Shown: positions 1-64,000 of the stretch, piece by piece | Position numbering within the stretch: position 1 is the first letter of the stretch | Layout of the letters: every line of letters begins with the position of its first letter | NCBI RefSeq assembly: GCF_017104565.1 | Contig: NZ_JAAGPD010000035.1 | Span: forward strand, 62,001 to 126,000 | Origin: Paraburkholderia sp. Tr-20389 | Lineage (GTDB): Bacteria; Pseudomonadota; Gammaproteobacteria; Burkholderiales; Burkholderiaceae | DNA: 64,000 nucleotides | Direction of reading: 5' to 3' | Program-made: the position numbers and the translations under genes | The notes under the pieces: model-generated | Databases searched by the model: none | What the model was told of the DNA's origin: nothing | What the model saw: only the letters and a program-made list of their open reading frames with translations

Positions 1-49
1 ACAGCACAACATCAACGTGCGCGGCGCGGCACCGGAGGAATTGCCGTGA
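1..49 (+). CDS. 3' end of an unidentified upstream gene
   Basis: An open frame enters from the left edge and ends at a TGA at 47-49. Only 15 residues are visible, too few to identify. The stop overlaps the GTG start of the next gene (GTGA), so the two are probably translationally coupled. Since the next gene looks like mxaL, this could be the tail of a MxaK- or MxaC-like protein; that is inference from gene order in methanol dehydrogenase clusters. Confidence 0.45.
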   Translation, partial: QHNINVRGAAPEELP

Positions 50-1020
50 AAGCCGCCATGAAGCGCGACGCGCGGCCGTGGCGGCGCTATTTGCGCGGAC
101 GCTGGTGGCAGCTCCCGCTCGCCGCGCTGCTGCTTGCCGCGGCCGTGCTGATGCCGCCCGTCGAATTCAGAAGGCCCGTATTCCGCTACGTCGTTACGTT
201 CGACATCACGCAGAGCATGGATGTCGAGGACGTTTCGCTCGGCGGCAAACCCGTGAGCCGGATCGACTTCGCGAAGGCCGCGATCAGCGACGCGTTGCAG
301 CACCTGCCGTGCGGCTCGGAAATCGGCTGGAGCGTGTTCACGAACCAGCGCTCGCTGCTGCTCGTCGCGCCCGTCGAGCTATGCAGCAACTACGACGCGC
401 TGCTTTCGTCGCTGGATCAGATCGGCGGGAACATGCGCTGGATAAACAGCAGCGTGATCGCGCAAGGGGGCATCTATTCGGCGATCCGCGCCGCGACGGA
501 ACTCGCCCACAACACCGACGTCGTGTTCATCACCGACGGCCAGGAAGCGCCGCCCGTCGCGCCGAACGAAACGACGGTGCGCGACATACCGCAGGGACTC
601 GTGCATGGCTGGCTGATCGGCGTCGGCGGCGATCAGCCGGCGCCGATTCCGAAGACCAATGCCGATGGCGTGCGCACCGGCTACTGGCAGGCGGACGAAG
701 TGAGGCAGGTGCGTCCCGAGCCCGGCGCACCCGCCGTCGCCGAAAGCCATGAAGAACTGTCGCAACTCAGGGAGACGTATCTGGAGGCCGTGGCGGGGCA
801 TCTCGGCTTCGGCTACAGACGGCTCGTCGCGCCGACTACGCTGCGCGCGCCGCTGACCGACGCACGCTACGCACATCCGACACCTGTTGCGACGGATATC
901 CGCTGGGTACCCGCGCTGCTCGCGCTCGTTCTATTGGTGTGGCGCTTTCTTCCGGCGCGACGAACCGCGACTGCGGATAAGGCCGTCGGCCCGCGCTCCA
1001 TTCCGGTACGCGCTTATTGA
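46..1020 (+). CDS. MxaL-like von Willebrand factor A domain membrane protein
   Basis: A 324-residue protein with an N-terminal transmembrane segment (about residues 20-38), a VWA domain (about 45-250) and a second hydrophobic segment near 287-303. The metal-binding motif is DITQS, a variant of DxSxS, followed later by FITDGQE. The second transmembrane segment near the C terminus leaves the VWA domain facing the periplasm. The DITQSM motif and size match MxaL, which with MxaA, MxaC and MxaK helps assemble or load calcium into PQQ methanol dehydrogenases. The GTG start overlaps the upstream stop and follows GGAGG. A PQQ alcohol dehydrogenase cluster probably lies just left of the window, but this is not visible. 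The VWA call is firm; the MxaL role is inferred. Confidence 0.75.
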   Translation: MKAAMKRDARPWRRYLRGRWWQLPLAALLLAAAVLMPPVEFRRPVFRYVVTFDITQSMDVEDVSLGGKPVSRIDFAKAAISDALQHLPCGSEIGWSVFTNQRSLLLVAPVELCSNYDALLSSLDQIGGNMRWINSSVIAQGGIYSAIRAATELAHNTDVVFITDGQEAPPVAPNETTVRDIPQGLVHGWLIGVGGDQPAPIPKTNADGVRTGYWQADEVRQVRPEPGAPAVAESHEELSQLRETYLEAVAGHLGFGYRRLVAPTTLRAPLTDARYAHPTPVATDIRWVPALLALVLLVWRFLPARRTATADKAVGPRSIPVRAY

Positions 1021-1087
1021 GCGCTCGATGTTCGATGCAGGCATGCGGACTGCTGTCCTTGTCATCATTTTGCAAGGACAAGCGCTC

Positions 1088-1411
1088 ATGTACCCGATCC
1101 TGATTTCATCCCTCTCGCGCCGCGCCCTTTCATCGGCGGGCGCATTCTGCGCGGCGCTGTCGCTGTCCGCTCTCGCCGATGCGCAGATCACCGCGCCAAA
1201 CGGCTCGCCGCCGCAGGAAAGCCGCACTGCGCCGATGGGCACGAACCCTCAAACGCCCGCACCGCACACAGTCGAATCGAACACGCCACAAGCGCATGAA
1301 GCCAAACCGGAGCAGCGCCGCAACACGAAGTCGAAGGCGGCGCGCCAACCCGAGGGCGCCGGAGGCTTCGACAACGGCCTGTACGGCACGGGCGCGGGCA
1401 ACAACAAATAG
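1088..1411 (+). CDS. small secreted protein of unknown function
   Basis: This reads as a 107-residue protein with an N-terminal signal peptide (Arg-Arg near residue 11, then an Ala/Leu-rich core ending near ALADA) and a Pro/Gln/Glu-rich hydrophilic body ending in GLYGTGAGNN. I do not recognise the family; similar low-complexity exported proteins are common in Burkholderia. The same frame is open upstream from 887, so an earlier start at 1027 is possible. The ATG at 1088 was chosen because the signal peptide begins there and AGGA lies just upstream. That AGGA falls in the 3' arm of a hairpin with arms at 1054-1061 and 1073-1080. Confidence 0.5.
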   Translation: MYPILISSLSRRALSSAGAFCAALSLSALADAQITAPNGSPPQESRTAPMGTNPQTPAPHTVESNTPQAHEAKPEQRRNTKSKAARQPEGAGGFDNGLYGTGAGNNK

Positions 1412-1505
1412 CGTCCTTCCAGTCGCGAAGGGGCAGGTCGTGTCAAGCGCTTTTCGGGGATAATCGGGACCGGCAAGTCGCCCAACCCCAGCAGCTGTGC
1501 AGCTC

Positions 1506-3224
1506 ATGAGCAAAACACAAAACCAGCAGCGCCAGATCGACGCGATGCTGCAGCAGGCCATCGCGATGCAGCAGAACGGCGCGCATTCAGAAGCCGAAGA
1601 GCTTTACCGCGAGATCCTCGCGTTGCGGCCCAAACACTTCGACGCAATCCAGTTGCTGGGCGCGCTGTCGCTGCAGGCGGGGCGCGTCGACGAGGGCATC
1701 GAACTGTTGAAGAAGGCGATCGCGATCAACGGCATGCAGGCGCCGCTTCACTCGAACCTCGCCTACGCGTACAACGCCCAGCGCCGTTTCAACGAAGGGT
1801 TGGCAAGCGCGAACCGTGCATTGGCGTTGCAGGCCAGGTTCGCCGATGCACTGAATAACCGCGGCAATGCGCTCGCGGGACTCGACCGTCCGGCTGAAGC
1901 ACTCGCGAGTTTTGAAATGGCGATCGCGTTGCAGCCCGCGCTCGCGCAGGCCTGGAACAATTGCGCATGTGTGCTGCGGGACCTCGATCGTCCGGACGAT
2001 GCCCTGGCTCGTTGCGATCAGGCCATCGCGTTGCAGGCCGGTTACGCCGAAGCATGGAGCAATCGCGCGAACGCATTGAGCGATCTGAACCGTCCGCTGG
2101 ATGCACAGGCCAGCTATCGTCGCGCGCTCGAACTGGCGCCTTCGTTCGTCGACGCATGGAGCAATCTCGGCCTCACGCAGATCGACCTCAAACAGCACGA
2201 AGCAGCGCTGCAATCGTACGAACACGCACTCGCGTTGAACCCGGACCACGCGGAAGCGCACTGGAACCGCGCGCTCTGCCTGTTGCAGATGGGCCGGCTC
2301 GACGAAGGCTGGCAGGAATACGAATGGCGCTGGCAGCGTCACCGGATGCAAGGTGCCCAGCGCCATTTCGCACAAGCGCCATGGCTCGGCCAGTTTCCGC
2401 TCGAAGGCAAGACCATCCTGCTGCACGCAGAACAAGGGCTCGGCGATACCTTGCAGTTCTGCCGCTATGTCCCGCTCGTCGCGGCGATGGGCGCGAAGGT
2501 GATCCTCGAAGTCCCGCAGGAATTGATGCGCTTGCTGCGAACGCTCGATGGCGTCACCGAACTCATCGAACAGGGACAACCGTTGCCCGCCTTCGATTGC
2601 CATGCTCCGTTGCTCAGTCTGCCGCTTGCGTTCGGAACGGGCGTAGACAGCATCCCTGCCGGTACACCCTATCTCTATCCTGATGAGCCGGACACGAAAC
2701 GTTGGAGCGAGCGCCTGGCGAGCAATGCGCCGCACACACTGAAGGTTGGGCTCGTGTGGGCGGGCGGCAATCGTCCGCATGTCGCCGAGTTGAGAAAGAC
2801 CGATGCGCGGCGCTCGATTGCACTCGACATGTTGACGCCGATCCTCGACATACCGCACGTGCGGTTCTACAGCTTGCAGAAGGGGCAATCTGCGCAGCAG
2901 CTGACCGGCAACCCCGAACTCGCCGGACGGATCGTCGATTACACGGACGAGTTCGAAGACTTCGCCGACACGGCGGCGTTCGTGAACAATCTCGATCTGG
3001 TGATCAGCGTCGACACGGCCGTCGCTCACCTCGCCGGCGCGACGGGCACGCCCGTGTGGATCATGAACCGCTTCGATACCTGCTGGCGCTGGCTGCTCGA
3101 TCGCACGGACAGCCCCTGGTATCCGGGCGCGCGCCTGTTCAGGCAGCCGGCCCTGGGCGACTGGAACAGCGTGATTGCGGCGGTGCGCGAAGCGTTGGCG
3201 GCGCAGACATCCGCGGCCGGATAG
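1506..3224 (+). CDS. TPR protein with glycosyltransferase-9-like C-terminal domain
   Basis: A 572-residue soluble protein. About residues 10-270 are tandem 34-residue TPR units with repeated A-x-x-x-Y/F-x-x-A-L-x-L-x-P patterns. Residues about 300-565 form a domain like the GT9/heptosyltransferase fold, with LLHAEQGLGDTLQFCRY, GLVWAGGN and DLVISVDTAVAHLAGA motifs. Such proteins occur widely in Burkholderiaceae; some are annotated as O-linked GlcNAc transferase-like, but substrate and partner are unknown. A GTG at 1497 is an alternative start; ATG 1506 gives the better N terminus. A clear paralogue lies at 21571-23184. Confidence 0.8.
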   Translation: MSKTQNQQRQIDAMLQQAIAMQQNGAHSEAEELYREILALRPKHFDAIQLLGALSLQAGRVDEGIELLKKAIAINGMQAPLHSNLAYAYNAQRRFNEGLASANRALALQARFADALNNRGNALAGLDRPAEALASFEMAIALQPALAQAWNNCACVLRDLDRPDDALARCDQAIALQAGYAEAWSNRANALSDLNRPLDAQASYRRALELAPSFVDAWSNLGLTQIDLKQHEAALQSYEHALALNPDHAEAHWNRALCLLQMGRLDEGWQEYEWRWQRHRMQGAQRHFAQAPWLGQFPLEGKTILLHAEQGLGDTLQFCRYVPLVAAMGAKVILEVPQELMRLLRTLDGVTELIEQGQPLPAFDCHAPLLSLPLAFGTGVDSIPAGTPYLYPDEPDTKRWSERLASNAPHTLKVGLVWAGGNRPHVAELRKTDARRSIALDMLTPILDIPHVRFYSLQKGQSAQQLTGNPELAGRIVDYTDEFEDFADTAAFVNNLDLVISVDTAVAHLAGATGTPVWIMNRFDTCWRWLLDRTDSPWYPGARLFRQPALGDWNSVIAAVREALAAQTSAAG

Positions 3225-3443
3225 GGCGTCTCGGAGCAAAAAAGCCGGCGTTGACCGGCACCTCAGACAAACCCTAACCCCCAACAGCCGCACCGCCCGC
3301 AAGCCAACACAAGCCCTACATCCCTTTCAGCGAGACTACCAATATCCCAAATCGGCACGCACGCGTTGCCGGTTTCGGCGCTGGCCCGATTTTTCGTCGA
3401 TCTAAAGTCGCCTCACACATTCCATATCTCAACTGGAGGCGAC

Positions 3444-4601
3444 ATGAGAATAAGGCGACGAACCGCGTCCATCGCGGCGACGCTGTCATTTGCCGCGGCC
3501 TGCATCGGCAGCGCGCACGCAATCGAAAAGCCCGAAGAGCTGACCGTGCAGAAGCTGCCCGCGTGGCATCCGCACGAAGTGTTCGTCGTCGACATTTCGA
3601 TGCCGTCGATGACGGATGCGCGCATCTATCTGTACGACGCCGACGCGAAGAAACTGCTTGGCCAGATCGACGCGGGCTTCGCACCCGGCTTCGTGATTTC
3701 GCCGGACCACAAGACGAGCTACGTGTCGACCACGTACTTCGCACGCGGCTCGCACGGTACGCGCACCGACGTCGTCGAACTGACCGACAACGCGACGCTC
3801 GATCACACGGGCGAAATCGTCATTCCGCCGAAGCACGGCCAGCACGTGCCCTCGCCGTACAACACGACGTTCAGCGCGGACGGCAAGCGCCTTTATGTGA
3901 CCAACATCACGCCCGCCGCATCGGTGACCGTGATCGACGTCGCGTCGAAGAAGGTGCTCTCCGAAGTCGACATGGCCGCCTGCGTGCTCGCGTATCCGTC
4001 GGGTAACGACCGCTTCACGGGACTATGCGAAAGCGGCAAGGCGCTCACCGTCACGCTCGATGCGAACGGCAAGGAAACGAAGCGCGTGATGTCCGATGCG
4101 TTCATCGACGTCGACAAGGATCCCGCTTACATCAACGCGTCGCCGTATCAGGGCGGCTATCTGTTCACGACTTTCCACGGCATGGTGCGCAGCGCCGATT
4201 TTCGCGGCGACAAGCCCGTGTTCGGCAAGCCGTGGTCGCTGCTGACGGACGCCGAGCGCGCCGAAGGCTGGCGTCCGGGCGGCATGCAGCAGACGGCTGT
4301 GCACGCCAGGCTGCATCGCTATTACGTCGCGATGCACAAGGGCGAGGAAGGCTCGCACAAGGATCCGGGCACGGAAATCTGGGTGTATGACCTGCAGACG
4401 AAAAAACGCATCGCGCGCTGGGACCTCTCGCAACAGAAGATCGACGCTGTCGCATCGATCCAGGTCAGCGAAGACGACAAGCCACTGCTCTACGGTCTGA
4501 CGGGCACGTCCGATCTCGTCGTGATGGATGCGCGCACGGGCAAGCTGCAGAACGTCGAAAAGCAGGTCGGCAATACGTCGTCGCTGCTCGTCAATCCGTG
4601 A
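3444..4601 (+). CDS. aauB: amine dehydrogenase large (beta-propeller) subunit
   Basis: A 385-residue periplasmic protein with a signal peptide ending near SAHA and a body of repeated beta-propeller blades (for example RLYVTNITPAASVTVIDV and EIWVYDLQTKKRIARWDL). It matches the heavy subunit of TTQ-dependent amine dehydrogenases (MauB/AauB), which pairs with the small TTQ subunit in an alpha2beta2 enzyme oxidising primary amines to aldehyde and ammonia. ATG 3444 follows GGAGG at a good distance. Downstream genes follow in the order E-D-A, with short gaps or overlaps, as in mau and aau operons. The TTQ-subunit residues suggest an aromatic amine dehydrogenase, but substrate is inferred. Confidence 0.92.
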   Translation: MRIRRRTASIAATLSFAAACIGSAHAIEKPEELTVQKLPAWHPHEVFVVDISMPSMTDARIYLYDADAKKLLGQIDAGFAPGFVISPDHKTSYVSTTYFARGSHGTRTDVVELTDNATLDHTGEIVIPPKHGQHVPSPYNTTFSADGKRLYVTNITPAASVTVIDVASKKVLSEVDMAACVLAYPSGNDRFTGLCESGKALTVTLDANGKETKRVMSDAFIDVDKDPAYINASPYQGGYLFTTFHGMVRSADFRGDKPVFGKPWSLLTDAERAEGWRPGGMQQTAVHARLHRYYVAMHKGEEGSHKDPGTEIWVYDLQTKKRIARWDLSQQKIDAVASIQVSEDDKPLLYGLTGTSDLVVMDARTGKLQNVEKQVGNTSSLLVNP

Positions 4602-4608
4602 GGCCGAC

Positions 4609-5175
4609 ATGATGCTCGATCCTGTACTCGCGACGGGCGCACAAGCCAGCACGGCCATCGTCGTGCTGCTCGGCGCCGTCGCCAAATGGCGGCGCCCTGC
4701 CGCGTTCCGTCAGGCGCTCGGCGATTACCGCCTGCTGCCCGATGCGTTGACGGCGCCCGCCGCCTTCGCCATCGCGGCAGCGGAAACGGTCGGCGCCGCC
4801 GCGCTGCTGTTCCCCGATACCCGCATCGTCGGCGCAATCGTGCTGACGGCACTGCTGCTCGCATTCGCCGCGGGCCTCGCGTTCAACATCCTGCGCGGCC
4901 ACACGGATATCGACTGCGGCTGCTCGGGTTTCGCGGCGACGCAAGCGACGACGCAGCAGAACGCACCGCGCGGCATCGGCTGGTTCCATGTCGCGCGCGC
5001 ATTGCTGCTCGCGGCGCTCGCCGCCACCGCATTCATCGAGCCGGCGACGCGATCGATCGTGTGGTTCGACTACCTGACGCTCTTCTTCGCCGTGCTGCTG
5101 ATCGTCTGCGCACTGCTCACTTTCGATGTGCTGCTGGCCAACGTGCCGCGCCTCTCTCACTTGAGGAATTCATGA
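4609..5175 (+). CDS. aauE: MauE-type integral membrane protein for amine dehydrogenase maturation
   Basis: A 188-residue protein with four to five hydrophobic segments and the conserved IDCGCSGF motif near residue 100. It belongs to the MauE/DoxX-like family. With MauD it is needed for export, disulfide formation or stability of the amine dehydrogenase small subunit. ATG 4609 starts seven bases after the large-subunit stop, and the end overlaps the aauD start by four bases (ATGA), so translation is probably coupled. The CxC pair may act as a redox relay to the MauD thioredoxin domain; this is suggested by analogy to DsbB/VKOR-like partners. Confidence 0.88.
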   Translation: MMLDPVLATGAQASTAIVVLLGAVAKWRRPAAFRQALGDYRLLPDALTAPAAFAIAAAETVGAAALLFPDTRIVGAIVLTALLLAFAAGLAFNILRGHTDIDCGCSGFAATQATTQQNAPRGIGWFHVARALLLAALAATAFIEPATRSIVWFDYLTLFFAVLLIVCALLTFDVLLANVPRLSHLRNS

Positions 5176-5798
5176 TGCAAACCGCTCTCACCGTTTCGAC
5201 CGCGCTCCTGTGGATCGCCGTTCTCGCGCTCGGCGCGATCTGTCTCGCTCTCGTTCGCCAGGTCGGCATCCTGTACGAACGCATCATGCCCGCCGGTGCA
5301 TTGATGATCGACAAGGGCCCCGCTGTCGGCGCGATCGCGCCGACCTTCGAACTGTCGGACATTCGCGGCCAGCAAGTGAAGGTCGGCGGTATCGACGCAC
5401 AAGGCAAAGCGACGCTGCTGTTCTTCCTGTCGCCGACCTGCCCCGTCTGCAAGAAGCTGCTGCCGCTGCTTCCTTCGCTGCAAGCCAGCGAGTCGACGCC
5501 CGTCAACATCGTGCTCGCGAGCGACGGCGATGTCGCCGAGCATCAGCGCTTCGCGCAGAAACAGAATCTCGACCGTTTCCCGTATGTGCTGTCGCAGGAA
5601 CTGGGCATGGCGTATCAGATCGGCAAGTTGCCGTATGCCGTGCTGCTCGATGAAAGCGGCAAGGTCCGCTCGAAGGGTCTCGTCAACACGCGCGAGCATC
5701 TGGAAAGCCTGTTCGAAGCGAAGGAACGCGGCGTCGCATCGCTGCAGGAGTTCGTGCACGGCGATCATCGCCATGAGCAGCACGAACAGCACGCCTGA
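5172..5798 (+). CDS. aauD: MauD-type membrane-anchored thioredoxin-like protein
   Basis: A 208-residue protein with one N-terminal transmembrane helix (residues about 8-28) followed by a periplasmic thioredoxin fold carrying the redox motif CPVCKK. A cis-proline region (KLPYAVLLD) is present and the C terminus is His-rich. MauD proteins help form the six or so disulfides of the amine dehydrogenase small subunit. The preceding aauE stop overlaps this start. The very long open frame upstream of 5172 in the same phase is a shadow over aauE; ATG 5172 is preceded by GAGG. Confidence 0.9.
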   Translation: MMQTALTVSTALLWIAVLALGAICLALVRQVGILYERIMPAGALMIDKGPAVGAIAPTFELSDIRGQQVKVGGIDAQGKATLLFFLSPTCPVCKKLLPLLPSLQASESTPVNIVLASDGDVAEHQRFAQKQNLDRFPYVLSQELGMAYQIGKLPYAVLLDESGKVRSKGLVNTREHLESLFEAKERGVASLQEFVHGDHRHEQHEQHA

Positions 5799-5839
5799 TG
5801 CATCGAACCCGATTACAAACCTGAGCGGAGAACAATCAC

Positions 5840-6385
5840 ATGGGCGTTTTTGATTCATGGTTCGAGAAGTCGGCACGCGGCGTCGCGCAGCGCAGTTCGC
5901 GGCGCAGCGCGATGGCGAAGCTCGGCAAGGTGCTGGTCGGCTCGGCGATGCTGCCGCTGCTGCCCGTCGATCGCACCGCCTATGCAGCCGATGCGGCTTC
6001 GGCTGCATCGGGCGCATCCGGCGCGGCCGCATCGGGCGCGAGCGACGATCCGATGAGCTGCGACTACTGGAAGTACTGCGCGATCGACGGATGGCTTTGC
6101 AGCTGCTGCGGCGGCACGTCCAGCAGTTGCCCGCCGGGCACCACACCCTCGCCGATCACGTGGATCGGCACCTGCCGCAATCCGCACGACGGCTCCGACT
6201 ACATCGTCTCGTACAACGACTGCTGCGGCAAAACCTCGTGCGGCAAGTGCTTCTGCAACCGCAACGAACGCGAGAAGCCGCTTTACAAGCTGTCGCTCGA
6301 CAACGACATCAACTGGTGTATGGCGAACGGCAATTCGAACTATCACTGTTCGGTGTCGGTCCTGCTTGGAGCAGCAAAGCAATGA
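5840..6385 (+). CDS. aauA: amine dehydrogenase small subunit, TTQ-bearing
   Basis: A 181-residue precursor with a long N-terminal export signal containing SSRRSAMAK, consistent with Tat-type export as in MauA. The mature part is Cys-rich (14 Cys). Trp108 (in ITWIGTC) and Trp159 (in NDINWC) are 51 residues apart, the spacing of the two tryptophans that form tryptophan tryptophylquinone. Asp83 and Asp127 match Asp84 and the catalytic base Asp128 of Alcaligenes faecalis aromatic amine dehydrogenase with a constant offset of one; the residue at 171 is Ser where that enzyme has Thr172. The stop overlaps the next start (ATGA). Confidence 0.93.
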   Translation: MGVFDSWFEKSARGVAQRSSRRSAMAKLGKVLVGSAMLPLLPVDRTAYAADAASAASGASGAAASGASDDPMSCDYWKYCAIDGWLCSCCGGTSSSCPPGTTPSPITWIGTCRNPHDGSDYIVSYNDCCGKTSCGKCFCNRNEREKPLYKLSLDNDINWCMANGNSNYHCSVSVLLGAAKQ

Positions 6386-6879
6386 AAGTGAAATACGCTG
6401 GAAAACTCGCGGCCTTCTGCATCGCGGCGGCTGCATCGTTCGCGGTGACGAACGCCGCGCACGCGCAAAACGTGCACTACCCCGCGGGCAAGGGCATGTT
6501 CGACGCGCAATGCGCGGTGTGCCACCAGGCCGGCGGCAAAGGTCAGGACGGACTCGCGCCGCCGCTCACCGAATACCCCGGCAAGTATTCGACGACGGCG
6601 CAAGGCCGCGCGCAACTGACGTCGACCGTCGTGCACGGCATGTTCGGCGAGATCAAGGTGAACGACAAGAGCTACAACTTCAAGATGCCGAGCTTCGCAA
6701 GCGCAAGCGATGAAGACCTGGCTCAGGTGTTGAACTATGTCGTGTTCGATCTCAACGCGAAGCATGGCGACGCGAAGCCGTTCACGGCCGCCGACATCAA
6801 GGCCGCACGCGCGCAGGAGATGGACAGCGCCGCCGTGCACACGCAGCGCGCCGCCGTCGTGAAGGGACTCGGCCTATGA
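6382..6879 (+). CDS. periplasmic monohaem cytochrome c
   Basis: A 165-residue protein with a signal peptide ending at AHAQ and one haem-c site (CAVCH) followed by the Met ligand region NFKMPSF. It is translationally coupled to aauA through ATGA and to the next cytochrome through another ATGA. The aau cluster of Alcaligenes faecalis also has a small monohaem cytochrome c gene directly after aauA (orf-2). A role as electron acceptor or relay from the TTQ enzyme to the respiratory chain is likely. No azurin or amicyanin gene is present beside it. Confidence 0.88.
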   Translation: MKVKYAGKLAAFCIAAAASFAVTNAAHAQNVHYPAGKGMFDAQCAVCHQAGGKGQDGLAPPLTEYPGKYSTTAQGRAQLTSTVVHGMFGEIKVNDKSYNFKMPSFASASDEDLAQVLNYVVFDLNAKHGDAKPFTAADIKAARAQEMDSAAVHTQRAAVVKGLGL

Positions 6880-7430
6880 ACGCCGCCCGCGTGTCTCGTG
6901 CCGGCCAGCGCGTACCCACGCAACAGCCCGCGCGCGGCGCGCGGGCTGTGTCGCTGTGGATCGACGCGGCGCGCCGCGTGTCGATGCTGCTGCTCGCGTG
7001 CGCCGCGACGTCGGTAACGCCCTCACCCGCCAATGCGCAAAGCCCTGGCGATACATCGCTCGCGCAACAGCATTGGGTGCTCAACTGCATGGGCTGCCAT
7101 ACCGCGACGGGCGGCGGCATTTCCGGCAAGGTGCCGCCGCTCGCGAATTCGCTCGGCTACTTCGAGCATCTGCCCGCGGGACGCGAATACGTGATGCGCG
7201 TGCCGGGCGCATCGAACTCGGCGCTCTCCGACCAGGAACTCGCCGACGTGCTGAACTGGCTGCTCACGACGAAGAACCGCGATGCGCTGCCGAAGGATTT
7301 CAAGCCTTATACAGCCGCCGAACTCAGCGCGCACCGCCGCCCCGCTTACTCCGATGTCGCGACCGTGCGCGCCGGACTGATCCGCGATCTGCACGAGCGC
7401 GGCATCAAGGGCGTCGCGGACCGCTACTGA
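6876..7430 (+). CDS. second cytochrome c of the amine dehydrogenase operon
   Basis: A 184-residue protein with an unusually long basic N terminus, a hydrophobic segment (about residues 35-50, ending PANAQS) and a haem-c motif CMGCH. It overlaps the preceding cytochrome by four bases. The tail (about residues 130-184) is charged and resembles that of the preceding cytochrome in its TAAE/TAAD plus AxVRAGL-like ending, suggesting the two share ancestry. An internal start would remove the Arg-rich extension, but the overlap favours ATG 6876. Probably part of the electron path from amine dehydrogenase. Confidence 0.82.
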   Translation: MNAARVSRAGQRVPTQQPARGARAVSLWIDAARRVSMLLLACAATSVTPSPANAQSPGDTSLAQQHWVLNCMGCHTATGGGISGKVPPLANSLGYFEHLPAGREYVMRVPGASNSALSDQELADVLNWLLTTKNRDALPKDFKPYTAAELSAHRRPAYSDVATVRAGLIRDLHERGIKGVADRY

Positions 7431-7454
7431 ACATCTCATTCAAAGGAAACGAAC

Positions 7455-8960
7455 ATGGAGACGAAGAACACCTTCACGCTGCTCGACGCGACGCAAGCGT
7501 TCCTCGCGAAGCCGAAGAAGATGCTGATCGGCGCCGAGTGGACAGACGCGTCGTCGGGCCGCACGCTCGACGTCGTCAATCCCGCCGACGGCAGCGTGCT
7601 CACACGCGTGCCCGAAGCAAACGAACACGACGTGCAGCAGGCTGTCGCCGCCGCACGCCGCGCCTTCGACGCAGGCCCGTGGCGCACGATGAAGACCACG
7701 GACCGCGAACGTCTGCTGCTCAAGCTTGCAGACCTGGTCGAAGCGAATGCGCGCGAACTCGCGGAAATCGAATCGCTCGACAACGGCAAGCCGGTAACCG
7801 TCGCGCAAGGCCTGGACGTCTCGATGGCCGCGCAGTGCTTCCGCTACATGGCCGGCTGGGCGACGAAGATCGAAGGCAGCGTGATCGATGCAGGCATGCC
7901 GTACATGCCCGACAGCGAAGTGTTCGCGTACACGCGCAAGGAGCCTGTCGGCGTGGTCGGCGCGATCATTCCGTGGAATTTCCCGCTGCTGATGGCCGCA
8001 TGGAAACTCGCGCCCGCGCTCGCGACGGGCTGCACCGTCGTGCTGAAGCCTGCTGAAGACACGCCGCTGTCCGCGCTGCGTCTGGGCGAACTGATCCGCG
8101 AAGCAGGCTACCCGGAAGGCGTCGTCAATATCGTCACGGGCTATGGACATACGGCGGGCGCTGCGCTGTCGCGCGATCCGCGCATCGACAAGATCGCGTT
8201 CACGGGTTCGACGCAGACGGGCAAGCTGATCGGCCACGCGGCGCTCGACAACATGACGCGCATGTCGCTCGAACTGGGCGGCAAGTCGCCCGTGATCGTG
8301 CTGCCCGATGTCGATATCGACAAGGCCGCACAAGGCGTCGCGAACGCGATCTTCTTCAACTCGGGACAGGTGTGCACGGCGGGCTCGCGCGTCTATATCC
8401 ACAGCAAGGTGTTCGACAAGGTGATCGACGGCGTCGCGCAGATTGCAAAGAGCCTGAAGGTCGGCGCGGGCATGGATCCGTCCACGCTGATCGGCCCCCT
8501 CGTGTCCGCGAAACAGCGCGACCGCGTGTGCGGCTATATCGATTCGGGCTTCGCGGAAGGCGCGCGCGCGGCAGCCGGCGGCAAGATGCTCGACAAGCCG
8601 GGCTTCTTCGTCGAGCCGACCGTGATGGTCGATACGAATCACACGATGCGCGTGGTGCGCGAAGAAATCTTCGGGCCCGTGCTGGTTGCGATGCCCTTCG
8701 ACGAAATCGACACCGCCGTGCAACTCGCGAACGACACGCCGTATGGACTCGGCGCGAGCATCTGGTCGAACGACATGTCGGCCGTTCATAAACTGATCCC
8801 GCGCATCGCTGCGGGCACGGTGTGGGTCAACTGCCACTCGCTGCTCGACAACGCGCTGCCGTTCGGCGGCATGAAGCAATCGGGCTTCGGCCGTGAACTG
8901 GGACGCGCCGTGGTCGATCAGTACACGGAAAGCAAGTCCGTGATGATCAATTACGCGTAA
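7455..8960 (+). CDS. NAD-dependent aldehyde dehydrogenase, probably phenylacetaldehyde type
   Basis: A 501-residue ALDH-superfamily enzyme, full length, with the Asn of PWNFPLL, the catalytic Glu in ELGGKSP, the catalytic Cys in NSGQVCTAGSR, and EEIFGPV. It resembles class-1/2 and FeaB-like enzymes. Its position 24 bases after the amine dehydrogenase operon suggests it oxidises the aldehyde product in the cytoplasm, for example phenylacetaldehyde to phenylacetate. AAGGAAA precedes ATG 7455. Substrate is inferred from neighbours only. Confidence 0.9.
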   Translation: METKNTFTLLDATQAFLAKPKKMLIGAEWTDASSGRTLDVVNPADGSVLTRVPEANEHDVQQAVAAARRAFDAGPWRTMKTTDRERLLLKLADLVEANARELAEIESLDNGKPVTVAQGLDVSMAAQCFRYMAGWATKIEGSVIDAGMPYMPDSEVFAYTRKEPVGVVGAIIPWNFPLLMAAWKLAPALATGCTVVLKPAEDTPLSALRLGELIREAGYPEGVVNIVTGYGHTAGAALSRDPRIDKIAFTGSTQTGKLIGHAALDNMTRMSLELGGKSPVIVLPDVDIDKAAQGVANAIFFNSGQVCTAGSRVYIHSKVFDKVIDGVAQIAKSLKVGAGMDPSTLIGPLVSAKQRDRVCGYIDSGFAEGARAAAGGKMLDKPGFFVEPTVMVDTNHTMRVVREEIFGPVLVAMPFDEIDTAVQLANDTPYGLGASIWSNDMSAVHKLIPRIAAGTVWVNCHSLLDNALPFGGMKQSGFGRELGRAVVDQYTESKSVMINYA

Positions 8961-8974
8961 GCGGGTCACGCGAT

Positions 8975-9005
8975 GCCTTGCCGACGCGCGATGCATCGGC
9001 AAGGC
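8975..9005 (+). other. intercistronic hairpin between aldehyde dehydrogenase and porin genes
   Basis: Ten base pairs can form between 8975-8984 and 8996-9005 around an 11-base loop. No T-run follows, so this is more likely an RNA-processing or attenuation hairpin than a classic intrinsic terminator. Confidence 0.4.
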
Positions 9006-9067
9006 CAGCGCCCTCCGCGCTCGAAACAGACGCGCACCGCAGAGACAAGAGACAAAGGGGAAGAGAC

Positions 9068-10297
9068 ATGAATCATCCGACGACGCCGCGCCAGATCGCG
9101 GCGGCGGTGGCCGCACTCGCCGCGACGCTGGCAGCGCCCGGCATCGCGCAGGCGCAAAGCAGCATCACGCTATACGGCGATGTCGACGCCGGTATCACGT
9201 ACACGAACAACCAGCAGGTCACGCATGCGGACGGCAGCGTCGGCGGCGGCCACAACTTCCAGTTCACGGGCGGCAATTCCGCGCCTTCGCGCTTCGGCCT
9301 GACGGGCAGCGAAGATCTCGGCGGCGGCACGGCCGTTACGTTCAAGCTCGAGAACAGCTTCTATACGGGTACCGGCAGCTTCGTGCAAGGCGGCACGCTG
9401 TTCAACCAGAACGCGTGGGTCGGACTCACGAACGAACGCTACGGCACGCTGACCTTCGGCCGTCAGTTCGACTCGTACACGAATGCGCTTGCGCCGTATG
9501 CGTCGAGTAACAACTGGGCCACGCTGTTCGGCTCGCATATCGGCGATGTCGACAACCTGAACGCCGCGCTGAATCTGAACAATGCCGTGCAATACGTGAG
9601 TCCGACCTTTGCAGGCTTCTCGGTGAGCGGCACGTACTCGCTGGGCGGCGTCGCAGGCGACTTCTCGCAAAAGCGCGGCTGGGCCGTCGCAGCGAGTTAC
9701 AACAACGCGCCCTTCTCGTTCGGCATCGGCTATCTCGACCTGAACAATCCGCTCGATGCCGCGCTGGGCGGCGAGCAAGGTTATATCGGCGACTTCGCGT
9801 GCTCGAATCCGACGGCGATGTACTGCGAACTGCAGAACGCGCACTCGCTGAAGACGTTCGGCGCGGGCGGATCGTACACGTTCGGACCGGCGACGTTCGG
9901 CCTCGTCTATACGCATACGAAGCTCGACGATAGCCAGTACTTCGCGAGCACAACGTCGCCGCAAGGCTCGGATGTGCGCTTCGATATCGTCGAGGTGAAC
10001 GCGACGTACGCCGTGTCGCCCGCGCTTTCACTCGGCGCCGCGTATATCTACAACTCGATGAAGACCGATGTGAGCGGTTCGCCGAAGTTCCATCAGGTGA
10101 ACCTGGGCGCGACGTATAGCCTGTCGAAGCGTACGACGCTTTACGCCGTCGGGATTTTCCAGAAGGCGGCGGGCAGCGGAATCGGCACCGACCCTGTGAC
10201 GGGGCAAGCTGTGAATTACGCGCAGATTCCCAATCTGCCGAATTCGACGACCGACAAGCAAGTGTCGGTCACGGTGGGGCTGAAGCACAACTTCTGA
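9068..10297 (+). CDS. Gram-negative outer-membrane porin
   Basis: A 409-residue protein with a signal peptide ending AQAQS, then SSITLYGDVDAGITY, the standard opening of Burkholderia trimeric porins. The body has alternating beta-strand patterns (RFGLTGSEDLGGGT, TLTFGRQFDSYTNAL), and the C terminus is VTVGLKHNF with the terminal Phe needed for outer-membrane insertion. ATG 9068 follows AAGGGGAAGAG. Being last in the amine operon order, it may serve uptake of the amine or related aromatics, but such porins are general. Confidence 0.9.
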   Translation: MNHPTTPRQIAAAVAALAATLAAPGIAQAQSSITLYGDVDAGITYTNNQQVTHADGSVGGGHNFQFTGGNSAPSRFGLTGSEDLGGGTAVTFKLENSFYTGTGSFVQGGTLFNQNAWVGLTNERYGTLTFGRQFDSYTNALAPYASSNNWATLFGSHIGDVDNLNAALNLNNAVQYVSPTFAGFSVSGTYSLGGVAGDFSQKRGWAVAASYNNAPFSFGIGYLDLNNPLDAALGGEQGYIGDFACSNPTAMYCELQNAHSLKTFGAGGSYTFGPATFGLVYTHTKLDDSQYFASTTSPQGSDVRFDIVEVNATYAVSPALSLGAAYIYNSMKTDVSGSPKFHQVNLGATYSLSKRTTLYAVGIFQKAAGSGIGTDPVTGQAVNYAQIPNLPNSTTDKQVSVTVGLKHNF

Positions 10298-10321
10298 TTG
10301 CATTCCAAGTGCGTGCGATTT

Positions 10322-10359
10322 GCGCGTCTCGTGCCCGTGGCGTGAGACGCGCTTTTTTT
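10322..10359 (+). terminator. intrinsic terminator after the porin gene
   Basis: A perfect nine-base-pair stem (10322-10330 with 10344-10352) is followed directly by seven T residues. It lies 25 bases after the porin stop and closes the amine-oxidation gene group. Confidence 0.9.
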
Positions 10360-10377
10360 CGATCTGGAACGCACAGC

Positions 10378-10680
10378 TTATTGCAGTTTCCCTTGCGGAA
10401 GCGGGTGCAACGCCGTCCATTGGGACCAGCCGCTCGCGCAGTGCGTGGATGTCACGCGCAACGCTCTCGAACCGTCGCGAAAGTAGAGCGACTCGGCGAT
10501 GCACATCGAGATGTCGTCGATCCCCGGCGTGCCGACGAAGCCTCGCTCATAAGTAAAGGGCAGATTGCCTTCGCGCAGAACATCGAGAGAACTGTCGAAT
10601 TCGTCGACAAGCTTCGGATAGGCCCAATTGTTCAGCAAGGTGACAGCCGCTTCGGCGTCGAACATTTTTTCTCTAAACAT
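10378..10680 (-). CDS. hypothetical protein, 100 residues
   Basis: The ATG at 10680 has a strong ribosome site (AAGGAG, about eight bases upstream), supporting a real gene. The product has no signal peptide or membrane segment and contains an acidic middle (DEFDSSLDVLREG). I recognise no family; length and composition would suit a small regulatory or immunity-type cytoplasmic protein, but no function is claimed. A longer start at 10698 lacks support. It lies downstream of the EAL-domain gene on the same strand, 74 bases away. Confidence 0.55.
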   Translation of the reverse strand: MFREKMFDAEAAVTLLNNWAYPKLVDEFDSSLDVLREGNLPFTYERGFVGTPGIDDISMCIAESLYFRDGSRALRVTSTHCASGWSQWTALHPLPQGKLQ

Positions 10681-10754
10681 TTTCACTCTCCTTCTCACGC
10701 TGCTTCATCGCGTACCGATCGCACGCTTGCCCTGACGGACTCGTTGCGCCTCGC

Positions 10755-11672
10755 TCACTCGCATCGGCTCGAACGCGTCCGGCAATCCTCGACAAAATCA
10801 TCGGGCTCGACCGCACGGCTAAACAGGAAGCCCTGCATCCGGTCGATTCCGCATTCGCGCAGAAACGTTGCCTGTTCGTCCGTTTCGACACCTTCGGCCG
10901 TCACGGTGAGCGCTATCGAATGCGCGATCTTCGCGAGCCCTTCCACAATCGCCGCCGACCTGCTGTCAAACGGCAGCCCCATCACGAACGACCGGTCGAT
11001 CTTGAGGCCATGCACGGGAAGCCGCCGGAGATACGACAGCGACGAATAGCCCGTGCCGAAATCGTCGATGACGAACTTGACGCCGAAGTTCGCGATGGCC
11101 GCTATCGTCGACACGACGGATCGCGTATCGAGCATCGGCTGGCTCTCGGTGATTTCCAGTTCCAGCGCGGAAGGCGGCAGCCCGCTGATCTCCAGTACTC
11201 GCGAGACCTTCCTTACGAAACGCCTGTTGAGTTGAAGCGGCGAGACGTTCACCGCCACGCAAAGGTCGGGCGCCACGTGCAGGCGCCACTGTGCCGCTTG
11301 CGCGCAAGCCTGTTCGATCACCCAGTCGCCGATATGCTCGATCAGGCCCGCATGCTCGGCGACAGGCACGAAGCGCGCGGGCGGGACGATGCCCAGCTCG
11401 GGGTGGTTCCAGCGCAGCAGTGCTTCCGCGCATACGGTGTTACGCGCTGCGCGATCGACGACGGGTTGCCACGCAAGCGACAGTTCGCGAGCCGCCAAGG
11501 CTTGTTGCAATGCGGATTCGATTTTCGCGTGACACGCCTGTTCGCCATCCATTGGTTGTGCGAATGACTCCGCCCACGGACTGCACATCGCACCCGGCCA
11601 GGCGACGCGCGTATACCCTGCCCGCGCAGACGTAGCACCGTCAGCGGCTGGCCCGGACCCTTGTTGAATCAT
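10755..11672 (-). CDS. EAL-domain cyclic-di-GMP phosphodiesterase
   Basis: A 305-residue soluble protein, nearly all EAL domain. The catalytic signature is present: AEALLRW, the Glu of ITES, IDDFGTGYSSLSYL, KIDRSFV, AEGVET and the final QGFLFS. It should therefore hydrolyse c-di-GMP to pGpG. There is no recognisable sensory or GGDEF domain; the roughly 50 N-terminal residues are low complexity. Start 11672 was chosen because AGGAG lies seven bases upstream; an in-frame ATG at 11708 gives a longer version. Confidence 0.88.
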   Translation of the reverse strand: MIQQGSGPAADGATSARAGYTRVAWPGAMCSPWAESFAQPMDGEQACHAKIESALQQALAARELSLAWQPVVDRAARNTVCAEALLRWNHPELGIVPPARFVPVAEHAGLIEHIGDWVIEQACAQAAQWRLHVAPDLCVAVNVSPLQLNRRFVRKVSRVLEISGLPPSALELEITESQPMLDTRSVVSTIAAIANFGVKFVIDDFGTGYSSLSYLRRLPVHGLKIDRSFVMGLPFDSRSAAIVEGLAKIAHSIALTVTAEGVETDEQATFLRECGIDRMQGFLFSRAVEPDDFVEDCRTRSSRCE

Positions 11673-11920
11673 CACGGCACTCCTATGCTTAAGCATCTGT
11701 GAATACACAGCACGTCAAAACATGCGGTTACCTGTGTGCAGCGTTTAGTACATTCGGATCCAGCTGGATGAACACCGGAACGCCCGAACACATCGCGCAG
11801 CAAAATCGAACAGATGACGCAAAGATAGGCTGTAGAACGCTTTCCAGGAACGATCACCATCGCTGAACGCGTCAAGCATCACTGAACGCCTGTCGTGGTG
11901 ACGGGAATATCGGGGACCTT

Positions 11921-12871
11921 ATGAAAACGCATCAGCTCCGCGCGCTCGTCGCCGTGGCGGACGCGGGCAGCGTGCGCGGCGCAGCGCGCCTGCTCGAGAC
12001 ATCGCCTGCCGCTGTCACGCAAAGCCTCCAGTTGCTGGAGGAGTCCACGCAGATGCAGCTGGTTTTGCGCACGTCGTCCGGGGTCACGTTCACCGAATGC
12101 GGGCAAACCCTGTTGACGCATGCGCGCCTGATCGTGTCGCAAATGACACGCGCCCATGAGGCGCTCGATGCGTTGCGCGGCAATACGCGCAAAAGACTTT
12201 CCGTCGCCGTGACCGCATGGGTCGCGCTCACGTTCCTGCCGGAGACGGTCGCGCGTTTCCGAGAGCGTATGCCGCAGATTCAGCTCGAACTATTCGAAGG
12301 GTTGCTTGCGATCGCGAATCCGCGCCTGCGCGACGGCAGCCTCGATATCTACATCGGCCGGCAGTCACCCGGCACGGCGAGTGGCGCATTCACTTACCAG
12401 CCAGTGTTTGCATCGAGCCGCGCAGTGGTCGCACGGAACGGCCATCCGAATGCGGCAAGCCGCTCGCTGGCGGACCTGCTCGAACTCGACTGGCTGGTTG
12501 CACTCGACCCTGAGACGGAAGGACAGGCGTCGTACCGGATGTTCGCGCAGCATGGCTTGCCCGTGCCGCGCAGCATTCACTATCTGCACTCGCTGGCGGT
12601 GGCCGTTCCGCTGCTCCGGTATACCGACATGGTCAGTATTTTTCCGTGGCCCCTGGTGGAGTTGTGCGCACAGCGCGATGATCTGTGCGCGCTGCCGTTG
12701 CGCGAACAGCTCGACGATTCGCTCGTCGGCATCATCACGCGCAGCGGCGAGCCGCCCGATGCGGCGTCGCGCTGCTTCATAGAGTGTTTCATTGAAACGG
12801 TGCGCGGCGAGAAGTGGATGGAGTCTCCCCACATTCGCCGCGCGATGCACTCGGTCGAAATACTCGTCTAG
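11921..12871 (+). CDS. LysR-family transcriptional regulator
   Basis: A 316-residue regulator with an N-terminal winged helix-turn-helix (residues about 4-62, including SVRGAARLLETSPAAVTQSLQLLEE) and a type-2 periplasmic-binding-like effector domain (about 90-300). Helix-turn-helix residues are conserved. Its stop lies within the same four bases (CTAG) that contain the stop of the convergent phnW gene. It is transcribed towards the phosphonate operon rather than divergently from it, so its target is unclear. Confidence 0.88.
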   Translation: MKTHQLRALVAVADAGSVRGAARLLETSPAAVTQSLQLLEESTQMQLVLRTSSGVTFTECGQTLLTHARLIVSQMTRAHEALDALRGNTRKRLSVAVTAWVALTFLPETVARFRERMPQIQLELFEGLLAIANPRLRDGSLDIYIGRQSPGTASGAFTYQPVFASSRAVVARNGHPNAASRSLADLLELDWLVALDPETEGQASYRMFAQHGLPVPRSIHYLHSLAVAVPLLRYTDMVSIFPWPLVELCAQRDDLCALPLREQLDDSLVGIITRSGEPPDAASRCFIECFIETVRGEKWMESPHIRRAMHSVEILV

Positions 12872-13959
12872 CCGACGCTTTCGCCGACAGCCGTGCGCAT
12901 CAGTTCATCGAAACTCGCAAGCAAGCGGTCGATGTCCGGCGCATGAATCGCGCCCATCGTCGAGATGCGGAACAGCTCTTTCGACAAGCCGCCCTGCCCT
13001 GCATAGATCACGAAGCCACGCGCTTTGAGCGCATCGTGCAGGCGCTCATACGACACGCCCTCAGGCAAGCGATACGCCCGCAGCACAACCGACGATTCAG
13101 CAGCCGGCAATGCGCTGTCGATACCGCGCTCAGCGAGCCCCGCGCGCGCCTGCTCGGCGAGCGCTGCATAGCGCGCGTGACGCGCCTTCCAGCCGCCTTC
13201 CTCGTCGAGTTCGCGCAGCGCTTCGACGAGCGCGTAATACGCATGCACCGACGGCGTAAACGGCGTATTGCGCTGATCCTGCAACTGGGCGAGACGCACG
13301 AGCCCGAGGTAATACGTGCGGCTTGCCGCGACCGCCAGCGCATCGCGCCGCACGATCACGAATGCCGCGCCCGGCACGCCATGCAGACACTTGTTCGCGG
13401 TCGCGGCGACGGCCACGATCGTGCCTTCCGCGAAGTCGATTTCTTCGGCGCCGAAACTGCTCACACCGTCGACCAGCATCTTCACGTTGCGTGCGCGGCA
13501 AACCTGCGCCAATGCCTTCAGGTCGTTCAGACGGCCCGTCGTCGTCTCGTGATGAATCACGGCGACATGCGTGATGGCCTTGTCATCGTCGAGCGCGGCC
13601 GCGATGCGCGCGAGGTCTGGCGCCTGCATCCATTCGTGCTTCGCGACGCTGTGCGCGATGCCGTACTGCTTCGCGATCTGCGCAATACGCTCGCCATACA
13701 CGCCGTTTTCGACGATCAACAGCTTGCCGTTTTCCGGCACGAGCGCCGCGATCATGCTTTCGACGGCGGCCGTGCCCGAACCCGTCATCAGCACGGCGCT
13801 CCATTGCGCGGGGTCGAGATCGTACAGCTTGACGAGACGCGAACGCGCTTCGTCCTGAAGATCGAAGAACTCGCTTTCGCGGTGGCACAGGTCCGTTTGC
13901 AGCAGGCTGTTGCGCACGCGCTCCGTCAGCGTGACGGGACCAGGATTCATCAGCAGCAT
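12868..13959 (-). CDS. phnW: 2-aminoethylphosphonate:pyruvate transaminase-like enzyme
   Basis: A 363-residue fold-type I PLP enzyme with the N-terminal MNPGPVTLTERV motif, the PLP-region GSGTAAVESMIAAL, and the Schiff-base Lys in ATANKCLHGVPG. PhnW interconverts 2-aminoethylphosphonate and phosphonoacetaldehyde. Here it follows PEP mutase and phosphonopyruvate decarboxylase, so the likely direction is biosynthetic, making AEP by transamination. ATG 13959 overlaps the upstream stop (TGATG) and is preceded by AGGAG inside aepY. A longer frame to 14172 is a shadow of aepY. Confidence 0.9.
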   Translation of the reverse strand: MLLMNPGPVTLTERVRNSLLQTDLCHRESEFFDLQDEARSRLVKLYDLDPAQWSAVLMTGSGTAAVESMIAALVPENGKLLIVENGVYGERIAQIAKQYGIAHSVAKHEWMQAPDLARIAAALDDDKAITHVAVIHHETTTGRLNDLKALAQVCRARNVKMLVDGVSSFGAEEIDFAEGTIVAVAATANKCLHGVPGAAFVIVRRDALAVAASRTYYLGLVRLAQLQDQRNTPFTPSVHAYYALVEALRELDEEGGWKARHARYAALAEQARAGLAERGIDSALPAAESSVVLRAYRLPEGVSYERLHDALKARGFVIYAGQGGLSKELFRISTMGAIHAPDIDRLLASFDELMRTAVGESVG

Positions 13960-15143
13960 CAGCGTGCTCCTTGGTTCGAGCCGGCGTTGGCGATGTGGCG
14001 CATCAAGCGCGTCTTCACATCGGGCGGCGTAATGGTCGGGCGCGGCAAGCCGTCCGGCGTACCGCGGCGAATCGCGACGCGCACGAAACGCGGGCCGTCG
14101 AGCAGCGGCGACGCGAACAGTTCGTCGATCAGGCTCACGTCGTCGCCTTCGACTGCCGACGCATAGCCGCACGCTGCGGCAACACCTGCGAACGACACCT
14201 GCGGCGATACCGTCGACTGACCGCCCGTCGAATCGTGCGCGCCGTTGTCGAGCAGAATGTGCGTGAGGTTCGAAGGACCGTATGCGCCGAGCGTCGCGAA
14301 CACGCCCATGCGCATCAGCGCTGCGCCGTCGCCGTCGAGCGCGACCACGTGCAGATCCGGACGCGTGAGCGCGAGACCCAGCGCGAACGGCGTCAGACAG
14401 CCCATCGAGCCGACCATGTACAACTGGTTTGGGCGGTCATCGATTGCATAGAGTTCACGCCCGCAGAATCCCGTCGATGCCAGCACCACCGTCGAATTCA
14501 ACGGCGTATGCGCAATCACGCGTTGCAGCGCTTCGTTGCGCGTCGGCAAGGCGTCGGACGTCGTCGAACGCGAGACATCGCGTGCAATGCGCGCTTCGCG
14601 CTTCACGGCGCGGCCAGCGTCCTTCAGTTCGTATGGCGCGACGCTGCCCTTCTGCATCACGAGCGCGTACGGGCGGCCCGTCGCATCCATATGCGCGATC
14701 GCGCGGTCGAGCGCTGGACCGATCGCGTCGGCTTCCGTCGGGAACGTCTCCCGCGGAATCTCCATCGTGTCGAGCATGGCCGGCGTGATGGGGCCCATCA
14801 GCTGATGTTGCGGCTCATCCGCGACGCCGGGCTGACCGCGCCAGGTGACGATCAACAACTGCGGCAGCTGGAACGTCCACGTCAGCGACGTCAGCGGGCT
14901 CACCGCATTGCCGAGGCCCGAGTTCTGCATCATCGTCACGCCGCGGCGGCCATTCTGCGCGCCTAGCGTCACGCCCGCGATGAACGCGACGGCATCGCCT
15001 TCGTTCGCCGCCGACACGTAGTGCAACTTCGGATCCTGCAGCACGTAGTTGATGAACGGCGTCAGATACGAGCACGGCACGCCCGCATACCAGTCGAAGC
15101 CGCGCTCGCGCGCCGCCTCGACGAACTGTGCTGCCTCGATCAT
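13959..15143 (-). CDS. aepY: phosphonopyruvate decarboxylase
   Basis: A 394-residue ThDP enzyme. The N-terminal domain has the cofactor-activating Glu region ([15 protein letters not shown]) and the C-terminal domain has the ThDP/Mg motif ([13 protein letters not shown] followed about 26 residues later by the Asn of LLDNG). It drives AEP synthesis by irreversibly decarboxylating phosphonopyruvate to phosphonoacetaldehyde. The start overlaps the end of pepM by four bases and its stop overlaps the start of phnW, so the three proteins are translationally coupled. Confidence 0.92.
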
Positions 15144-16846
15144 TGAGCGGCGCCTCCCGCTGCATCGCCCTTCGCGAGCGGCGTGGCTTCGTGCGCGAAG
15201 TCGCCTGCGCGGCGGAAGTCTTCGAGATCGTTCACACCGCGCCAGTGGCCGTGCACGTATTGCACTTCGATTTCTTCACCGGCTTCGAGCAAGGCGTTCA
15301 ACAGCGCGGGCATATCCAGCGAATCGAAATCGGGGCGCGCGCGCAGCGTGTTCATCACCGCTTGCAGGCGCTCGCGGCCTTCGCCACGCACGTTGAGCAG
15401 ACCGATCCAGCGGCCGTTCGGCGCTGCGCCGTTCACGTCGGCTTCGTTGTTCGACACGCGGCGCAGCAGCACCTTGTTGCCGAACAGGCCGCGATCGTCG
15501 CCGGCCGAGCACCACGCGAAATCGCGCACGCTCTGGTTCGCCGCGCCCGATTCGTCGACCGTCGTCGAATCGACGACCACGCTGAACGGCGCCTCGCTCT
15601 CCACCAGATCGCGCACGATGTAGCTGCGGAACAGCAGGTCGCCGTACGAGATCAACGTGTCGTTCTGCAGGTTGTCGACGGCGCATGCGAGCGACGCCAG
15701 TTCGCCCGTCTGCTCGTGACGCTCGTTGACGACGAGCTTGATGCCCGCCGTATCGATTGCGTCGGCGCGATAACCGCCGACCACTGTGATGTCGTTGACG
15801 CCCTGCTTCTTGAACGAATCGACGAGCCAGCGCAGCAGCGGTTTGCCCGCGATGGGCAGCATGACCTTCGGACGCTCCGTCGTGACGGCTTCGAGGCCCT
15901 TGCCGCGGCTCGCAGCGAGCACGACAGCCGAACCTGCCGCGCGCGACGACGACAGATAGCGCTCCTCCGCTTCCGAGTATTCGTCGGCGTTCTGCAGACG
16001 GAAGATTTCGTTGACGGTCGCGATGCGGTCTTCGACGTTGACGAGCGTCTGGCTCTCGTAGATTTCCTTGACGACTGCCTGCATCGCGGACGTGGCTGCG
16101 CGAATCTGATGGTTCGCCCAGATCACCGTGCTGATGCCTGCCTTGCGGAACACTTCCGTCGGCGTGCTGTAGTACTTGGTCGGCACGATCACGAGCGGAC
16201 CGCGGCCTGCCCATTCGCGGGCGAATTCGAGAATCTCGTCGGGGCGCGACAGCTTGCTGTGAATGAGGATCGCGTCGGCGCCAGCCTGGCGATACGCTTC
16301 TGCGCGCTTGAGCGCTTCTTCCATGCCCCAGCCTGCGATCAGCGCTTCGACGCGTGCGACGATCGAGAAGTCCTCGTCTGTCTGCGAGTCCTTGCCGGCC
16401 TTGATCTTGCCGCAGAACTCATCGATATCGGCGAGCGGCTGCGCTTCACCCTTGATGAAGCTGTTGGTCTTGGGGAATACCTTGTCTTCGATGCAGACGC
16501 CTGCGATGCCGCGTTGCTCCAGCTTGCGCACGAGGCGGCGCACGTTGTTGAAGTTGCCGTAGCCGGTATCGCCGTCGAGCAGGATGGGCAGATCGCTTGC
16601 GTCGGCCATGAATTCGAGCGTATCGACGACCTGGGTCCAGCTTGCTTCATTGTTGTCGCGCACGCCGTACTGGGCGGAGATCGCGAGGCCCGAGCCCCAG
16701 ATGCCCTTGAAGCCGGCTTCGCGCACGATACGCGCCGAGATGCCGTTATGGGCTTCCATCAGGAATTCGAGTTCGTTGCTGGTGAGCATCTGGCGCAGGC
16801 GTGCGCTGCGCGACAGAGTGGTGAAAGAGGGTTCGCGTGCGTTCAT
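15140..16846 (-). CDS. pepM: bifunctional PEP phosphomutase / nucleotidyltransferase
   Basis: A 568-residue fusion. Residues about 15-300 are PEP mutase of the isocitrate lyase superfamily, with DGDTGYGN and the diagnostic [10 protein letters not shown] loop that distinguishes true mutases. Residues about 325-560 are a sugar-phosphate nucleotidyltransferase-like domain with [20 protein letters not shown] and YGDLLF. The mutase forms the C-P bond. The second domain probably activates the final AEP as CMP-AEP for transfer to lipid or glycan, as for PntC-type cytidylyltransferases; this is inference. GGAG precedes ATG 16846. Confidence 0.92.
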
Positions 16847-17150
16847 CGTGGCTCCGGTTTTCTTTTTGCGCTGCTGTTATGCGCGGATGTTTTGCGCTGC
16901 GCGCGGCGTCGGTCTGCCGACCAAAAATGGCGACTATATCGGAAATGATTTCTGCTCGCCTTTGAAGAGGCCTGCAAGAGGCCTGGTTTTGGCAATTGAT
17001 GGAATTTGGGTGAAAAATGTGGCTAATTAGCCGGTTTTTTTGCCTGCGGCGCGGTGTTGCCTGTTTTTCGCTGGTATCCGCGTTGTGGCTCTGGTTCGCT
17101 AGCGTTGCCTTTGCTTCGCTGGCATCCGCGTGATGTCTCTGATTCGCTAG

Positions 17151-17275
17151 CGTTGCCCCTGTGCGGGGCGGCACCTACTTTTCTTTGCAGCGGCAAAGAA
17201 AAGTAGGCAAAAGAAAGCCGCTCACACCGCTAGCGCTAGTCGTTGCCTGCGGGCCCCCAACAGTTCCTGCACTTC
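17151..17275 (+). repeat. left arm of long inverted repeat, with internal hairpin
   Basis: The arm runs from CGTTGCCCCTGTGCGGGGCG to a CTGCGGGCCCCCAAC block and recurs in reverse at 17612-17735. Inside it, TACTTTTCTTTGC and GCAAAGAAAAGTA pair around four bases (about 17176-17205). This looks like a dispersed Burkholderia intergenic repeat; no transposase is attached. Confidence 0.7.
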
Positions 17276-17379
17276 GTTCGGCATCGCGCTATTTCACGCG
17301 CGTTGCCAGCGTTCTACCTGCACGCATCCCCCGCTTCACACTCCCGCGTCACGGATCGCGTTACCGAAAGTCCACCGCC

Positions 17380-17508
17380 GCCCAGGTGGCAAACGGTGTG
17401 TAGGCCATCGCGACGGAAGTGCACCACTCCGGACTGAAAAGCGGATCGGTGTCGTGAGGGCGCCAACGCGTATGGTGCGACAACCTACACACCGTTTGCC
17501 ACCTGGGC
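17380..17508. repeat. inner inverted repeat pair
   Basis: A 24-base sequence at 17380-17403 (starting GCCCAGGTGGCAAACGG) is repeated as its reverse complement at 17485-17508. The pair is nested inside the outer arms, with about 80 bases between. Confidence 0.75.
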
Positions 17509-17611
17509 GGCGCAGACGGATCGCTGCCGCTGGCTGGGCTGCGGGTGACTGGAGTGGGTGATGCGCTCGCTCATCGCGCTGGCAACGGGCGCAAAACAAT
17601 GTGTTGCCGTG

Positions 17612-17735
17612 TGGAGTGCGGGACCCGTTGGGGGCCCGCAGGCAAGAACACGGGCTGGCGGTGTGAGCCCGCTTTCTTTGCTTACTTTCTTTGCGGCGGC
17701 AAAGAAAGTAAGTGCCGCCCCGCACAGGGGCAACG
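17612..17735 (-). repeat. right arm of long inverted repeat
   Basis: Approximate reverse complement of 17151-17275, ending CGCACAGGGGCAACG. It also holds the internal A/T-rich hairpin around GCGGCGGCAAAG. Identity is high over the outer 25 bases and around the hairpin, lower between. Confidence 0.7.
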
Positions 17736-17961
17736 CCAGCAAACCAGAAGCAAAACGCGGATGCCTGCCACCGAACAGAGACACACCGCGGATGCCACAT
17801 CCCGCGCCGCAGGCAAAAAAAACCACTTACGGGTTTCCCCGCGTTATGCGCTATCGGTAACGCGCCGTAAACCCCATTAAGCAGTGCCATAAACGCCGCG
17901 CTGCGAAACAGAGAACCACCTCAGCCGCTGCGTAAGCAAAAAGCAATAGCAAACCCCAACC

Positions 17962-19503
17962 ATGACACTGAACAAAAAACTCGCCTCGATGATCGCGATC
18001 CTGTGGATCGGCCTCGTCCTCATCGGTGCGTTCGGCGCGTGGCAAAGCCGCTCGTCGATGATCGCCGACCGCCGCGATCAGCTCACCACGCTGGTCGAGC
18101 AGGCCAATTCGATCGTCAACCGCTACTACACGCTGTCGCAAGAACACGTGATGAGCGAAGCCGATGCAAAGAAGCAGGCACTCGACACGATTGCCGCCAT
18201 CCGCTACGGCACCGACGGCTATCTCTCCATCAACGACTCCCAGCCCGTCATGCTGATGCATCCGTTCAAACCGGCACTCGTCGGCAAGAACCTGTCCGGC
18301 TTCACGGACCCGGCGGGCAACCACCTCTTCGTCGATATCGTCAACGCCGCCGGCCAAGGCAAGGGCGGCTTCGTCGATTACCTGTGGTCGAAGCCCGGCA
18401 GCGACACGCCCGTCCCCAAGACCAGCTACGCCATGCGCTTCGCGCCGTGGGACTGGGTGCTCGTCACGGGCATGTACATGGACGACGTGCAGAAGGCGTT
18501 CTACGTCGACCTGCTGCGCTGGCTCGCAATCACGTTCGTGCTCGGCGGCATCGCAACCGTCGTGATGGTGCTCGTGCTGCGCAGCGTAAAACGCACGCTC
18601 GGCGGCGACCTCGAAACGGCCGTCGAAGCCACCCAACGTATCGCGCGCGGCGATCTCGCGACACCCGTGCCGCTCACGCACAACGACCGCACCAGCCTGC
18701 TGCACGCGCTGCACACGATGCAAAAGGGCCTCGTCGAAACGGTCTCGCGCGTACGCACCGGCACTGAAAACATCAACGTCGGCGCCACCGAAATCGCCGC
18801 GGGCAACACCGACCTCTCGCAACGCACGGAAGAACAGGCAGCCGCGCTGGTGCAAACGGCGTCGAGCATGGACGAGATGACGTCGAACGTGAAGCAGAAC
18901 GCCGATAGCGCGGCAACGGCGGCGGGCCTCGCCAGCGAGGCCGCCGATATCGCGAAGCGCGGCAGCCGCGTCGTCGACGATGTGGTCCGCACGATGGGCG
19001 ACATCACCAACAGCTCCAAGCAGATCGGCGACATCATCGGTGTGATCGACGGCATCGCGTTCCAGACCAACATCCTCGCGCTGAACGCCGCCGTCGAAGC
19101 GGCACGTGCAGGCGAACAGGGCCGAGGCTTCGCGGTCGTCGCGGCGGAAGTGCGCAGCCTCGCGCAACGGTCGGCAACGGCGGCCAAGGAGATCAAGGCA
19201 CTGATCGAGACGTCGACGGGCAGCGTCGAGGAAGGCGCGTCGCTCGTCGCGAACGCGGGTTCGACGATGGGCGAGATCGTCGCGTCGGTACGTCGCGTGA
19301 ACGAGATTCTCGAGGAAATCAGCCATGCATCGCGCGAACAGAGCGCGGGCATCGAGCAGGTGAACCGCGCCGTCGGCGAAATGGATCAGGTGACCCAGCA
19401 GAACGCGGCGCTCGTCGAACAGGCCGCAGCAGCCGCCCATTCGCTGAAGGATCAGGTCGGCGTGTTGCGCGAAGCAATTTCGAGTTTCTCGCTGCCCGCC
19501 TGA
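17962..19503 (+). CDS. methyl-accepting chemotaxis protein with single Cache sensor
   Basis: A 513-residue chemoreceptor: N-terminal helix (about 9-30), periplasmic sCache-type domain (about 35-185, with [16 protein letters not shown] and [14 protein letters not shown]), second helix (about 190-210), HAMP, then the cytoplasmic signalling domain with the conserved tip [20 protein letters not shown]. It probably senses a small organic acid or amine; the ligand cannot be read. No strong ribosome site is seen before ATG 17962. Confidence 0.92.
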
Positions 19504-19803
19504 TCGCACTGCCCTACGCCGTGTGAGCGCCCACGCCGCTCACGCGCCGGGAATCCCCACACAAAAAGAAGGCGCTCGGTTGGGAGCGCCTCGTCAACAC
19601 GCCGCGTCGGAGACGACGCATCAGTTGAACGGGCGACGGCGCGCGCATTTTCAAAACCGGCCCGCCGCCCGTGCGTCTGACGCGCCTTCAGCGTCGCCCG
19701 ACGCGCAAAAACCTTGCGCGAAGCTCGCGTCGAGATTACGTTCTTATTACAATCTGTCCACGTTCACTGTGGACCGGCAATCAGAACACCCGGCTTCGCC
19801 CTC
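19504..19803. other. gene-free spacer between chemoreceptor and transpeptidase genes
   Basis: No coding region is supported. It contains a hairpin oriented as a minus-strand terminator (listed separately) and presumably the promoter of the next gene. Confidence 0.5.
19561..19591 (-). terminator. possible terminator facing left
   Basis: An eight-base-pair stem (19570-19577 with 19584-19591) is followed on the minus strand by TTCTTTTT. There is no minus-strand gene just upstream of it, so it may stop antisense transcription or be a relic. Confidence 0.35.
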
Positions 19804-21540
19804 ATGATCCGCAAGAAAAATCACGATCCGTACGCGCCCGTCGCGAAGAATCCGGTCCTCGTCGCGCGCCTTCCGATGTGGCGTTCGAAGCTGGTCGTGA
19901 TCCTCGTGTTCGCGGCGTTTGCGTCGCTGATCGGCCGCGCGTTCTGGGTGCAGGTCGTCAATCAGGATTTCTACGTCGAGCAGGGGCAAAAACGCTATCA
20001 GCGCACCATCGAACTCGACGCGACGCGCGGGCGCATCGTCGATCGGCACGGCGCGATGCTCGCCGTGAGTCTCGCGACGTACGAAATCTGGGCTTCGCCG
20101 AAACTGCTCGACGAAGCCACATACCCGCCTCTCGCGAAACTGCTCGACATGCCGCTCGCCGAGTTCACGCATCGCGTTTCGGGCAACAAGAGCTTCGTGC
20201 TGCTCAAGCGCCAGGTCGACGCGGAAACGGCCGCGCATATCGACAAGCTGAATCTCGCGGGCATCACGCGCATCGCGGATTCGAAGCGCTTTTATCCCGA
20301 GGGGGAATCGGCGGCGCACGTAGTCGGCTTCACCGACATCGAGGACAACGGTCAGGAAGGCATCGAGCTGGCCGCGAACGAGTTGCTGTCCGGCGAGCCT
20401 GGCGAGCGCGAAGTGATCCGCGATCGTCTTGGACGTGTGGTGTCGGACACGCGCCCGCTCACGCCGGCGCAAAACGGCGCAACCGTCCATCTGACTATCG
20501 ACCGGCGCATCCAGCAGCTTGCCTACGCGCAACTCAAGGCCGCCGTCGCAAAGCACAGCGCGCAGGCGGGCAGCGTCGTCGTGCTCGATGCGCACAACGG
20601 CGAAATCCTCGCGCTCGCGAACTATCCGAGCTTCGATCCGAACGATCGCTCGCGTCTGACGGGCAAGCAGCTGCGCAATCGCGCCGTCGTCGATACGTTC
20701 GAGCCGGGTTCGACGATCAAGCCACTGGTGGTCGCACTGTCGCTCGACCGCGGCCTCGTCCGGCCGGGCACGATGATCGACACGGCGCCCGGCTGGTACA
20801 AGATCGGCCCCGCCGTGATTCACGACACGTCGAACCACGGACGCATGACGATCGCCGAAGCCTTGCAGAAGTCGAGCAATATCGCGCTCGCCAAGCTCGC
20901 GCTGAACCTGCCCGCCGAAACCATCTGGAACAAGTACCAGGAATACGGACTGGGCCGCGCGCCCGAACTGACGTTCCCGGGTGTCGCGGCGGGCCGCGTG
21001 CGTCCGTTCGCGCGCTGGCGTCCCATCGAACAGGCGACGATGGCCTACGGCTACGGCCTGTCCGCGTCGCTCCTGCAGATCGCGCAGGTGTACACGGCCT
21101 ATGCGGGCGACGGCACGCTGCACCCTGCCACGCTGCTGGCCGACCCGACGCGCACGTCTTCTGCCCACCCGCGCGTGACGACGCCCACGACGGCGGCCGC
21201 CATCCGCTCGATGCTCGAAATGGCGACGAGCGAAGGCGGCACGGGACGCGCGGCGAATATCGACGGCTATCGCGTGGGCGGCAAGACGGGGACGGCGCGC
21301 AAGCAGGTCGGCAGTTCGTACGCGAAGGGGCGCTACCGGTCGCTGTTCGTCGGCATGGCGCCGATGAGCAATCCGCGCCTGGTCGTTGCCGTGATGATCG
21401 ACGATCCCGCCGGCCGCGCGTTTTATGGCGGCACAGTCGCGGGGCCCGTGTTCAGCGCGGTGACGGGCGGTTCGCTGCAACTGCTCGGCGTGCCGCCCGA
21501 TGCGCCTGCTTCTGCCGTCGCGCAGGCGCCCGATGTGTGA
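19804..21540 (+). CDS. FtsI/PBP2-like peptidoglycan D,D-transpeptidase
   Basis: A 578-residue class B penicillin-binding protein: cytoplasmic tail, one transmembrane helix (about 32-50), PBP dimerisation domain (about 60-240) and transpeptidase domain (about 270-560). The catalytic motifs are present: STIK (Ser acyl-enzyme) in FEPGSTIKPL, SSN, and KTGTARK. It cross-links peptidoglycan in the periplasm. It is not in a dcw cell-division cluster, so it is probably a second FtsI-type paralogue. ATG 19804 was chosen because MIRKKNHDPYAP is a normal short cytoplasmic tail. Confidence 0.9.
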   Translation: MIRKKNHDPYAPVAKNPVLVARLPMWRSKLVVILVFAAFASLIGRAFWVQVVNQDFYVEQGQKRYQRTIELDATRGRIVDRHGAMLAVSLATYEIWASPKLLDEATYPPLAKLLDMPLAEFTHRVSGNKSFVLLKRQVDAETAAHIDKLNLAGITRIADSKRFYPEGESAAHVVGFTDIEDNGQEGIELAANELLSGEPGEREVIRDRLGRVVSDTRPLTPAQNGATVHLTIDRRIQQLAYAQLKAAVAKHSAQAGSVVVLDAHNGEILALANYPSFDPNDRSRLTGKQLRNRAVVDTFEPGSTIKPLVVALSLDRGLVRPGTMIDTAPGWYKIGPAVIHDTSNHGRMTIAEALQKSSNIALAKLALNLPAETIWNKYQEYGLGRAPELTFPGVAAGRVRPFARWRPIEQATMAYGYGLSASLLQIAQVYTAYAGDGTLHPATLLADPTRTSSAHPRVTTPTTAAAIRSMLEMATSEGGTGRAANIDGYRVGGKTGTARKQVGSSYAKGRYRSLFVGMAPMSNPRLVVAVMIDDPAGRAFYGGTVAGPVFSAVTGGSLQLLGVPPDAPASAVAQAPDV

Positions 21541-21570
21541 GGTTACTCACGGTCGACACGTGGCGCCACG

Positions 21571-23184
21571 TCAGGCGTCGCTTTCAACCAGAGCGCGCAA
21601 GTCGCGCGCGACTTCCTCCATCACCGGCTGCCACGCTCCGAATTGCGGCTGCCGGTACAGCGTGGCCGTCGGATACCACGGGCTGTCGCGCCTTCCCGTC
21701 ATCCACGTCCAGTAGGGATTCACGTCGAGCAGCACCCACGTGCGCCGACCGAGCGCGCCCGCGAGGTGAGCCGCCGACGTACACACGCTGATCACCAGAT
21801 CGAGTTCGCTCACGAACGCGGCCGTATCGTCGAAGCTGTGCCATTCGTGGGTGAAGTCGGCGATGGGCAGTCCGGCTGCGCGCGCCGTGTCGACATCGGC
21901 CGTTGCGCCGGGCTGCAGCGAATAGAACGCGACGCCGTCGATGTCGCGAAACGCCTGCACGTAGCGCTCCAGCCCGACGCGGCGAAAGCGGTTGCGTCCG
22001 TGATTCAGGCTGCCCGTCCATGCGAGCCCGACCTTCAAACGCTTTTCATCGGCGAGACGCGTGCGCCATGCCGCGCGCGCATCCGCGTCGGCGTGCAGAT
22101 ACGGCACGTCTCGCGGGATCGATTCAACGCGTGTGTCGAGCATCAGCGGCGTGCTCACCAGCGGCAATTCGAAATCGAACGCGGGCAACGATTCAAGATC
22201 GCGCGTGACGGAATATGCATCGACGTGTTGTCCGAGACTTCGCGGCAACAGCGCGCCCATATGCGCGAACGAATTCCACACGATCTGCCCGCCCTCGCGA
22301 TGCACGCGCTCCGCCAGAAGCGGAATGAAGCGGCAAAACTGCAGCACGTCGCCCATGCCCTGCTCGCCCCACACCAGCAAAGTCTTGCCCTCGAGCGATT
22401 CGCCGCGCCATTGCGGCTTGCCGAAGAGCGGCCGGCCCTCTGTCAGCATGCTCGCCGGATCGTTCCAGCGCGCTTCGTGCGCAGGCCATCCCTCCGCGTA
22501 TTCGCCGCGCAGCAGATGCAGCACGCCGAGCCCCGTGCGCAGCGACGCATTGCCGGGTGCGAGCGCGCACGCCCTGTTCGCGTGATCCAGCGCGTCGTCC
22601 CAGCGTTGCGACTCCTTCAGCGCCTGCGCGAGATTGCCATGCGCGAGCGCGCTCTGCGGATCGAGCTCGACAGCGCGCGTCGCCGCCGCAAGCGATCCGT
22701 CGAGATCGAAGCATGCGCGCCGCGCGCTCATCAGGTTGAACCACAGCGCGAGGTCTGCCGGGTCCGCTGCGACGGCCGCTTCGAGCACTTGCCGCTCTTC
22801 CTCTGGAGCGGCGCCCGTACGGTTCAGCGCGATCGCGAGGTTCTTGCGCAATTGCGGAAACGCAGGGTCGATTGCGAGCGCACGGCGATAGGGCGCGAGC
22901 GATTCGCGATCACGCTTCGCCATCTGCAACGCATAGCCGAGGCGCATGTTTGCCGCCGCGCTCTGCGGTTCGAGTTGGGCGACGGCTTCGACCAGCGATA
23001 CCGCTTGCTCGAACTGCTGCTGTTCGAGCAGATCGAGCATGAGCCTGTCGATCGACCCGCTATCCGTCGGGTGCAGACAGGACGCAGCTTCGAGCCACAG
23101 CGCACGGGCACGCGCATCGCCGCGCGACTGCGCAGTGACCGCATGGCGAAGGAAGGTCAAAAACGGATCGAAAGTGGGCAGCAT
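21571..23184 (-). CDS. TPR protein with glycosyltransferase-9-like domain (paralogue)
   Basis: A 537-residue protein with TPR units (about 30-230) and a C-terminal domain (about 265-520) carrying LLVWGEQGMGDVLQFCRF, VGLAWTGSLNHGRNR and DLVISVCTSAAHLAGALG. These align motif for motif with the gene at 1506-3224 (including DSPWYP and YRQPQFGAW near the end), so the two are paralogues. Function is not known; a sugar or phosphate transfer role is possible. Start 23184 has no strong ribosome site; an upstream start in frame to 23250 is possible. Confidence 0.8.
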   Translation of the reverse strand: MLPTFDPFLTFLRHAVTAQSRGDARARALWLEAASCLHPTDSGSIDRLMLDLLEQQQFEQAVSLVEAVAQLEPQSAAANMRLGYALQMAKRDRESLAPYRRALAIDPAFPQLRKNLAIALNRTGAAPEEERQVLEAAVAADPADLALWFNLMSARRACFDLDGSLAAATRAVELDPQSALAHGNLAQALKESQRWDDALDHANRACALAPGNASLRTGLGVLHLLRGEYAEGWPAHEARWNDPASMLTEGRPLFGKPQWRGESLEGKTLLVWGEQGMGDVLQFCRFIPLLAERVHREGGQIVWNSFAHMGALLPRSLGQHVDAYSVTRDLESLPAFDFELPLVSTPLMLDTRVESIPRDVPYLHADADARAAWRTRLADEKRLKVGLAWTGSLNHGRNRFRRVGLERYVQAFRDIDGVAFYSLQPGATADVDTARAAGLPIADFTHEWHSFDDTAAFVSELDLVISVCTSAAHLAGALGRRTWVLLDVNPYWTWMTGRRDSPWYPTATLYRQPQFGAWQPVMEEVARDLRALVESDA

Positions 23185-23613
23185 GACGGCGAAACAGGAA
23201 GTTGATCGGCGTATTGAATCGGCGCGCACAGCGTGCACCGCGCCGGCCATTCTCTGGCGAGCGATTCGGCCCCTCGTAAAGAATCGTCAAGTTCCCGTTC
23301 GATATCAACCGAAGAATGCGATGCGCCCATCCAGCCGAGCTGCGTTGAAAGCGCTCACGCCCATTTCATGCGCGATGTGTTCACGGCGGTTTTGACCCTC
23401 CTTTTAAGCGGCTTTCGTGTCTAAAGTCGCCCGCCGCAGCGCCGATATTCCAGCAGAGGCAAGCGCCTCGCCCGTTGCTCCAGCGTTCCCGTAGTCAGTC
23501 TCGCCTTGTGCGTCGACCTCGCGAGTCCGCTTCGCGCACATCACCGATTGACACGCCGGCCCGGTCCGCACGACCGCGCCGCACAAACCGGCGACGCCGG
23601 GAAGGACACTGCG
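23185..23613. other. gene-free divergent spacer
   Basis: The divergent promoters of the TPR gene and the metallopeptidase gene should lie here. No open frame with a ribosome site or recognisable product is present. Confidence 0.5.
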
Positions 23614-25356
23614 ATGGGCAGCCAGCGCAAGACATCGATAGCGGCAAGCGTCGCAAGCCTGACGCTCGCCGCCGCGCTCACTGCATGCGGTGGTGGAGGC
23701 AGCGGCAGCACGGCCGTCTCGAACACGGCGAAAAGCACGCCTGCCTCGAGCGGCATGCCGACCATCGCCGCCGACGGCAAGCTGCACGCCGCCTGCGAAG
23801 CCTGCTCGGCAACCGACGATGCGACCTACGCGGGCAGCGGCGCAGGCATCTGGCAAGCGATCAATCCCAATGCATCGGCTATCGACGTGCCCGTCAGCAT
23901 CAAGGGACTGTCCGGGCAGAACGTGACGCTCGTCTTCACGAACGAGAGCGCGGGCACGCAAGCCATGTCGTCGATTGCATTGAGCGCGAACATGTCGGCC
24001 TCGGTCATGCGGGCGCAATCGCAGGCAACGGCGACGTCTTCGACGACGAGCAGCGAAAGCGCCACGCTCGCCGCGATCCGCGATTTCAACTACCAGGGCT
24101 GGGCGCAGCTCGCGACGAACCAGCAGGCCACGGCAACCGCGCGCTATTCGACGAACGGCGCGACGAGCGGTGCGACGACCAGCGCGTTCTACAGCGCCGG
24201 CACCTGGCAGGTCGGCGACACGCGCACGTTCTACTACGCGGACAACTCGCCGCGCACGACGACGCTCGAACAGACGGCCACCACCTCCGACGGGACCATC
24301 GTCAACCTGTGGGTCGAATCGGGCGAAATCGGCGCGTCGAAGATCTCGCCGCCAATCATCAGTTCGCTGATCACGCAGTATGCGCAGGCGGGCGGCATCT
24401 ATGACATGCTGGTGCGCGTCGGCGGCAAGCTGTATGGGCCGAACAACCAGTCGAGTCTGATCGACGGCACGCATCAGCCAATCGATCTCGTCGTGATGAA
24501 CTTCGATCACAACGGCCAGCCCTACGGCCTGCTCGGCTACTTCTGGGCGCTCAACAACTTCAAGACGGGCGCGGGCCAGCTCGCATACAGCAATCAGTCG
24601 ATCTCGCTCTACCTCGACTCGGAAACGCTCTACCTGGGCGGCACGTACGGCATGAACCAGATGCTGACGACGATGGCGCACGAAAGCATGCACATGCAGA
24701 ACTTCTATCGCCGCTCGGTGCAAATGGGCGCGCAATACGCGTTCGAGCCGTGGCTCGAAGAAATGACGGCGATGATGATGGAGGACTGGGTGAGCGGCGC
24801 GATCGTGCCCGGCTACAACGCGATCCGCGACGCGCGCTTCGTGACGTACATGACGTATGGCGGCCACGGCAGCTACAACTGCGGACTGACGACGTGGACG
24901 CCGTACGGAACCGATTGCGAAACCTATGCGGTGAACGGTTCGTTCGGCGGCTTCATGAACCGTCAGTTCGGGCTCTCGTTCTATCAGTCGTTGCTGACCA
25001 ACAAGAACCACACGGCATCCATCGATATCCTCAACGAAGTGATCGGCAACGCGCGGGCCGGCGCGACGGTGCCGTCGACGTTGCGCGACTTCGCAGCGGC
25101 GGCGAGCGGGCTGGTGCCGTTGTCGTCGAACGTTACCGGCTTCACGTTTCCGGCACGCAGCGAGGGTGGCTTCGCGTTGCCCGCCATCGATCCGACTTCG
25201 CTCTACAACGGCGCGACGCGCGCGTTGCCGACCTCCGTGCCCGCGACGCTCGCCGCGCTAGGCACGTTTCCCGTCGTGCGTTCGCGTGTCAGCGGTACGT
25301 ATAGCGAAACCGTTCGCGTGCCGGTGGGGACGACGCTATCCGTCGTCGTCGACTGA
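23614..25356 (+). CDS. M30-like zinc metallopeptidase lipoprotein
   Basis: A 580-residue exported protein. The N terminus has a lipoprotein signal with lipobox LTAC followed by GGGGSGS. Near residue 355 is HESMH within TTMAHESMHMQNF, an HExxH zinc site, followed about 24 residues on by the Glu-rich EPWLEEMTAMMMEDW. This pattern and the context LDSETLYLGGTYGMN are typical of family M30 (hyicolysin-like) proteins found in Burkholderia. It probably acts at the cell surface. ATG 23614 begins the signal peptide; earlier in-frame codons would add a non-signal extension. Confidence 0.82.
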   Translation: MGSQRKTSIAASVASLTLAAALTACGGGGSGSTAVSNTAKSTPASSGMPTIAADGKLHAACEACSATDDATYAGSGAGIWQAINPNASAIDVPVSIKGLSGQNVTLVFTNESAGTQAMSSIALSANMSASVMRAQSQATATSSTTSSESATLAAIRDFNYQGWAQLATNQQATATARYSTNGATSGATTSAFYSAGTWQVGDTRTFYYADNSPRTTTLEQTATTSDGTIVNLWVESGEIGASKISPPIISSLITQYAQAGGIYDMLVRVGGKLYGPNNQSSLIDGTHQPIDLVVMNFDHNGQPYGLLGYFWALNNFKTGAGQLAYSNQSISLYLDSETLYLGGTYGMNQMLTTMAHESMHMQNFYRRSVQMGAQYAFEPWLEEMTAMMMEDWVSGAIVPGYNAIRDARFVTYMTYGGHGSYNCGLTTWTPYGTDCETYAVNGSFGGFMNRQFGLSFYQSLLTNKNHTASIDILNEVIGNARAGATVPSTLRDFAAAASGLVPLSSNVTGFTFPARSEGGFALPAIDPTSLYNGATRALPTSVPATLAALGTFPVVRSRVSGTYSETVRVPVGTTLSVVVD

Positions 25357-25395
25357 GTGTGATTCAATGAATCGAGTCCATCGCAGGGGTTGCCC

Positions 25396-25725
25396 GTGAC
25401 GTTCAAACGAAATTTCGCGCTCGCCGCGCTCGCGTTGATGCATGCGGCCTGCGCCGCGACGCTGCACAGCGGCGAACCCGTCGATCTGTCGGGGCGGCTC
25501 GCGCTGCGTGGCAACGAGCCGTTCATCGTGCCCGTCGTCTACGATGTGCGCGGTGTGTTCGAGCTTGAAGGCGTGACGCGCGAGCAGGCGATGTCGCTGC
25601 AAAACCAGCAGGTCAAGGTGCACGGCACGATCACGCGAGCGGAGATGCATGGGGCGCAACTGCCTGCCGTGCATGTGGAGTCGTTGCAAACGGTCGCGCC
25701 CGCCATGCCAGCGTCTGCGCCGTGA
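25396..25725 (+). CDS. small exported protein of unknown function
   Basis: A 109-residue protein with an N-terminal signal sequence (KRNFALAALALMHAACA). The Cys after ALMHAA could make it a lipoprotein. The body (DLSGRLALRGNEPF, QQVKVHGTITRAEMHG) reads like a small OB-fold, beta-rich domain. AGGGG lies before GTG 25396; a TTG at 25390 is the alternative. It follows the M30 gene by 40 bases and may be cotranscribed with it. Confidence 0.65.
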   Translation: MTFKRNFALAALALMHAACAATLHSGEPVDLSGRLALRGNEPFIVPVVYDVRGVFELEGVTREQAMSLQNQQVKVHGTITRAEMHGAQLPAVHVESLQTVAPAMPASAP

Positions 25726-25790
25726 CGAACTCGCAACTTGCCTTAAGTCTCGTTTAATTCTTTGCTGTAAAGATGCGGCTCGACATCCCC

Positions 25791-25995
25791 TGTCGATCCG
25801 AGTTGGCGCTTTAGCGCCTTACTCGGATCCCATGCAAAGCTGTCGATCCGAGTTGGCGCTTTAGCGCCTTACTCGGGTCCCATGCAAAGCTGTCGATCCG
25901 ATCCGGGTTGGCGCTTTAGCGGCTTACTCGGGTCCCATGCAAAGCTGTCGATCCGGGTTGGCGCTTTAGCGCCTTACTCGGGTCCCATGCAAAGC
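25791..25995 (+). repeat. four tandem copies of a 50-base hairpin repeat
   Basis: Units lie at 25791-25840, 25841-25890, 25891-25945 and 25946-25995. Each begins TGTCGATCCG and ends CATGCAAAGC. Copy three has five extra bases and one change that breaks the inner stem. Each unit folds into a long hairpin with inner stem GGCGC-TTTA-GCGCC and outer arms CCGAGT/ACTCGG (variants with CCGGGT). There are no variable spacers, so this is not CRISPR. Confidence 0.9.
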
Positions 25996-26001
25996 TGTTG
26001 A

Positions 26002-26029
26002 GCCGCCTGAGCATCGGCGGCATTTTTTT
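26002..26029 (+). terminator. intrinsic terminator after the tandem repeats
   Basis: GCCGCC (26002-26007) pairs with GGCGGC (26016-26021), followed by A and seven T. It probably ends transcription from the M30/exported-protein genes after it has passed through the repeat array. Confidence 0.8.
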
Positions 26030-26098
26030 ATCCGCCGGGGGGTGAATCGTTTTTTCACCGTAGCATCGCGCGCTTGCTTGCAGGAAAGGAGACACACG

Positions 26099-26350
26099 AT
26101 GGTCGAGGACACGGTGCTGGAACATCTACGCGCGCTGAACGGCGCGCAAACACTCGCCATTCACAGCTGCACCGTTTCGCCGCCGATACAGCATCCGTGG
26201 GGACGCTCGTACCGGCTCGTCGAATGGTCCTTCAGGCACGACGTTGAATCCTTCCGGCGCGTCGTGCCTGCCGAGAGCACGCCTCTTCAAATTGCCGAGG
26301 CCGTGATGTCGCACGTGCCGGGGCGGCGTTTCTGCCAGCCTGGCGGATAG
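26099..26350 (+). CDS. hypothetical protein, 83 residues
   Basis: ATG 26099 has a strong ribosome site (AAGGAG, seven bases away), the main support for this gene. The product is soluble, with several His and Trp residues (RLVEWSFRHDVESFRRVV) and no signal peptide. I recognise no family. It lies just after the repeat array and terminator, convergent with another small hypothetical gene. Confidence 0.55.
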   Translation: MVEDTVLEHLRALNGAQTLAIHSCTVSPPIQHPWGRSYRLVEWSFRHDVESFRRVVPAESTPLQIAEAVMSHVPGRRFCQPGG

Positions 26351-26422
26351 CCTGCGCGCCACACAGCGCAAGGCGCTCGATACGCGCGCCACGGGCGTTT
26401 GATGCCTGGTTGCCGTTCTTCA

Positions 26423-26665
26423 TCACGCATTCCTCCACGCAGACATCGCCGGCCGCGCTTGGGCGGGCGGAAACACATTCCATGATCCGTCGTCGTGACG
26501 GAAGAAAAAGATCGACAGCAGGCCGTTGGGGCGCACCGCCTCCACGCACACACAGCGACGGTGCATCTGCGAGCGGCAGAACCTCACGACGCGCGCGGGC
26601 ATCGCGGGTGTCGGTGCGAGCCATTTGTCGACTGCCCAGTGCAGGGTTTTTCCGGTCGGGCTCAT
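26423..26665 (-). CDS. hypothetical protein, 80 residues
   Basis: ATG 26665 is preceded by AAGGAG at a good distance. The product is basic, has three Cys or so, and contains LLSIFFFRHDDGSWNVFPP, reading like a small compact alpha/beta protein. No family is recognised. It lies next to the LRAT-like gene on the same strand, 80 bases downstream of it. Confidence 0.55.
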   Translation of the reverse strand: MSPTGKTLHWAVDKWLAPTPAMPARVVRFCRSQMHRRCVCVEAVRPNGLLSIFFFRHDDGSWNVFPPAQARPAMSAWRNA

Positions 26666-26745
26666 GGTGGTCTCCTTCGCTTTCCTGATCGCTTTTACGG
26701 CATTCCGCGCCGTGAACTTCAATCGTCACTGTTCAATTTCGATGC

Positions 26746-27276
26746 TCATGCTGCGTTAACAACGGCACGGCCTGTTTTCATCCGGTTGGCGACAAATGCG
26801 CTGATCAGGCAGACCACGGCATGCACGCCGGTGCGCGGATGCGTGAGGCATGCATGAACCTGTTCGCTGCGGCTTTCGCCGAGCAGGCACCATGCGCAGA
26901 AGTGCTCGCAGTTGTTCGTCAGCAGGCGATAGCTGTTTTCGCCGAGGCGCGAGCGGGCGCGCAGCACGGTTTCTTCGCCGGAAAACTTCGGAAACGGATG
27001 CGGACGCACGGCAACGGCATGACCGTCGGCAAAGGCTTCGAGTGCCACTTCTTCGACGGGACCGCGATGTGCGGACTTCGCGAAACCTGCGTAGTGAATG
27101 ACCTTGCCGCCGCCGGCGTAGATGCCGTGGTGTTCGTAGCCGCGGCGTTGCGTGATCAGATGGGCACCGAGTGCGGGTTCGTCGCTGGAACCGTCGAGCG
27201 CGACATCTGCGGATGCATAGGCTGCCGCGCGATTTGCACCTTGTTCACTGCCTGATTGTTGGAGGTTGCGGTTCAT
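26746..27276 (-). CDS. LRAT-like (NlpC/P60 superfamily) domain protein
   Basis: A 176-residue protein. GAHLITQRRGYEHHGIYAG and KVIHYAG give the catalytic His side, and LLTNNCEHFCAWCLLGE gives the catalytic Cys in the NCEHF motif diagnostic of lecithin:retinol acyltransferase-like proteins, a permuted papain fold. Bacterial members are thought to act as acyltransferases or hydrolases on lipids or amides, but few are studied. A hydrophobic stretch near the C terminus (VHAVVCLISAFVANRM) may associate with membrane. It is divergent from the secretion peptide gene at 27728, so a link with that system is possible but unproven. Confidence 0.85.
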   Translation of the reverse strand: MNRNLQQSGSEQGANRAAAYASADVALDGSSDEPALGAHLITQRRGYEHHGIYAGGGKVIHYAGFAKSAHRGPVEEVALEAFADGHAVAVRPHPFPKFSGEETVLRARSRLGENSYRLLTNNCEHFCAWCLLGESRSEQVHACLTHPRTGVHAVVCLISAFVANRMKTGRAVVNAA

Positions 27277-27727
27277 GGCTTTGTCCCGGTATCCGATTCA
27301 AAAGGCCAACACTGTTGCAGACTCTTTTGCATCAACCGGGCCATGAACGCTAAGCTCATGATTTATCTTGGAATTTAGCCATGAACGGGTGATCTGCGAG
27401 GGTTCGGTGTAGGGATTCGACCAACAGAATTTCTGGCGATTGTGTTGTCCACGCACCATCACATTTCGCCGCTCGCGCGAGCCGCGCAGGTGAGAGGAAT
27501 GTGTTGGCTATCCCATCGCTTGCCGCGCGGCGCTGTTGGACGACTGCCAACGTGTTGCGCCTCTCGCGCGCGACGCGTATGCGCGCGTGCTTCCGCTATC
27601 GCCCGCCCAGCAAGCGCCCGCGAAAAAGTGCCTGCACGCGCCGCAAATTGGCACAGCCCTTGCACCTTATGTCGCAACTTCCCTTTGAATTGCGGCCGCA
27701 TGACGGGCGGCCAACCGGAGACACACC
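27277..27727. other. regulatory spacer between LRAT-like gene and first secretion peptide
   Basis: No gene is supported. It contains a consensus sigma-54 promoter (27649-27664) and a hairpin in the resulting untranslated leader with arms 27694-27699 and 27707-27712. Confidence 0.6.
27649..27664 (+). promoter_or_regulatory. sigma-54 (RpoN) promoter, perfect consensus
   Basis: TGGCACAGCCCTTGCA matches TGGCACR-N4-TTGCW at every defined position. The predicted transcription start is near 27675, 53 bases before the start of the double-glycine peptide gene. The same gene region encodes a sigma-54 activator (28813-30165), the obvious candidate regulator. Confidence 0.85.
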
Positions 27728-28012
27728 ATGGCATCCATCACCATCGACGACATTCCTCACAACCTCGCGCTCGATCGCAAGGCCATGTCCGCCATCAGCG
27801 GCGGCGGCGGCGCGCCGTGGGTATTCGGCTGGATCACGCCGTATGTGCACGACACGCCGAGCGTCGGCCCTGTCGTGAACCTGTACGACGTCACGAACAA
27901 CTTCTATGCTAACCAGATGATCAACCAGTTCCAGACGGTCGACGTTCGCAACACCGGCAACAACTCGAGCATCAACGTGACTCCTGACGCCAACAGTACG
28001 AACCGGGCTTAG
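27728..28012 (+). CDS. double-glycine leader secreted peptide (paralogue 1)
   Basis: A 94-residue protein. The N terminus TIDDIPHNLALDRKAMSAIS ends in Gly-Gly, with Leu at -12, Met at -7 and Ile at -4 relative to the cut, the classic pattern for C39-peptidase exporters. A four-Gly run makes the exact site ambiguous. The core is Asn-rich, lacks Cys and contains NQMINQFQTVDVRNTGNNSS, resembling the cores at 40026 and 46263. GGAG lies seven bases before ATG. Five bases separate its stop from the PP2C phosphatase gene. Confidence 0.85.
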   Translation: MASITIDDIPHNLALDRKAMSAISGGGGAPWVFGWITPYVHDTPSVGPVVNLYDVTNNFYANQMINQFQTVDVRNTGNNSSINVTPDANSTNRA

Positions 28013-28017
28013 ATGCC

Positions 28018-28788
28018 GTGACCTGTATCAGCCAATTCCGCTGGGCTTCCGCAGCGCGCTCCGACACGGGCCGCGTGCGCGAGATCAACGAGGACGCCTG
28101 CCTCGACCAGCCGCAGCACGGCCGCTGGGCCGTGGCTGACGGCATGGGCGGACACGATGTCGGCGATCTCGCGAGCCAGCTCGTGATCGAGACACTCGGC
28201 CAGTTGCCGGAACAGACAGGAATCAAGCATTGCATCGCCGATGCGCGGGTGCGCCTGCAGAACGCAAACCGTCAGTTGCGTGAAGAAGCGAGCCGCAGGC
28301 AGGTGCAGCGTATCGGCACGACCGTTGTCGTGCTGCTCGCGTGCGACCGCTTCTGCGGCTACCTGTGGGCCGGCGACAGCCGTATCTATCTGTTGCGGCA
28401 AGGGCAGTTGCGCCAGCTGACGCGCGATCACAGCCAGGTGGAAGAACTCCGGCAGTCCGGCCATCTGACCGATGAGGAAGCGCGCAATCATCCGGCACAC
28501 AACATCATCACGCGAGCCGTCGGCGCGACCGATCATCTCGATCTCGACGAAGACGCGATCGAAGTCGCGGACGGCGATGTGTTTCTGCTGTGCAGCGACG
28601 GCCTGAGCAACGAAGTGACGGACGCCGAAATCCAGCAGACGCTGGCAAGCGTCGATTGCCTTCATGCACCCGGCGAACTCGTCGATATCGCGCTGGCGCG
28701 CGGCGGACGCGACAACATCACGGCCGTCGTCGTACAGGCGGAAGACCCGCAAGCATCAGACAAAACGCTGCTCAATCCGGCACCCTGA
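28018..28788 (+). CDS. PP2C-family protein serine/threonine phosphatase
   Basis: A 256-residue stand-alone phosphatase with the metal-binding motifs of the PPM family: NEDACLD, VADGMGGHDVGD, LWAGDSRIYL, LLCSDGLSNEV and GRDNITAVVV. It resembles PppA of type VI secretion and PstP/Stp. GTG 28018 starts five bases after the peptide stop, so it should share the sigma-54 promoter. It probably reverses phosphorylation by the Ser/Thr kinase at 43742-45868, with the FHA protein as phospho-reader. It is convergent with the sigma-54 activator gene, 24 bases apart. Confidence 0.9.
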   Translation: MTCISQFRWASAARSDTGRVREINEDACLDQPQHGRWAVADGMGGHDVGDLASQLVIETLGQLPEQTGIKHCIADARVRLQNANRQLREEASRRQVQRIGTTVVVLLACDRFCGYLWAGDSRIYLLRQGQLRQLTRDHSQVEELRQSGHLTDEEARNHPAHNIITRAVGATDHLDLDEDAIEVADGDVFLLCSDGLSNEVTDAEIQQTLASVDCLHAPGELVDIALARGGRDNITAVVVQAEDPQASDKTLLNPAP

Positions 28789-28812
28789 TACGTCGATCCG
28801 GCGACGGGCGCG

Positions 28813-30165
28813 TCATCCTATGTCGGCTTCGTCGTTCGCTTCCTCGTCGTCCTTGCGCGCATTCGCTTGCGCGTGCGCGCGCCGGAAATCCTTCGAATGC
28901 AGGCCGTGCTTCTTCAGCAACATCTGAAGATGCGAACGGTTCATGTCGACGCGGCGCGCCAGTTCCGCGACCGTCCCGCCCACTTCCTGCAAGCCGCGTT
29001 GCAGGAAGGCCTTCTCGGCTTCGTCGCTGGCGGCGCGCTTCGCGTCGCTGAGCGACAGCAGGTTCGTCACGTTTGCCGTGCCGTTCGCCGCTTCATTCGC
29101 GACACCGAATATCGATGCCGCAACGGGTGACGTGGGCCGCATATCCGTCGGCAGATGATCGACGTCGGCAATATCGCCCGCCAGACACGAGATGCGGTAC
29201 ATCACGTTGCGCAGTTCGCGGATATTGCCGGGATACGCATACGTCAGCAGAAAGTCCCTCAATTTAGGCGTGATTCTGACCGGACGGCGTTTCAGCGCGC
29301 CCGCCGCTTCATCGCCGAAGTATTGAATGAGCAGAGGGATTTCATCGCGCCTTTCGCGCAGCGGCGGCAATGTCACGTGAATGACGCTGAGCCGGTAGAA
29401 AAGATCTTCGCGGAACGTGCCCTGCTCGCTCAACTTGCGCAGATTGCGGTTGGTCGCCGCGACGATGCGCGTGTCGACGCCGATCGGTTCGTCCGATCCG
29501 ACGCGCTGTATTTCATGCGCTTCCAGCACGCGCAGCAGTTTCACCTGCCCCGTCAAAGGCAACTCGCCGATTTCGTCGAGAAAGATCGTCCCCGTATGCG
29601 CGCTTTCGAACTTGCCTTTACGATCGTTTGTCGCGCCCGTGAAGGCGCCCTTTCTGTGCCCGAACAGCTCCGACTCCAGCAGATTGTCGGGGATCGCGCC
29701 GCAATTGACGGAGATAAACGGCTTGTCCGAGCGACTGCCGTTCGCGTGGATGACCTTTGCCATCAGCTCCTTGCCGGTACCGCTCTCGCCGTCGATCAAC
29801 ACGGGCAGATCGGTCGGCGCGGCCTTCTCCGAAATTTCGAGTGCTTCCAGCAGTTTCGGATTGTCGCCGAACGTGCCCTCGAAGATAAAGCTGCGCGCAA
29901 GCAGCGCCTGGCGTCGCGCGCCGCGCGACTGGTCGCCGCGCAATGGCTCGACGACGGCCGCCTGCACGAAGCGCTCCTTGTGCGACATCTGCATCACTTC
30001 GTCGCGCAACGAACTCGCCTGTTTCAGGAGCTTTTCGATGTCCGCCCTTTCGAGCCGCGACGACCAGCGCAGCGTCGAACGCAGGATCTCGATCTTCTCG
30101 ATCAACCCCGCATACGAGAGGGCCGAGCCGCTTTCATCAGGCTGCTGGTCAAGTATCTTCATCAT
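28813..30165 (-). CDS. sigma-54-dependent transcriptional activator
   Basis: A 450-residue bacterial enhancer-binding protein: an unusual N-terminal region (about 1-95, helical, no receiver, GAF or PAS pattern), an AAA+ domain (about 96-330) with Walker A GESGTGKE, GAFTGA loop that contacts sigma-54, and LDEIGELP, then a Fis-type helix-turn-helix near the C terminus (GTVAELARRVDMNRSHLQMLL). Its ATG overlaps the exporter stop by four bases, so it is made together with the exporter. It is the likely activator of the sigma-54 promoters at 27649, 40396 and 46163, giving positive feedback. Confidence 0.92.
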   Translation of the reverse strand: MMKILDQQPDESGSALSYAGLIEKIEILRSTLRWSSRLERADIEKLLKQASSLRDEVMQMSHKERFVQAAVVEPLRGDQSRGARRQALLARSFIFEGTFGDNPKLLEALEISEKAAPTDLPVLIDGESGTGKELMAKVIHANGSRSDKPFISVNCGAIPDNLLESELFGHRKGAFTGATNDRKGKFESAHTGTIFLDEIGELPLTGQVKLLRVLEAHEIQRVGSDEPIGVDTRIVAATNRNLRKLSEQGTFREDLFYRLSVIHVTLPPLRERRDEIPLLIQYFGDEAAGALKRRPVRITPKLRDFLLTYAYPGNIRELRNVMYRISCLAGDIADVDHLPTDMRPTSPVAASIFGVANEAANGTANVTNLLSLSDAKRAASDEAEKAFLQRGLQEVGGTVAELARRVDMNRSHLQMLLKKHGLHSKDFRRAHAQANARKDDEEANDEADIG

Positions 30166-33100
30166 GCGCTCAGCTGTTTCTGGACGAGCTGGTAGTACAT
30201 GCCCTTCCGGTTGACCAGTTCCTCATGACGCCCCTGCTCGACGATCGCGCCTTCATAGAGCACCAGAATCTTGTCGGCGCGCATGATCGTGCTGAGCCGG
30301 TGCGCAATGATGACGGCCGTGCGTCCCTTGAGGATGTCGTGCATGTTGCTGAGAATGTTGCTTTCCGATTGTGTGTCGAGTGCCGACGTTGCTTCGTCGA
30401 ACACGAGCAGCCGCGGATCGTGATACAGCGCGCGAGCGATGCACAGCCGCTGTATTTGCCCGCCCGACAAGCCGATGCCGCGTTCACCCACGATCTGCTC
30501 ATAGCCGAGCGGCAGCTTCGCAATGAATGCGTGTGCGTCGGCCATCTTCGCGACTTCCTCGATGCGGCGCCGGTCAGGCGTGTCGTCGCCACTCGCGATG
30601 TTCTCCGCAATCGTGCCGGAGAACAGCAGATTGGTCTGCATCACATAGCCGATCTGCGCGCGATAGAACGCCTTGTCGATCACGTTCATGTCGTAACCGT
30701 CGACGGTCATCTTGCCTTCGCTCGGCGTATAGAAACCGACCAGCAGCTTCGCGAGCGTGGTCTTGCCCGACCCGCTTCGTCCGACGATCGCGATGAGTTC
30801 GCCCGGTTTGATATCGAAGCTGATGTTCTCCAACACGTACGCGCTGTCGGTGTCGCCATAGCGGAAGTAGACGCCGTTCAGGCCGATCTCGCCTTGCAGG
30901 TCCGGCAGCATCACGCGTGAAGGCAGATCCTCGGGCTTCTGCTCGGGCTCGATATCCAGCACGTCGCCCAGCCGCTCCATCGCGACACCCGCATCGTTGA
31001 GCATGCTCCACAAACCGACGAGCCCCATCAACGGCGACAGCACGCTGCCCATGAATGCATTGAACGCAATGAGCTGACCGATCGTCATCTCACGCGCGAG
31101 CACGAGATTTGCGCCGACCCAAAGAATCGCGATGGTCGTCGCCGCGTTCAGCAACTGGCTGATGAAGCCGATCAGAATGTTGAAGGCGTGTGCGCGGTAC
31201 TGCACTTCGAGCGCTTTCGCGTACTTCTTCTCCCAGCGCAAGCGAACGGGCCGTTCGATGCCCATGCCTTTCACCGTTTCGACGCCAGACAACGCCTCCA
31301 TCAGGAAAGACTTCGAATCCGTCGCGGCCGCGAATGTCTCACGCGCATAGTTCTTGATCTTGGGCGTCGCGATCAGTGTGAGCGCCATGATGGGGATGAC
31401 GAACGCGATCAGCACGAAGGTCATTTTCGCGTTGTAGAAGAACATGATCGCGAAGTAGATGAATACCATCAGCAGATTGAGCGCCGTCGTCACGGTCGAC
31501 TCGGTCAGAAACGCGCGGATCGTCTGGTTCTCCTGGAAGCGCGCGAAAATATCGCCCGTCTTGCGTTTGGCAAAGAACGAGAACGGCAGCGACATCGTGT
31601 GCCTGAAGAACTGCGACATCATCGCGAAGTCCATGTTGCGCACCATGAAGTTCGACAGGTACGCGCGGATCATCGACATCAGCTGCGAGAACACGTTTGA
31701 AATGATCAGACCGAGTATCAGCAGATGCAGCAGGCTGATGTTCTGATGCACGATCACGCCGTCCAGAATGTTCTGGATGATCAACGGCGGAATCACGCCT
31801 AGCACCTGGATCACGAAGGTCGCGAGGAACAGATGCAGCAAGATTTTCTTGTACGGCGTCAGATAGCCGATAAAGCGCAGCCACGGCGAACGCGACGCCG
31901 ACAGCTGCACGAGATTCGGCCCCGGCGCGAACAACAGACAGGTGCCGCTCCAGCCGCGCTCGAAATCTTCGAGGCTTAGCTTGCGGAAGCCCAGCGCGGG
32001 ATCGGCGAGCCACACGTGATCTTTCGACACGCCGTACACGATGATGTAGTGATAGCCTTCCCAGTGCACGATGAACGGCAGATCGAAGCCGCGCAATGAA
32101 TCGAACGTGCACTGCACGCCGCGCGCCGAGAAGCCGAGCGATTCACCCGCGCGGGCCAGACTGTCGAGCGTCGCGCCCTGTGTCGTCACATTCGCGAGTT
32201 CGCGCAGCTTGCCGAGCGTCATCGGAATGCCGTAGTGCTTGCAGATCATCGCGAGACAAGCGGCACCGCAGTCCATCTCCTCGGCCTGTTCGACGAGGCC
32301 GAAGCGGCGGATCACCCGTTCGCCCAGTTCCGGCTTCGTGTGCAGATCGAGTCGCAGCGGCATCTTGCGCCGCTGCTCGATGCGCTTTTGCCGGTCCAGT
32401 TCCCGGTCCGCATACTTGATGCGCTCGTCGAGCACCTCGCGCAACTTGGGATTGCGTTCGAGAATGAAATGCACCGTGCGCTCGGGAATCACGAGCAGCC
32501 GCGTATCCGTCGTCGCGATCGCCGACGCCGTCTGCTCCTGCCGCATCAGGCACGCCTTCTCGCCGAAGATCTCGCCTTCGCGCAGGGTGGCGAGCGTGTA
32601 GTCGTTGCCGTCCTCGTGGCGCACGATGCGCACTTCGCCTTGCCGCACCACATAAAGCCGCCGGTCGTCGCGCGCGTCCTGCTTGAGAATTTCCTTGCCC
32701 GCGGCGACGCGCTTGACGCCCACGCTGCGCACATACTCTTCCAGTTCCTGCTTGTTCAGCTTGCCGCGCAGATCGAATAGCTGGGCAACGAATCCGCCCG
32801 CCGAATTGATCGCAACATAGCTCGCGACGAATGCGAGTGCCGCCTGATTCCCTGCGATGATCGACTCGATCGCCGCGCGCGGAATGAACAGCAGTTCGGT
32901 CTTGCCCGACGAGCGCACGGACGATTCATGCACGTAGGCGCGCAGCATCGCGATGTCGGCGAAGACCTCCGTCGTCTTGCGCACGCCCATGCTGATCTCT
33001 TTACCGTGCTCTTCGGTGAAGATACGCACCGAACCGGACTTGATCACATAGAGACCGTCCGCCGGATCACCGACGTTGCACACCGTTTCGCCAAACGAAT

Positions 33101-33218
33101 AGAAGCGCGATTGCACATGCTCCGCGATGCGTTCGAGTTCTTCGCGCGTGAACGGCGACAGTATCTCGACCGTCGACAGGAAGTCGGCAGTGGAAGGCGT
33201 GGTTTGCGGTGCATCCAT
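30162..33218 (-). CDS. C39-peptidase ABC exporter with two cyclic-nucleotide-binding domains
   Basis: A protein of about 1018 residues. Two CRP-like nucleotide-binding domains come first (about 15-130 and 150-270; ILKQDARDDRRLYVVRQGEV, GEIFGEKACLM). Then a C39 peptidase domain with catalytic Cys in EEMDCGAACLAM (near 317), His in VHWEGYHY (near 381) and Asp in LADPALG. Then an exporter membrane domain (about 455-740) and an ATPase with GRSGSGKTTL, LSGGQIQRLC and LLVFDEATSALD. It should cut double-glycine leaders and export the cores. The order is like HetC of cyanobacteria. ATG 33218 is preferred over TTG 33239. Confidence 0.95.
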   Translation of the reverse strand: MDAPQTTPSTADFLSTVEILSPFTREELERIAEHVQSRFYSFGETVCNVGDPADGLYVIKSGSVRIFTEEHGKEISMGVRKTTEVFADIAMLRAYVHESSVRSSGKTELLFIPRAAIESIIAGNQAALAFVASYVAINSAGGFVAQLFDLRGKLNKQELEEYVRSVGVKRVAAGKEILKQDARDDRRLYVVRQGEVRIVRHEDGNDYTLATLREGEIFGEKACLMRQEQTASAIATTDTRLLVIPERTVHFILERNPKLREVLDERIKYADRELDRQKRIEQRRKMPLRLDLHTKPELGERVIRRFGLVEQAEEMDCGAACLAMICKHYGIPMTLGKLRELANVTTQGATLDSLARAGESLGFSARGVQCTFDSLRGFDLPFIVHWEGYHYIIVYGVSKDHVWLADPALGFRKLSLEDFERGWSGTCLLFAPGPNLVQLSASRSPWLRFIGYLTPYKKILLHLFLATFVIQVLGVIPPLIIQNILDGVIVHQNISLLHLLILGLIISNVFSQLMSMIRAYLSNFMVRNMDFAMMSQFFRHTMSLPFSFFAKRKTGDIFARFQENQTIRAFLTESTVTTALNLLMVFIYFAIMFFYNAKMTFVLIAFVIPIMALTLIATPKIKNYARETFAAATDSKSFLMEALSGVETVKGMGIERPVRLRWEKKYAKALEVQYRAHAFNILIGFISQLLNAATTIAILWVGANLVLAREMTIGQLIAFNAFMGSVLSPLMGLVGLWSMLNDAGVAMERLGDVLDIEPEQKPEDLPSRVMLPDLQGEIGLNGVYFRYGDTDSAYVLENISFDIKPGELIAIVGRSGSGKTTLAKLLVGFYTPSEGKMTVDGYDMNVIDKAFYRAQIGYVMQTNLLFSGTIAENIASGDDTPDRRRIEEVAKMADAHAFIAKLPLGYEQIVGERGIGLSGGQIQRLCIARALYHDPRLLVFDEATSALDTQSESNILSNMHDILKGRTAVIIAHRLSTIMRADKILVLYEGAIVEQGRHEELVNRKGMYYQLVQKQLSA

Positions 33219-33252
33219 GATGCTTGCGGTCCCCGGCAACAGCGCGTGTCAG

Positions 33253-34005
33253 TCAGAGCGCTTCGATGATGTGTTCCTGCGCGCGCGTCATCAGCCACTG
33301 TTCGCGCAACAGCCGTTTGATCTCCGACGCGACATCCGCATCGAGCTGCGCCGGATACTTCGCCGTCACCGCGAAGATCTCGAAGCACGAGCGGTCCGGC
33401 GAAGCGAACGGCCCCAGCAGATCGCCCACCCCTGCATTGAAGATCTTCGCCTCGATATCCGGCTTCAGCGAACCGCGCAACACCTTGCCGATCACGCCGC
33501 CCGAATCTTTCGTATCGGCGATCGAATGCTCGCGCGCCATCTCGGCGAATGCGTCGGGATCGTCGTGCAGATACGAGATCATTTCCTTGGCCTTGCCTTC
33601 GTCGTCGAGCAGGATGTGGCTTACTTCCAGCGCGTCGAACTTGGGGGAATTCATCGAAAAGTACTCTTCGATCTCGCCGTCGCTGCCCACCTTGTCGAGC
33701 ATCTTTTCCTGGTACAGGCCGTCCGTGATGAACGCCTCGAAGTCGTCGAGGGTGATCTTCAGCGTATCGAGGTACTGGTTCATGTCGGCCGCACGATGCA
33801 GCCCCCGCACGCGGCGGAACTGGTCGGCGCGCTCCTGGATCTCATCGGCGCTCACGGTCACGCCGTGCTTCTTCGCGGCGTGCACGGCCAGCTTGTCGCG
33901 CACCATCTGCTCGATCAGGCTCTCGAACTGGCCCGTGAGTTTCAGTAGACGTATGAATTCGCCGACATCCACGACTTCATCATCGATTCGTACGATCGCG
34001 GTCAT
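33253..34005 (-). CDS. PpiC-type peptidyl-prolyl isomerase, no signal peptide
   Basis: A 250-residue SurA/PpiC-like protein: an N-terminal helical chaperone part (about 1-120) and a parvulin domain (about 125-225: EVSHILLDDEGKAKEM, AREHSIADTKDSGGVIGKVLRG, FEIFAV). No signal peptide is present, so unlike SurA it may act in the cytoplasm, perhaps holding peptide precursors for the exporter. AGGAG precedes ATG 34005. It lies between adaptor and exporter genes, an arrangement known for some C39 exporter loci. Confidence 0.9.
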   Translation of the reverse strand: MTAIVRIDDEVVDVGEFIRLLKLTGQFESLIEQMVRDKLAVHAAKKHGVTVSADEIQERADQFRRVRGLHRAADMNQYLDTLKITLDDFEAFITDGLYQEKMLDKVGSDGEIEEYFSMNSPKFDALEVSHILLDDEGKAKEMISYLHDDPDAFAEMAREHSIADTKDSGGVIGKVLRGSLKPDIEAKIFNAGVGDLLGPFASPDRSCFEIFAVTAKYPAQLDADVASEIKRLLREQWLMTRAQEHIIEAL

Positions 34006-34103
34006 CTCGTCCGCTCCTCTAGTGGTGGCCCGAACGAACAGGCGGGCTGGCGGTTGTACTCGTGGTCAAGCTTGCGATGCAGCGCATTCAGATAACGGTC
34101 CAC

Positions 34104-35477
34104 CTATCCGGCCAGTTGCCTGAACGGGTCCAGCCCCAGATCGATCAATCGCCGTTCGCGCACGACGATTTCGGCACTCGCCGTCATGCCGTAACGCAGC
34201 GGATAACGGTTTTCTGCGATCTGGTAGTAGTTCTTGTCGAGTTGAACGCGGCCTTCATAGACAGGCTGCTTGTCCTGCCCCGACGGCTTGGTCGCCGGCG
34301 AGATGTACGCGAGCGTGCCGTTGATCAGACCATAGCGCTGATACGGGAACGCGTTGAATTTCAGCTTGACGGTCATGCCTTCGTGCAGGAACGCGCGGTC
34401 GCGCTCGGCAATCTCGATCTTCAGAACGGGGCGCGCGTCCTTCGGCGCAATGCCGCCGAGCGGCGCATTCGCCTGGATCTTGTCGCCCGTTTGCGTCGAC
34501 GTGACATCCGTGATGACGCCCGAAGTCGGCGCGAGTATCAGCAGAAAGTTGTCCTTGTCGATGTTCTCGAAGCGGATGCGCGCGGCGGCTTCGGCCACGA
34601 GGCGCGCCGTCTGCAATTGCAGGCGCAGCTTCTCTTCCGTGCTGGTGATGTCGCGGATCAAATCATCGTATTGAAGCTGCAGCGTCGTGGCCTGCTGGCC
34701 GCTCGTTTCGAGTTGCGCGTTCGCTTCTGCATATTCGTGACTCAGCTTGAAGTCGAGTTCGGTGAGTCGCGATTGCGCGACACGGTACGCGTTTTCCGCT
34801 TCCATGTAGGTATTGCGCTTCGCCTCCACCTGCAACTCGGCGACACCGCCGCCGCCGGGCTGCGCGAACAGGCGCGCGTATTTGTCCGCTTCCTGGCGCG
34901 CCGCATCGCGTGCGCGGCGCGCGTTGTCGAGCGTGCTGCGCGCTTCTTCCAGTTGCGCTTTCTGGCCTTCGGCGAGCTTCGTCGTCCCTTCGGAAATGCG
35001 GTTTTCGTGCAGACGCTCTTCGACTTCGAGCTGATCCTTAAGCGCGGCCGCCTTGCGTTCCATCAGTTCTTTTTTCTGCGGAAACTCTTTCCACTCGCGC
35101 TCGGCGTCTTCGAGTTTCAGCTGTGCCTGGAGCGCATTGGTGGCCGCTTCGATGGCTCCGCGCGCGTTGATCCGCGCGAGCACGTCGCCCTTCGAAACCG
35201 GCTGCCCTTCGGCGATATACAGGTCGGTGAGTTCGCCGTCGATAGGCGCATAGATGCGCCGCACGTCCGATTCCGGCGCGAGCGTGCCCTGCGCCGTGAC
35301 GATCACGTCCGCGCGCCCGAAGAACGACCACAACAGACCCGCGACGACGAGCCCGACCATCGCCAGCACGAGCGCCTGCGCGATGCGCACGGGTTCCGCC
35401 GTGAGAATCTCCACGCCCTCGGCGCTGTGATCTTCGAGCGCTTCGTAGAGCGGCTTAGGGTGATTGTCGCGCTTCAC
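34104..35477 (-). CDS. HlyD-family periplasmic adaptor
   Basis: A membrane-fusion protein of about 457 residues: short cytoplasmic N terminus, transmembrane helix (about 33-53), lipoyl halves (PIDGELTDLYIAEGQPVSKG and LAPTSGVITDVTSTQTGD) around a long coiled-coil hairpin (about 105-290), and a beta-barrel domain. It should bridge the inner-membrane ABC exporter to the NodT/TolC-like channel. The start is uncertain: TTG 35495, GTG 35486 and GTG 35477 are in frame. GGAGG lies 11 bases before 35477, the choice made here. All overlap the FHA gene end. Confidence 0.92.
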   Translation of the reverse strand: MKRDNHPKPLYEALEDHSAEGVEILTAEPVRIAQALVLAMVGLVVAGLLWSFFGRADVIVTAQGTLAPESDVRRIYAPIDGELTDLYIAEGQPVSKGDVLARINARGAIEAATNALQAQLKLEDAEREWKEFPQKKELMERKAAALKDQLEVEERLHENRISEGTTKLAEGQKAQLEEARSTLDNARRARDAARQEADKYARLFAQPGGGGVAELQVEAKRNTYMEAENAYRVAQSRLTELDFKLSHEYAEANAQLETSGQQATTLQLQYDDLIRDITSTEEKLRLQLQTARLVAEAAARIRFENIDKDNFLLILAPTSGVITDVTSTQTGDKIQANAPLGGIAPKDARPVLKIEIAERDRAFLHEGMTVKLKFNAFPYQRYGLINGTLAYISPATKPSGQDKQPVYEGRVQLDKNYYQIAENRYPLRYGMTASAEIVVRERRLIDLGLDPFRQLAG

Positions 35478-38013
35478 TTTCGTCACTGCCTCCAATCAAC
35501 GCGAGTTTGGATTTGAGCAAGCCCGGCTCGAGCACCATCCGCAGTTCCTGCAGCGAGCGGCGCTGCAATTGCGTTTCCGCGTCGATGTCGTCGAGCAACT
35601 TGTCCGAACCGTCCGGATGCGGCGCCTTCAGTTGCGTATACACGCGCATGCCCTGTTGTGCCGACGTGTTCGCGCCCGACAGCAGGCGCGCCTGATTGCG
35701 AAAACCATCGGAGATACCCGACTCCAGCCGCTGCGTGCCGCCGATCGATCCATTCGCGCGATACTGCCGCCACGCTGTCTGCGCCCGGTTGATCAGGTCT
35801 TGCGCGCGGGCCAGCGCCTTGTCGCGCAGTGCGTTGACATCGCCCTGAACGGCACGCACGTAGTACGCATCTTCGACGGGGTCGAGACTGGCGTAAAAGG
35901 ACAGCAGCTTGTCGTCGCGATCGCCTGAACCACGGTTCTTCTGCAGGTCGGTGAACTGATCGAGCAGCGCTTTCTTGTGCGCGAGTTCGGCGGCGATCAC
36001 ATCGGACCACGGACCGACCGGCATCGACTGCAACGCGGCCAGCGCCTGCTGGCTGTCGCCGCTTTGCCATGCGGCGCTCGCTGCGTCGTGCCTCGCGATC
36101 ACATCGGCGGAAGGCAGACGGCTTTCGCTCAACTGCCTGTACTGCGCCTGAAACGGCGGCGTCCTGAAGTTCGCGTGTTTCATCAGCGGCAGCAGCGGTG
36201 TGAGGTGACGCGCCGTCATTTCGTTGAAGATATCCGTGTACTGGCGCAGGTCTGCTCTCGCCACGTCGAGTCCGGCGAGACGCGGATAGCGCTGCGCATA
36301 GTCGTCGAGCACGGCGGGCAGTGCATCCGGCTTATCACCCGCCAGTTCCGTCGCGATGGTCGAATTGAGACGCTCGATCGCGGCGAGGTACACCGAATCG
36401 TCGCTTTGCAGCTTGCGCAGATGGCTCATCGCCAATGCATAGGGCTCGGTAAATTCGGGCACATACGACGCGATGCGATCGAGTATCCGCTGATGTCCTT
36501 TCGCGTCGTCGTTCCAGCGTTTCAAAAGATTGGAGATGCGCCCTTCATCGCTATAGATGCGAATGGGGGCATCGGGACCGCCACGGCCGACGACGAAACT
36601 CTCCAGGTCGCCGACCCACTTCAGCTGATCGATGAGCGCGAGCGCATCGGGGTTGTTCCCGCTCGACGCGCGCATGCCTTCGATCAGCGCCGCGGCACGA
36701 TCGAACTGCTTCGCCTGCAACGCCGCCAGCCAGCCGGGCGCGCGCGCCTTCATCAATGCCTCGCTGGCGAGCGTCCGGATTGCATCGCTGAGGGGATGAC
36801 GTCGCAACGACGATGTGGCCGCATCCGCCGCCTCTTCGTATTCGCCCGCCGCGAGCAGGTTCTTCACTTCGCGTTCCGCCGCACCGCGCATGTAAAGTAT
36901 GACGGCAAGGCCTGCGACGACGACAAGCACCGCCAGACCTCCCCAGCCGATGCGATGCACCGTCGTGCGGTCGCCGCCAGCGAACGTGCGCATCACTTCG
37001 CGCATCACCAGTTGCCAGCGGCGGCGCGGACGGCCTGCCTGCGTTTCGGTCGACTCATCCGGCGTCAAAGGCGGCGCGTTCTCGTTGACTTCGTCTTCGC
37101 GCTGCAACGCGCGATCGACGCAGAAGATGTCGAGAAACGAGTGCGCCGCGCCGACGAAGGTCGTCTTGTCGGGATCTTCGGCTGGCATCGCCATCGCAGG
37201 TGCTGCAGGTGCTGCGGGTACGGCACTCACGGGCACGCCCAGCGCGGCGGCGGGCGGCGTCATCTGGGTCACGGTAGGCTCGATTTCGAACGATTTCGCC
37301 AGTGCTACCCGATAGACGAAATAATCGCCGCCAAATCCAATCGTGTCGCCGTTTTGCAGCGCGACCGCCGATTCGCCGAGACGCTTGTGATTGACGAACG
37401 TGCCGTTGGTGCTGCCGAGATCTTCGATCCACGGCTCGCCGCTCTTCAAAAAGATGTGCGCGTGTCGCCGCGAAATGTAATTGACCTGATGCGGATAACG
37501 GTCCTTATAACGCGCGAAAAGCTCGTCCGTCTTGCTGACGAGGAACGGAAACGCGCTGATGTCGATCGGCTCCAGCCCCAGATCGATACGCTGTGGCTCG
37601 AGCGTCAGCGTCAGATGCTGTACGCCGCGTGCAGAGGCGGAACTGAACGGGCGCGGCTCGATTGCAACGCGATACGTCAGGTCGCCGCCGAAGCACAGCT
37701 CGTCGCCGGCGCGCACGCGCGACGGCGTTTGCCGCACGGCAATGCCGTTGACGGTCGTGCCGTTCTTGCTGTCGAGATCGGCCACATAGACCGCGCCATG
37801 CTCGCTAAAGATGCGCGCGTGACGCCGCGAAAGCCGCGTGATCAGATCGCGCGGATAGTCGGCAAACGGCGCCTCGCTGCGGCCGATCGCGAACAGATCG
37901 TCGACGATGCGGATGGGGCCGAGGGACGCGTGCGAGACGGGCAGCAGCAGGACATCGAACTCCTTGTCCAGAGCCGCCCGCATCTCAGCAATCGGAGCTT
38001 CGCCGGGATTCAT
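35455..38013 (-). CDS. FHA-domain membrane protein of the secretion system
   Basis: An 852-residue protein with two forkhead-associated domains: about 20-120 (FAIGRSEAP, LSRRHARIF, DSKNGTTVNG) and about 135-235 (ISRRHAHIF, LGSTNGTFVN). A Pro/Ala linker follows, then one transmembrane helix (about 348-370, GLAVLVVVAGLAVILYM) and a long helical region of about 480 residues on the other side. FHA domains bind phospho-threonine, so this is the likely target or reader of the local kinase. The membrane anchor and large periplasmic part suggest a structural link to the exporter. No FHA protein of this shape is known to me from a type I system. Confidence 0.88.
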   Translation of the reverse strand: MNPGEAPIAEMRAALDKEFDVLLLPVSHASLGPIRIVDDLFAIGRSEAPFADYPRDLITRLSRRHARIFSEHGAVYVADLDSKNGTTVNGIAVRQTPSRVRAGDELCFGGDLTYRVAIEPRPFSSASARGVQHLTLTLEPQRIDLGLEPIDISAFPFLVSKTDELFARYKDRYPHQVNYISRRHAHIFLKSGEPWIEDLGSTNGTFVNHKRLGESAVALQNGDTIGFGGDYFVYRVALAKSFEIEPTVTQMTPPAAALGVPVSAVPAAPAAPAMAMPAEDPDKTTFVGAAHSFLDIFCVDRALQREDEVNENAPPLTPDESTETQAGRPRRRWQLVMREVMRTFAGGDRTTVHRIGWGGLAVLVVVAGLAVILYMRGAAEREVKNLLAAGEYEEAADAATSSLRRHPLSDAIRTLASEALMKARAPGWLAALQAKQFDRAAALIEGMRASSGNNPDALALIDQLKWVGDLESFVVGRGGPDAPIRIYSDEGRISNLLKRWNDDAKGHQRILDRIASYVPEFTEPYALAMSHLRKLQSDDSVYLAAIERLNSTIATELAGDKPDALPAVLDDYAQRYPRLAGLDVARADLRQYTDIFNEMTARHLTPLLPLMKHANFRTPPFQAQYRQLSESRLPSADVIARHDAASAAWQSGDSQQALAALQSMPVGPWSDVIAAELAHKKALLDQFTDLQKNRGSGDRDDKLLSFYASLDPVEDAYYVRAVQGDVNALRDKALARAQDLINRAQTAWRQYRANGSIGGTQRLESGISDGFRNQARLLSGANTSAQQGMRVYTQLKAPHPDGSDKLLDDIDAETQLQRRSLQELRMVLEPGLLKSKLALIGGSDESEARQSP

Positions 38014-38201
38014 CTCTTTGCATCACTAAGCGTGGACACGAACAGAGCGTTCAACAGGCGCGGCGACCAAGGCGTATTCGACGCAGCCGCTCCTCTGACG
38101 ATATGAGCGGCTAATCAGGAATTTTAAGTCACGCATGGTGTTAGTCAATTATGGGTACGGCTAATGCGGTCGAATACGGCAAGCGGTTCCTTGAGCCTTC
38201 C

Positions 38202-38217
38202 TTTAAGAACCGTGCCA
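38202..38217 (-). promoter_or_regulatory. weak sigma-54-like element upstream of the FHA gene
   Basis: On the minus strand TGGCACGGTTCTTAAA has a perfect -24 part (TGGCACG) but lacks the GC of the -12 part. It lies in the 248-base spacer between the outer-membrane factor gene and the FHA gene, where a secondary promoter would be useful. Confidence 0.25.
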
Positions 38218-38261
38218 GCGTTTTCCAGCCGTGGCTTTTGGCCTTGTTCCGCTGCGTCGCT

Positions 38262-39773
38262 TCATTCCTTCACTTGAGCCTGCACATTGACCGCGGGCCA
38301 GCCGCCACCGAGCGCCTTATAAAGCTGTACCGTGTCTGACAGTATTTGCTGGTGATTCGTCAGCAGATCGAGTTGCGCCTGAAGCAGCGTGCGTTCCGTT
38401 TCGAACACTTCCAGTTGCGACACGATGCCTTCGCGCAATTGCGACTGCATCTGCTCATTGACGACGCTCAGGCGCTGTACTTCCTGTTGCAATTCGACAC
38501 GCTGCTGCTTGTGCGAATCCAGATTGACGAGTGCGTTCTCGACTTCTTCGAATGCGCCCATCACGGTTTGCCGGTATTGCTGCTCGGCGACCGTCGTCTG
38601 CGCTTCCGTCGTTTTCACGTGAGCCCGCACGCTCGGATCCAGCAGCGGAATATTGATGCTCGGCATGAAGCCGAACGTGAATGACTTCAGCATATCGGAC
38701 AGCGCGAAACTCGCCGTACCGCCATGTCCCGTCAGGCTGATGGTCGGCAGTTGCGCGAGCTTTGCTTCGCCGACGAGGTTGTACGCTTCGAGCACGCGCA
38801 ATTCGGATGCAACGATGTCGGGCCGGCGCGACAGCAATTGCGAAGGCAGTCCACCCGGCACGGGCGGCAATTGCACGCGCTGCTGCAGGTGTCCGACGGG
38901 CACGGTGAATTCGCCCGCCGGCACGCCGATCAGCGTGCACAGCGCGTTATTCGCAAGGCTGCGCGAACGGCGCAGATCGAGCAGATCCTTGGTTAGACGA
39001 TTGACCTCTGCCTGCTGGCGCATCACCTGCGTCTTCGGAATCAGGCCGTTACGGCTCTGGCCGTCGAAGATCGACAGAATGGTGCGGTTCTCGTCGACCA
39101 TTTTCTGTTGCGCGACGATCTGGTCGTCGAACTGGAGAATCTGGAAATACGTGCTCGCCACATTCGACACCAGCTCGAGATAGCCCGCGCGCCAGTCGGC
39201 TTCCGTTGCGTGGAATTCGGCCTTTTGCGCCTGCACGCCCTTTTCGACCTTGCCCCAGATGTCGATGTCCCAGTTCACCTGGCCCGCCACGTTGTACTGC
39301 TTCGTGAACGGCTGTCCCGTCACTTTCTGGAAATTGGCGCCTGCGCCGAGATCCGCCGTAGGCAGTGCGCCCGCCTTCGCTTCGCCGATCTGCGCACCCG
39401 CTACGTCGATGCGCGCGGCCAGTACCTTGATGTCGAAATTGCCTGCAATCGCCTTGGCGATCAAGTCATCCAGATACGGGTCCTGGAAGCCTTTCCACCA
39501 GTCGGGCACGATGGTGTCGGCGGGCGAAACGAGCGAGCCCGTCTTGTCGGACCACGCTGCCTTGGCGGGTGTGTCGGGACGCTTGTAGTCGGCCATATGA
39601 ACGTCGACGCAGCCCGCGAGCAACGCCGCGCAAGCGGCAGCGGCACTGAATGCGCGTGCAACGGCAACGATGGAACGCTTGCGCTGCCCTTCGCGACGGA
39701 CATCCGCGTGACGGCGGGCCGGCGAGTCGAAGTTCGAACAGCAGGCGACGAACGAATCAGGCAACGCAGACAC
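38262..39773 (-). CDS. NodT/TolC-family outer-membrane factor lipoprotein
   Basis: About 503 residues. A lipobox (ACAALLAGC) is followed by two OEP domains with typical repeats (DLGAGANFQK, LPTISLTGHGG) and long helices forming the periplasmic tunnel. It is the likely outer-membrane exit for the ABC-HlyD pair. GTG 39773 follows GGAG by six bases; a longer GTG start at 39806 is in frame. Either start puts about 50 residues before the lipobox Cys, unusually long for a lipoprotein signal. It ends 248 bases before the FHA gene. Confidence 0.9.
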   Translation of the reverse strand: MSALPDSFVACCSNFDSPARRHADVRREGQRKRSIVAVARAFSAAAACAALLAGCVDVHMADYKRPDTPAKAAWSDKTGSLVSPADTIVPDWWKGFQDPYLDDLIAKAIAGNFDIKVLAARIDVAGAQIGEAKAGALPTADLGAGANFQKVTGQPFTKQYNVAGQVNWDIDIWGKVEKGVQAQKAEFHATEADWRAGYLELVSNVASTYFQILQFDDQIVAQQKMVDENRTILSIFDGQSRNGLIPKTQVMRQQAEVNRLTKDLLDLRRSRSLANNALCTLIGVPAGEFTVPVGHLQQRVQLPPVPGGLPSQLLSRRPDIVASELRVLEAYNLVGEAKLAQLPTISLTGHGGTASFALSDMLKSFTFGFMPSINIPLLDPSVRAHVKTTEAQTTVAEQQYRQTVMGAFEEVENALVNLDSHKQQRVELQQEVQRLSVVNEQMQSQLREGIVSQLEVFETERTLLQAQLDLLTNHQQILSDTVQLYKALGGGWPAVNVQAQVKE

Positions 39774-39983
39774 GATATTCTCCGATCTTTCCCGGCTGTA
39801 CTGCACGTGCAGAGCGCGCCTTTCAAGTAAAGCACGTCCAGCGCGGCATCTCTATCGATGTCGGTGGATTTCGTTCGGCGTGGAATGCGTGCGGTGACGC
39901 GGCGGTCGTGTGGACAGGACGATTGGCTTTTCGATCTTTTTGACGACGTGTGATGCAGATTGCTTCCGTACCGTTGAGGAAGC

Positions 39984-40011
39984 CCGCGGAGGCTGGTCTG
40001 AACCTCCGCGG
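39984..40011 (-). other. hairpin between peptide gene and outer-membrane factor gene
   Basis: CCGCGGAGG (39984-39992) pairs with CCTCCGCGG (40003-40011). It lies 14 bases after the peptide stop on the minus strand, without a T-run. A partial stop or mRNA-stabilising hairpin here would let the peptide be made in excess over the export machinery. Confidence 0.5.
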
Positions 40012-40025
40012 ATAACGCCGTGTGC

Positions 40026-40295
40026 TTAGTGCACGGTGACGTTGTTGTTGGCCGTCATCGTGGGCTTGATCGTCGTGTCCAGGCCTTCCGCGAACGCGTT
40101 GTTGTTGCCGCTCACGTTGCTGATGTTCATTTGCTGCGAGATCAGCTGCTGTGCGTCGACGTGCTTGCTGTTGTCGAAGTCGAGCTTGATGCTCGGGAAG
40201 TACGGATAGGCGAGGTAGCCGCCGCGGACAGCCTTCATCGACTTGCTGTCGAGTTCTTCGGTGACGGACAGGTCTTTGATCATCAGTGCGCTCAT
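40026..40295 (-). CDS. double-glycine leader secreted peptide (paralogue 2)
   Basis: An 89-residue protein. Leader LMIKDLSVTEELDSKSMKAV then R-GG, with Leu at -12, Met at -7 and Val at -4. The core of 63 residues begins YLAYPYFPS, is rich in Asn (nine) and has no Cys. It is a near copy of the peptide at 46263, with the same length and the same ANNNVTV ending. AGGAG lies seven bases before the start. It is the first gene of the exporter gene set and is preceded by a sigma-54 promoter at 40381-40396. Confidence 0.9.
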   Translation of the reverse strand: MSALMIKDLSVTEELDSKSMKAVRGGYLAYPYFPSIKLDFDNSKHVDAQQLISQQMNISNVSGNNNAFAEGLDTTIKPTMTANNNVTVH

Positions 40296-40617
40296 GACAG
40301 TTCTCCTAAGAGGGAAGCGAAGATTCGCTAAGGTGTTTCGGGTTTGGGTTCGAGCATCTTGTCTGCTCGAGCCTTACTAACGCATAGGCTGTGCCAATTG
40401 CCCTGCCAGAACCGCGAAAAACCTGCGAAGCCTTGCTGCCATTGGGTTGTGAGTCAGACCGCATTTGCGCATACGAATTTCATGGGCTTTGATCAGACCA
40501 CCAGGTGCCGTCGTACGGCCAACATTCGACGCGAAACTGTTGGATTGCTAAAGACATCACCGGGAACATGCATGAAAACAGCGCTAAAACACTCGGCTAT
40601 TGAGCACACACGTTCGT
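40296..40617. other. divergent-looking spacer with sigma-54 promoter and long leader
   Basis: Contains the minus-strand sigma-54 promoter, a conserved untranslated leader of about 75 bases, and, further upstream, a block (about 40417-40440) shared with the region before the peptide at 46263. No gene is supported. Confidence 0.6.
40381..40396 (-). promoter_or_regulatory. sigma-54 promoter of the peptide-exporter gene set
   Basis: On the minus strand TGGCACAGCCTATGCG has a perfect -24 element and the invariant GC of the -12 element at correct spacing. The predicted start is near 40370. The whole promoter-leader block is almost identical to that before 46263. Confidence 0.8.
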
Positions 40618-41046
40618 TCACTTTGCGATCACTGTGATCTTCTTCGAATAGACCGGCGGGTCGTGCGGAATGTGATTTTCGTCGCCCATCAGCAACTGGA
40701 GCGTGTGCTTGCCGGGCGGCAAGGTAATCGTCGTTTCCGTTTCGCCCGCACCGAAATGCAGATGCTGGCGATCCGATGGAATCTCCTGGTCCATCGGCGG
40801 CAAGTCCGTGTCGATCAGCAGATGATGGTGGCCTGTGTTCGCATACTTGACGCCCTTGGGCGCGACGCCCATGTAGCGCAAGCCGAACCACACACGAAAC
40901 GGCTTGTTGGCGGGCACGACCTGTCCGTCGTTCGGATAGCCGATATAGGCGTGGGCATCCTTGGGTGCCGGCGTCGGCCCGGCGAACGCCATATTCATCG
41001 AAGCGAGAGCGGCAAGCGCCGCAGCGGCAACAACGTTCCTGATCAT
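40618..41046 (-). CDS. DUF4399-like periplasmic protein (copy 1)
   Basis: A 142-residue protein with a signal peptide ending at AFAGPTP and a beta-rich body with GHHHLLIDTDLPPMDQEIP, HLHFGAGETE and LPPGKHTLQLLMGD. These are features of the DUF4399 family. The His cluster and acidic residues could bind metal. ATG 41046 follows GGAG. A paralogue lies 63 bases upstream on the same strand. Function is unknown. Confidence 0.85.
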   Translation of the reverse strand: MIRNVVAAAALAALASMNMAFAGPTPAPKDAHAYIGYPNDGQVVPANKPFRVWFGLRYMGVAPKGVKYANTGHHHLLIDTDLPPMDQEIPSDRQHLHFGAGETETTITLPPGKHTLQLLMGDENHIPHDPPVYSKKITVIAK

Positions 41047-41109
41047 GGCTGATGCTCTCCGTCTTGCGTGGTGCGCGCCGGGCATGCAGGCGCATGCGCG
41101 CACGCGTGC

Positions 41110-41535
41110 TCACTTCACGATGATGGTGATCTTCTTCGAATAGACGGGCGGATTGTGCGGCACGTGGTTGAAGTCGCCGAGCAGCAGTTGCAGCGTATGT
41201 TTGCCGGGCGGCAGTTCGATGCGCGCATCCGTTTCGCCTGCGCCAAAATGCAGGTGATTCCGGTCAGAGGGAATTTCCTGATCCATCGGCGGCAGGTCCG
41301 TGTCGATCAGCAGATGATGATGTCCCGTGTTCGGCACATTGACGCCTTTAGGACACACGCCCATATTGCGCAAGCCCATTCGCACCCAGAGCTTGCCGCC
41401 CGTAATGACGGTGCCGTCCGCCGGCCAGATGATGTACGTCTCCGCGCCGGGCGGCGAAGGCGTCGGGCCTGCCAATACCTGCGCCGAAGCGAGAAAGAGC
41501 GCGCCGATAGCCGCGAGCCTTATTCTTCTTTGCAT
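41110..41535 (-). CDS. DUF4399-like periplasmic protein (copy 2)
   Basis: A 141-residue paralogue of the previous gene, sharing GHHHLLIDTDLPPMDQEIPS and the C-terminal PPVYSKKITI. The signal peptide ends near VLAGPTP. GGAG lies seven bases before ATG 41535. The two probably form one transcript, this copy first. A single Cys (GVCPKGV) is present here but not in copy 1. Confidence 0.85.
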   Translation of the reverse strand: MQRRIRLAAIGALFLASAQVLAGPTPSPPGAETYIIWPADGTVITGGKLWVRMGLRNMGVCPKGVNVPNTGHHHLLIDTDLPPMDQEIPSDRNHLHFGAGETDARIELPPGKHTLQLLLGDFNHVPHNPPVYSKKITIIVK

Positions 41536-41797
41536 TGCGCATCTCCCAGGGAGGGTCTGTGCTGCTTGCTTCCGTTTTAGCTTAGGACGTAACTTGTCAA
41601 AAAGATACGCCATGCTCGTTAACCTTCTGACGTTCTCACTGCGTGCTATCTTTTGTAAGGGTGATCTGCGCGATGGGGTGCCTGACAACGGTATCGCGAG
41701 TGTCGGGCTGCATGGCGAACGGCAACGATCATGATCGAGCCGCTTCGTCCGATGACGAGGTTCTGTCCAGAACTTCCAGAACAACCAGGATCTGAAA

Positions 41798-43699
41798 ATG
41801 TGGCGAAAACTCCTGCTGGTATGCATGATCGGGGCACTCCAGATGCGAGGAGCCGACGCGCAAACGCTGCCGCACGGCGCGCGCGATGCCACTTCCCATA
41901 TTGCTGCAAACGATGCGCTGAGCGGCCGCACTGAAACGGAGACACGCAAGGTCGCGCTCGTGATCGGCAACGCGAGCTATTCTTTTGGCGCGTTGCCCAA
42001 TGCATCGCGCGATGCGCAAAGCGTCGCCGATATGTTGCGCGCGCAAGGCTTCGATGTCGTGCTTCGCACCGATGCAAGCGCACAGCAGATGCGTGACGCA
42101 CTCGCCGATTTCCGCCGCCGCTTGCAGCCGGGCGGCATCGCCCTGTTCTATTTCGCGGGCCACGGCTTTCAGGCGGGAGCCAACACGCGACTGGCATCCA
42201 CTTCCGCCGATACGCATGCGCCGGCCACGTTGATGACGGACAGCATCGACCTGTCGAGCGTGTTCGACACACTCGCCGCGCCGCGCGCACATGCACTCAA
42301 TCTGATGGTGCTGGATGCATGTCTTACGCAACCATTCGAGCCCGCCCGCCTCACGACGTCTTTGCCCGCGCAAACCCTGATTGCATACGCGACGGCGCAA
42401 GGCGGCGAGGCCGCCGATGGAACCCGTCATGGCATCTTCACGGGCGCATGGCTGCGTGAAATGCACCGTGCGCCGGATGAACCCGTCGACACGATGTTCG
42501 CTCACGTAGCGCGACGCGTCACGGAAGAAACAGACGGCGTGCAACGCCCGTGGTCCGCGTCGTCGTTGACGGAACCCCTGCGTGTTTTCGCTTCGGTCGA
42601 TCAGCCGATGCAAGCCGACGATCAGGCGAACCTGGTTGTTGCATTGAACAGCCGCGGCATCTTGCCTAAAGACAGCAACGAGCAATATGAACTGACATTC
42701 TGGGAATCGATCAAGGACAGCAATTACGCGAGCGACTATGAAGCGTATTTGAAGGCGTATCCGAATGGCCGCTTTGCGACGCTCGCGAAGGCGCGTATCG
42801 ACAGGCTCAAGGCCTCCGGGCAGACAGCGCCGCCTGCGACGCACGCGGCGCCCGCATCCGCGCCGCCGCACCCTGCTGCTGCGGCGCCAACGCCTGCACC
42901 AGCGCCCGCTCCGCAAGCCGCGCCTAAGGCCGCTGCAACGCCTGCTCCGGCACCCACGCCGGCGCCCGCGCACGCAGCCGCTGGCGGCGAGAGCAAGGAC
43001 TGCGCGGCATGCCCCATGATGGTCTCGCTACCGGCGGGCTCCTTCACGATGGGCAGCAATTCCGACGATCCCTCCGAGAAGCCGCCGCATCGCGTGACCA
43101 TTTCAGCGCCGTTCGCGATCGGCAAATACGAAGTGACCGTCGAGCAATGGAACGCCTGCGCGGACGTCAACGGATGCCCGAAGCTGGCAACGGAAAGCAA
43201 TTCCGTGAAGAACGCACCCGCGCGCGATCTCAGTTGGGACGATGCGCAGGCCTACGTAAAATGGCTGAGCAAGGTCACGGGCAAGACGTATCGTCTGCCG
43301 ACGGAAGCCGAATGGGAATACGCGGACCGTGCCGGCACGACGACGAAGTACTGGTGGGGCGACTCGATGCGCAAAGGCATGGCCAATTGCAAGGACTGCG
43401 GCGATCCGTATCACAAGGAGGCGCCTGAGCCGGTGGGCAGTTACGCGGCGAATCCGAATGGCTTGCACGACATGAACGGCAGCGTGTGGGAATGGGTCGG
43501 CGATTGCTGGCATAACTCATACCAGGGCGCGCCCAATGACGGCCATGCGTGGGACGCGCCGGGCTGCAACATGCGCGTGATTCGCGGCGGCTCATGGCGC
43601 GAAGGCGGTGACTACATGCTGACGTCGACGCGCTTCAAGTACAGCCAGAGCGTGCGTCAGTCGCAAGACGGCTTTCGCGTCGTGAAAGAACTCAAGTGA
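41798..43699 (+). CDS. exported caspase-like / FGE-like fusion protein
   Basis: A 633-residue protein with a signal peptide (to about 22), a peptidase C14 caspase-like domain (about 45-270) with catalytic His in FYFAGHGFQ and Cys in [10 protein letters not shown], then a helical part, a Pro/Ala linker (about 345-400), and an FGE-sulfatase/SUMF1-like domain (about 405-630: [43 protein letters not shown]). The final part lacks the two catalytic Cys of true formylglycine-generating enzymes, so it is probably a binding module. It is convergent with the kinase gene and may be part of the secretion system's signalling; unproven. Confidence 0.88.
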
Positions 43700-43713
43700 C
43701 GTGATCTGACGAG

Positions 43714-43745
43714 AAGCCCGAGCAGATCGGCGCGGGCTTTCTCAA
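43714..43745. terminator. bidirectional terminator between fusion protein and kinase genes
   Basis: AAGCCCG (43714-43720) pairs with CGGGCTT (43733-43739), followed on the plus strand by TCTC and flanked by short A and T tracts. It lies in the 42-base gap between two convergent genes. Confidence 0.6.
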
Positions 43746-45868
43746 TGCGCGCGCGCCTTGCTCGTGATCTGCGCGAAGTCCGCGACGATATGGTCCTGGC
43801 CGTATTTGGCGGCAAGCTGTTTGAGCCGTGCATCGAGTGCGCGCAGATAGTCCGCACGCGATTCGCTTTCGGGACGCGGCGCATCGAATAGCGGTGCAGG
43901 CGTGATCAGCAGGACGACCATCTCCTGTCCGAACGGCTTCGAAATGATCCAGTCCCCGCCGCTGCCCACAGTTGCCGAGTAGTTCGCGGGCGCCTGATTC
44001 CCCGACACGCGCGGCCCCGGCACCATATGCACGACACTGCCGTCGAGCACGTAATAATCGATGTTCACATACGAGTCGTAGCCCGGCGTCCTGACATCGA
44101 CGACGAGCGGATCGCCCTCGGTGAGCACGCCATTTGGCATGCGCGCCGTCAGCGACGCGATGTGTCCCGCCTGCCAGTTATGCGTCCAGTACGAGCCGAG
44201 TTGCTTGAGCACGTCGCATTTGTCGCTGCTCACGTGCTGCACGTCGACCTTCGTCGACGCAACGCCGGGCAGGGTTCCGAGACGCTCGTTGACTTGCGCT
44301 TCGCCATGCTGCGGCACGAATCCGCGCACCTGTACCGCGCGATCCTGGATCTGCGAGGCGAGCGCCGAACACGGTAACGACGCGAGCGCCGAGGTGACGG
44401 CCGCGAGTGTCGGAGGCGCCGGCGGCGCTGGCGTGCTGGAGGGCGGCGCGGACGCGACTTCAGGCTTCGACGGCACGACAGGCGTGATGGGCTGCACAGG
44501 GGTCGCGCCGCCGACCTGTGATCCACCCGCATCGGACGCGGCACTCGTCTGCTGCGTTGCATTCTCCTGTTCGAGCGTCCGCGACGCGCGATAGAAGTAC
44601 AGCGCGCCGCCCGCCGCGCACGCGAGCGCGAGTCCCGCCACACCGGACTTCATCAGCATGCCGGTGCGATCGGTGCTCCCCGTGGACTTCGACGCGGACG
44701 CACGCTCCTGCGCACCGAACTCTTCGACGAAGCGCGACACCGTCGGCGTACGCGCCTTGCGATCGAATGCCAGTGCCGCGCGCAATGCGCGCCATTGACG
44801 GTTGCCCAGGTTGTCCGGCCGCTGCGGCTGGCGATTCGACGCGCGTGCCTGCGTCGCCGATTGACGGTCGAACGGATGACGGCCGGTCAACAACTCGTAG
44901 GTGATGCAGCCAAGCGCGTAGATGTCGTCGCGCGGATCGGGCTCGAGATGTTCGAGCATTTCCGGGCTCGCATACGCAGGCGTCAACGCGCCGAGGCTGC
45001 CCGGATCGAACACGGTGGCATCGCTCTCTTCCTCGGGACGCTGAAACACGCGTGCGATGCCGAAATCGATGACCTTGACCTCGCCCGTGTCGGTGAGGAA
45101 CACGTTGGCGGGCTTGAAGTCGCAATGCACGAAGCCGCGCTCGTGCGCATACGCGAGCGCGCTCGACATGCCGCGGACGATCGGCAGCGCGGACTGAACG
45201 GGCATGCCCTTGAAATCCGGCGTGCGCAGTATCTGGCTGAGCGGCTTGCCGGACAGATACTCCATCGTCAGATAGACGATCGCGCCGTCGCGGTCGAAGT
45301 CGTAGACGGTGACGATGTTGCGATGCGCGAGCACCTGCGCCTTGCGCGCTTCGCGCTGCAATGCGATCAGCGACTTGGGGTTGCCGCGGAACTGCGTATT
45401 CAGCACCTTGATCGCGAGGTATGGCTTGCGGTCCGACGCTTCGAGCTTGCGCAGATCGAGCGCCTTGTACACGGTGCCCATGCCGCCCACACCCAGACAT
45501 TCTTCGAGCACGAAGCGGTTGTTCAGCGTATCGCCCGTGCCCTTCACCTGATCCAGGTTCGAGGCGGGCACGTCATTCGTGCGGCCCGGCGGCGGCGAGA
45601 CGAGATGCTCGGGCACCGTCTGCATGCGCGTTTCCTCGCCGCCCGCCGCGGCAAGATGCGACACGGGCATCTGTTCGATACGGCGGCGCACTTCCGCGTA
45701 GAGATCGGGAGGCAACGGCTTCCTGACCTGCGCTTCGCCGAGTATTTCGAGCAGACGAGCCGAGCCGACACCTTCCGTTGTGAGCGTGCTGTCGAGTTGA
45801 GCGACGAACGCGTCCTGCGTAAGCGCGCCGCTCTGAAAGTCCCGAATCACGTGCGCAAGGCTGGCCAT
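43742..45868 (-). CDS. transmembrane serine/threonine protein kinase
   Basis: About 708 residues. A helical N-terminal region (about 1-110), then a Hanks-type kinase domain (about 125-380) with GVGGMGTVYKA, Lys in LAIKVL, catalytic HCDFKPAN, DFG in VIDFGIAR and APE-like ASPE. A transmembrane helix (about 412-430) leads through a Pro-rich linker to a periplasmic part with a BON-like segment (VNERLGTLPGV) and a DUF4384-like end (LTEGDPLVVDV, NIDYYVLDG). It should phosphorylate the FHA-containing partner. It reads like PpkA/PknB kinases. A TTG at 45922 would add 18 residues; ATG 45868 was preferred. Confidence 0.9.
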   Translation of the reverse strand: MASLAHVIRDFQSGALTQDAFVAQLDSTLTTEGVGSARLLEILGEAQVRKPLPPDLYAEVRRRIEQMPVSHLAAAGGEETRMQTVPEHLVSPPPGRTNDVPASNLDQVKGTGDTLNNRFVLEECLGVGGMGTVYKALDLRKLEASDRKPYLAIKVLNTQFRGNPKSLIALQREARKAQVLAHRNIVTVYDFDRDGAIVYLTMEYLSGKPLSQILRTPDFKGMPVQSALPIVRGMSSALAYAHERGFVHCDFKPANVFLTDTGEVKVIDFGIARVFQRPEEESDATVFDPGSLGALTPAYASPEMLEHLEPDPRDDIYALGCITYELLTGRHPFDRQSATQARASNRQPQRPDNLGNRQWRALRAALAFDRKARTPTVSRFVEEFGAQERASASKSTGSTDRTGMLMKSGVAGLALACAAGGALYFYRASRTLEQENATQQTSAASDAGGSQVGGATPVQPITPVVPSKPEVASAPPSSTPAPPAPPTLAAVTSALASLPCSALASQIQDRAVQVRGFVPQHGEAQVNERLGTLPGVASTKVDVQHVSSDKCDVLKQLGSYWTHNWQAGHIASLTARMPNGVLTEGDPLVVDVRTPGYDSYVNIDYYVLDGSVVHMVPGPRVSGNQAPANYSATVGSGGDWIISKPFGQEMVVLLITPAPLFDAPRPESESRADYLRALDARLKQLAAKYGQDHIVADFAQITSKARAH

Positions 45869-46110
45869 GTGTTCAAAGCGCTGCAGCTCCCGTTGATCGA
45901 AGAATTTCCCTGTCGTAACCAATTACATGTGCTCGTTCGATAGTAGCCCGCACGTATGCCTTTCGCAAACCAGGATTGGCCCGCGACACGGCGGGTGTCA
46001 TGTGTCGCGATGCATCCAACAGCTTCGAGCGCTCAGTTGGCCGCTCGCCATCAGCTTTCCGGTACCGCTTTGGCTCGAAGCGCTCTGCCCCAAACACCCT
46101 CTGTATCGCG

Positions 46111-46131
46111 AAGCCTTGTGCAGCAAGGCTT
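46111..46131. promoter_or_regulatory. palindrome, candidate activator site
   Basis: AAGCCTTG and CAAGGCTT are separated by five bases, centred about 45 bases upstream of the -24 element. The right half with the following TTTTTCGC is shared with the region before the peptide at 40295, though the left half is not. It could be an enhancer for the local sigma-54 activator; because Ts follow, a plus-strand terminator is the alternative. Confidence 0.35.
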
Positions 46132-46162
46132 GCGCATTTTTTCGCCGACCTGCTCGCATGAC

Positions 46163-46178
46163 TGGCACAGCCTATGCG
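46163..46178 (+). promoter_or_regulatory. sigma-54 promoter of the second peptide cluster
   Basis: TGGCACAGCCTATGCG, identical to the promoter before the exporter gene set. The predicted start near 46189 coincides with the first base of a seven-pair stem-loop (46189-46195 with 46203-46209). Confidence 0.8.
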
Positions 46179-46262
46179 TTAGTGAGGCTCGAGCAGACAA
46201 GATGCTCGAACCCAAACCGAAACACCTTAGCGAACCTTCGCTTCCCTCTTAGGAGAACTGTC

Positions 46263-46532
46263 ATGAGCGCACTGATGATCAAAGACCTGTCCGTTACCGA
46301 ACAACTCGACAGCAAGGCCATGAAGGCCGTTCGCGGTGGCTTCGTTAGCTACCCGTACTTCCCCAGCCTCAAATTCGACTTCGACAACAGCAAGACGGTC
46401 AGCGCCCAGCAACTTGTAAATCAAGGCCTGAATATCGACAACGTGAGCGACAACAACAACGCTTTCGTTTCGCACCTGCCGACCACGATCAAGCCGACGA
46501 TGAAGGCGAACAACAACGTCACCGTTTCGTAA
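46263..46532 (+). CDS. double-glycine leader secreted peptide (paralogue 3)
   Basis: An 89-residue near copy of the peptide at 40026-40295: leader LMIKDLSVTEQLDSKAMKAV then R-GG, core beginning FVSYPYFPS and ending ANNNVTV. Differences are mostly conservative or in the middle of the core (for example HVDAQQLISQ against TVSAQQLVNQ). AGGAG lies seven bases before ATG 46263. Upstream in-frame codons belong to the leader RNA, not the protein. First of three closely spaced peptide genes. Confidence 0.9.
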   Translation: MSALMIKDLSVTEQLDSKAMKAVRGGFVSYPYFPSLKFDFDNSKTVSAQQLVNQGLNIDNVSDNNNAFVSHLPTTIKPTMKANNNVTVS

Positions 46533-46623
46533 GACACCACACGCAGTCGACGGGGACCGGGAGCGCCACTTGTCCGGCGCTTCCGGGCAAACAGCTGCCA
46601 ACCTATTTCCTTGGAGAACGATT

Positions 46624-46908
46624 ATGTCGTCCATCATGATTCGCGATATCGACGGCCAGCGCACGCTCGGCCGCCACGAAATGTCCGCCGTGTCGGGCGG
46701 TACGGGAACGCCCGGCCTGACCGGCAACTCGTGGCTCGCGGGCCTCGGCCCCGTCGCCAACGTCAACATCGGCATCAACCAGAACATCACGCAGGCGCAG
46801 TTCATCAACGTCGAAACGCTGAACGGCAGCATCGTCGGCCCCGGCGTGAAGCTGCCGAGCATCAACCTCAGCCCGAAGCTTGTGGCCAATACGAACGCTC
46901 TGGTGTGA
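46624..46908 (+). CDS. double-glycine leader secreted peptide (paralogue 4)
   Basis: A 94-residue protein. Leader SIMIRDIDGQRTLGRHEMSA then VS-GG keeps Leu at -12, Met at -7 and Val at -4. The core (TGTPGLTGNSWLAG onward) contains GINQNITQAQFINVETLNGS, echoing the Gln/Asn/Ile/Val pattern of the other cores, and has no Cys. GGAG precedes ATG 46624; the start inside an upstream frame at 46570 is not needed. It lies 91 bases after paralogue 3 and probably shares its transcript. Confidence 0.85.
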   Translation: MSSIMIRDIDGQRTLGRHEMSAVSGGTGTPGLTGNSWLAGLGPVANVNIGINQNITQAQFINVETLNGSIVGPGVKLPSINLSPKLVANTNALV

Positions 46909-47085
46909 CAGCGCGCTGTCGTGGAGGACCGGGGGCCTCCGCACAGCGTCCGCAATGCTCGCCAGCCCACACCGCAGCGAGCCTGAATTACCTATACTGG
47001 TTGTTCGAGTCCTACGCGTTGCCGTCATCGATCGAAGCGCACATCGGTCGCGACGGCACTACGCGATATTTCTTCTGGAACGGCC

Positions 47086-47310
47086 ATGCCCAAGCTCATC
47101 ATCAAGGATCTTCCCGAAAGCGTCGAACTCGATCGCGCGGCCATGACCGCCATCGTCGGCGGCGCACGAACGGGTGGACGCTTCTTCGGCGTCACCGCGC
47201 AGGCGTTGCCGGCGGCGACGCGCGTCGTCGACTATCCCGTGGGCTTCCCGACGGCCGCACGCCAGCCCGTCGACGAACGCATACCGCCGCAGAGCCTGTT
47301 GCGCAAATAA
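47086..47310 (+). CDS. double-glycine leader peptide (paralogue 5)
   Basis: A 74-residue protein. Leader LIIKDLPESVELDRAAMTAI then V-GG, fitting the family pattern exactly. The core of 48 residues is different from the others: ARTGGRFFGVTAQALP then Pro/Arg-rich, with no Cys. The ribosome site is weak (GGAACGG). The gap to paralogue 4 is 177 bases and has no recognised promoter. Confidence 0.75.
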   Translation: MPKLIIKDLPESVELDRAAMTAIVGGARTGGRFFGVTAQALPAATRVVDYPVGFPTAARQPVDERIPPQSLLRK

Positions 47311-47651
47311 CAGCTGTCTCGCTTCTCGTCATATGCCGCTTGCCTGATGGCTGGCGGCATGTGCTTGCGTGTCCACGCCCGCTAGAGCAAACCGCCCGAC
47401 TCCCCAGCGCGTCTGTTTTATTCCGCCAACTCTGCGCGTGTAGCGGTGCGGCCCTCGCCAACACTTTCTCGTTGCTATCCCGGTCAACCCTGCGTATACA
47501 CGTCGGCCCCGCGCGTTATTCCCTTATGTGGCGGCGCTTTTGAAGCGCAATGTGTGCTGACGCACATTGCGGCTTCAAATCGGCATATGCGTTGCGGCAT
47601 GAAAAGCGAGCGCCGAATCGTGCTCGTCAAACCCGCATCAGGAGAACTGCC
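47311..47651. other. spacer between peptide paralogues 5 and 6
   Basis: No gene is supported. A sigma-54-like sequence lies at 47581-47596, with the nearest start 56 bases downstream. Confidence 0.5.
47581..47596 (+). promoter_or_regulatory. possible sigma-54 promoter of peptide paralogue 6
   Basis: CGGCATATGCGTTGCG has GG and GC at the correct 12-base spacing and an exact TTGC at -12, but the -24 part matches TGGCAC at only four of six positions. Confidence 0.4.
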
Positions 47652-47858
47652 ATGAAAGCCACTGTCATCATCAAGGATCTACCCGCGCCTACCGATCTCG
47701 AACGGAATGAGACCGCACTGACGCCGGAAAAGATGAAACGCATCGTCGGTGGAGCGAGCGTTGCCGTGACTGTCGATGGCACACGGCCAGGTACCGTCGA
47801 TGACTTCGGCATCAACTGCGCTATTTTCGAAGGACGGATCAAGGGGACGATGATCTGA
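47652..47858 (+). CDS. double-glycine leader peptide (paralogue 6)
   Basis: A 68-residue protein. Leader VIIKDLPAPTDLERNE, then TALTPEKMKRIV-GG: the leader is longer by about seven residues but keeps Met at -7 and Ile/Val at -4. The core of about 33 residues has one Cys (INCAIF) and no Asn-rich part. AGGAG precedes ATG 47652, in the same AGGAGAACTG context as paralogues 2 and 3. Confidence 0.75.
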   Translation: MKATVIIKDLPAPTDLERNETALTPEKMKRIVGGASVAVTVDGTRPGTVDDFGINCAIFEGRIKGTMI

Positions 47859-48222
47859 GCGGCGCGTCGTGCAGGAGGTCTCTCTTGTTTGTCGTGGCTG
47901 GAGAGACCTTGTGCGCCGCCTCGGCTCCTGCCAACTTGACGCATCTGCATGCGTAATCTTCATGGGCGCTACAGACGCGCTGCCGTCACAGCAAAAGCGT
48001 TATCGCAAGAGCGACGTCACCAACACCGGAGCGGAAATGCGCATCGCCAGGACTGAAGCACTGCATGCCCGCATGAGCACTCTGCTAGAAAGAAACCTCA
48101 CCGAAACATAGCGACTTTCGCGGAGACATCAATGGGTCCCTATCGCGTGGGCTGCCGCATTTTCCACTACCGAGTGCTGCGACGGTCCCAAAACAAAAAA
48201 ACCGCCCATGAGGCGGTTTCGA
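47859..48222. other. spacer after the peptide cluster
   Basis: No convincing gene; open frames lack a ribosome site and family features. Contains the minus-strand terminator of the toxin-antitoxin-like pair at its right end. Confidence 0.5.
48191..48219 (-). terminator. intrinsic terminator of the toxin-antitoxin-like operon
   Basis: AAACCGCC (48199-48206) pairs with GGCGGTTT (48212-48219). On the minus strand the stem is followed by a T-run, ending transcription just after the regulator gene. Confidence 0.85.
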
Positions 48223-48657
48223 TCAGGCGGCTTTTGGGAACCAGCCGGCGTCCGTGTCCTGGAAGATCATCTTTTCTTCAACCTTGCGATCCCGGTTAGC
48301 GATACGCTCGATCAACTCTTTCAGCTTGACGTTGCCGTCTACCGTTTCGAGGTAAATGGCACGAAACATCCGGTCAGCGGTCTTCGGGATTTTGCCTCGC
48401 TTTTCCCAAAGAGCAACTGTCTGCTCAGTCGTCCCCAACAAATCTGCCAGACGGTGCTGAGAGAGATCTAACTCTTTGCGCAGGAACCGAAACTCGGCTC
48501 CTGTCAGATAGCTCTTGCACGCGAGCTTGCGCCCGATGGCGCGATGGAGTCCATCCGCATCTTCGATCGATACCGCCTCGCCGTACTTTGTCTTCCTTAC
48601 GTTGTAGCCGTTTGCCAGCCACACGTTTTGTAGCCCTGCTTCTGTGTAGTGGTACAT
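48223..48657 (-). CDS. antitoxin-like helix-turn-helix regulator
   Basis: A 144-residue protein with an N-terminal part of unknown fold (YTEAGLQNVWLANGY) and a central XRE-type helix-turn-helix (about 60-105, LRKELDLSQHRLADLLGTTEQTVALWEKRGKIP). This layout is common in antitoxins of the MqsA/HigA type that pair with a small DUF4258 or RelE-like partner. It follows the partner gene by nine bases on the same strand. It should bind the palindromic operator upstream of the pair. Confidence 0.85.
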   Translation of the reverse strand: MYHYTEAGLQNVWLANGYNVRKTKYGEAVSIEDADGLHRAIGRKLACKSYLTGAEFRFLRKELDLSQHRLADLLGTTEQTVALWEKRGKIPKTADRMFRAIYLETVDGNVKLKELIERIANRDRKVEEKMIFQDTDAGWFPKAA

Positions 48658-48666
48658 GGCCGTTCC

Positions 48667-48987
48667 TCAAAACACCGTGACAACTACGATCCAATCGCCT
48701 TCGTCGTCGCGCTCCAGCGCTGCGGCAACTGATACATCGTCGCCGGCATGACGCCAGACGAGCGTGCATTGCCAACTCCCATGCAAATTCATATGCGCCG
48801 GCTCTGACACTGCGCCGCGCCGAAGGCAATCGTAGATCTGAGTCGGCGTGATCCTGCGCTGCTTCATCCGCTGCTTCGCGTGCTTGCAGAAGAATACGCG
48901 CGCCGTATCGGCTGCCGCTTCACGGATCAACCGTTGGAGGTTGGCGTCGTTTAGCTTGAGCGGAATGGGCTGGATCGATATACCCAT
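48667..48987 (-). CDS. DUF4258-like putative toxin
   Basis: A 106-residue protein with FFCKHAKQRMKQRRITPTQ and IYDCLRRG, features of DUF4258, a RelE-fold-like family often found as putative toxins. The product is basic in the middle, as for ribonucleases acting at the ribosome. ATG 48987 lies inside a perfect palindrome and lacks a ribosome site, so the message may be leaderless. Activity is not proven. Confidence 0.75.
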   Translation of the reverse strand: MGISIQPIPLKLNDANLQRLIREAAADTARVFFCKHAKQRMKQRRITPTQIYDCLRRGAVSEPAHMNLHGSWQCTLVWRHAGDDVSVAAALERDDEGDWIVVVTVF

Positions 48988-49001
48988 AATTATTATGGGT
49001 A
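48981..49001. promoter_or_regulatory. palindromic operator of the toxin-antitoxin-like pair
   Basis: TACCCATAA (48981-48989) and TTATGGGTA (48993-49001) are perfect inverted arms around three bases. A plausible minus-strand promoter overlaps it (TTGCCT, 16 bases, TAATAA). The operator covers the predicted start codon of the first gene. Confidence 0.75.
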
Positions 49002-49333
49002 GCGCAAGAGAAGGCAAGGGGAACTTCACTGACGAAAGGGGTAGTGAAATGCTTCGCGCTTTACCCGCCAACGAACTGGCGCGCGCAGAACGACACGCCG
49101 CGCAACAGGCCGGGATCGAACGTAGAAGGAGACGGATCGCGCCGGATGAGGAGTCCGGCATCGCCCCAGCCAGAGCTAGATCCGCCATGCGATGCATTAT
49201 CAGCCAGGGCGCCCGTTGCGTCATTACGCAAGTTAACAAAGGACTCTTTCCGGATGCGTCAAAATAGGGCTGCGCATGCCCATCCGCTAAGATAGCGGCC
49301 CAGACCCGAACCGACCTCACGACGCTCGCCGCC
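48988..49333. other. spacer between toxin-like gene and yigZ
   Basis: Holds the operator above and otherwise nothing recognisable. Open frames here lack support. Confidence 0.5.
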
Positions 49334-49927
49334 TTGCCGACCTTCACTCTTCCCTCCGCGCTCCAGGCAGAGCTCGAAATCCGCAAAAGCCGCTTCATCG
49401 CCTACGCGATCCCCGTCGCCGACCGCGACGCCGCGATGGACGAACTGCGACGTCTGCGCGAAGCGCATCCGGCGGCCACGCATGTCTGCTGGGCATTGCT
49501 GGCGGGCGGCCAGTCCGGCATGTCGGACGACGGCGAGCCGTCCGGCACCGCAGGGCGCCCGATCCTCGAAGTGCTGCGTCATCACGATCTGGACGGCGTG
49601 CTGGCCGCTGTCGTGCGCTATTACGGCGGCGTGAAGCTCGGCGCGGGCGGCCTCGTACGCGCCTACACGGATGCGATTGCAACGGCGCTACAGGACGCAC
49701 CGCGTGTCGAGCGGATCGCGCTTGCGACGCTGGAAGTCGAGATCGGCTATCCCGACGAAGCACGCGTGCGCCGCTGGATCGAGCAGGAGAATCACGTGCT
49801 CGAAGCGAGCGCGTATGGCATGAGTGTGCAATTGACGATACGCATGCCCGTCACTGCAATTGATAACGCCCGCGAAGCGCTGCGCGACATCACACAAGGG
49901 CGCGCCATTTTCCCTGAGTCTGCCTGA
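49334..49927 (+). CDS. yigZ: YigZ/IMPACT-family protein
   Basis: A 197-residue two-domain protein. Diagnostic motifs are KSRFIAYA, SGMSDDGEPSGTAGRPI and VRYYGGVKLGAGGL; a ferredoxin-like second domain (about 135-197) follows. The family is conserved in bacteria and related to eukaryotic IMPACT; its exact role is uncertain. No ATG is available at the N terminus; TTG 49334 gives the expected first residues (FTLPSALQAELEIRKSRF). Confidence 0.88.
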   Translation: MPTFTLPSALQAELEIRKSRFIAYAIPVADRDAAMDELRRLREAHPAATHVCWALLAGGQSGMSDDGEPSGTAGRPILEVLRHHDLDGVLAAVVRYYGGVKLGAGGLVRAYTDAIATALQDAPRVERIALATLEVEIGYPDEARVRRWIEQENHVLEASAYGMSVQLTIRMPVTAIDNAREALRDITQGRAIFPESA

Positions 49928-49933
49928 GCGAAC

Positions 49934-49985
49934 CAAAAAACAAAACGGCCGCGTGCCGGAGAAGTACTCCCCGCACGCGGCCGTT
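49934..49985. terminator. strong terminator between yigZ and the GMC oxidoreductase gene
   Basis: A 13-base-pair stem (49944-49956 with 49973-49985). On the minus strand it is followed by TTTTGTTTTTT, so it ends the catabolic operon; it may also stop plus-strand transcription. Confidence 0.85.
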
Positions 49986-50011
49986 CTCAGCCGTCTTCGA
50001 TCTTCGAGCGT

Positions 50012-51679
50012 TCAGTGCGCAGCAGCAAACACCTTCGCCGATTCCAGCGCTTGCGCGCCCGCCGCTGCCTGTGCGTCTTCGAGGATCATCTCTGCACCCT
50101 TTTCCGCGACCATCATCGTCGGCGCATTGATATTGCCTGACGTGATGTTCGGGAAGATCGATGCATCGACGATCCGCAACCCCGACATGCCATGCACGCG
50201 CAGACGCTCGTCGACGACCGAGGTCTGATCGTCCGGTCCCATCGCGCACGAACCGCACAGGTGATAGATCGAACCCGACTGCTCGCGGAAGTACTGCAGG
50301 AAGCTCTCGCGATCGTTCACTTGCGGGCCCGGCGAAATCTCTTCGACAGTGATCTCGTTGAGCGCCGCCGTCGACATGATCTTGCGCACCAGTTCGCAAC
50401 CCTGAATCGCCTCGTCGATATCCTTTTGCGTCGTCAGCGCATTGATGCGGATTTTCGCGGGATCTTCCGCGCGGTTCGACGCGATCTCGATTGAGCCGCG
50501 ACTGGTCGGACGGCAAGGATTGAAGCACAGCAGGAAGCCCGAATACGGTTCCGGTTCGAGGCTCGCCTTGTTGCTCTTTGGAATGCGGTACGACAGAGGA
50601 TTGAAATAGAGCTGCAGATTCGGCAATGCCTCGTTCTCGCTGCCTCTGAAGAATCCGCCAGACTGATTCACGCTCATCGCCAGCGGACCCTTGCGCGTCA
50701 GCAGGTATTGCAAACCGAGCTTGATCTTGCCCAGCAGCGGCCGCATCTCGTCGTTCAGCGTCGCCACGTTCGCGCGATAGTAGAAGCTCACGCAAAGATG
50801 ATCCTGCAGGTTCCTTCCGACAGCAGGCATATGACGCACGAGCGGAATACGATGTTCCGCAAGCAGCGCGCTGTCGCCGACGCCCGACAGTTGCAGCAGC
50901 TTCGGCGTATCGACAGCCCCCGCCGACAGAATCACTTCGCGCATCGCCGTGAATTGGCGCACGCTGCCGTTCTGCTTGACGACGACGCCCGTCGCGCGTC
51001 GGTTCGCGTCGAACAGCACCTGTGTGACGAGCACTTCGCGCTCGACCGTCAGGTTCTTGCGATCCAGCACGGGATGCAGGTACTCGAAGCTGCTCGACGA
51101 ACGCTGACCGTTACGCGTATTCACGTCGTAAATACCCGCACCTTCGAATTGCGCGCCGTTGAAGTCGTCGGTGCGCTTGTAGCCTGCCTGCTCGCAACCC
51201 TTGAGAAACACGTGGCAAATGGGATGCACGGCATCCTTCATCGGCGAAATGCCGATCGGACCATTCGCGCCGTGGTATTCGGTGTTGCCGAGCGGATGCG
51301 ATTCCAGCTTGCGGAAATACGGCAGCACGTCGCGATACGACCATCCGCTATTGCCCGCCTGCTCCCAGTCGTCGTAGTCCTTTGCCTGGCCGCGCACGTA
51401 GATCATCGCGTTGATCGAGCCGGAGCCGCCTTGCACCTTGCCGCGCGGGCAATACAGCGAGCGGTTGTCGAGTTCTTTCTCCGGCTCGCTGTAGTACATC
51501 CAGTTATAGGTTTCGTTGTAGTACGTCTTCGTGAAACCCACCGGAATCTTGAACCAGAACGAATCGTCGGCCCGGCCCGCTTCGAGCAGCAGCACCGAGT
51601 ACTGGCCCGACGCCGACAGACGGTTGGCGAGAATGCAGCCCGCAGATCCCGCACCGACGATGATGTAGTCGTAATTCAT
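50012..51679 (-). CDS. GMC-family FAD-dependent oxidoreductase
   Basis: A 555-residue enzyme with the FAD Rossmann motif DYIIVGAGSAGCILANRLS, the GMC signature (GKVQGGSGSINAMIYVRG) and the C-terminal catalytic region (HLCGSCAMG and VDASIFPNITSGNINAPTMM). It is related to choline dehydrogenase and other alcohol dehydrogenases. It is last in a four-gene set with an aldehyde dehydrogenase, MFS carrier and enolase-superfamily enzyme, suggesting oxidation of a polyol, alcohol or sugar derivative. Substrate unknown. ATG 51679 lies 55 bases after the previous stop. Confidence 0.9.
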   Translation of the reverse strand: MNYDYIIVGAGSAGCILANRLSASGQYSVLLLEAGRADDSFWFKIPVGFTKTYYNETYNWMYYSEPEKELDNRSLYCPRGKVQGGSGSINAMIYVRGQAKDYDDWEQAGNSGWSYRDVLPYFRKLESHPLGNTEYHGANGPIGISPMKDAVHPICHVFLKGCEQAGYKRTDDFNGAQFEGAGIYDVNTRNGQRSSSSFEYLHPVLDRKNLTVEREVLVTQVLFDANRRATGVVVKQNGSVRQFTAMREVILSAGAVDTPKLLQLSGVGDSALLAEHRIPLVRHMPAVGRNLQDHLCVSFYYRANVATLNDEMRPLLGKIKLGLQYLLTRKGPLAMSVNQSGGFFRGSENEALPNLQLYFNPLSYRIPKSNKASLEPEPYSGFLLCFNPCRPTSRGSIEIASNRAEDPAKIRINALTTQKDIDEAIQGCELVRKIMSTAALNEITVEEISPGPQVNDRESFLQYFREQSGSIYHLCGSCAMGPDDQTSVVDERLRVHGMSGLRIVDASIFPNITSGNINAPTMMVAEKGAEMILEDAQAAAGAQALESAKVFAAAH

Positions 51680-51734
51680 GCTCTATTCGCCCGCAGGCGT
51701 CCAATACGTGGAATACGTTGAGGCCGTTCGCGCT

Positions 51735-52952
51735 TTAGCCTTTGGCGGGCGCGAGATCCTTCACGTCGGAGGGCTTCGACGCCATCTGCAGATGCAGACG
51801 TTCGCCCGTGTACGGCGTGTGCTGCTGCACGACTTCCATATTCAGTTCGATACCGAGACCCGGTTCCGTCGACGGAATGATGTAGCCGTCTTCCCAGCGA
51901 ATCGGCGTCTTGAGCACTTCCGCGTGGAAACCGCCCCACGTACCGATGCTTTCCTGAATCAGGAAGTTCGGCGTGCACGCCGCGAGCTGGATGCTGGCGG
52001 CCGCGCCGACGGGACCGTTGTAGAGATGCGGCGCGATCTGCGCGTAGTACACCTCGGCGAGCGTCGCCACTTTCTTTGCTTCGAGCAGACCGCCGACGCG
52101 CGCCACGTTCAGTTGCAGGATCGACGCGCCGCCCGCTTCCAGCAGCTTGTGGAATTCGTACTTCGTGGTGAGGCGCTCGCCTGCCGAAATCGGAATGCTC
52201 GTGTGTTTCGCGACTTCCGCCATGGCATCGTGCTGGCCCGGCGGCACGGGCTCTTCGAACCACAGCGGGTCGTACTTTTCGAGTCGCTTTGCAAGACGGA
52301 TCGCCGACGCGGGCACCATCTGCCCATGCGTGCCGAACAGCAGATCGGCCTTGCTGCCCACGGCTTCCCGCACCTTGCGGCAGAACGTCTCGCAACGGTC
52401 CATCACTTCGAGCGACAGATGATGGCCCGAGTAGGCGGTGTAAGGACCGGCGGGGTCGAACTTCACCGCCGTAAAGCCGCGCTTGACGTTTTCCGCCGCG
52501 CATTCGGCAGCGAGATCAGGATCGTCGTAGTCGTATTCGCCGCGACGGTTCTTCGGATACAGGTACGTGTACGAACGCAGCCGCTCATGCACGCGGCCGC
52601 CCAGCAGCTCGTACACGGGCTTGTTCGCCGCCTTGCCGATGATGTCCCAGCACGCCATTTCGAGGCCGCTCACGACGCCCATCATCGTCAGATCGGGGCG
52701 CTGCGTGAAGCCGCTCGAATACGCTTCGCGCCACAGGCGTTCGACGTGGTGCGGGTCCTTGTCGAGCAGATAACGCGAGAACACATCGTCGATGATGGGG
52801 CCCATCGCATTCGGATGAAACGTCGCCGAATAGATTTCGCCGATGCCTTCAATACCGCAGTCCGTCTTGAGCTTCACGAAGATCCAGTACATGCCGCCGA
52901 TATGCGGCGGCGGTACGGCGACGATGTGCGTTTCGAGCGAGACGACTTTCAT
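51735..52952 (-). CDS. enolase-superfamily (mandelate racemase/muconate lactonizing type) enzyme
   Basis: A 405-residue enzyme: N-terminal capping domain (about 1-125) and TIM barrel. Likely metal ligands and catalytic groups are seen in LLFGTHGQ, WFEEPVPPG, GERLTTKYEF and the His of APHLYNGP. It most resembles acid-sugar dehydratases; the substrate cannot be read. It begins immediately after the stop of the MFS gene, with AAGGA inside that gene as ribosome site, so the two are tightly coupled. Confidence 0.88.
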   Translation of the reverse strand: MKVVSLETHIVAVPPPHIGGMYWIFVKLKTDCGIEGIGEIYSATFHPNAMGPIIDDVFSRYLLDKDPHHVERLWREAYSSGFTQRPDLTMMGVVSGLEMACWDIIGKAANKPVYELLGGRVHERLRSYTYLYPKNRRGEYDYDDPDLAAECAAENVKRGFTAVKFDPAGPYTAYSGHHLSLEVMDRCETFCRKVREAVGSKADLLFGTHGQMVPASAIRLAKRLEKYDPLWFEEPVPPGQHDAMAEVAKHTSIPISAGERLTTKYEFHKLLEAGGASILQLNVARVGGLLEAKKVATLAEVYYAQIAPHLYNGPVGAAASIQLAACTPNFLIQESIGTWGGFHAEVLKTPIRWEDGYIIPSTEPGLGIELNMEVVQQHTPYTGERLHLQMASKPSDVKDLAPAKG

Positions 52953-54272
52953 TTACGCTTCCTTCTTTTTAAGCATGTTGCGCAGCACGAGACCGGCGCA
53001 GCCGCCGACAGCGGACACAGCGGCCACATAGCCGAAGTACATCTGGTATCCATGCACGCCCGGATAGTTCTGTGTCAGATAACCGTTGATGAGCGGTAGG
53101 AAAACATCGGGCGAATAGCCGAGCACGGAGATCAGGCCAATAGCGAGACCCATCGTTTGCACGGGCACATTGCAACGATCGAGCAGCGACCAGTACAGGC
53201 CGCGAATCGCGTACGTCAGCACGCCGATGAACAGCACGAGAAATACGAGCAACACGTGGCTGCTGATCTGCGGCGCGGCAATCAGGCCGAGCAGCGACAG
53301 CGACGCAAGAAAGAGCGCAATGATCAGCACGGTCACTTTCGAAAAACGGTCGCCGAGAAAACCGCCGCCAATCCCGCCGATGGGACGCATCCACAGCTTG
53401 AGAGTCGTGATCGTGCCCGCCATCACCACCGACAAACCGATCTCGCCTTCATGCAGATATGCGGAGAAGCTGTACGTCGCCCAGAACACCTGATAGCCGC
53501 AGAACACGATGGCAGCGACGAGCCACAGTTCGGGGATCTTCGCGAGCGTGACCAGATCGGCGATCACGTTGCCGCGTTTCGCCGCTTGCGCGCGGCTCTC
53601 GGTTTCCGCTTGCGATGCCGGGTCCTTGATCAGGCCGAGCAGCACGCCGAGTCCGATGCACAGAAACGCGTACATATAGACGACGACGCGGAAACCGACC
53701 GCGGCCGGTTCGCCCTTCGTCTGCGTGAGCCATGCGAACAGCGTGATCGCGATGGTCGCGAGCATCGCTTCGATGAGTCCGCGGCCGCCGTCGAGAAAGC
53801 CGAAGAAACGGCCCTGCTCGTCGTGACCGGCGATCATCGACACGCGCTTGATCACGGCCGCCCAGAACGTCAGCCCCGTCGAAAGTCCCCAGCCGCCGAA
53901 GATCATCAGCAGCAGGTTGAACGACGGCGCCGTCGAGTACACGAGACCCAGCAGGCCCGTGGCGACGAGCGAGAAACTGATCAACAGACGCGGCGCAATA
54001 CGGTCCGCCAGCCAGCCGCTCGGCAGATAGCTCAACAGAAAGATCGTGCCGAGCATCGAATACAGATAGCCAAGCTGACTTTCGCTGATGTGGAAAACTT
54101 CCAGCATCGTCGGCTGATAGACCTGGCGCAGGTAAAGAATCGGATAAATCGCGCCGGCTGCAATGACGAGCAGCAGCAACTGCACATAGCGCTGTGCCTT
54201 GTTGGCGGATTGTGCGGTTGCGTCGGCGGAACGGCGCGTCGAAGCATCCGTTCGAAGAGATTGGCTTGCCAC
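52953..54272 (-). CDS. major facilitator superfamily transporter
   Basis: A 439-residue protein with about 12 hydrophobic segments and the MFS loop motif GWLADRIAPRLL. It is probably the inner-membrane uptake carrier for the substrate of the flanking dehydratase and dehydrogenases. The start is GTG 54272, preceded by AGGAG at seven bases. It ends directly against the dehydratase start. Confidence 0.9.
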   Translation of the reverse strand: MASQSLRTDASTRRSADATAQSANKAQRYVQLLLLVIAAGAIYPILYLRQVYQPTMLEVFHISESQLGYLYSMLGTIFLLSYLPSGWLADRIAPRLLISFSLVATGLLGLVYSTAPSFNLLLMIFGGWGLSTGLTFWAAVIKRVSMIAGHDEQGRFFGFLDGGRGLIEAMLATIAITLFAWLTQTKGEPAAVGFRVVVYMYAFLCIGLGVLLGLIKDPASQAETESRAQAAKRGNVIADLVTLAKIPELWLVAAIVFCGYQVFWATYSFSAYLHEGEIGLSVVMAGTITTLKLWMRPIGGIGGGFLGDRFSKVTVLIIALFLASLSLLGLIAAPQISSHVLLVFLVLFIGVLTYAIRGLYWSLLDRCNVPVQTMGLAIGLISVLGYSPDVFLPLINGYLTQNYPGVHGYQMYFGYVAAVSAVGGCAGLVLRNMLKKKEA

Positions 54273-54420
54273 TGAAGTGCTCCTAAGAGACGCGCGTGGA
54301 GCACGGTTTGCACCGTGGCCGTCGTGTCTCCAGATCTTTGTTATGAATACAGCGTGTTCTTTCGGTTGAAAAAAGAGCGCACCCGTACTGCTGACCGATA
54401 CGGAATGCGCTCTGACAGGA

Positions 54421-55845
54421 TCAGTACTTCATGACAACGAGACGCGTCTGCGTGAATTCGAGCATGCCGTGCTTGCCGTCGTCGCCGCCGAGACCCGAAC
54501 GTTTCCAGCCTGCGTGAAAGCCCTGGTACGGATCGGCGGGCGTGCGGTTCACGTAGATTTCGCCCGCTTCGATGTTGTTGGCGACTTTCATCGTCGTGCG
54601 ATAGTTCTCGGTATAGAGCACCGACGAAAGACCGAACTGATGGTCGTTGGCCATCTGCAGCGCTTCGTCGAGCGTGCTGTAACGCACGACAGGCATGATC
54701 GGGCCGAACGTTTCTTCCTGAATGATCTCCATGTCCTGACGGCAATTCGTCAGCAACGTGGCCGGATAGAAGAACCCCTTGCCCTCAGGAATCGCGCCGC
54801 CCGTTTCGAGCGTGGCGCCTTCGGCCACGGCGCGTTGAACCATCGCGTGAATGGACTGACGCGAGGCTTCGTTGACGAGCGGCCCCATGAACGAGGCATC
54901 GCCGCTGCGGTCGCCGCTCTTCACTGCGCTCATATGCTTCTTCAGCAGCGCGACGAACTGGTCGTGCACACTTTCGTGCACGTAGACGCGTTCGATCGCG
55001 GTGCACAACTGGCCGCAATGCGTGGTCTTCGAGCCGACGAGTTCTCGCGCGGCCTTTTCCAGATCGGCGTCCGGCTCGATGATGGCGGGCGTCTTGCCGC
55101 CGAGTTCGAGCGACGGCTTCGCGATGTTTTCCTTGCAGTAGTCGAGCACCTTGCGGCCCGCGCCGACGCTGCCCGTCAGCGTAATCATGCCGACCGCGGG
55201 ATGCGTGCAGACGGCTTCCGCAGTCGCGTGGCTCATCGCGAGAATATTGACTACGCCAGCCGGCAATTCGGCGCGAACCACGGCTTTGGCGATTTCGAAT
55301 GCCGACGTCGGCGTGTTGTTGCTCGGCCGAACGACGACCGTGTTACCCGCGATCAACGCCGGCGCGATCTTGCGCATGAACGTATAGACGGGGTAGTTGA
55401 ACGGAATCAGACACGCGACGACGCCGATCGGCTCGCGATGCAGCACGAGGTTTTCGTCAGGCGTATCACTCGGGATGACTTCGCCTTCGATGCGGCGCGC
55501 CCACTCCGCGTGATAGCGCGTAATCTGGCCGGCGTAGATCGCTTCGTTCGTCGCGTCGGCGACGCTCTTACCGGACTCCAGCGCGAGTGCCGCACCGATG
55601 GCGGGCGCGCAGTCGGTCAGCGCGTCGGCGAGCTTGTGCAGATAAGCGGCGCGCTCGGCGGCGGGCAGCTTGCGCCAGCTCTTTTGCGCGGCGGCGGCGG
55701 CTTCGACGGCGGCCACCGCCTCTTCGCGGGACGCGCCCGATACCTTGGCAATCAGCGCCTCAGTGGCGGGGTTATAGACGGAGATGAGTTCGTCGGTTGC
55801 GGGTTCGACGAACTGACCGCTTACGAAATTCCGGTCGAGTCGCAT
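54421..55845 (-). CDS. aldehyde dehydrogenase, AldA-like
   Basis: A 474-residue ALDH with Asn in IPFNYPVYTF, catalytic Glu in ELGGKTP, catalytic Cys in THCGQLCTAIERV, and EETFGPIMPV. It resembles lactaldehyde/glycolaldehyde dehydrogenases. First gene of the catabolic set; the 148-base gap to the MFS gene may hold a second promoter. A long opposite-strand frame over this gene is a shadow. Confidence 0.9.
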   Translation of the reverse strand: MRLDRNFVSGQFVEPATDELISVYNPATEALIAKVSGASREEAVAAVEAAAAAQKSWRKLPAAERAAYLHKLADALTDCAPAIGAALALESGKSVADATNEAIYAGQITRYHAEWARRIEGEVIPSDTPDENLVLHREPIGVVACLIPFNYPVYTFMRKIAPALIAGNTVVVRPSNNTPTSAFEIAKAVVRAELPAGVVNILAMSHATAEAVCTHPAVGMITLTGSVGAGRKVLDYCKENIAKPSLELGGKTPAIIEPDADLEKAARELVGSKTTHCGQLCTAIERVYVHESVHDQFVALLKKHMSAVKSGDRSGDASFMGPLVNEASRQSIHAMVQRAVAEGATLETGGAIPEGKGFFYPATLLTNCRQDMEIIQEETFGPIMPVVRYSTLDEALQMANDHQFGLSSVLYTENYRTTMKVANNIEAGEIYVNRTPADPYQGFHAGWKRSGLGGDDGKHGMLEFTQTRLVVMKY

Positions 55846-56227
55846 GATCTTTACCTGGTGACGCGTGCGCGAAGCACATTACCGGCGGCTATGAGAAACA
55901 TGCAGCCGGCGCATGAACCGGATTCTTCTCTGCGGCCTTATGTCACGCAAGCGAGTATTTCGACCCGAAAACATTCGAAAAACTCATGTTTGTGGGTCGA
56001 CATGACCTTCCGGCAAACGATCCGACGACGGATGCGGAAAATGTGTGGAAATGCGTCTGGGAGAACAGGCGTGCACACGGCAGATTCACTGCCACGCAGG
56101 AGCCGGCGTTGCACCGGCGGCGACTATCGAGGGACTATCGAGGGCATGGCGCGTCGAGCGCCGTGCCAAAGAAAAGGTCCGGCAGAACACTGCCGGACCT
56201 TCTTGCTTCAGCGTCGAATTAAAGCGA
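55846..56227. other. spacer between H-NS and aldehyde dehydrogenase genes
   Basis: No gene supported. It holds a short tandem duplication of GACTATCGAGG (near 56123-56146) and the terminator of the H-NS gene at 56165-56201. Confidence 0.5.
56165..56201 (-). terminator. intrinsic terminator of the H-NS-family gene
   Basis: An 11-base-pair stem (56174-56184 with 56191-56201) followed on the minus strand by TTTCTTT. It lies 27 bases after the stop codon. Confidence 0.8.
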
Positions 56228-56950
56228 TCAAGCCTCGCCGGCCGTCGCGGCGGGCGTCTGTACCGTCACGGGCGCTTCGACGACAGGCGCGGTGGTTTTA
56301 GCGGGCGCCTTCTTTGCTGCTGCCTTTTTCGCGGGAGCCTTGGCCACGGCCTTCTTCGCGACTACGCGTTTGCCAACCGTCGGTGCGGCAGACTTTGCTG
56401 CAACCTTTTTAGCTGCCGTCTTCTTGCCGGCGGACTTCGCAGCAGCTTTCTTCGCAACCGTCTTGACGCCTGCCGTCGATGCCTTTTTGGCAACCTTGCG
56501 GCCTGCCGACTTCGCGGTGACGGCCTTCTTCGCGGCGGTTTTCTTAGCCGCCTTCTTTGCGGCAGCCTTGACCGTTACAGCGGGCTCCGAACCAGCCGCA
56601 GACGCATCGATCAGGAACCTGGTACGGTCTTTCACATCCTTGATCCAGGCCGGCGGGCGAGCATGGCCGCTCCACGTTGCACCCGTCTTCGGATCGCGGT
56701 ACTTGGGCGGCAACTTGCCCTTTGCCGCCGCTGCCGGTTTCGCTCGTCCCGTTTTTGTACCGAGACGCTCCGAGCGCTCGCGTTCGCGTCGCGCTTTGGC
56801 TCGCCGTTCGATGTCTTCGGTCGTGAGACCGTGCTTGATCATCAGTTCGCGAATCTGATCCAACGCGCCCTGCGCCCGCTTGGCAATGAGCGTTTCCGCT
56901 TGCGTCTGGAGTTTCTTTATACGTGCCTGGAGAATTTCCAATGTGGCCAT
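56228..56950 (-). CDS. H-NS-family nucleoid protein with histone H1-like tail
   Basis: A 240-residue protein: N-terminal coiled-coil oligomerisation region (about 1-60), the H-NS DNA-binding core (YRDPKTGATWSGHARPPAWI, about 83-102), then about 115 residues of Lys/Ala repeats (KKAAAK, AAKKVAAK) ending in a Pro/Val tail. The tail should bind DNA non-specifically like eukaryotic H1 or bacterial histone-like proteins. Such fusions are seen in Burkholderiaceae. GGGAGG precedes ATG 56950. Confidence 0.92.
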   Translation of the reverse strand: MATLEILQARIKKLQTQAETLIAKRAQGALDQIRELMIKHGLTTEDIERRAKARRERERSERLGTKTGRAKPAAAAKGKLPPKYRDPKTGATWSGHARPPAWIKDVKDRTRFLIDASAAGSEPAVTVKAAAKKAAKKTAAKKAVTAKSAGRKVAKKASTAGVKTVAKKAAAKSAGKKTAAKKVAAKSAAPTVGKRVVAKKAVAKAPAKKAAAKKAPAKTTAPVVEAPVTVQTPAATAGEA

Positions 56951-57299
56951 TATTGCCTCCCTTTAAATAACATACGCGGACTATGCCATGGAATTGCTTA
57001 GAAGCGCTATGGTTTTAAAGCTTGAGTAAGAAAAGCGTTGCGTATCGTTAAGTCAGAGTTCTAAGGCATGCATCAGATTTTTCCCGCCCCGTGCCTTAAA
57101 CGCGTTTTGACATCGCATTCGATGCAACGAAACTGACCACTCTCTTTCAAACGTTAATTCCTTTGCACGCCAATTGCTGCACGGCCGCACGCCTGCGTCC
57201 AACAGGAGGACACTGATAAACTTTCAGCGAGCTTTTCTTTTGCGCCTATTCACGCTTTGCCGTGCTCGTTGACGACCGCTTCGACATTGGGAGGAATTG
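56951..57299. other. divergent promoter spacer
   Basis: About 350 bases, less GC-rich than surroundings, holding the promoters for the divergent H-NS and DedA-fusion genes. Nothing else is recognised. Confidence 0.5.
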
Positions 57300-59312
57300 A
57301 TGGAGCACGCGTACGTCCAGCTGCTGCACCTGCTTGCGGGCCACACCGCCTGGACACTGGTCGTCGTGTTTCTTGCCGCGTTTCTCGAAGCCGTCGCAAT
57401 CATCGGCACGTTCGTACCCGGCAGCACTGCGATGTTCATTGCAGGCGCGCTGGTCGGCACCGGCACGCTGAATCTCGGCTGGCTATTTGCAAGCGCCATC
57501 GTGGGCGCCGTGGCAGGCGACGGCATGAGCTACTGGTTCGGCCGCCGCCATAAGGACAGGATAAGCAGGCTCTGGCCTTTCAGCACACATCCCGGCTTGC
57601 TCGAGAGCGGTCAGAAGTACTTCGATAAACACGGCGCGAAGAGCGTCGTGTTCGCGCGCTTTGCCGCTCCGCTGCGCGCCATCGTTCCCGTCGTCGCGGG
57701 CATGCTCGAAATGCCGCCCATGCGCTTCTACGCAATGAACGTGCTATCGGCGTTGCTGTGGGCACCCGCGCATATTCTTCCGGGCGTCGTGTTCGGTGCA
57801 TCGATCCAGCTGGCGGGCGCCGTCTCGTTCCGGCTCGTTGCCGCGCTCGCGATCGTCGTGGCCGTCGTGTGGCTGTGCTTCTGGATCATGCGCGTAGTCG
57901 TTTCGCACGCGCGCGCCTGGGCCAGTTCATCGCGCAACAGCATCGTGAACTGGGCACGCGATCACGAAGCACCGTATGGGCAGCTGATCTATCGCATCGT
58001 CGATCCCGAGCGTGCGGCGATCGGCCTGCTGATCGGCATTTCGGTGTTCGTGCTGCTGTGCGCGGGCGTCTTCTTCGGTGTCATGCAGGACGTCGTGGCC
58101 GGCGATCCGCTCGTCCAGGTGGACGTGTCGGTGTATCGGTTTCTTCAATCCGCGCAGGCGCCGTGGTTCGGCGAAGCACTCGCGCGCGCGTCGACGCTCG
58201 GCAGCATTCCGACGCTCGCCGCGCTGGTCGTCGCGTCGATCGTGATGATGGGCTACGAGAAGCGCTGGCGCACGATCATCTATTGGCTGATCGCCGTGAT
58301 CTTCTCGCAGTTGCTGATCTTTGCGATGCAAGCCATCGTGCATCATGCGCCGCCCGCCGCCGCGCCCTCCGACCTCTTTGCATTTCCGAGCAATCACGTC
58401 GCGGCCAGCGTCACCGTATACGGCTTTCTTGCATTCGTGGTCGCACGCCGCGTCAGTATGTTGACGGGCATCGCCGTGACTGCACTCGCTAGCCTGATCG
58501 TCATCGCCGTCGCGTTTGCAGGCTTGTATTCGGGGCGTTTTGCGTTCTCCGATGCCGTCGGCGGCGCGGCATTCGCGGCCGTGTGGGTGGCCGTGGTCGC
58601 GCTGACAGCCGTATGGCGGCATCCCGAGACGCCGCCTTCGCGCGAATACATGCCCGCCGTGCTGCTGATCGTGCTATGCGTGAGCGTCGCCTTGCAGAAC
58701 GGCTTTGGGCGTCAGCCGGACGCGGCGCACGTGCGTCAGCGCCCTCCCGTCGTCGTGACGCAAACACAATGGATGGACTCGCTGTGGAAGCAGTTTCCCT
58801 GCTATCGCTCCGACATGAAAGGCGACCGCCGCGAACCGATTACCGTGCAATGGTCCGCCGACCGGCAGCAGATCGTCGAGCAGCTGAACAGCAGGGGCTG
58901 GCTCGAAGGCACGCGCTTCAATGCGCGCAGCCTGTTCTCGCTCGTATCGCCCGATGTACCCGCGATGGATTTACCCGTGCTGCCCAAGCTCAATGACGGC
59001 GAACCGTCGGCGCTCGTGTTCAGCCGCCGGCGCGAGCGAGGCGACGAGCGCGACGTGTTGCGCTTCTGGCGCACCAACTATGCCGTCGCGCAGCGCAATG
59101 GCTTGCCGCCCACGCCGATCTGGCTCGGCTCGCTCGTGCACGAACGTTTGCTGCGTCCTTCCTGGCCTTTCAATGTAGTGCGCACCGACAGGCAGCTGGA
59201 TCCGCTGATTGCCTCACCATCTCATGATGGCGAATGGCGCGAACTCGAACTGTCGAGCAGCATGGGATGCACCGATATTCCCGTCACGCTGATCGGATCG
59301 AAGGCGCGATAG
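57300..59312 (+). CDS. DedA / PAP2-like / LssY C-terminal fusion membrane protein
   Basis: A 670-residue protein: DedA-family membrane domain (about 1-215; FVPGSTAMFIAGALVG, FARFAAPLRAIVPVVAGM), a PAP2-like domain (about 240-455) and an LssY-type C-terminal domain (about 480-665, LNSRGWLEGTR, PIWLGSLVHERLL). The PAP2 part keeps FPSNH but other catalytic motifs are altered (see findings). DedA proteins include polyprenyl-phosphate and phospholipid flippases. GGAGG precedes ATG 57300. Another DedA fusion follows. Confidence 0.88.
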   Translation: MEHAYVQLLHLLAGHTAWTLVVVFLAAFLEAVAIIGTFVPGSTAMFIAGALVGTGTLNLGWLFASAIVGAVAGDGMSYWFGRRHKDRISRLWPFSTHPGLLESGQKYFDKHGAKSVVFARFAAPLRAIVPVVAGMLEMPPMRFYAMNVLSALLWAPAHILPGVVFGASIQLAGAVSFRLVAALAIVVAVVWLCFWIMRVVVSHARAWASSSRNSIVNWARDHEAPYGQLIYRIVDPERAAIGLLIGISVFVLLCAGVFFGVMQDVVAGDPLVQVDVSVYRFLQSAQAPWFGEALARASTLGSIPTLAALVVASIVMMGYEKRWRTIIYWLIAVIFSQLLIFAMQAIVHHAPPAAAPSDLFAFPSNHVAASVTVYGFLAFVVARRVSMLTGIAVTALASLIVIAVAFAGLYSGRFAFSDAVGGAAFAAVWVAVVALTAVWRHPETPPSREYMPAVLLIVLCVSVALQNGFGRQPDAAHVRQRPPVVVTQTQWMDSLWKQFPCYRSDMKGDRREPITVQWSADRQQIVEQLNSRGWLEGTRFNARSLFSLVSPDVPAMDLPVLPKLNDGEPSALVFSRRRERGDERDVLRFWRTNYAVAQRNGLPPTPIWLGSLVHERLLRPSWPFNVVRTDRQLDPLIASPSHDGEWRELELSSSMGCTDIPVTLIGSKAR

Positions 59313-59412
59313 GCCGTATCGCTTTTGACTTCCGTTAGTGCAACCCGCGACAGGTTTAGCCGTGCAACAATGAATGCGCGCGTATCGCACGCAGACTCCA
59401 CATGACGAAGCG

Positions 59413-60483
59413 ATGCAATGCGCAAGGAGCAAATTGCAATTGGTCGATCTCCATCCGTCGGCAATTTCTACATGGGGCGCAGTTGTCGTTTTCGCGAACG
59501 TACTGCTTACGCGCCTCGGCATTCCGGTTCCCGCCGTACCCGTGTTATTGCTCGCGGGCACGGCGATCGCCAATGGACACCTGTCGTTCTGGCATGTGCT
59601 GACGGCCGCGCTCGCGGGCGCGCTGATCGGCGACGGCGTGTGGTTCACAGCGGGCCGCCTGCTTGGCCGCAAGTTGATCCAGACACTCGCGCGTTTGTCG
59701 GCGGCCGTGGAGACGCGCATGCGCAAGGCGCGCGCGCTGTTCGTGCGGTTCGGGCCCGCGATCGTGTCCGTGTCGAAGTTCGTGCCGGGACTCGCGATCA
59801 TCACGCCGCCGTTGATGGGCACGACGCGCGTCGGCGTGATGATTTTCTTTGCGTGGGACGCAGTGGGCATCCTCGCGTGGGCAACCTTCTGGCTGCTTGG
59901 CGGCGCCATTTTCGAGCGCCAGCTCAACCTGTTGATCTACGAAGTGCGAGCGCACGGCTGGACGATTCTCGATGTGCTGTTCGTCATCGCAGCGTGCTAT
60001 CTGGCATTCCGTTTTCTCCAGCGCTTGCGCATGCAACACCCGCTCTCGCTTGCACCCGTGTCGCCCGAACAGGTCGACGCAATGATGCGTGCCGACAAAC
60101 CGCCCATCGTTCTCGACGCCCGCCCCGAGGAAGTGAAGCGAGAAACGCCGCAACCCATTCCCGGCGCCGTGCCGCTCGATCTTCGCTCGCCGGACACAGT
60201 TGACGCTGCCCTGTTGGCACGCGATGTCGTGGTCTATTGCGTGTGCGCCGACGACGTCACCGCAAAAGCGCTATCGGAGAAAATGCGCAATCGTGGCTTT
60301 ACGCGGGTTCGCGCGCTAAGAGGCGGACTCGATGCATGGGAACGGCGTGGCTACGCCGTCGAGCCTTCGAACGGATCGGCGAATACCGAAGCGCAATCGG
60401 GGCGTGAAAGAGCGCATGCGTCGCCGCAGAAGCGCGCCATTACATTGCGCGGTATCGCACCGAGAGGAGCGGCCTCCAGCTAA
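59413..60483 (+). CDS. DedA–rhodanese fusion protein
   Basis: About 356 residues: DedA membrane domain (about 10-205, VPAVPVLLLAGTAIANG, FGPAIVSVSKFVPGLAIITPP) and a C-terminal rhodanese domain (about 220-320) with a Cys in the active loop (VVYCVCADDVTAKA). A Ser/Arg-rich tail ends the protein. The start at 59413 fits the family; ATG 59374 is an upstream option. It may couple membrane lipid handling to sulfur-transfer or redox sensing; that is speculation. Confidence 0.85.
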   Translation: MQCARSKLQLVDLHPSAISTWGAVVVFANVLLTRLGIPVPAVPVLLLAGTAIANGHLSFWHVLTAALAGALIGDGVWFTAGRLLGRKLIQTLARLSAAVETRMRKARALFVRFGPAIVSVSKFVPGLAIITPPLMGTTRVGVMIFFAWDAVGILAWATFWLLGGAIFERQLNLLIYEVRAHGWTILDVLFVIAACYLAFRFLQRLRMQHPLSLAPVSPEQVDAMMRADKPPIVLDARPEEVKRETPQPIPGAVPLDLRSPDTVDAALLARDVVVYCVCADDVTAKALSEKMRNRGFTRVRALRGGLDAWERRGYAVEPSNGSANTEAQSGRERAHASPQKRAITLRGIAPRGAASS

Positions 60484-60545
60484 GAAGGATGCCAGCTCTA
60501 TTCGCCTGCGTTTTATTCAGTTCAATTGCGACGCCCGAACGCCGC

Positions 60546-61625
60546 TTAGCTGCGCACCACTTCCTGAACGGGCGCAAGGCCGCCGACCACGATCCGGTCG
60601 CGCCCCGTCGCCTTCGCCTGATAGAGACTGCGATCGACTTCCTGCAGCCATGTGTGATAGTCGGGCAGATCGTCCGTCAGCTGGGCAATGCCGACGCTGA
60701 TCGTGCACGGGCATTCCTTTGATGCCTCTTTGGTCTTTTCCCTCACGCGCTGCACCAGTACCTTCGCGACGGTGTGCGCTTCGCGCAGCGTTGCGCCCGG
60801 CAATACGACGCCGAACTCCTCGCCGCCATAACGTCCGATGCTGTCGCCCGTGCGAAAGTGACTGCGCAGCAGATCGGCGAACGCCTGCAGCACCGCGTCG
60901 CCGGCGGGATGGCCCATCGTGTCGTTGATCCGTTTGAAGTGGTCGAGATCGATCAGCATCAGACACGACGCATAGCGATTCGCGCGGCAACGCTCGAACT
61001 CTTCGGCGAGAAGCCCTTCCCAATGCCGCCGATTCCACAAGCGTGTCAAGCCGTCGGTACGGCTCAGATGCTCGAGTTCGCGCGTGCGTTGCGCGAGCTT
61101 CAGCGACAACCGATAACTCGTGAAGCCCAGCGCGAGCGGATAGATGATGAGGAACGGCAGGCACGCGAGAATGGTCGGCATTTGCGACATCGGCGAAAAC
61201 ACGAAGCCGACGGTCACGAGTCCCGCCAGCACACCGAGCACATGCGCGACCACGCCGCGCGCAAAGAGATGCAGACCGCCTGCGCCGATGTTGTTCATGC
61301 TGAGCATCGCGAGAATCAGCACGGCGGGGAGCACATTGAAGCGCATCGCGACGACCCAGAAGCCGCCGAACATCGCATCGACCATCAGGTTCAGGCGCTC
61401 GCCGCGAAACGGCACTTCGCAAGCAAGCGCTGCGCGCCGCGCGACATGAGGCCAGACGAAACCATGAAAAACGAGTAGCGACCACAGCACGGCGCCGCGA
61501 TGCTGAAGTGCGAAGACGGACGCGACGCAGAAAAAGCCGAGTCCCAACCCCACGATGCGTAAGCGGTAGATGCGCTCGACGAAGCTCTTCCCTTGCCCGG
61601 CCCTGCTTTTCGTTGCCAACTTCAT
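60546..61625 (-). CDS. MASE2-GGDEF diguanylate cyclase
   Basis: A 359-residue protein with a MASE2-like membrane region (about 15-175, several helices) and a GGDEF domain (about 190-350). The active site is GGEEF, with an inhibitory-site RTGD five residues upstream, and LIDLDHFKRINDTMGH is intact, so it should make c-di-GMP with product inhibition. It resembles DgcC/AdrA. AGGGA precedes ATG 61625. Confidence 0.92.
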   Translation of the reverse strand: MKLATKSRAGQGKSFVERIYRLRIVGLGLGFFCVASVFALQHRGAVLWSLLVFHGFVWPHVARRAALACEVPFRGERLNLMVDAMFGGFWVVAMRFNVLPAVLILAMLSMNNIGAGGLHLFARGVVAHVLGVLAGLVTVGFVFSPMSQMPTILACLPFLIIYPLALGFTSYRLSLKLAQRTRELEHLSRTDGLTRLWNRRHWEGLLAEEFERCRANRYASCLMLIDLDHFKRINDTMGHPAGDAVLQAFADLLRSHFRTGDSIGRYGGEEFGVVLPGATLREAHTVAKVLVQRVREKTKEASKECPCTISVGIAQLTDDLPDYHTWLQEVDRSLYQAKATGRDRIVVGGLAPVQEVVRS

Positions 61626-61992
61626 CGATCCCTGAGCAAGTGACTGCGAGAGTGAGAGCACGCGTATGAATATATGTCGCGCGCCAAAGCCTCGATCTGT
61701 GCCAAGCTTTGATACAACCGTTGCAGTTTTCGATGCCGATGCAACGTAGTCGATTGTTATAAAAATGATACCAGCATATTCAGGGGGCAATTAGTCCATT
61801 TACGAAGTGGAAACGCTTCTGTCGTTTTTCGTTGTTTTCACACAAGCCGCGCCGAATGTTAAACGTTTGCGGGCTACGGCCAGGTGAGTCAGCATGCGTG
61901 ATCGCGGCAGCACGTGGCCAAAGAGATATGAGGCAATTGAATCGGCCGAAATGATTCAAAAGCGGTGCAATGGATATTCACGCGGCTCGCGC
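61626..61992. other. spacer between cyclase gene and LysR gene
   Basis: No gene supported. It is less GC-rich than average and holds the cyclase promoter. Confidence 0.5.
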
Positions 61993-62934
61993 TCAATGGC
62001 CGCTGATCAAAGGAACAGGTGCAGCCGCCGATATTTCGAAGCCGCGCTGCGTGAGCCACACTTCCTGTTGCAGCCAGTCGCGAAAGACAGCCACATGCGG
62101 CAGGTCGCCTTGCTCCGGACGCGTCACGAGCCAATACGACTGATGACCGTCGACATGGACGTTCAGCACCTGCACGAGCTGTCCATTCGCGAGTTCGTGC
62201 GCAATCATATGACGATCGGCGATCGTGATGCCGAGGCCGTCGATCGCAGCGCGAATCGCGTGATCGAGCAGGTCGAATTCGAAACCGCCTGAGGTGTCCA
62301 CGCCTTCGATACCTGCCGCCTTCAGCCAATGCTGCCAGGTCAGATAACGCTGGTTGTCGCCCGCTAAAACATGCAGCAGCGTGAATTGATTGAGATCGAT
62401 GACATCATTTCCCGCCTGACGGGCCAGCAACGCTGGCGAGCACACGGCGATGTGCTGTTCGTTCATCAGCAGCAGATTGTCGAGCCCTTCCCATTCGCCA
62501 TTGCCAAAACGGATCGCGCAGTCGAGCACGCTCGATTCGCCGAGATTGTCCTCGAGCCGGGTCGACAGACTCAATTCGAGTTCGGGACGTTCCGTATGCA
62601 GGCGTCCGAGCCGCGGCAGAAACCAGCGGCTCGCGAACGTAGGCGGCGCATTGACCCGCAAGCGGTTCAGGTGCGTCTTCTCCTGAATGGAGCGCACGGT
62701 CCACTCGATCTTGTCGAACGAATGCTGCAAGGCCTGCAGCAGCACGCGACCCGACGCCGTGAGATCCAGATGATGATGCCTGCGCTGGAGCAGCGATTCA
62801 CCGAGCTGCTCTTCGAGTTGGCGCACCTGACGGCTCACCGCGCTTTGCGTGACGTTCAGCAGTTCCGCCGCACGCGTGAAGCTGCCCGTTCGTCCGGCAA
62901 CTTCGAAGGCTTTGAGCGCATTCAGCGCAGGCAT
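61993..62934 (-). CDS. GcvA-like LysR-family regulator
   Basis: A 313-residue regulator with an N-terminal MPALNALKAFEVAGRTGSF opening and helix-turn-helix (SFTRAAELLNVTQSAVSRQV) typical of the GcvA/TrpI subgroup, and an effector-binding domain (about 90-295). ATG 62934 was chosen over a TTG at 62946. It is divergent from the phosphate transporter gene; any target is unproven. Confidence 0.9.
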   Translation of the reverse strand: MPALNALKAFEVAGRTGSFTRAAELLNVTQSAVSRQVRQLEEQLGESLLQRRHHHLDLTASGRVLLQALQHSFDKIEWTVRSIQEKTHLNRLRVNAPPTFASRWFLPRLGRLHTERPELELSLSTRLEDNLGESSVLDCAIRFGNGEWEGLDNLLLMNEQHIAVCSPALLARQAGNDVIDLNQFTLLHVLAGDNQRYLTWQHWLKAAGIEGVDTSGGFEFDLLDHAIRAAIDGLGITIADRHMIAHELANGQLVQVLNVHVDGHQSYWLVTRPEQGDLPHVAVFRDWLQQEVWLTQRGFEISAAAPVPLISGH

Positions 62935-63177
62935 TTTTCTTTTCAAGCTGGTCTCGCTTCTCGATGGGCGTGCAAACGCCAGACGATCATTTTAGCGTCT
63001 GTGCGCCGGCGTCCTGGTCCATGCAACGTCCCGTTTCCCGTGCGACAACAGTGCCGCCGGCAAGCATTGATGCCAAGCACAAGTGTTAAGGGGCATATCC
63101 GTCACGCAGTTGTCATCGTACCGACATACTGGCCTTGCAGCATCGGAAATCCCCCCGACCACCCCGAGGCCCAGGCC

Positions 63178-64000
63178 ATGCCGGAACTCTCATATTCGCA
63201 AACAGGCGCTTCCAGTGCCAAAAACCGCAACTTGGGACTTGCCGTTTTCCTGATTGCACTTGTTGCAGGCGCAATCTATTGCGCGTTTCAATTGATCGGC
63301 GACCTCGAGTCCGTGCGCATGGGCTCGATCGTGCCTTATCTGCTGCTCGGTGTCGCTCTGCTGATCGCACTCGGCTTCGAGTTCGTCAATGGCTTTCATG
63401 ACACGGCAAACGCCGTCGCAACCGTGATCTATACGCACTCGCTCGCACCCAGCGTGGCCGTCGTGTGGTCCGGCACGTGGAATTTCCTCGGTGTGCTGAC
63501 TTCGAGCGGTGCAGTCGCATTCGGCATCCTGCAGTTGCTGCCCGTCGAACTGATTCTTCAGGTGGGCAGCAGCGCAGGCTTTTCGATGGTTTTCGCGCTG
63601 CTCATCGCCGCGATCATCTGGAACCTGGGCACGTGGTGGTTCGGCCTGCCTTCGTCGAGTTCGCATACGCTGATCGGCTCGATCATCGGCGTCGGCCTGA
63701 TGAACCAGATGCTGCATGGCGCGGATGGCACGAGCGGCGTCGATTGGGGCCAGGCTGCCGGCGTCGGCAAATCGCTGCTGTTCTCGCCGCTGGTCGGCTT
63801 TCTGCTCGCGGGGCTTCTGCTGCTGGTGCTCAAGGCGCTCGTGCGCGTGCCCGCGCTGTATGCCGAGCCGAAAGGCAAAGAGCCGCCGCCGTTCTGGATT
63901 CGCGCGCTGCTGATCCTGACGTGTACGGGTGTGTCGTTCGCGCATGGTTCGAACGACGGCCAGAAGGGCATGGGACTCATCATGCTGATCCTGATCGGCA
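63178..64000 (+). CDS. pitA: PiT-family inorganic phosphate transporter (5' part)
   Basis: About 274 residues are visible, running off the right edge. The N-terminal PiT signature GFHDTANAVATVIYT and the second signature GVSFAHGSNDGQKGMG are both present, with several membrane helices between. PiT carriers bring in phosphate with metal and protons. GAGG lies before ATG 63178. Confidence 0.92.
   Translation, partial: MPELSYSQTGASSAKNRNLGLAVFLIALVAGAIYCAFQLIGDLESVRMGSIVPYLLLGVALLIALGFEFVNGFHDTANAVATVIYTHSLAPSVAVVWSGTWNFLGVLTSSGAVAFGILQLLPVELILQVGSSAGFSMVFALLIAAIIWNLGTWWFGLPSSSSHTLIGSIIGVGLMNQMLHGADGTSGVDWGQAAGVGKSLLFSPLVGFLLAGLLLLVLKALVRVPALYAEPKGKEPPPFWIRALLILTCTGVSFAHGSNDGQKGMGLIMLILIG

Follow-up and report, generated by a model that had tools for sequence, protein, structure and literature searches.

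Closest described systems

According to the available text of the reports on Synechococcus elongatus, PteB secretes the double-glycine (GG) proteins EbfG1-4, of which EbfG1-3 assemble into amyloid and EbfG4 belongs to the cell surface and the matrix (PMC4997328, PMC9981879). The locus analysed here is similar in that a C39 peptidase transporter and several small GG-leader proteins are encoded together, but an FHA protein, a Ser/Thr kinase, a PP2C phosphatase and a sigma-54 activator are not mentioned in the accessible portions of those reports (PMC4997328, PMC9981879); the two systems are set apart by description, not by core sequences. HetC of Nostoc PCC 7120 has the same cNMP-C39-ABC architecture as our exporter, and the part of its description available to us states that it needs its cNMP domain, that this domain binds ppGpp and that cAMP gave no protection (PMC10986499). 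In that text no membrane-fusion gene lies near hetC, in contrast to the two cNMP domains, HlyD adaptor, NodT channel and six GG peptides of our 64-kb window (the whole stretch of DNA that was analysed). Groups I, II and VI of Wang et al. (2011) combine a long-type transporter carrying an N-terminal CAP_ED domain with HlyD, a SurA/rotamase protein and GG precursors, as here, whereas the available text of that survey mentions no phospho-control, sigma-54 part or NodT (PMC3140520). A Nostoc HK-01 plasmid carries an exporter annotated as cyclic nucleotide-regulated, with HlyD and PpiC.

VasH is a sigma-54 activator encoded in T6SS clusters. In the accessible descriptions of the T6SS threonine-phosphorylation pathway (PpkA-PppA-Fha), a membrane Ser/Thr kinase, a PP2C phosphatase, an FHA protein and a sigma-54 activator are clustered (PMC5995506, PMC3953482, PMC9993120). 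The window likewise holds kinase, PP2C and FHA genes, as judged by domains and co-occurrence; its set is, however, attached to a type I exporter. The TssC family, used as the marker in our T6SS search of the genome, matched at four places (contig C19 twice, C32 and C77), none of them on the window's contig, C29. This speaks against T6SS membership and agrees with the first-pass annotation, which had seen no T6SS gene here.

Because exporter, HlyD, rotamase and GG precursors together form a cluster type already described, the export core counts as known: cyanobacterial GG clusters have this "long-type" set of exporter, HlyD and rotamase, with HetC and PteB/EbfG as relatives. Only the control layer (kinase, FHA protein, PP2C and sigma-54 activator) looks undescribed within the literature searched. 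The first-pass annotation knew of no system with the full set; of that set, the export core is known from cyanobacteria.

Exporter and export partners

All the parts it had listed, i.e., six GG-leader peptides, exporter, PpiC, HlyD, FHA protein, NodT, PP2C, activator and kinase, were found where it had placed them (open reading frames; Pfam/NCBIfam), and the Pfam scan adds the exporter's cNMP domains, two DUF4399 proteins and a caspase-FGE protein. The export genes are:

30162..33239, minus strand: exporter with two cNMP-binding domains, Peptidase C39, ABC membrane and ABC ATPase domains (Pfam)
33253..34005, minus strand: PpiC-type peptidyl-prolyl isomerase with a SurA-like N-terminal part (PF00639, 5.8e-10)
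34104..35495, minus strand: HlyD-type periplasmic adaptor (PF13437, 8.2e-21; TIGR01843, 171.9 bits, cut-off 208.65)
38262..39806, minus strand: NodT/TolC-type outer membrane channel (PF02321; TIGR01845, 311.5 bits, above the cut-off of 210.05)

The exporter, whose true start is probably at residue 8, matches the cNMP (7.5e-36) and Peptidase_C39 (3.5e-40) models. Its C39 residues C324, H397 and D413 are kept in all of the 80 named loci, as are the Walker A Lys and the Walker B Glu. With cNMP, C39 and ABC parts in one protein, an intact Cys-His-Asp triad and adjoining HlyD, PpiC and GG precursors, it belongs to a cluster of the long type. The export parts had been called standard type I; HlyD and NodT are indeed present, but the exporter is of the cNMP-C39-ABC kind, and an NCBIfam search ruled out HlyB-type identity. 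An NHLP bacteriocin export system was rejected likewise (TIGR03796, 568.6 bits against a cut-off of 853.3; TIGR03794, 88.1 against 156.2).

In the second cNMP domain, a Gln stands in 80/80 named loci at the position aligned with the Arg of PKG, the reference residue for ligand binding. Since Gln replaces this Arg throughout, the sequence disfavours cAMP as the ligand.

PpiC is probably cytoplasmic, as no signal peptide was seen by eye. In graspetide clusters, according to the available text, the gene for a PpiC relative adjoins those for the precursor peptide and a C39 exporter, as in the window (PMC13097080, PMC8939145). Here, on the other hand, PpiC scores 92.7 bits against TIGR04500, below the cut-off of 180, and there is no ATP-grasp ligase among the scanned locus proteins. 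No known modifying enzyme exceeded its Pfam/NCBIfam cut-off among these proteins, which argues against a RiPP cluster; LanL/LanKC models score far under their cut-offs on the kinase, and the top NCBIfam model of the FGE-like domain, PvdO, is also below cut-off. The earlier statement that no RiPP-modifying enzyme is seen therefore stands for known enzymes among the scanned proteins, and should be read with care because, in the text available, one graspetide depends for its modification on the PpiC relative MirC (TIGR04500; PMC13097080).

GG-leader peptides

The six precursors are:

27728..28012, plus strand: peptide A, family A, 94 aa, directly before the PP2C gene
40026..40295, minus strand: peptide B1, family B, 89 aa
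46263..46532, plus strand: peptide B2, 89 aa
46624..46908, plus strand: peptide C, 94 aa
47086..47310, plus strand: peptide D, 74 aa
47652..47858, plus strand: peptide E, 68 aa

A GG-leader pattern, composed after inspection of these six, matches exactly them in the 64-kb window and gave 2 matches in 20 Markov shuffles of it; by this pattern, 7/80 named loci have no peptide. The leaders fit the intact C39 protease of the exporter. Asn makes up 14-16% of A, B1, B2 and C, compared with 3.0% in the large locus proteins; peptides D and E, with 0 and 3%, fit the picture of Asn-rich cores poorly. Family A and B cores are found again across genera, core A being strongly conserved, and dN/dS values of 0.17 (A) and 0.37 (B) indicate purifying selection among Paraburkholderia loci. 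Charged residues are few in cores A-C (4-13%). For B1, AlphaFold2 with a 50-row alignment gave a mean pLDDT of 62.3, no strands and a short leader helix alone, so that no fold can be argued; a Pfam scan of the locus proteins returned no curlin match. Neither result gives direct support for amyloid. Between B1 and NodT lies one further element:

39984..40011, minus strand: hairpin with an 11-bp stem (RNA fold of 39930-40040)

The whole stretch 39930-40040 has a z-score of -5.07, and the hairpin is a possible attenuator or RNA processing point.

Microcins typically have GG leaders and C39 exporters, and the closest cyanobacterial clusters were first named bacteriocin clusters in the available text of their survey (PMC3140520); the peptides could thus be bacteriocins or microcins killing relatives, with the exporter as a microcin exporter. 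We consider this unlikely: the A and B cores cross genera under purifying selection among Paraburkholderia loci, cores A-C are poor in charge, the best-studied relative system yields matrix proteins according to the accessible text (PMC9981879), and a general domain scan gave no immunity-type name among the scanned neighbours. A matrix or surface role is favoured over bacteriocins because cores A-C are Asn-rich and A and B are conserved. By analogy with EbfG, we tentatively suggest that the cores may act outside the cell as amyloid-like matrix or surface proteins and not as toxins.

Sigma-54 promoters and activator

The elements attributed to sigma-54 control are:

27648..27664, plus strand: -24/-12 promoter of peptide A, TTGGCACAGCCCTTGCA, 80 bases before its start, score 31 of 31
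40381..40397, minus strand: promoter of peptide B1, TTGGCACAGCCTATGCG, score 28
46162..46178, plus strand: promoter of peptide B2, CTGGCACAGCCTATGCG, score 28
27534..27551, plus strand: putative activator (enhancer) site upstream of A, TGTTGG-N7-CCAAC, exact match
40519..40543, minus strand: putative enhancer upstream of B1, CCAACA-N14-GTTGG, exact on both strands
46016..46040, plus strand: putative enhancer upstream of B2, CCAACA-N14-GTTGG, exact match
28813..30165, minus strand: sigma-54 activator (PF00158, 5.8e-70; GAFTGA loop by eye)

With score weights set by us to approximate the sigma-54 consensus, the peptide A promoter is the top sigma-54 site of the window and those of B1 and B2 are joint second; these three are the only sites scoring at least 27 in 64 kb. 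Promoters and TGTTGG/CCAACA element recur upstream of orthologous peptide genes in relatives. In the 80 named loci, to which the main counts are confined (one false-positive row, L109 17936, dropped), sigma-54 sites precede 126 of 162 peptides as against 38 of 4000 control stretches. The half-site occurs in 119 of the 126 promoter-bearing regions as against 155 of 4000 controls, and the distance from an upstream half-site to the -24 box is 100-149 bases in 205 of 228 cases. A wider set includes 26 genome composites, eight of which come from the same genomes as named loci and are double-counted; in this set an own strong promoter was found for 1/15 peptide C genes, and operon read-through is assumed for peptide C.

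The activator is present in 80/80 named loci. Its Fis-type HTH match is weak (PF02954, 16.1 bits, cut-off 22), and the Pfam scan found neither a receiver nor a recognisable sensor domain in it. Judged by sequence, the AAA+ activator, in which a GAFTGA loop was seen by eye, and the -24/-12 promoters make up a predicted sigma-54 regulon. The promoters and common upstream element before the lead peptide genes bear out the first-pass reading of a coherent GG-peptide export locus with sigma-54 control, and we hold it to be very probable that the locus is a single unit under such control.

Kinase, FHA protein, phosphatase and neighbours

The candidate control proteins and their neighbours are:

28018..28788, plus strand: PP2C Ser/Thr phosphatase, starting 5 bases after peptide A (PF13672, 6.5e-16; NF033484 (Stp1), 223.1 bits, cut-off 230)
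35455..38013, minus strand: membrane protein with two FHA domains (PF00498, 3.1e-30)
43742..45922, minus strand: Ser/Thr protein kinase, one hydrophobic stretch by eye (PF00069, 3.8e-41)
40618..41046, minus strand: DUF4399 protein, probably secreted by eye (PF14347, 1.7e-36)
41110..41535, minus strand: DUF4399 protein, probably secreted by eye (PF14347, 1.4e-37)
41798..43699, plus strand: probable exported caspase C14 and FGE-sulfatase-like protein, signal peptide by eye (PF00656, 1.2e-30; PF03781, 9.6e-55)

The FHA protein has one hydrophobic stretch by eye, at about residues 354-374, followed by an all-helical, TPR-like C-terminal part (AlphaFold2 of residues 380-852, mean pLDDT 89.6). Foldseek against the PDB gave 0/190 matches at E <=0.001 for this part; as only weak TPR-type matches were returned, its partner cannot be named. 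The C-terminal part of the kinase matches DUF4384 below cut-off (PF14326, 16.5 bits, cut-off 27). The top NCBIfam models of the control proteins (Stp1, PASTA-kinase, NorR) are all below cut-off and none is a T6SS model. Of several genus-g3 genomes with apparent in-frame stops in the kinase gene, two were checked and have none within the aligned kinase; the stop is the last aligned codon and probably the gene's own end. In PADLOC, single models matched the kinase, PP2C, the activator and the caspase; anti-phage defence is not favoured. DUF4399 genes occur in 74 and the caspase-FGE gene in 73 of the 80 named loci, where LRAT genes are conserved neighbours as well.

The 5-base spacing between peptide A, with its strongly conserved core, and PP2C, as well as the position of peptides B2-E beside the kinase, would also suit a role of the peptides as signals, the cores being sensed by the outer part of the kinase with feedback through PP2C/FHA and the activator; the available text on HetC likewise proposes a signal peptide as its cargo (PMC10986499). 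We regard this reading as doubtful, though less so than the bacteriocin one: several paralogous cores of 60-70 aa are long for a pheromone, core-kinase binding is hypothetical, and some genomes have the kinase at a site separate from the exporter locus.

Co-occurrence of exporter and control genes

In the neighbourhood of the 80 named loci, PpiC is found in 80, NodT, FHA and HlyD each in 77, and PP2C in 75. One carrier of the locus is the soil strain Paraburkholderia xenovorans LB400, which has it on chromosome 2. Among 299 family genomes, the exporter was detected in 105, the FHA C-terminal part in 106 and the kinase C-terminal part in 110. All 105 exporter genomes have both the FHA protein and the kinase, and so the co-occurrence that the first-pass annotation had proposed to look for across Burkholderiaceae is found; the 194 genomes without exporter have the FHA protein in 1 case and the kinase in 5. 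In 72 of the 105 genomes the kinase and the exporter are at most 22 kb apart; in 11 they share a contig but are separated by more than 100 kb, and in 22 they are on different contigs, some of which may be assembly breaks. Six genomes with records named outside Burkholderiaceae all have FHA protein (51-55%) and kinase.

Within one family such co-occurrence is partly owed to common descent. It was mostly measured there, the exporter may sit in a conserved genomic block, and the DUF4399, caspase-FGE and LRAT genes are likewise conserved neighbours; kinase, PP2C and FHA could then be stable neighbours or serve another process, the system itself consisting of exporter, adaptor, channel, PpiC and peptides. 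This is improbable, more so than the other alternatives weighed here, as the kinase is kept in 33/105 genomes though distant or on another contig, the FHA protein is absent from 193 and the kinase from 189 of the 194 exporter-free genomes, and an FHA-domain gene adjoins the exporter in 6/6 distant relatives (exporter identity 33-37%). Three of these six also have an activator, and their FHA proteins are shorter (434-473 aa), with similarity to the one in the window confined to the FHA domains and their surroundings. Next to the six exporters no credible GG peptide could be recognised, and among nine more distant homologues the C39 Cys is missing in three and the His too in two of these; for these reasons the deep FHA link is no proof of GG export there.

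As for the Ser/Thr phospho-control that had been claimed, genes for kinase, PP2C and FHA protein occur together with that of the exporter, and from this we infer the control itself. Gating of the exporter by kinase, FHA and PP2C is somewhat favoured by these data, and that exporter, sigma-54 and phospho-control form one functional unit seems to us fairly probable.

Proposed mechanism and meaning

Overall, the genes appear to be a conserved set for making, trimming and exporting small Asn-rich proteins in soil- and plant-associated relatives of Burkholderia. As we picture it, the locus would make and export small, mostly Asn-rich proteins as one unit. The linked activator would bind the TGTTGG/CCAACA element and act on the predicted sigma-54 promoters of the lead genes A, B1 and B2; cytoplasmic PpiC would hold the precursors export-competent, the C39 domain would cleave after GG, and the cores would leave through ABC-HlyD-NodT. 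With its C-terminal part the membrane kinase may sense an extracytoplasmic cue, and it may phosphorylate a threonine read by the FHA protein, to be reset by PP2C, so that export would be gated after translation by analogy with PpkA-Fha-PppA gating of T6SS. The cNMP domains may provide a third input, the ligand of which is unlikely to be cAMP in its classical binding mode.

More speculatively, and with less than even confidence, the locus may represent a general class of type I systems in Proteobacteria: a cNMP-C39-ABC exporter switched by a kinase-FHA-PP2C relay, whose substrates, small and mostly Asn-rich paralogues, form a sigma-54 regulon in Burkholderia relatives, with T6SS-style control either grafted on or separately invented, and with a probable function in matrix building. 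If this is true, FHA-read threonine phosphorylation would control a type I exporter, of which we found no description in the available text of the literature searched. It would open the questions of the cNMP ligand of this exporter class, of how kinase-FHA pairs talk to secretion machines and of GG-protein biofilm-matrix export beyond cyanobacteria, and the bacteria of a large plant- and soil-associated group would possess a hidden set of secreted small proteins with a defined regulatory code.

Gene organization of the locus

The window lies on one of the 129 contigs of a 9.0-Mb genome, and its nearest named relatives belong to Paraburkholderia. A compact gene set occupies 27.5-47.9 kb, in which a minus-strand run encodes a NodT channel, a membrane protein with two FHA domains (35455-38013), HlyD, PpiC, the exporter (30162-33239) and a sigma-54 activator, with the double-glycine (GG) peptide gene B1 in front of NodT. 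At the other end of the locus, peptide gene A lies on the plus strand, directly 5′ of PP2C. Past B1 are found two DUF4399 genes, a caspase-FGE gene, the Ser/Thr kinase (43742-45922, minus strand; one hydrophobic stretch, read by eye) and the GG peptides B2, C, D, and E. Open reading frames and domain matches recovered every part listed in the first-pass annotation, namely the six GG peptides, exporter, HlyD, NodT, PpiC, FHA protein, PP2C, kinase, and activator. The GG leader pattern, composed after the six peptides had been seen, matches only these six in the 64 kb, versus 2 hits across 20 shuffled windows.

Other genes accompany this set. The caspase-C14 and FGE-sulfatase fusion (41798-43699, plus strand; 73/80 related loci) is probably exported and may process exported proteins. 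A conserved neighbour (26746-27276, minus strand; 70/80) carries an LRAT domain. A possible toxin-antitoxin pair (48223-48657 and about 48670-49000, minus strand) borders the peptide genes; its first member is an HTH protein whose match to the MqsA family falls below the cut-off, and the second is small.

Conservation and co-occurrence

Conservation was assessed in the best 80 of 270 loci obtained by searching genome contigs, whose ends cut some stretches. All 80 loci contain PpiC and the activator; HlyD, FHA, and NodT are each found in 77, PP2C is found in 75, and each DUF4399 query has a match in 74. The kinase falls within the 10-kb flanks only once in the 80, being mostly located beyond them; it is present in 17 of 20 longer upstream stretches (downstream stretches were available for 10), drawn from a 26-genome set of which 8 overlap with the 80. 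Loci L038, L039, L040, L076, and L088 have no match to the GG leader pattern; their peptides perhaps carry leader variants.

Among 299 genomes of the family, searched alike for all three proteins, the N-terminal part of the exporter is found in 105, the C-terminal part of the FHA protein in 106, and that of the kinase in 110. The accessory genes had been expected to co-occur with the exporter, and indeed both FHA and kinase are present in 105/105 exporter genomes, although common descent within one family limits the weight of these counts as proof. The 194 genomes lacking the exporter contain FHA in one case and a kinase match in five, some of them weak. Of the 105 genomes, 72 have the kinase within 22 kb of the exporter, and 11 have it >100 kb from the exporter but still on its contig; in the other 22 it sits on a separate contig, which in some cases may reflect assembly breaks.

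FHA (51-55% identity) and kinase also occur in all six genomes from records named outside Burkholderiaceae (Noviherbaspirillum, two Aromatoleum, Oxalobacteraceae, Rhodocyclaceae, and an unplaced Proteobacteria MAG), the kinase being in two pieces in three of them. Samples of 399 order-level and 398 phylum-level genomes gave strong matches only in the same three family members; outside the family the gene set is therefore sporadic, a distribution suggestive of some horizontal transfer.

Promoters and upstream element

A simple -24/-12 score for sigma-54 promoters (threshold 27) finds sites in the 64-kb window only at A (31), B1 (28), and B2 (28), 80-102 bases upstream of the starts. In the 80 loci, 126/162 peptide upstream regions score at least 27, versus 38/4000 control stretches away from peptides. 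By family, in a larger set with double-counted genomes, the threshold is reached in 73/79 (A), 61/71 (B), 1/15 (C), and 38/79 (others), which fits operons headed by A or B.

A hexamer, TGTTGG/CCAACA, precedes these promoters in 119/126 regions of the 80 loci and occurs in 155/4000 controls; 205/228 half-sites lie 100-149 bases upstream of the -24 box. The window contains inverted pairs at:

27534-27551, inverted TGTTGG/CCAACA pair
40519-40543, inverted TGTTGG/CCAACA pair
46016-46040, inverted TGTTGG/CCAACA pair

The locus activator is the natural candidate for binding this element. Furthermore, a very stable hairpin lies between B1 and NodT (39984-40011, minus strand; z -5.07 for 39930-40040), and could set the peptide-to-exporter ratio.

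Peptides

The cores of A, B1, B2, and C (63-68 aa) contain 14-16% Asn, versus 3.0% in the large proteins of the locus, have 3-6% basic residues, and lack Cys, a profile from which D and E depart. Across Paraburkholderia loci, the A core (34 sequences) has a pooled dN/dS of 0.17 and the B core (33 sequences) one of 0.37. Family A shares the stretches APW(V/I)(Y/F)GWI and QM-NQFQ-V-V-N. Two further GG-leader genes lie elsewhere in the genome, on contig C50 around 49821 (68 aa, with a CCAACA half-site upstream) and on contig C7 around 167634 (92 aa); their products could be additional exporter substrates.

The best functional precedent for the locus is cyanobacterial PteB/EbfG, in which the C39 Cys is required for efficient secretion and biofilm (PMC4997328); EbfG1-3 are amyloid-forming (PMC9981879).

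The exporter and its distant relatives

The exporter comprises two cNMP-binding domains, a C39 peptidase, an ABC membrane domain, and an ABC ATPase. Each of the 80 relatives retains three C39 residues (Cys, His, and Asp) together with the Lys and Glu of the ATPase, and the C39 part aligns across the catalytic Cys with solved peptidase-containing transporters (4s0f and others). Where PKG has an Arg, the second cNMP domain has Gln in 80/80 loci; this residue makes classical cAMP binding unlikely. The same domain architecture is found in HetC, in which the cNMP domain is required in vivo and binds ppGpp (PMC10986499), and in the long-type transporters encoded in cyanobacterial clusters together with HlyD and a SurA-type rotamase (PMC3140520). 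Likewise, a Nostoc HK-01 plasmid region carries HlyD, PpiC, and an exporter annotated as cyclic nucleotide-regulated. The export core thus belongs to an already known kind. Its earlier description as standard type I parts does not suit the exporter itself, whose architecture is cNMP-C39-ABC and which scores under the cut-off of the NCBIfam HlyB, NHLP, and bacteriocin exporter models.

The cNMP-C39 part has 31-34% matches in seven phylum-level genomes, six of which were compared. These six exporters (33-37% identity) are all adjoined by an FHA-domain gene above the Pfam cut-off; PpiC is nearby in four, HlyD in five, and the activator in three, some contigs ending there. OEP-type channel genes follow the FHA gene in four, with three apiece in L197, L199, and L202. 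The distant FHA proteins are shorter and resemble ours only in the FHA-domain region. Beside the L200 exporter, a kinase is fused to a cNMP-binding domain (7913-9403, plus strand). The link of this exporter class to FHA proteins and activators therefore extends beyond Burkholderia relatives.

Whether the whole class exports GG peptides is another matter. No credible GG peptide was found beside the six distant exporters, and among nine distant homologues the C39 Cys is absent from L199, L200, and the Skermanella plasmid homologue L192, the His also being absent from L199 and L200. Some members are thus probably without cleavage activity and, judging from these residues, would probably bind their cargo rather than cut it. 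The FHA gene in 6/6 loci and the lost catalytic residues weigh in opposite directions; GG export may apply to only part of the class.

The proposed phospho-control layer

The C-terminal 473 residues of the FHA protein are predicted with high confidence to be all-helical and TPR-like, with no close relative among solved structures. A control set of kinase, PP2C, FHA, and sigma-54 activator is also found in T6SS clusters, VasH being a sigma-54 activator there. Membership of our locus in the T6SS pathway was rejected: TssC is absent from the contig, in agreement with the earlier claim that no T6SS gene is present, and the best NCBIfam matches are not to T6SS versions. By analogy, the phospho-layer may nevertheless work like PpkA-PppA-Fha control.

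In the part of the literature searched, no paper, judged by its title and abstract opening, concerned a Burkholderiales locus of this type. In conclusion, the locus is real and conserved, it is very probably regulated as a unit, and its control layer is apparently previously undescribed.
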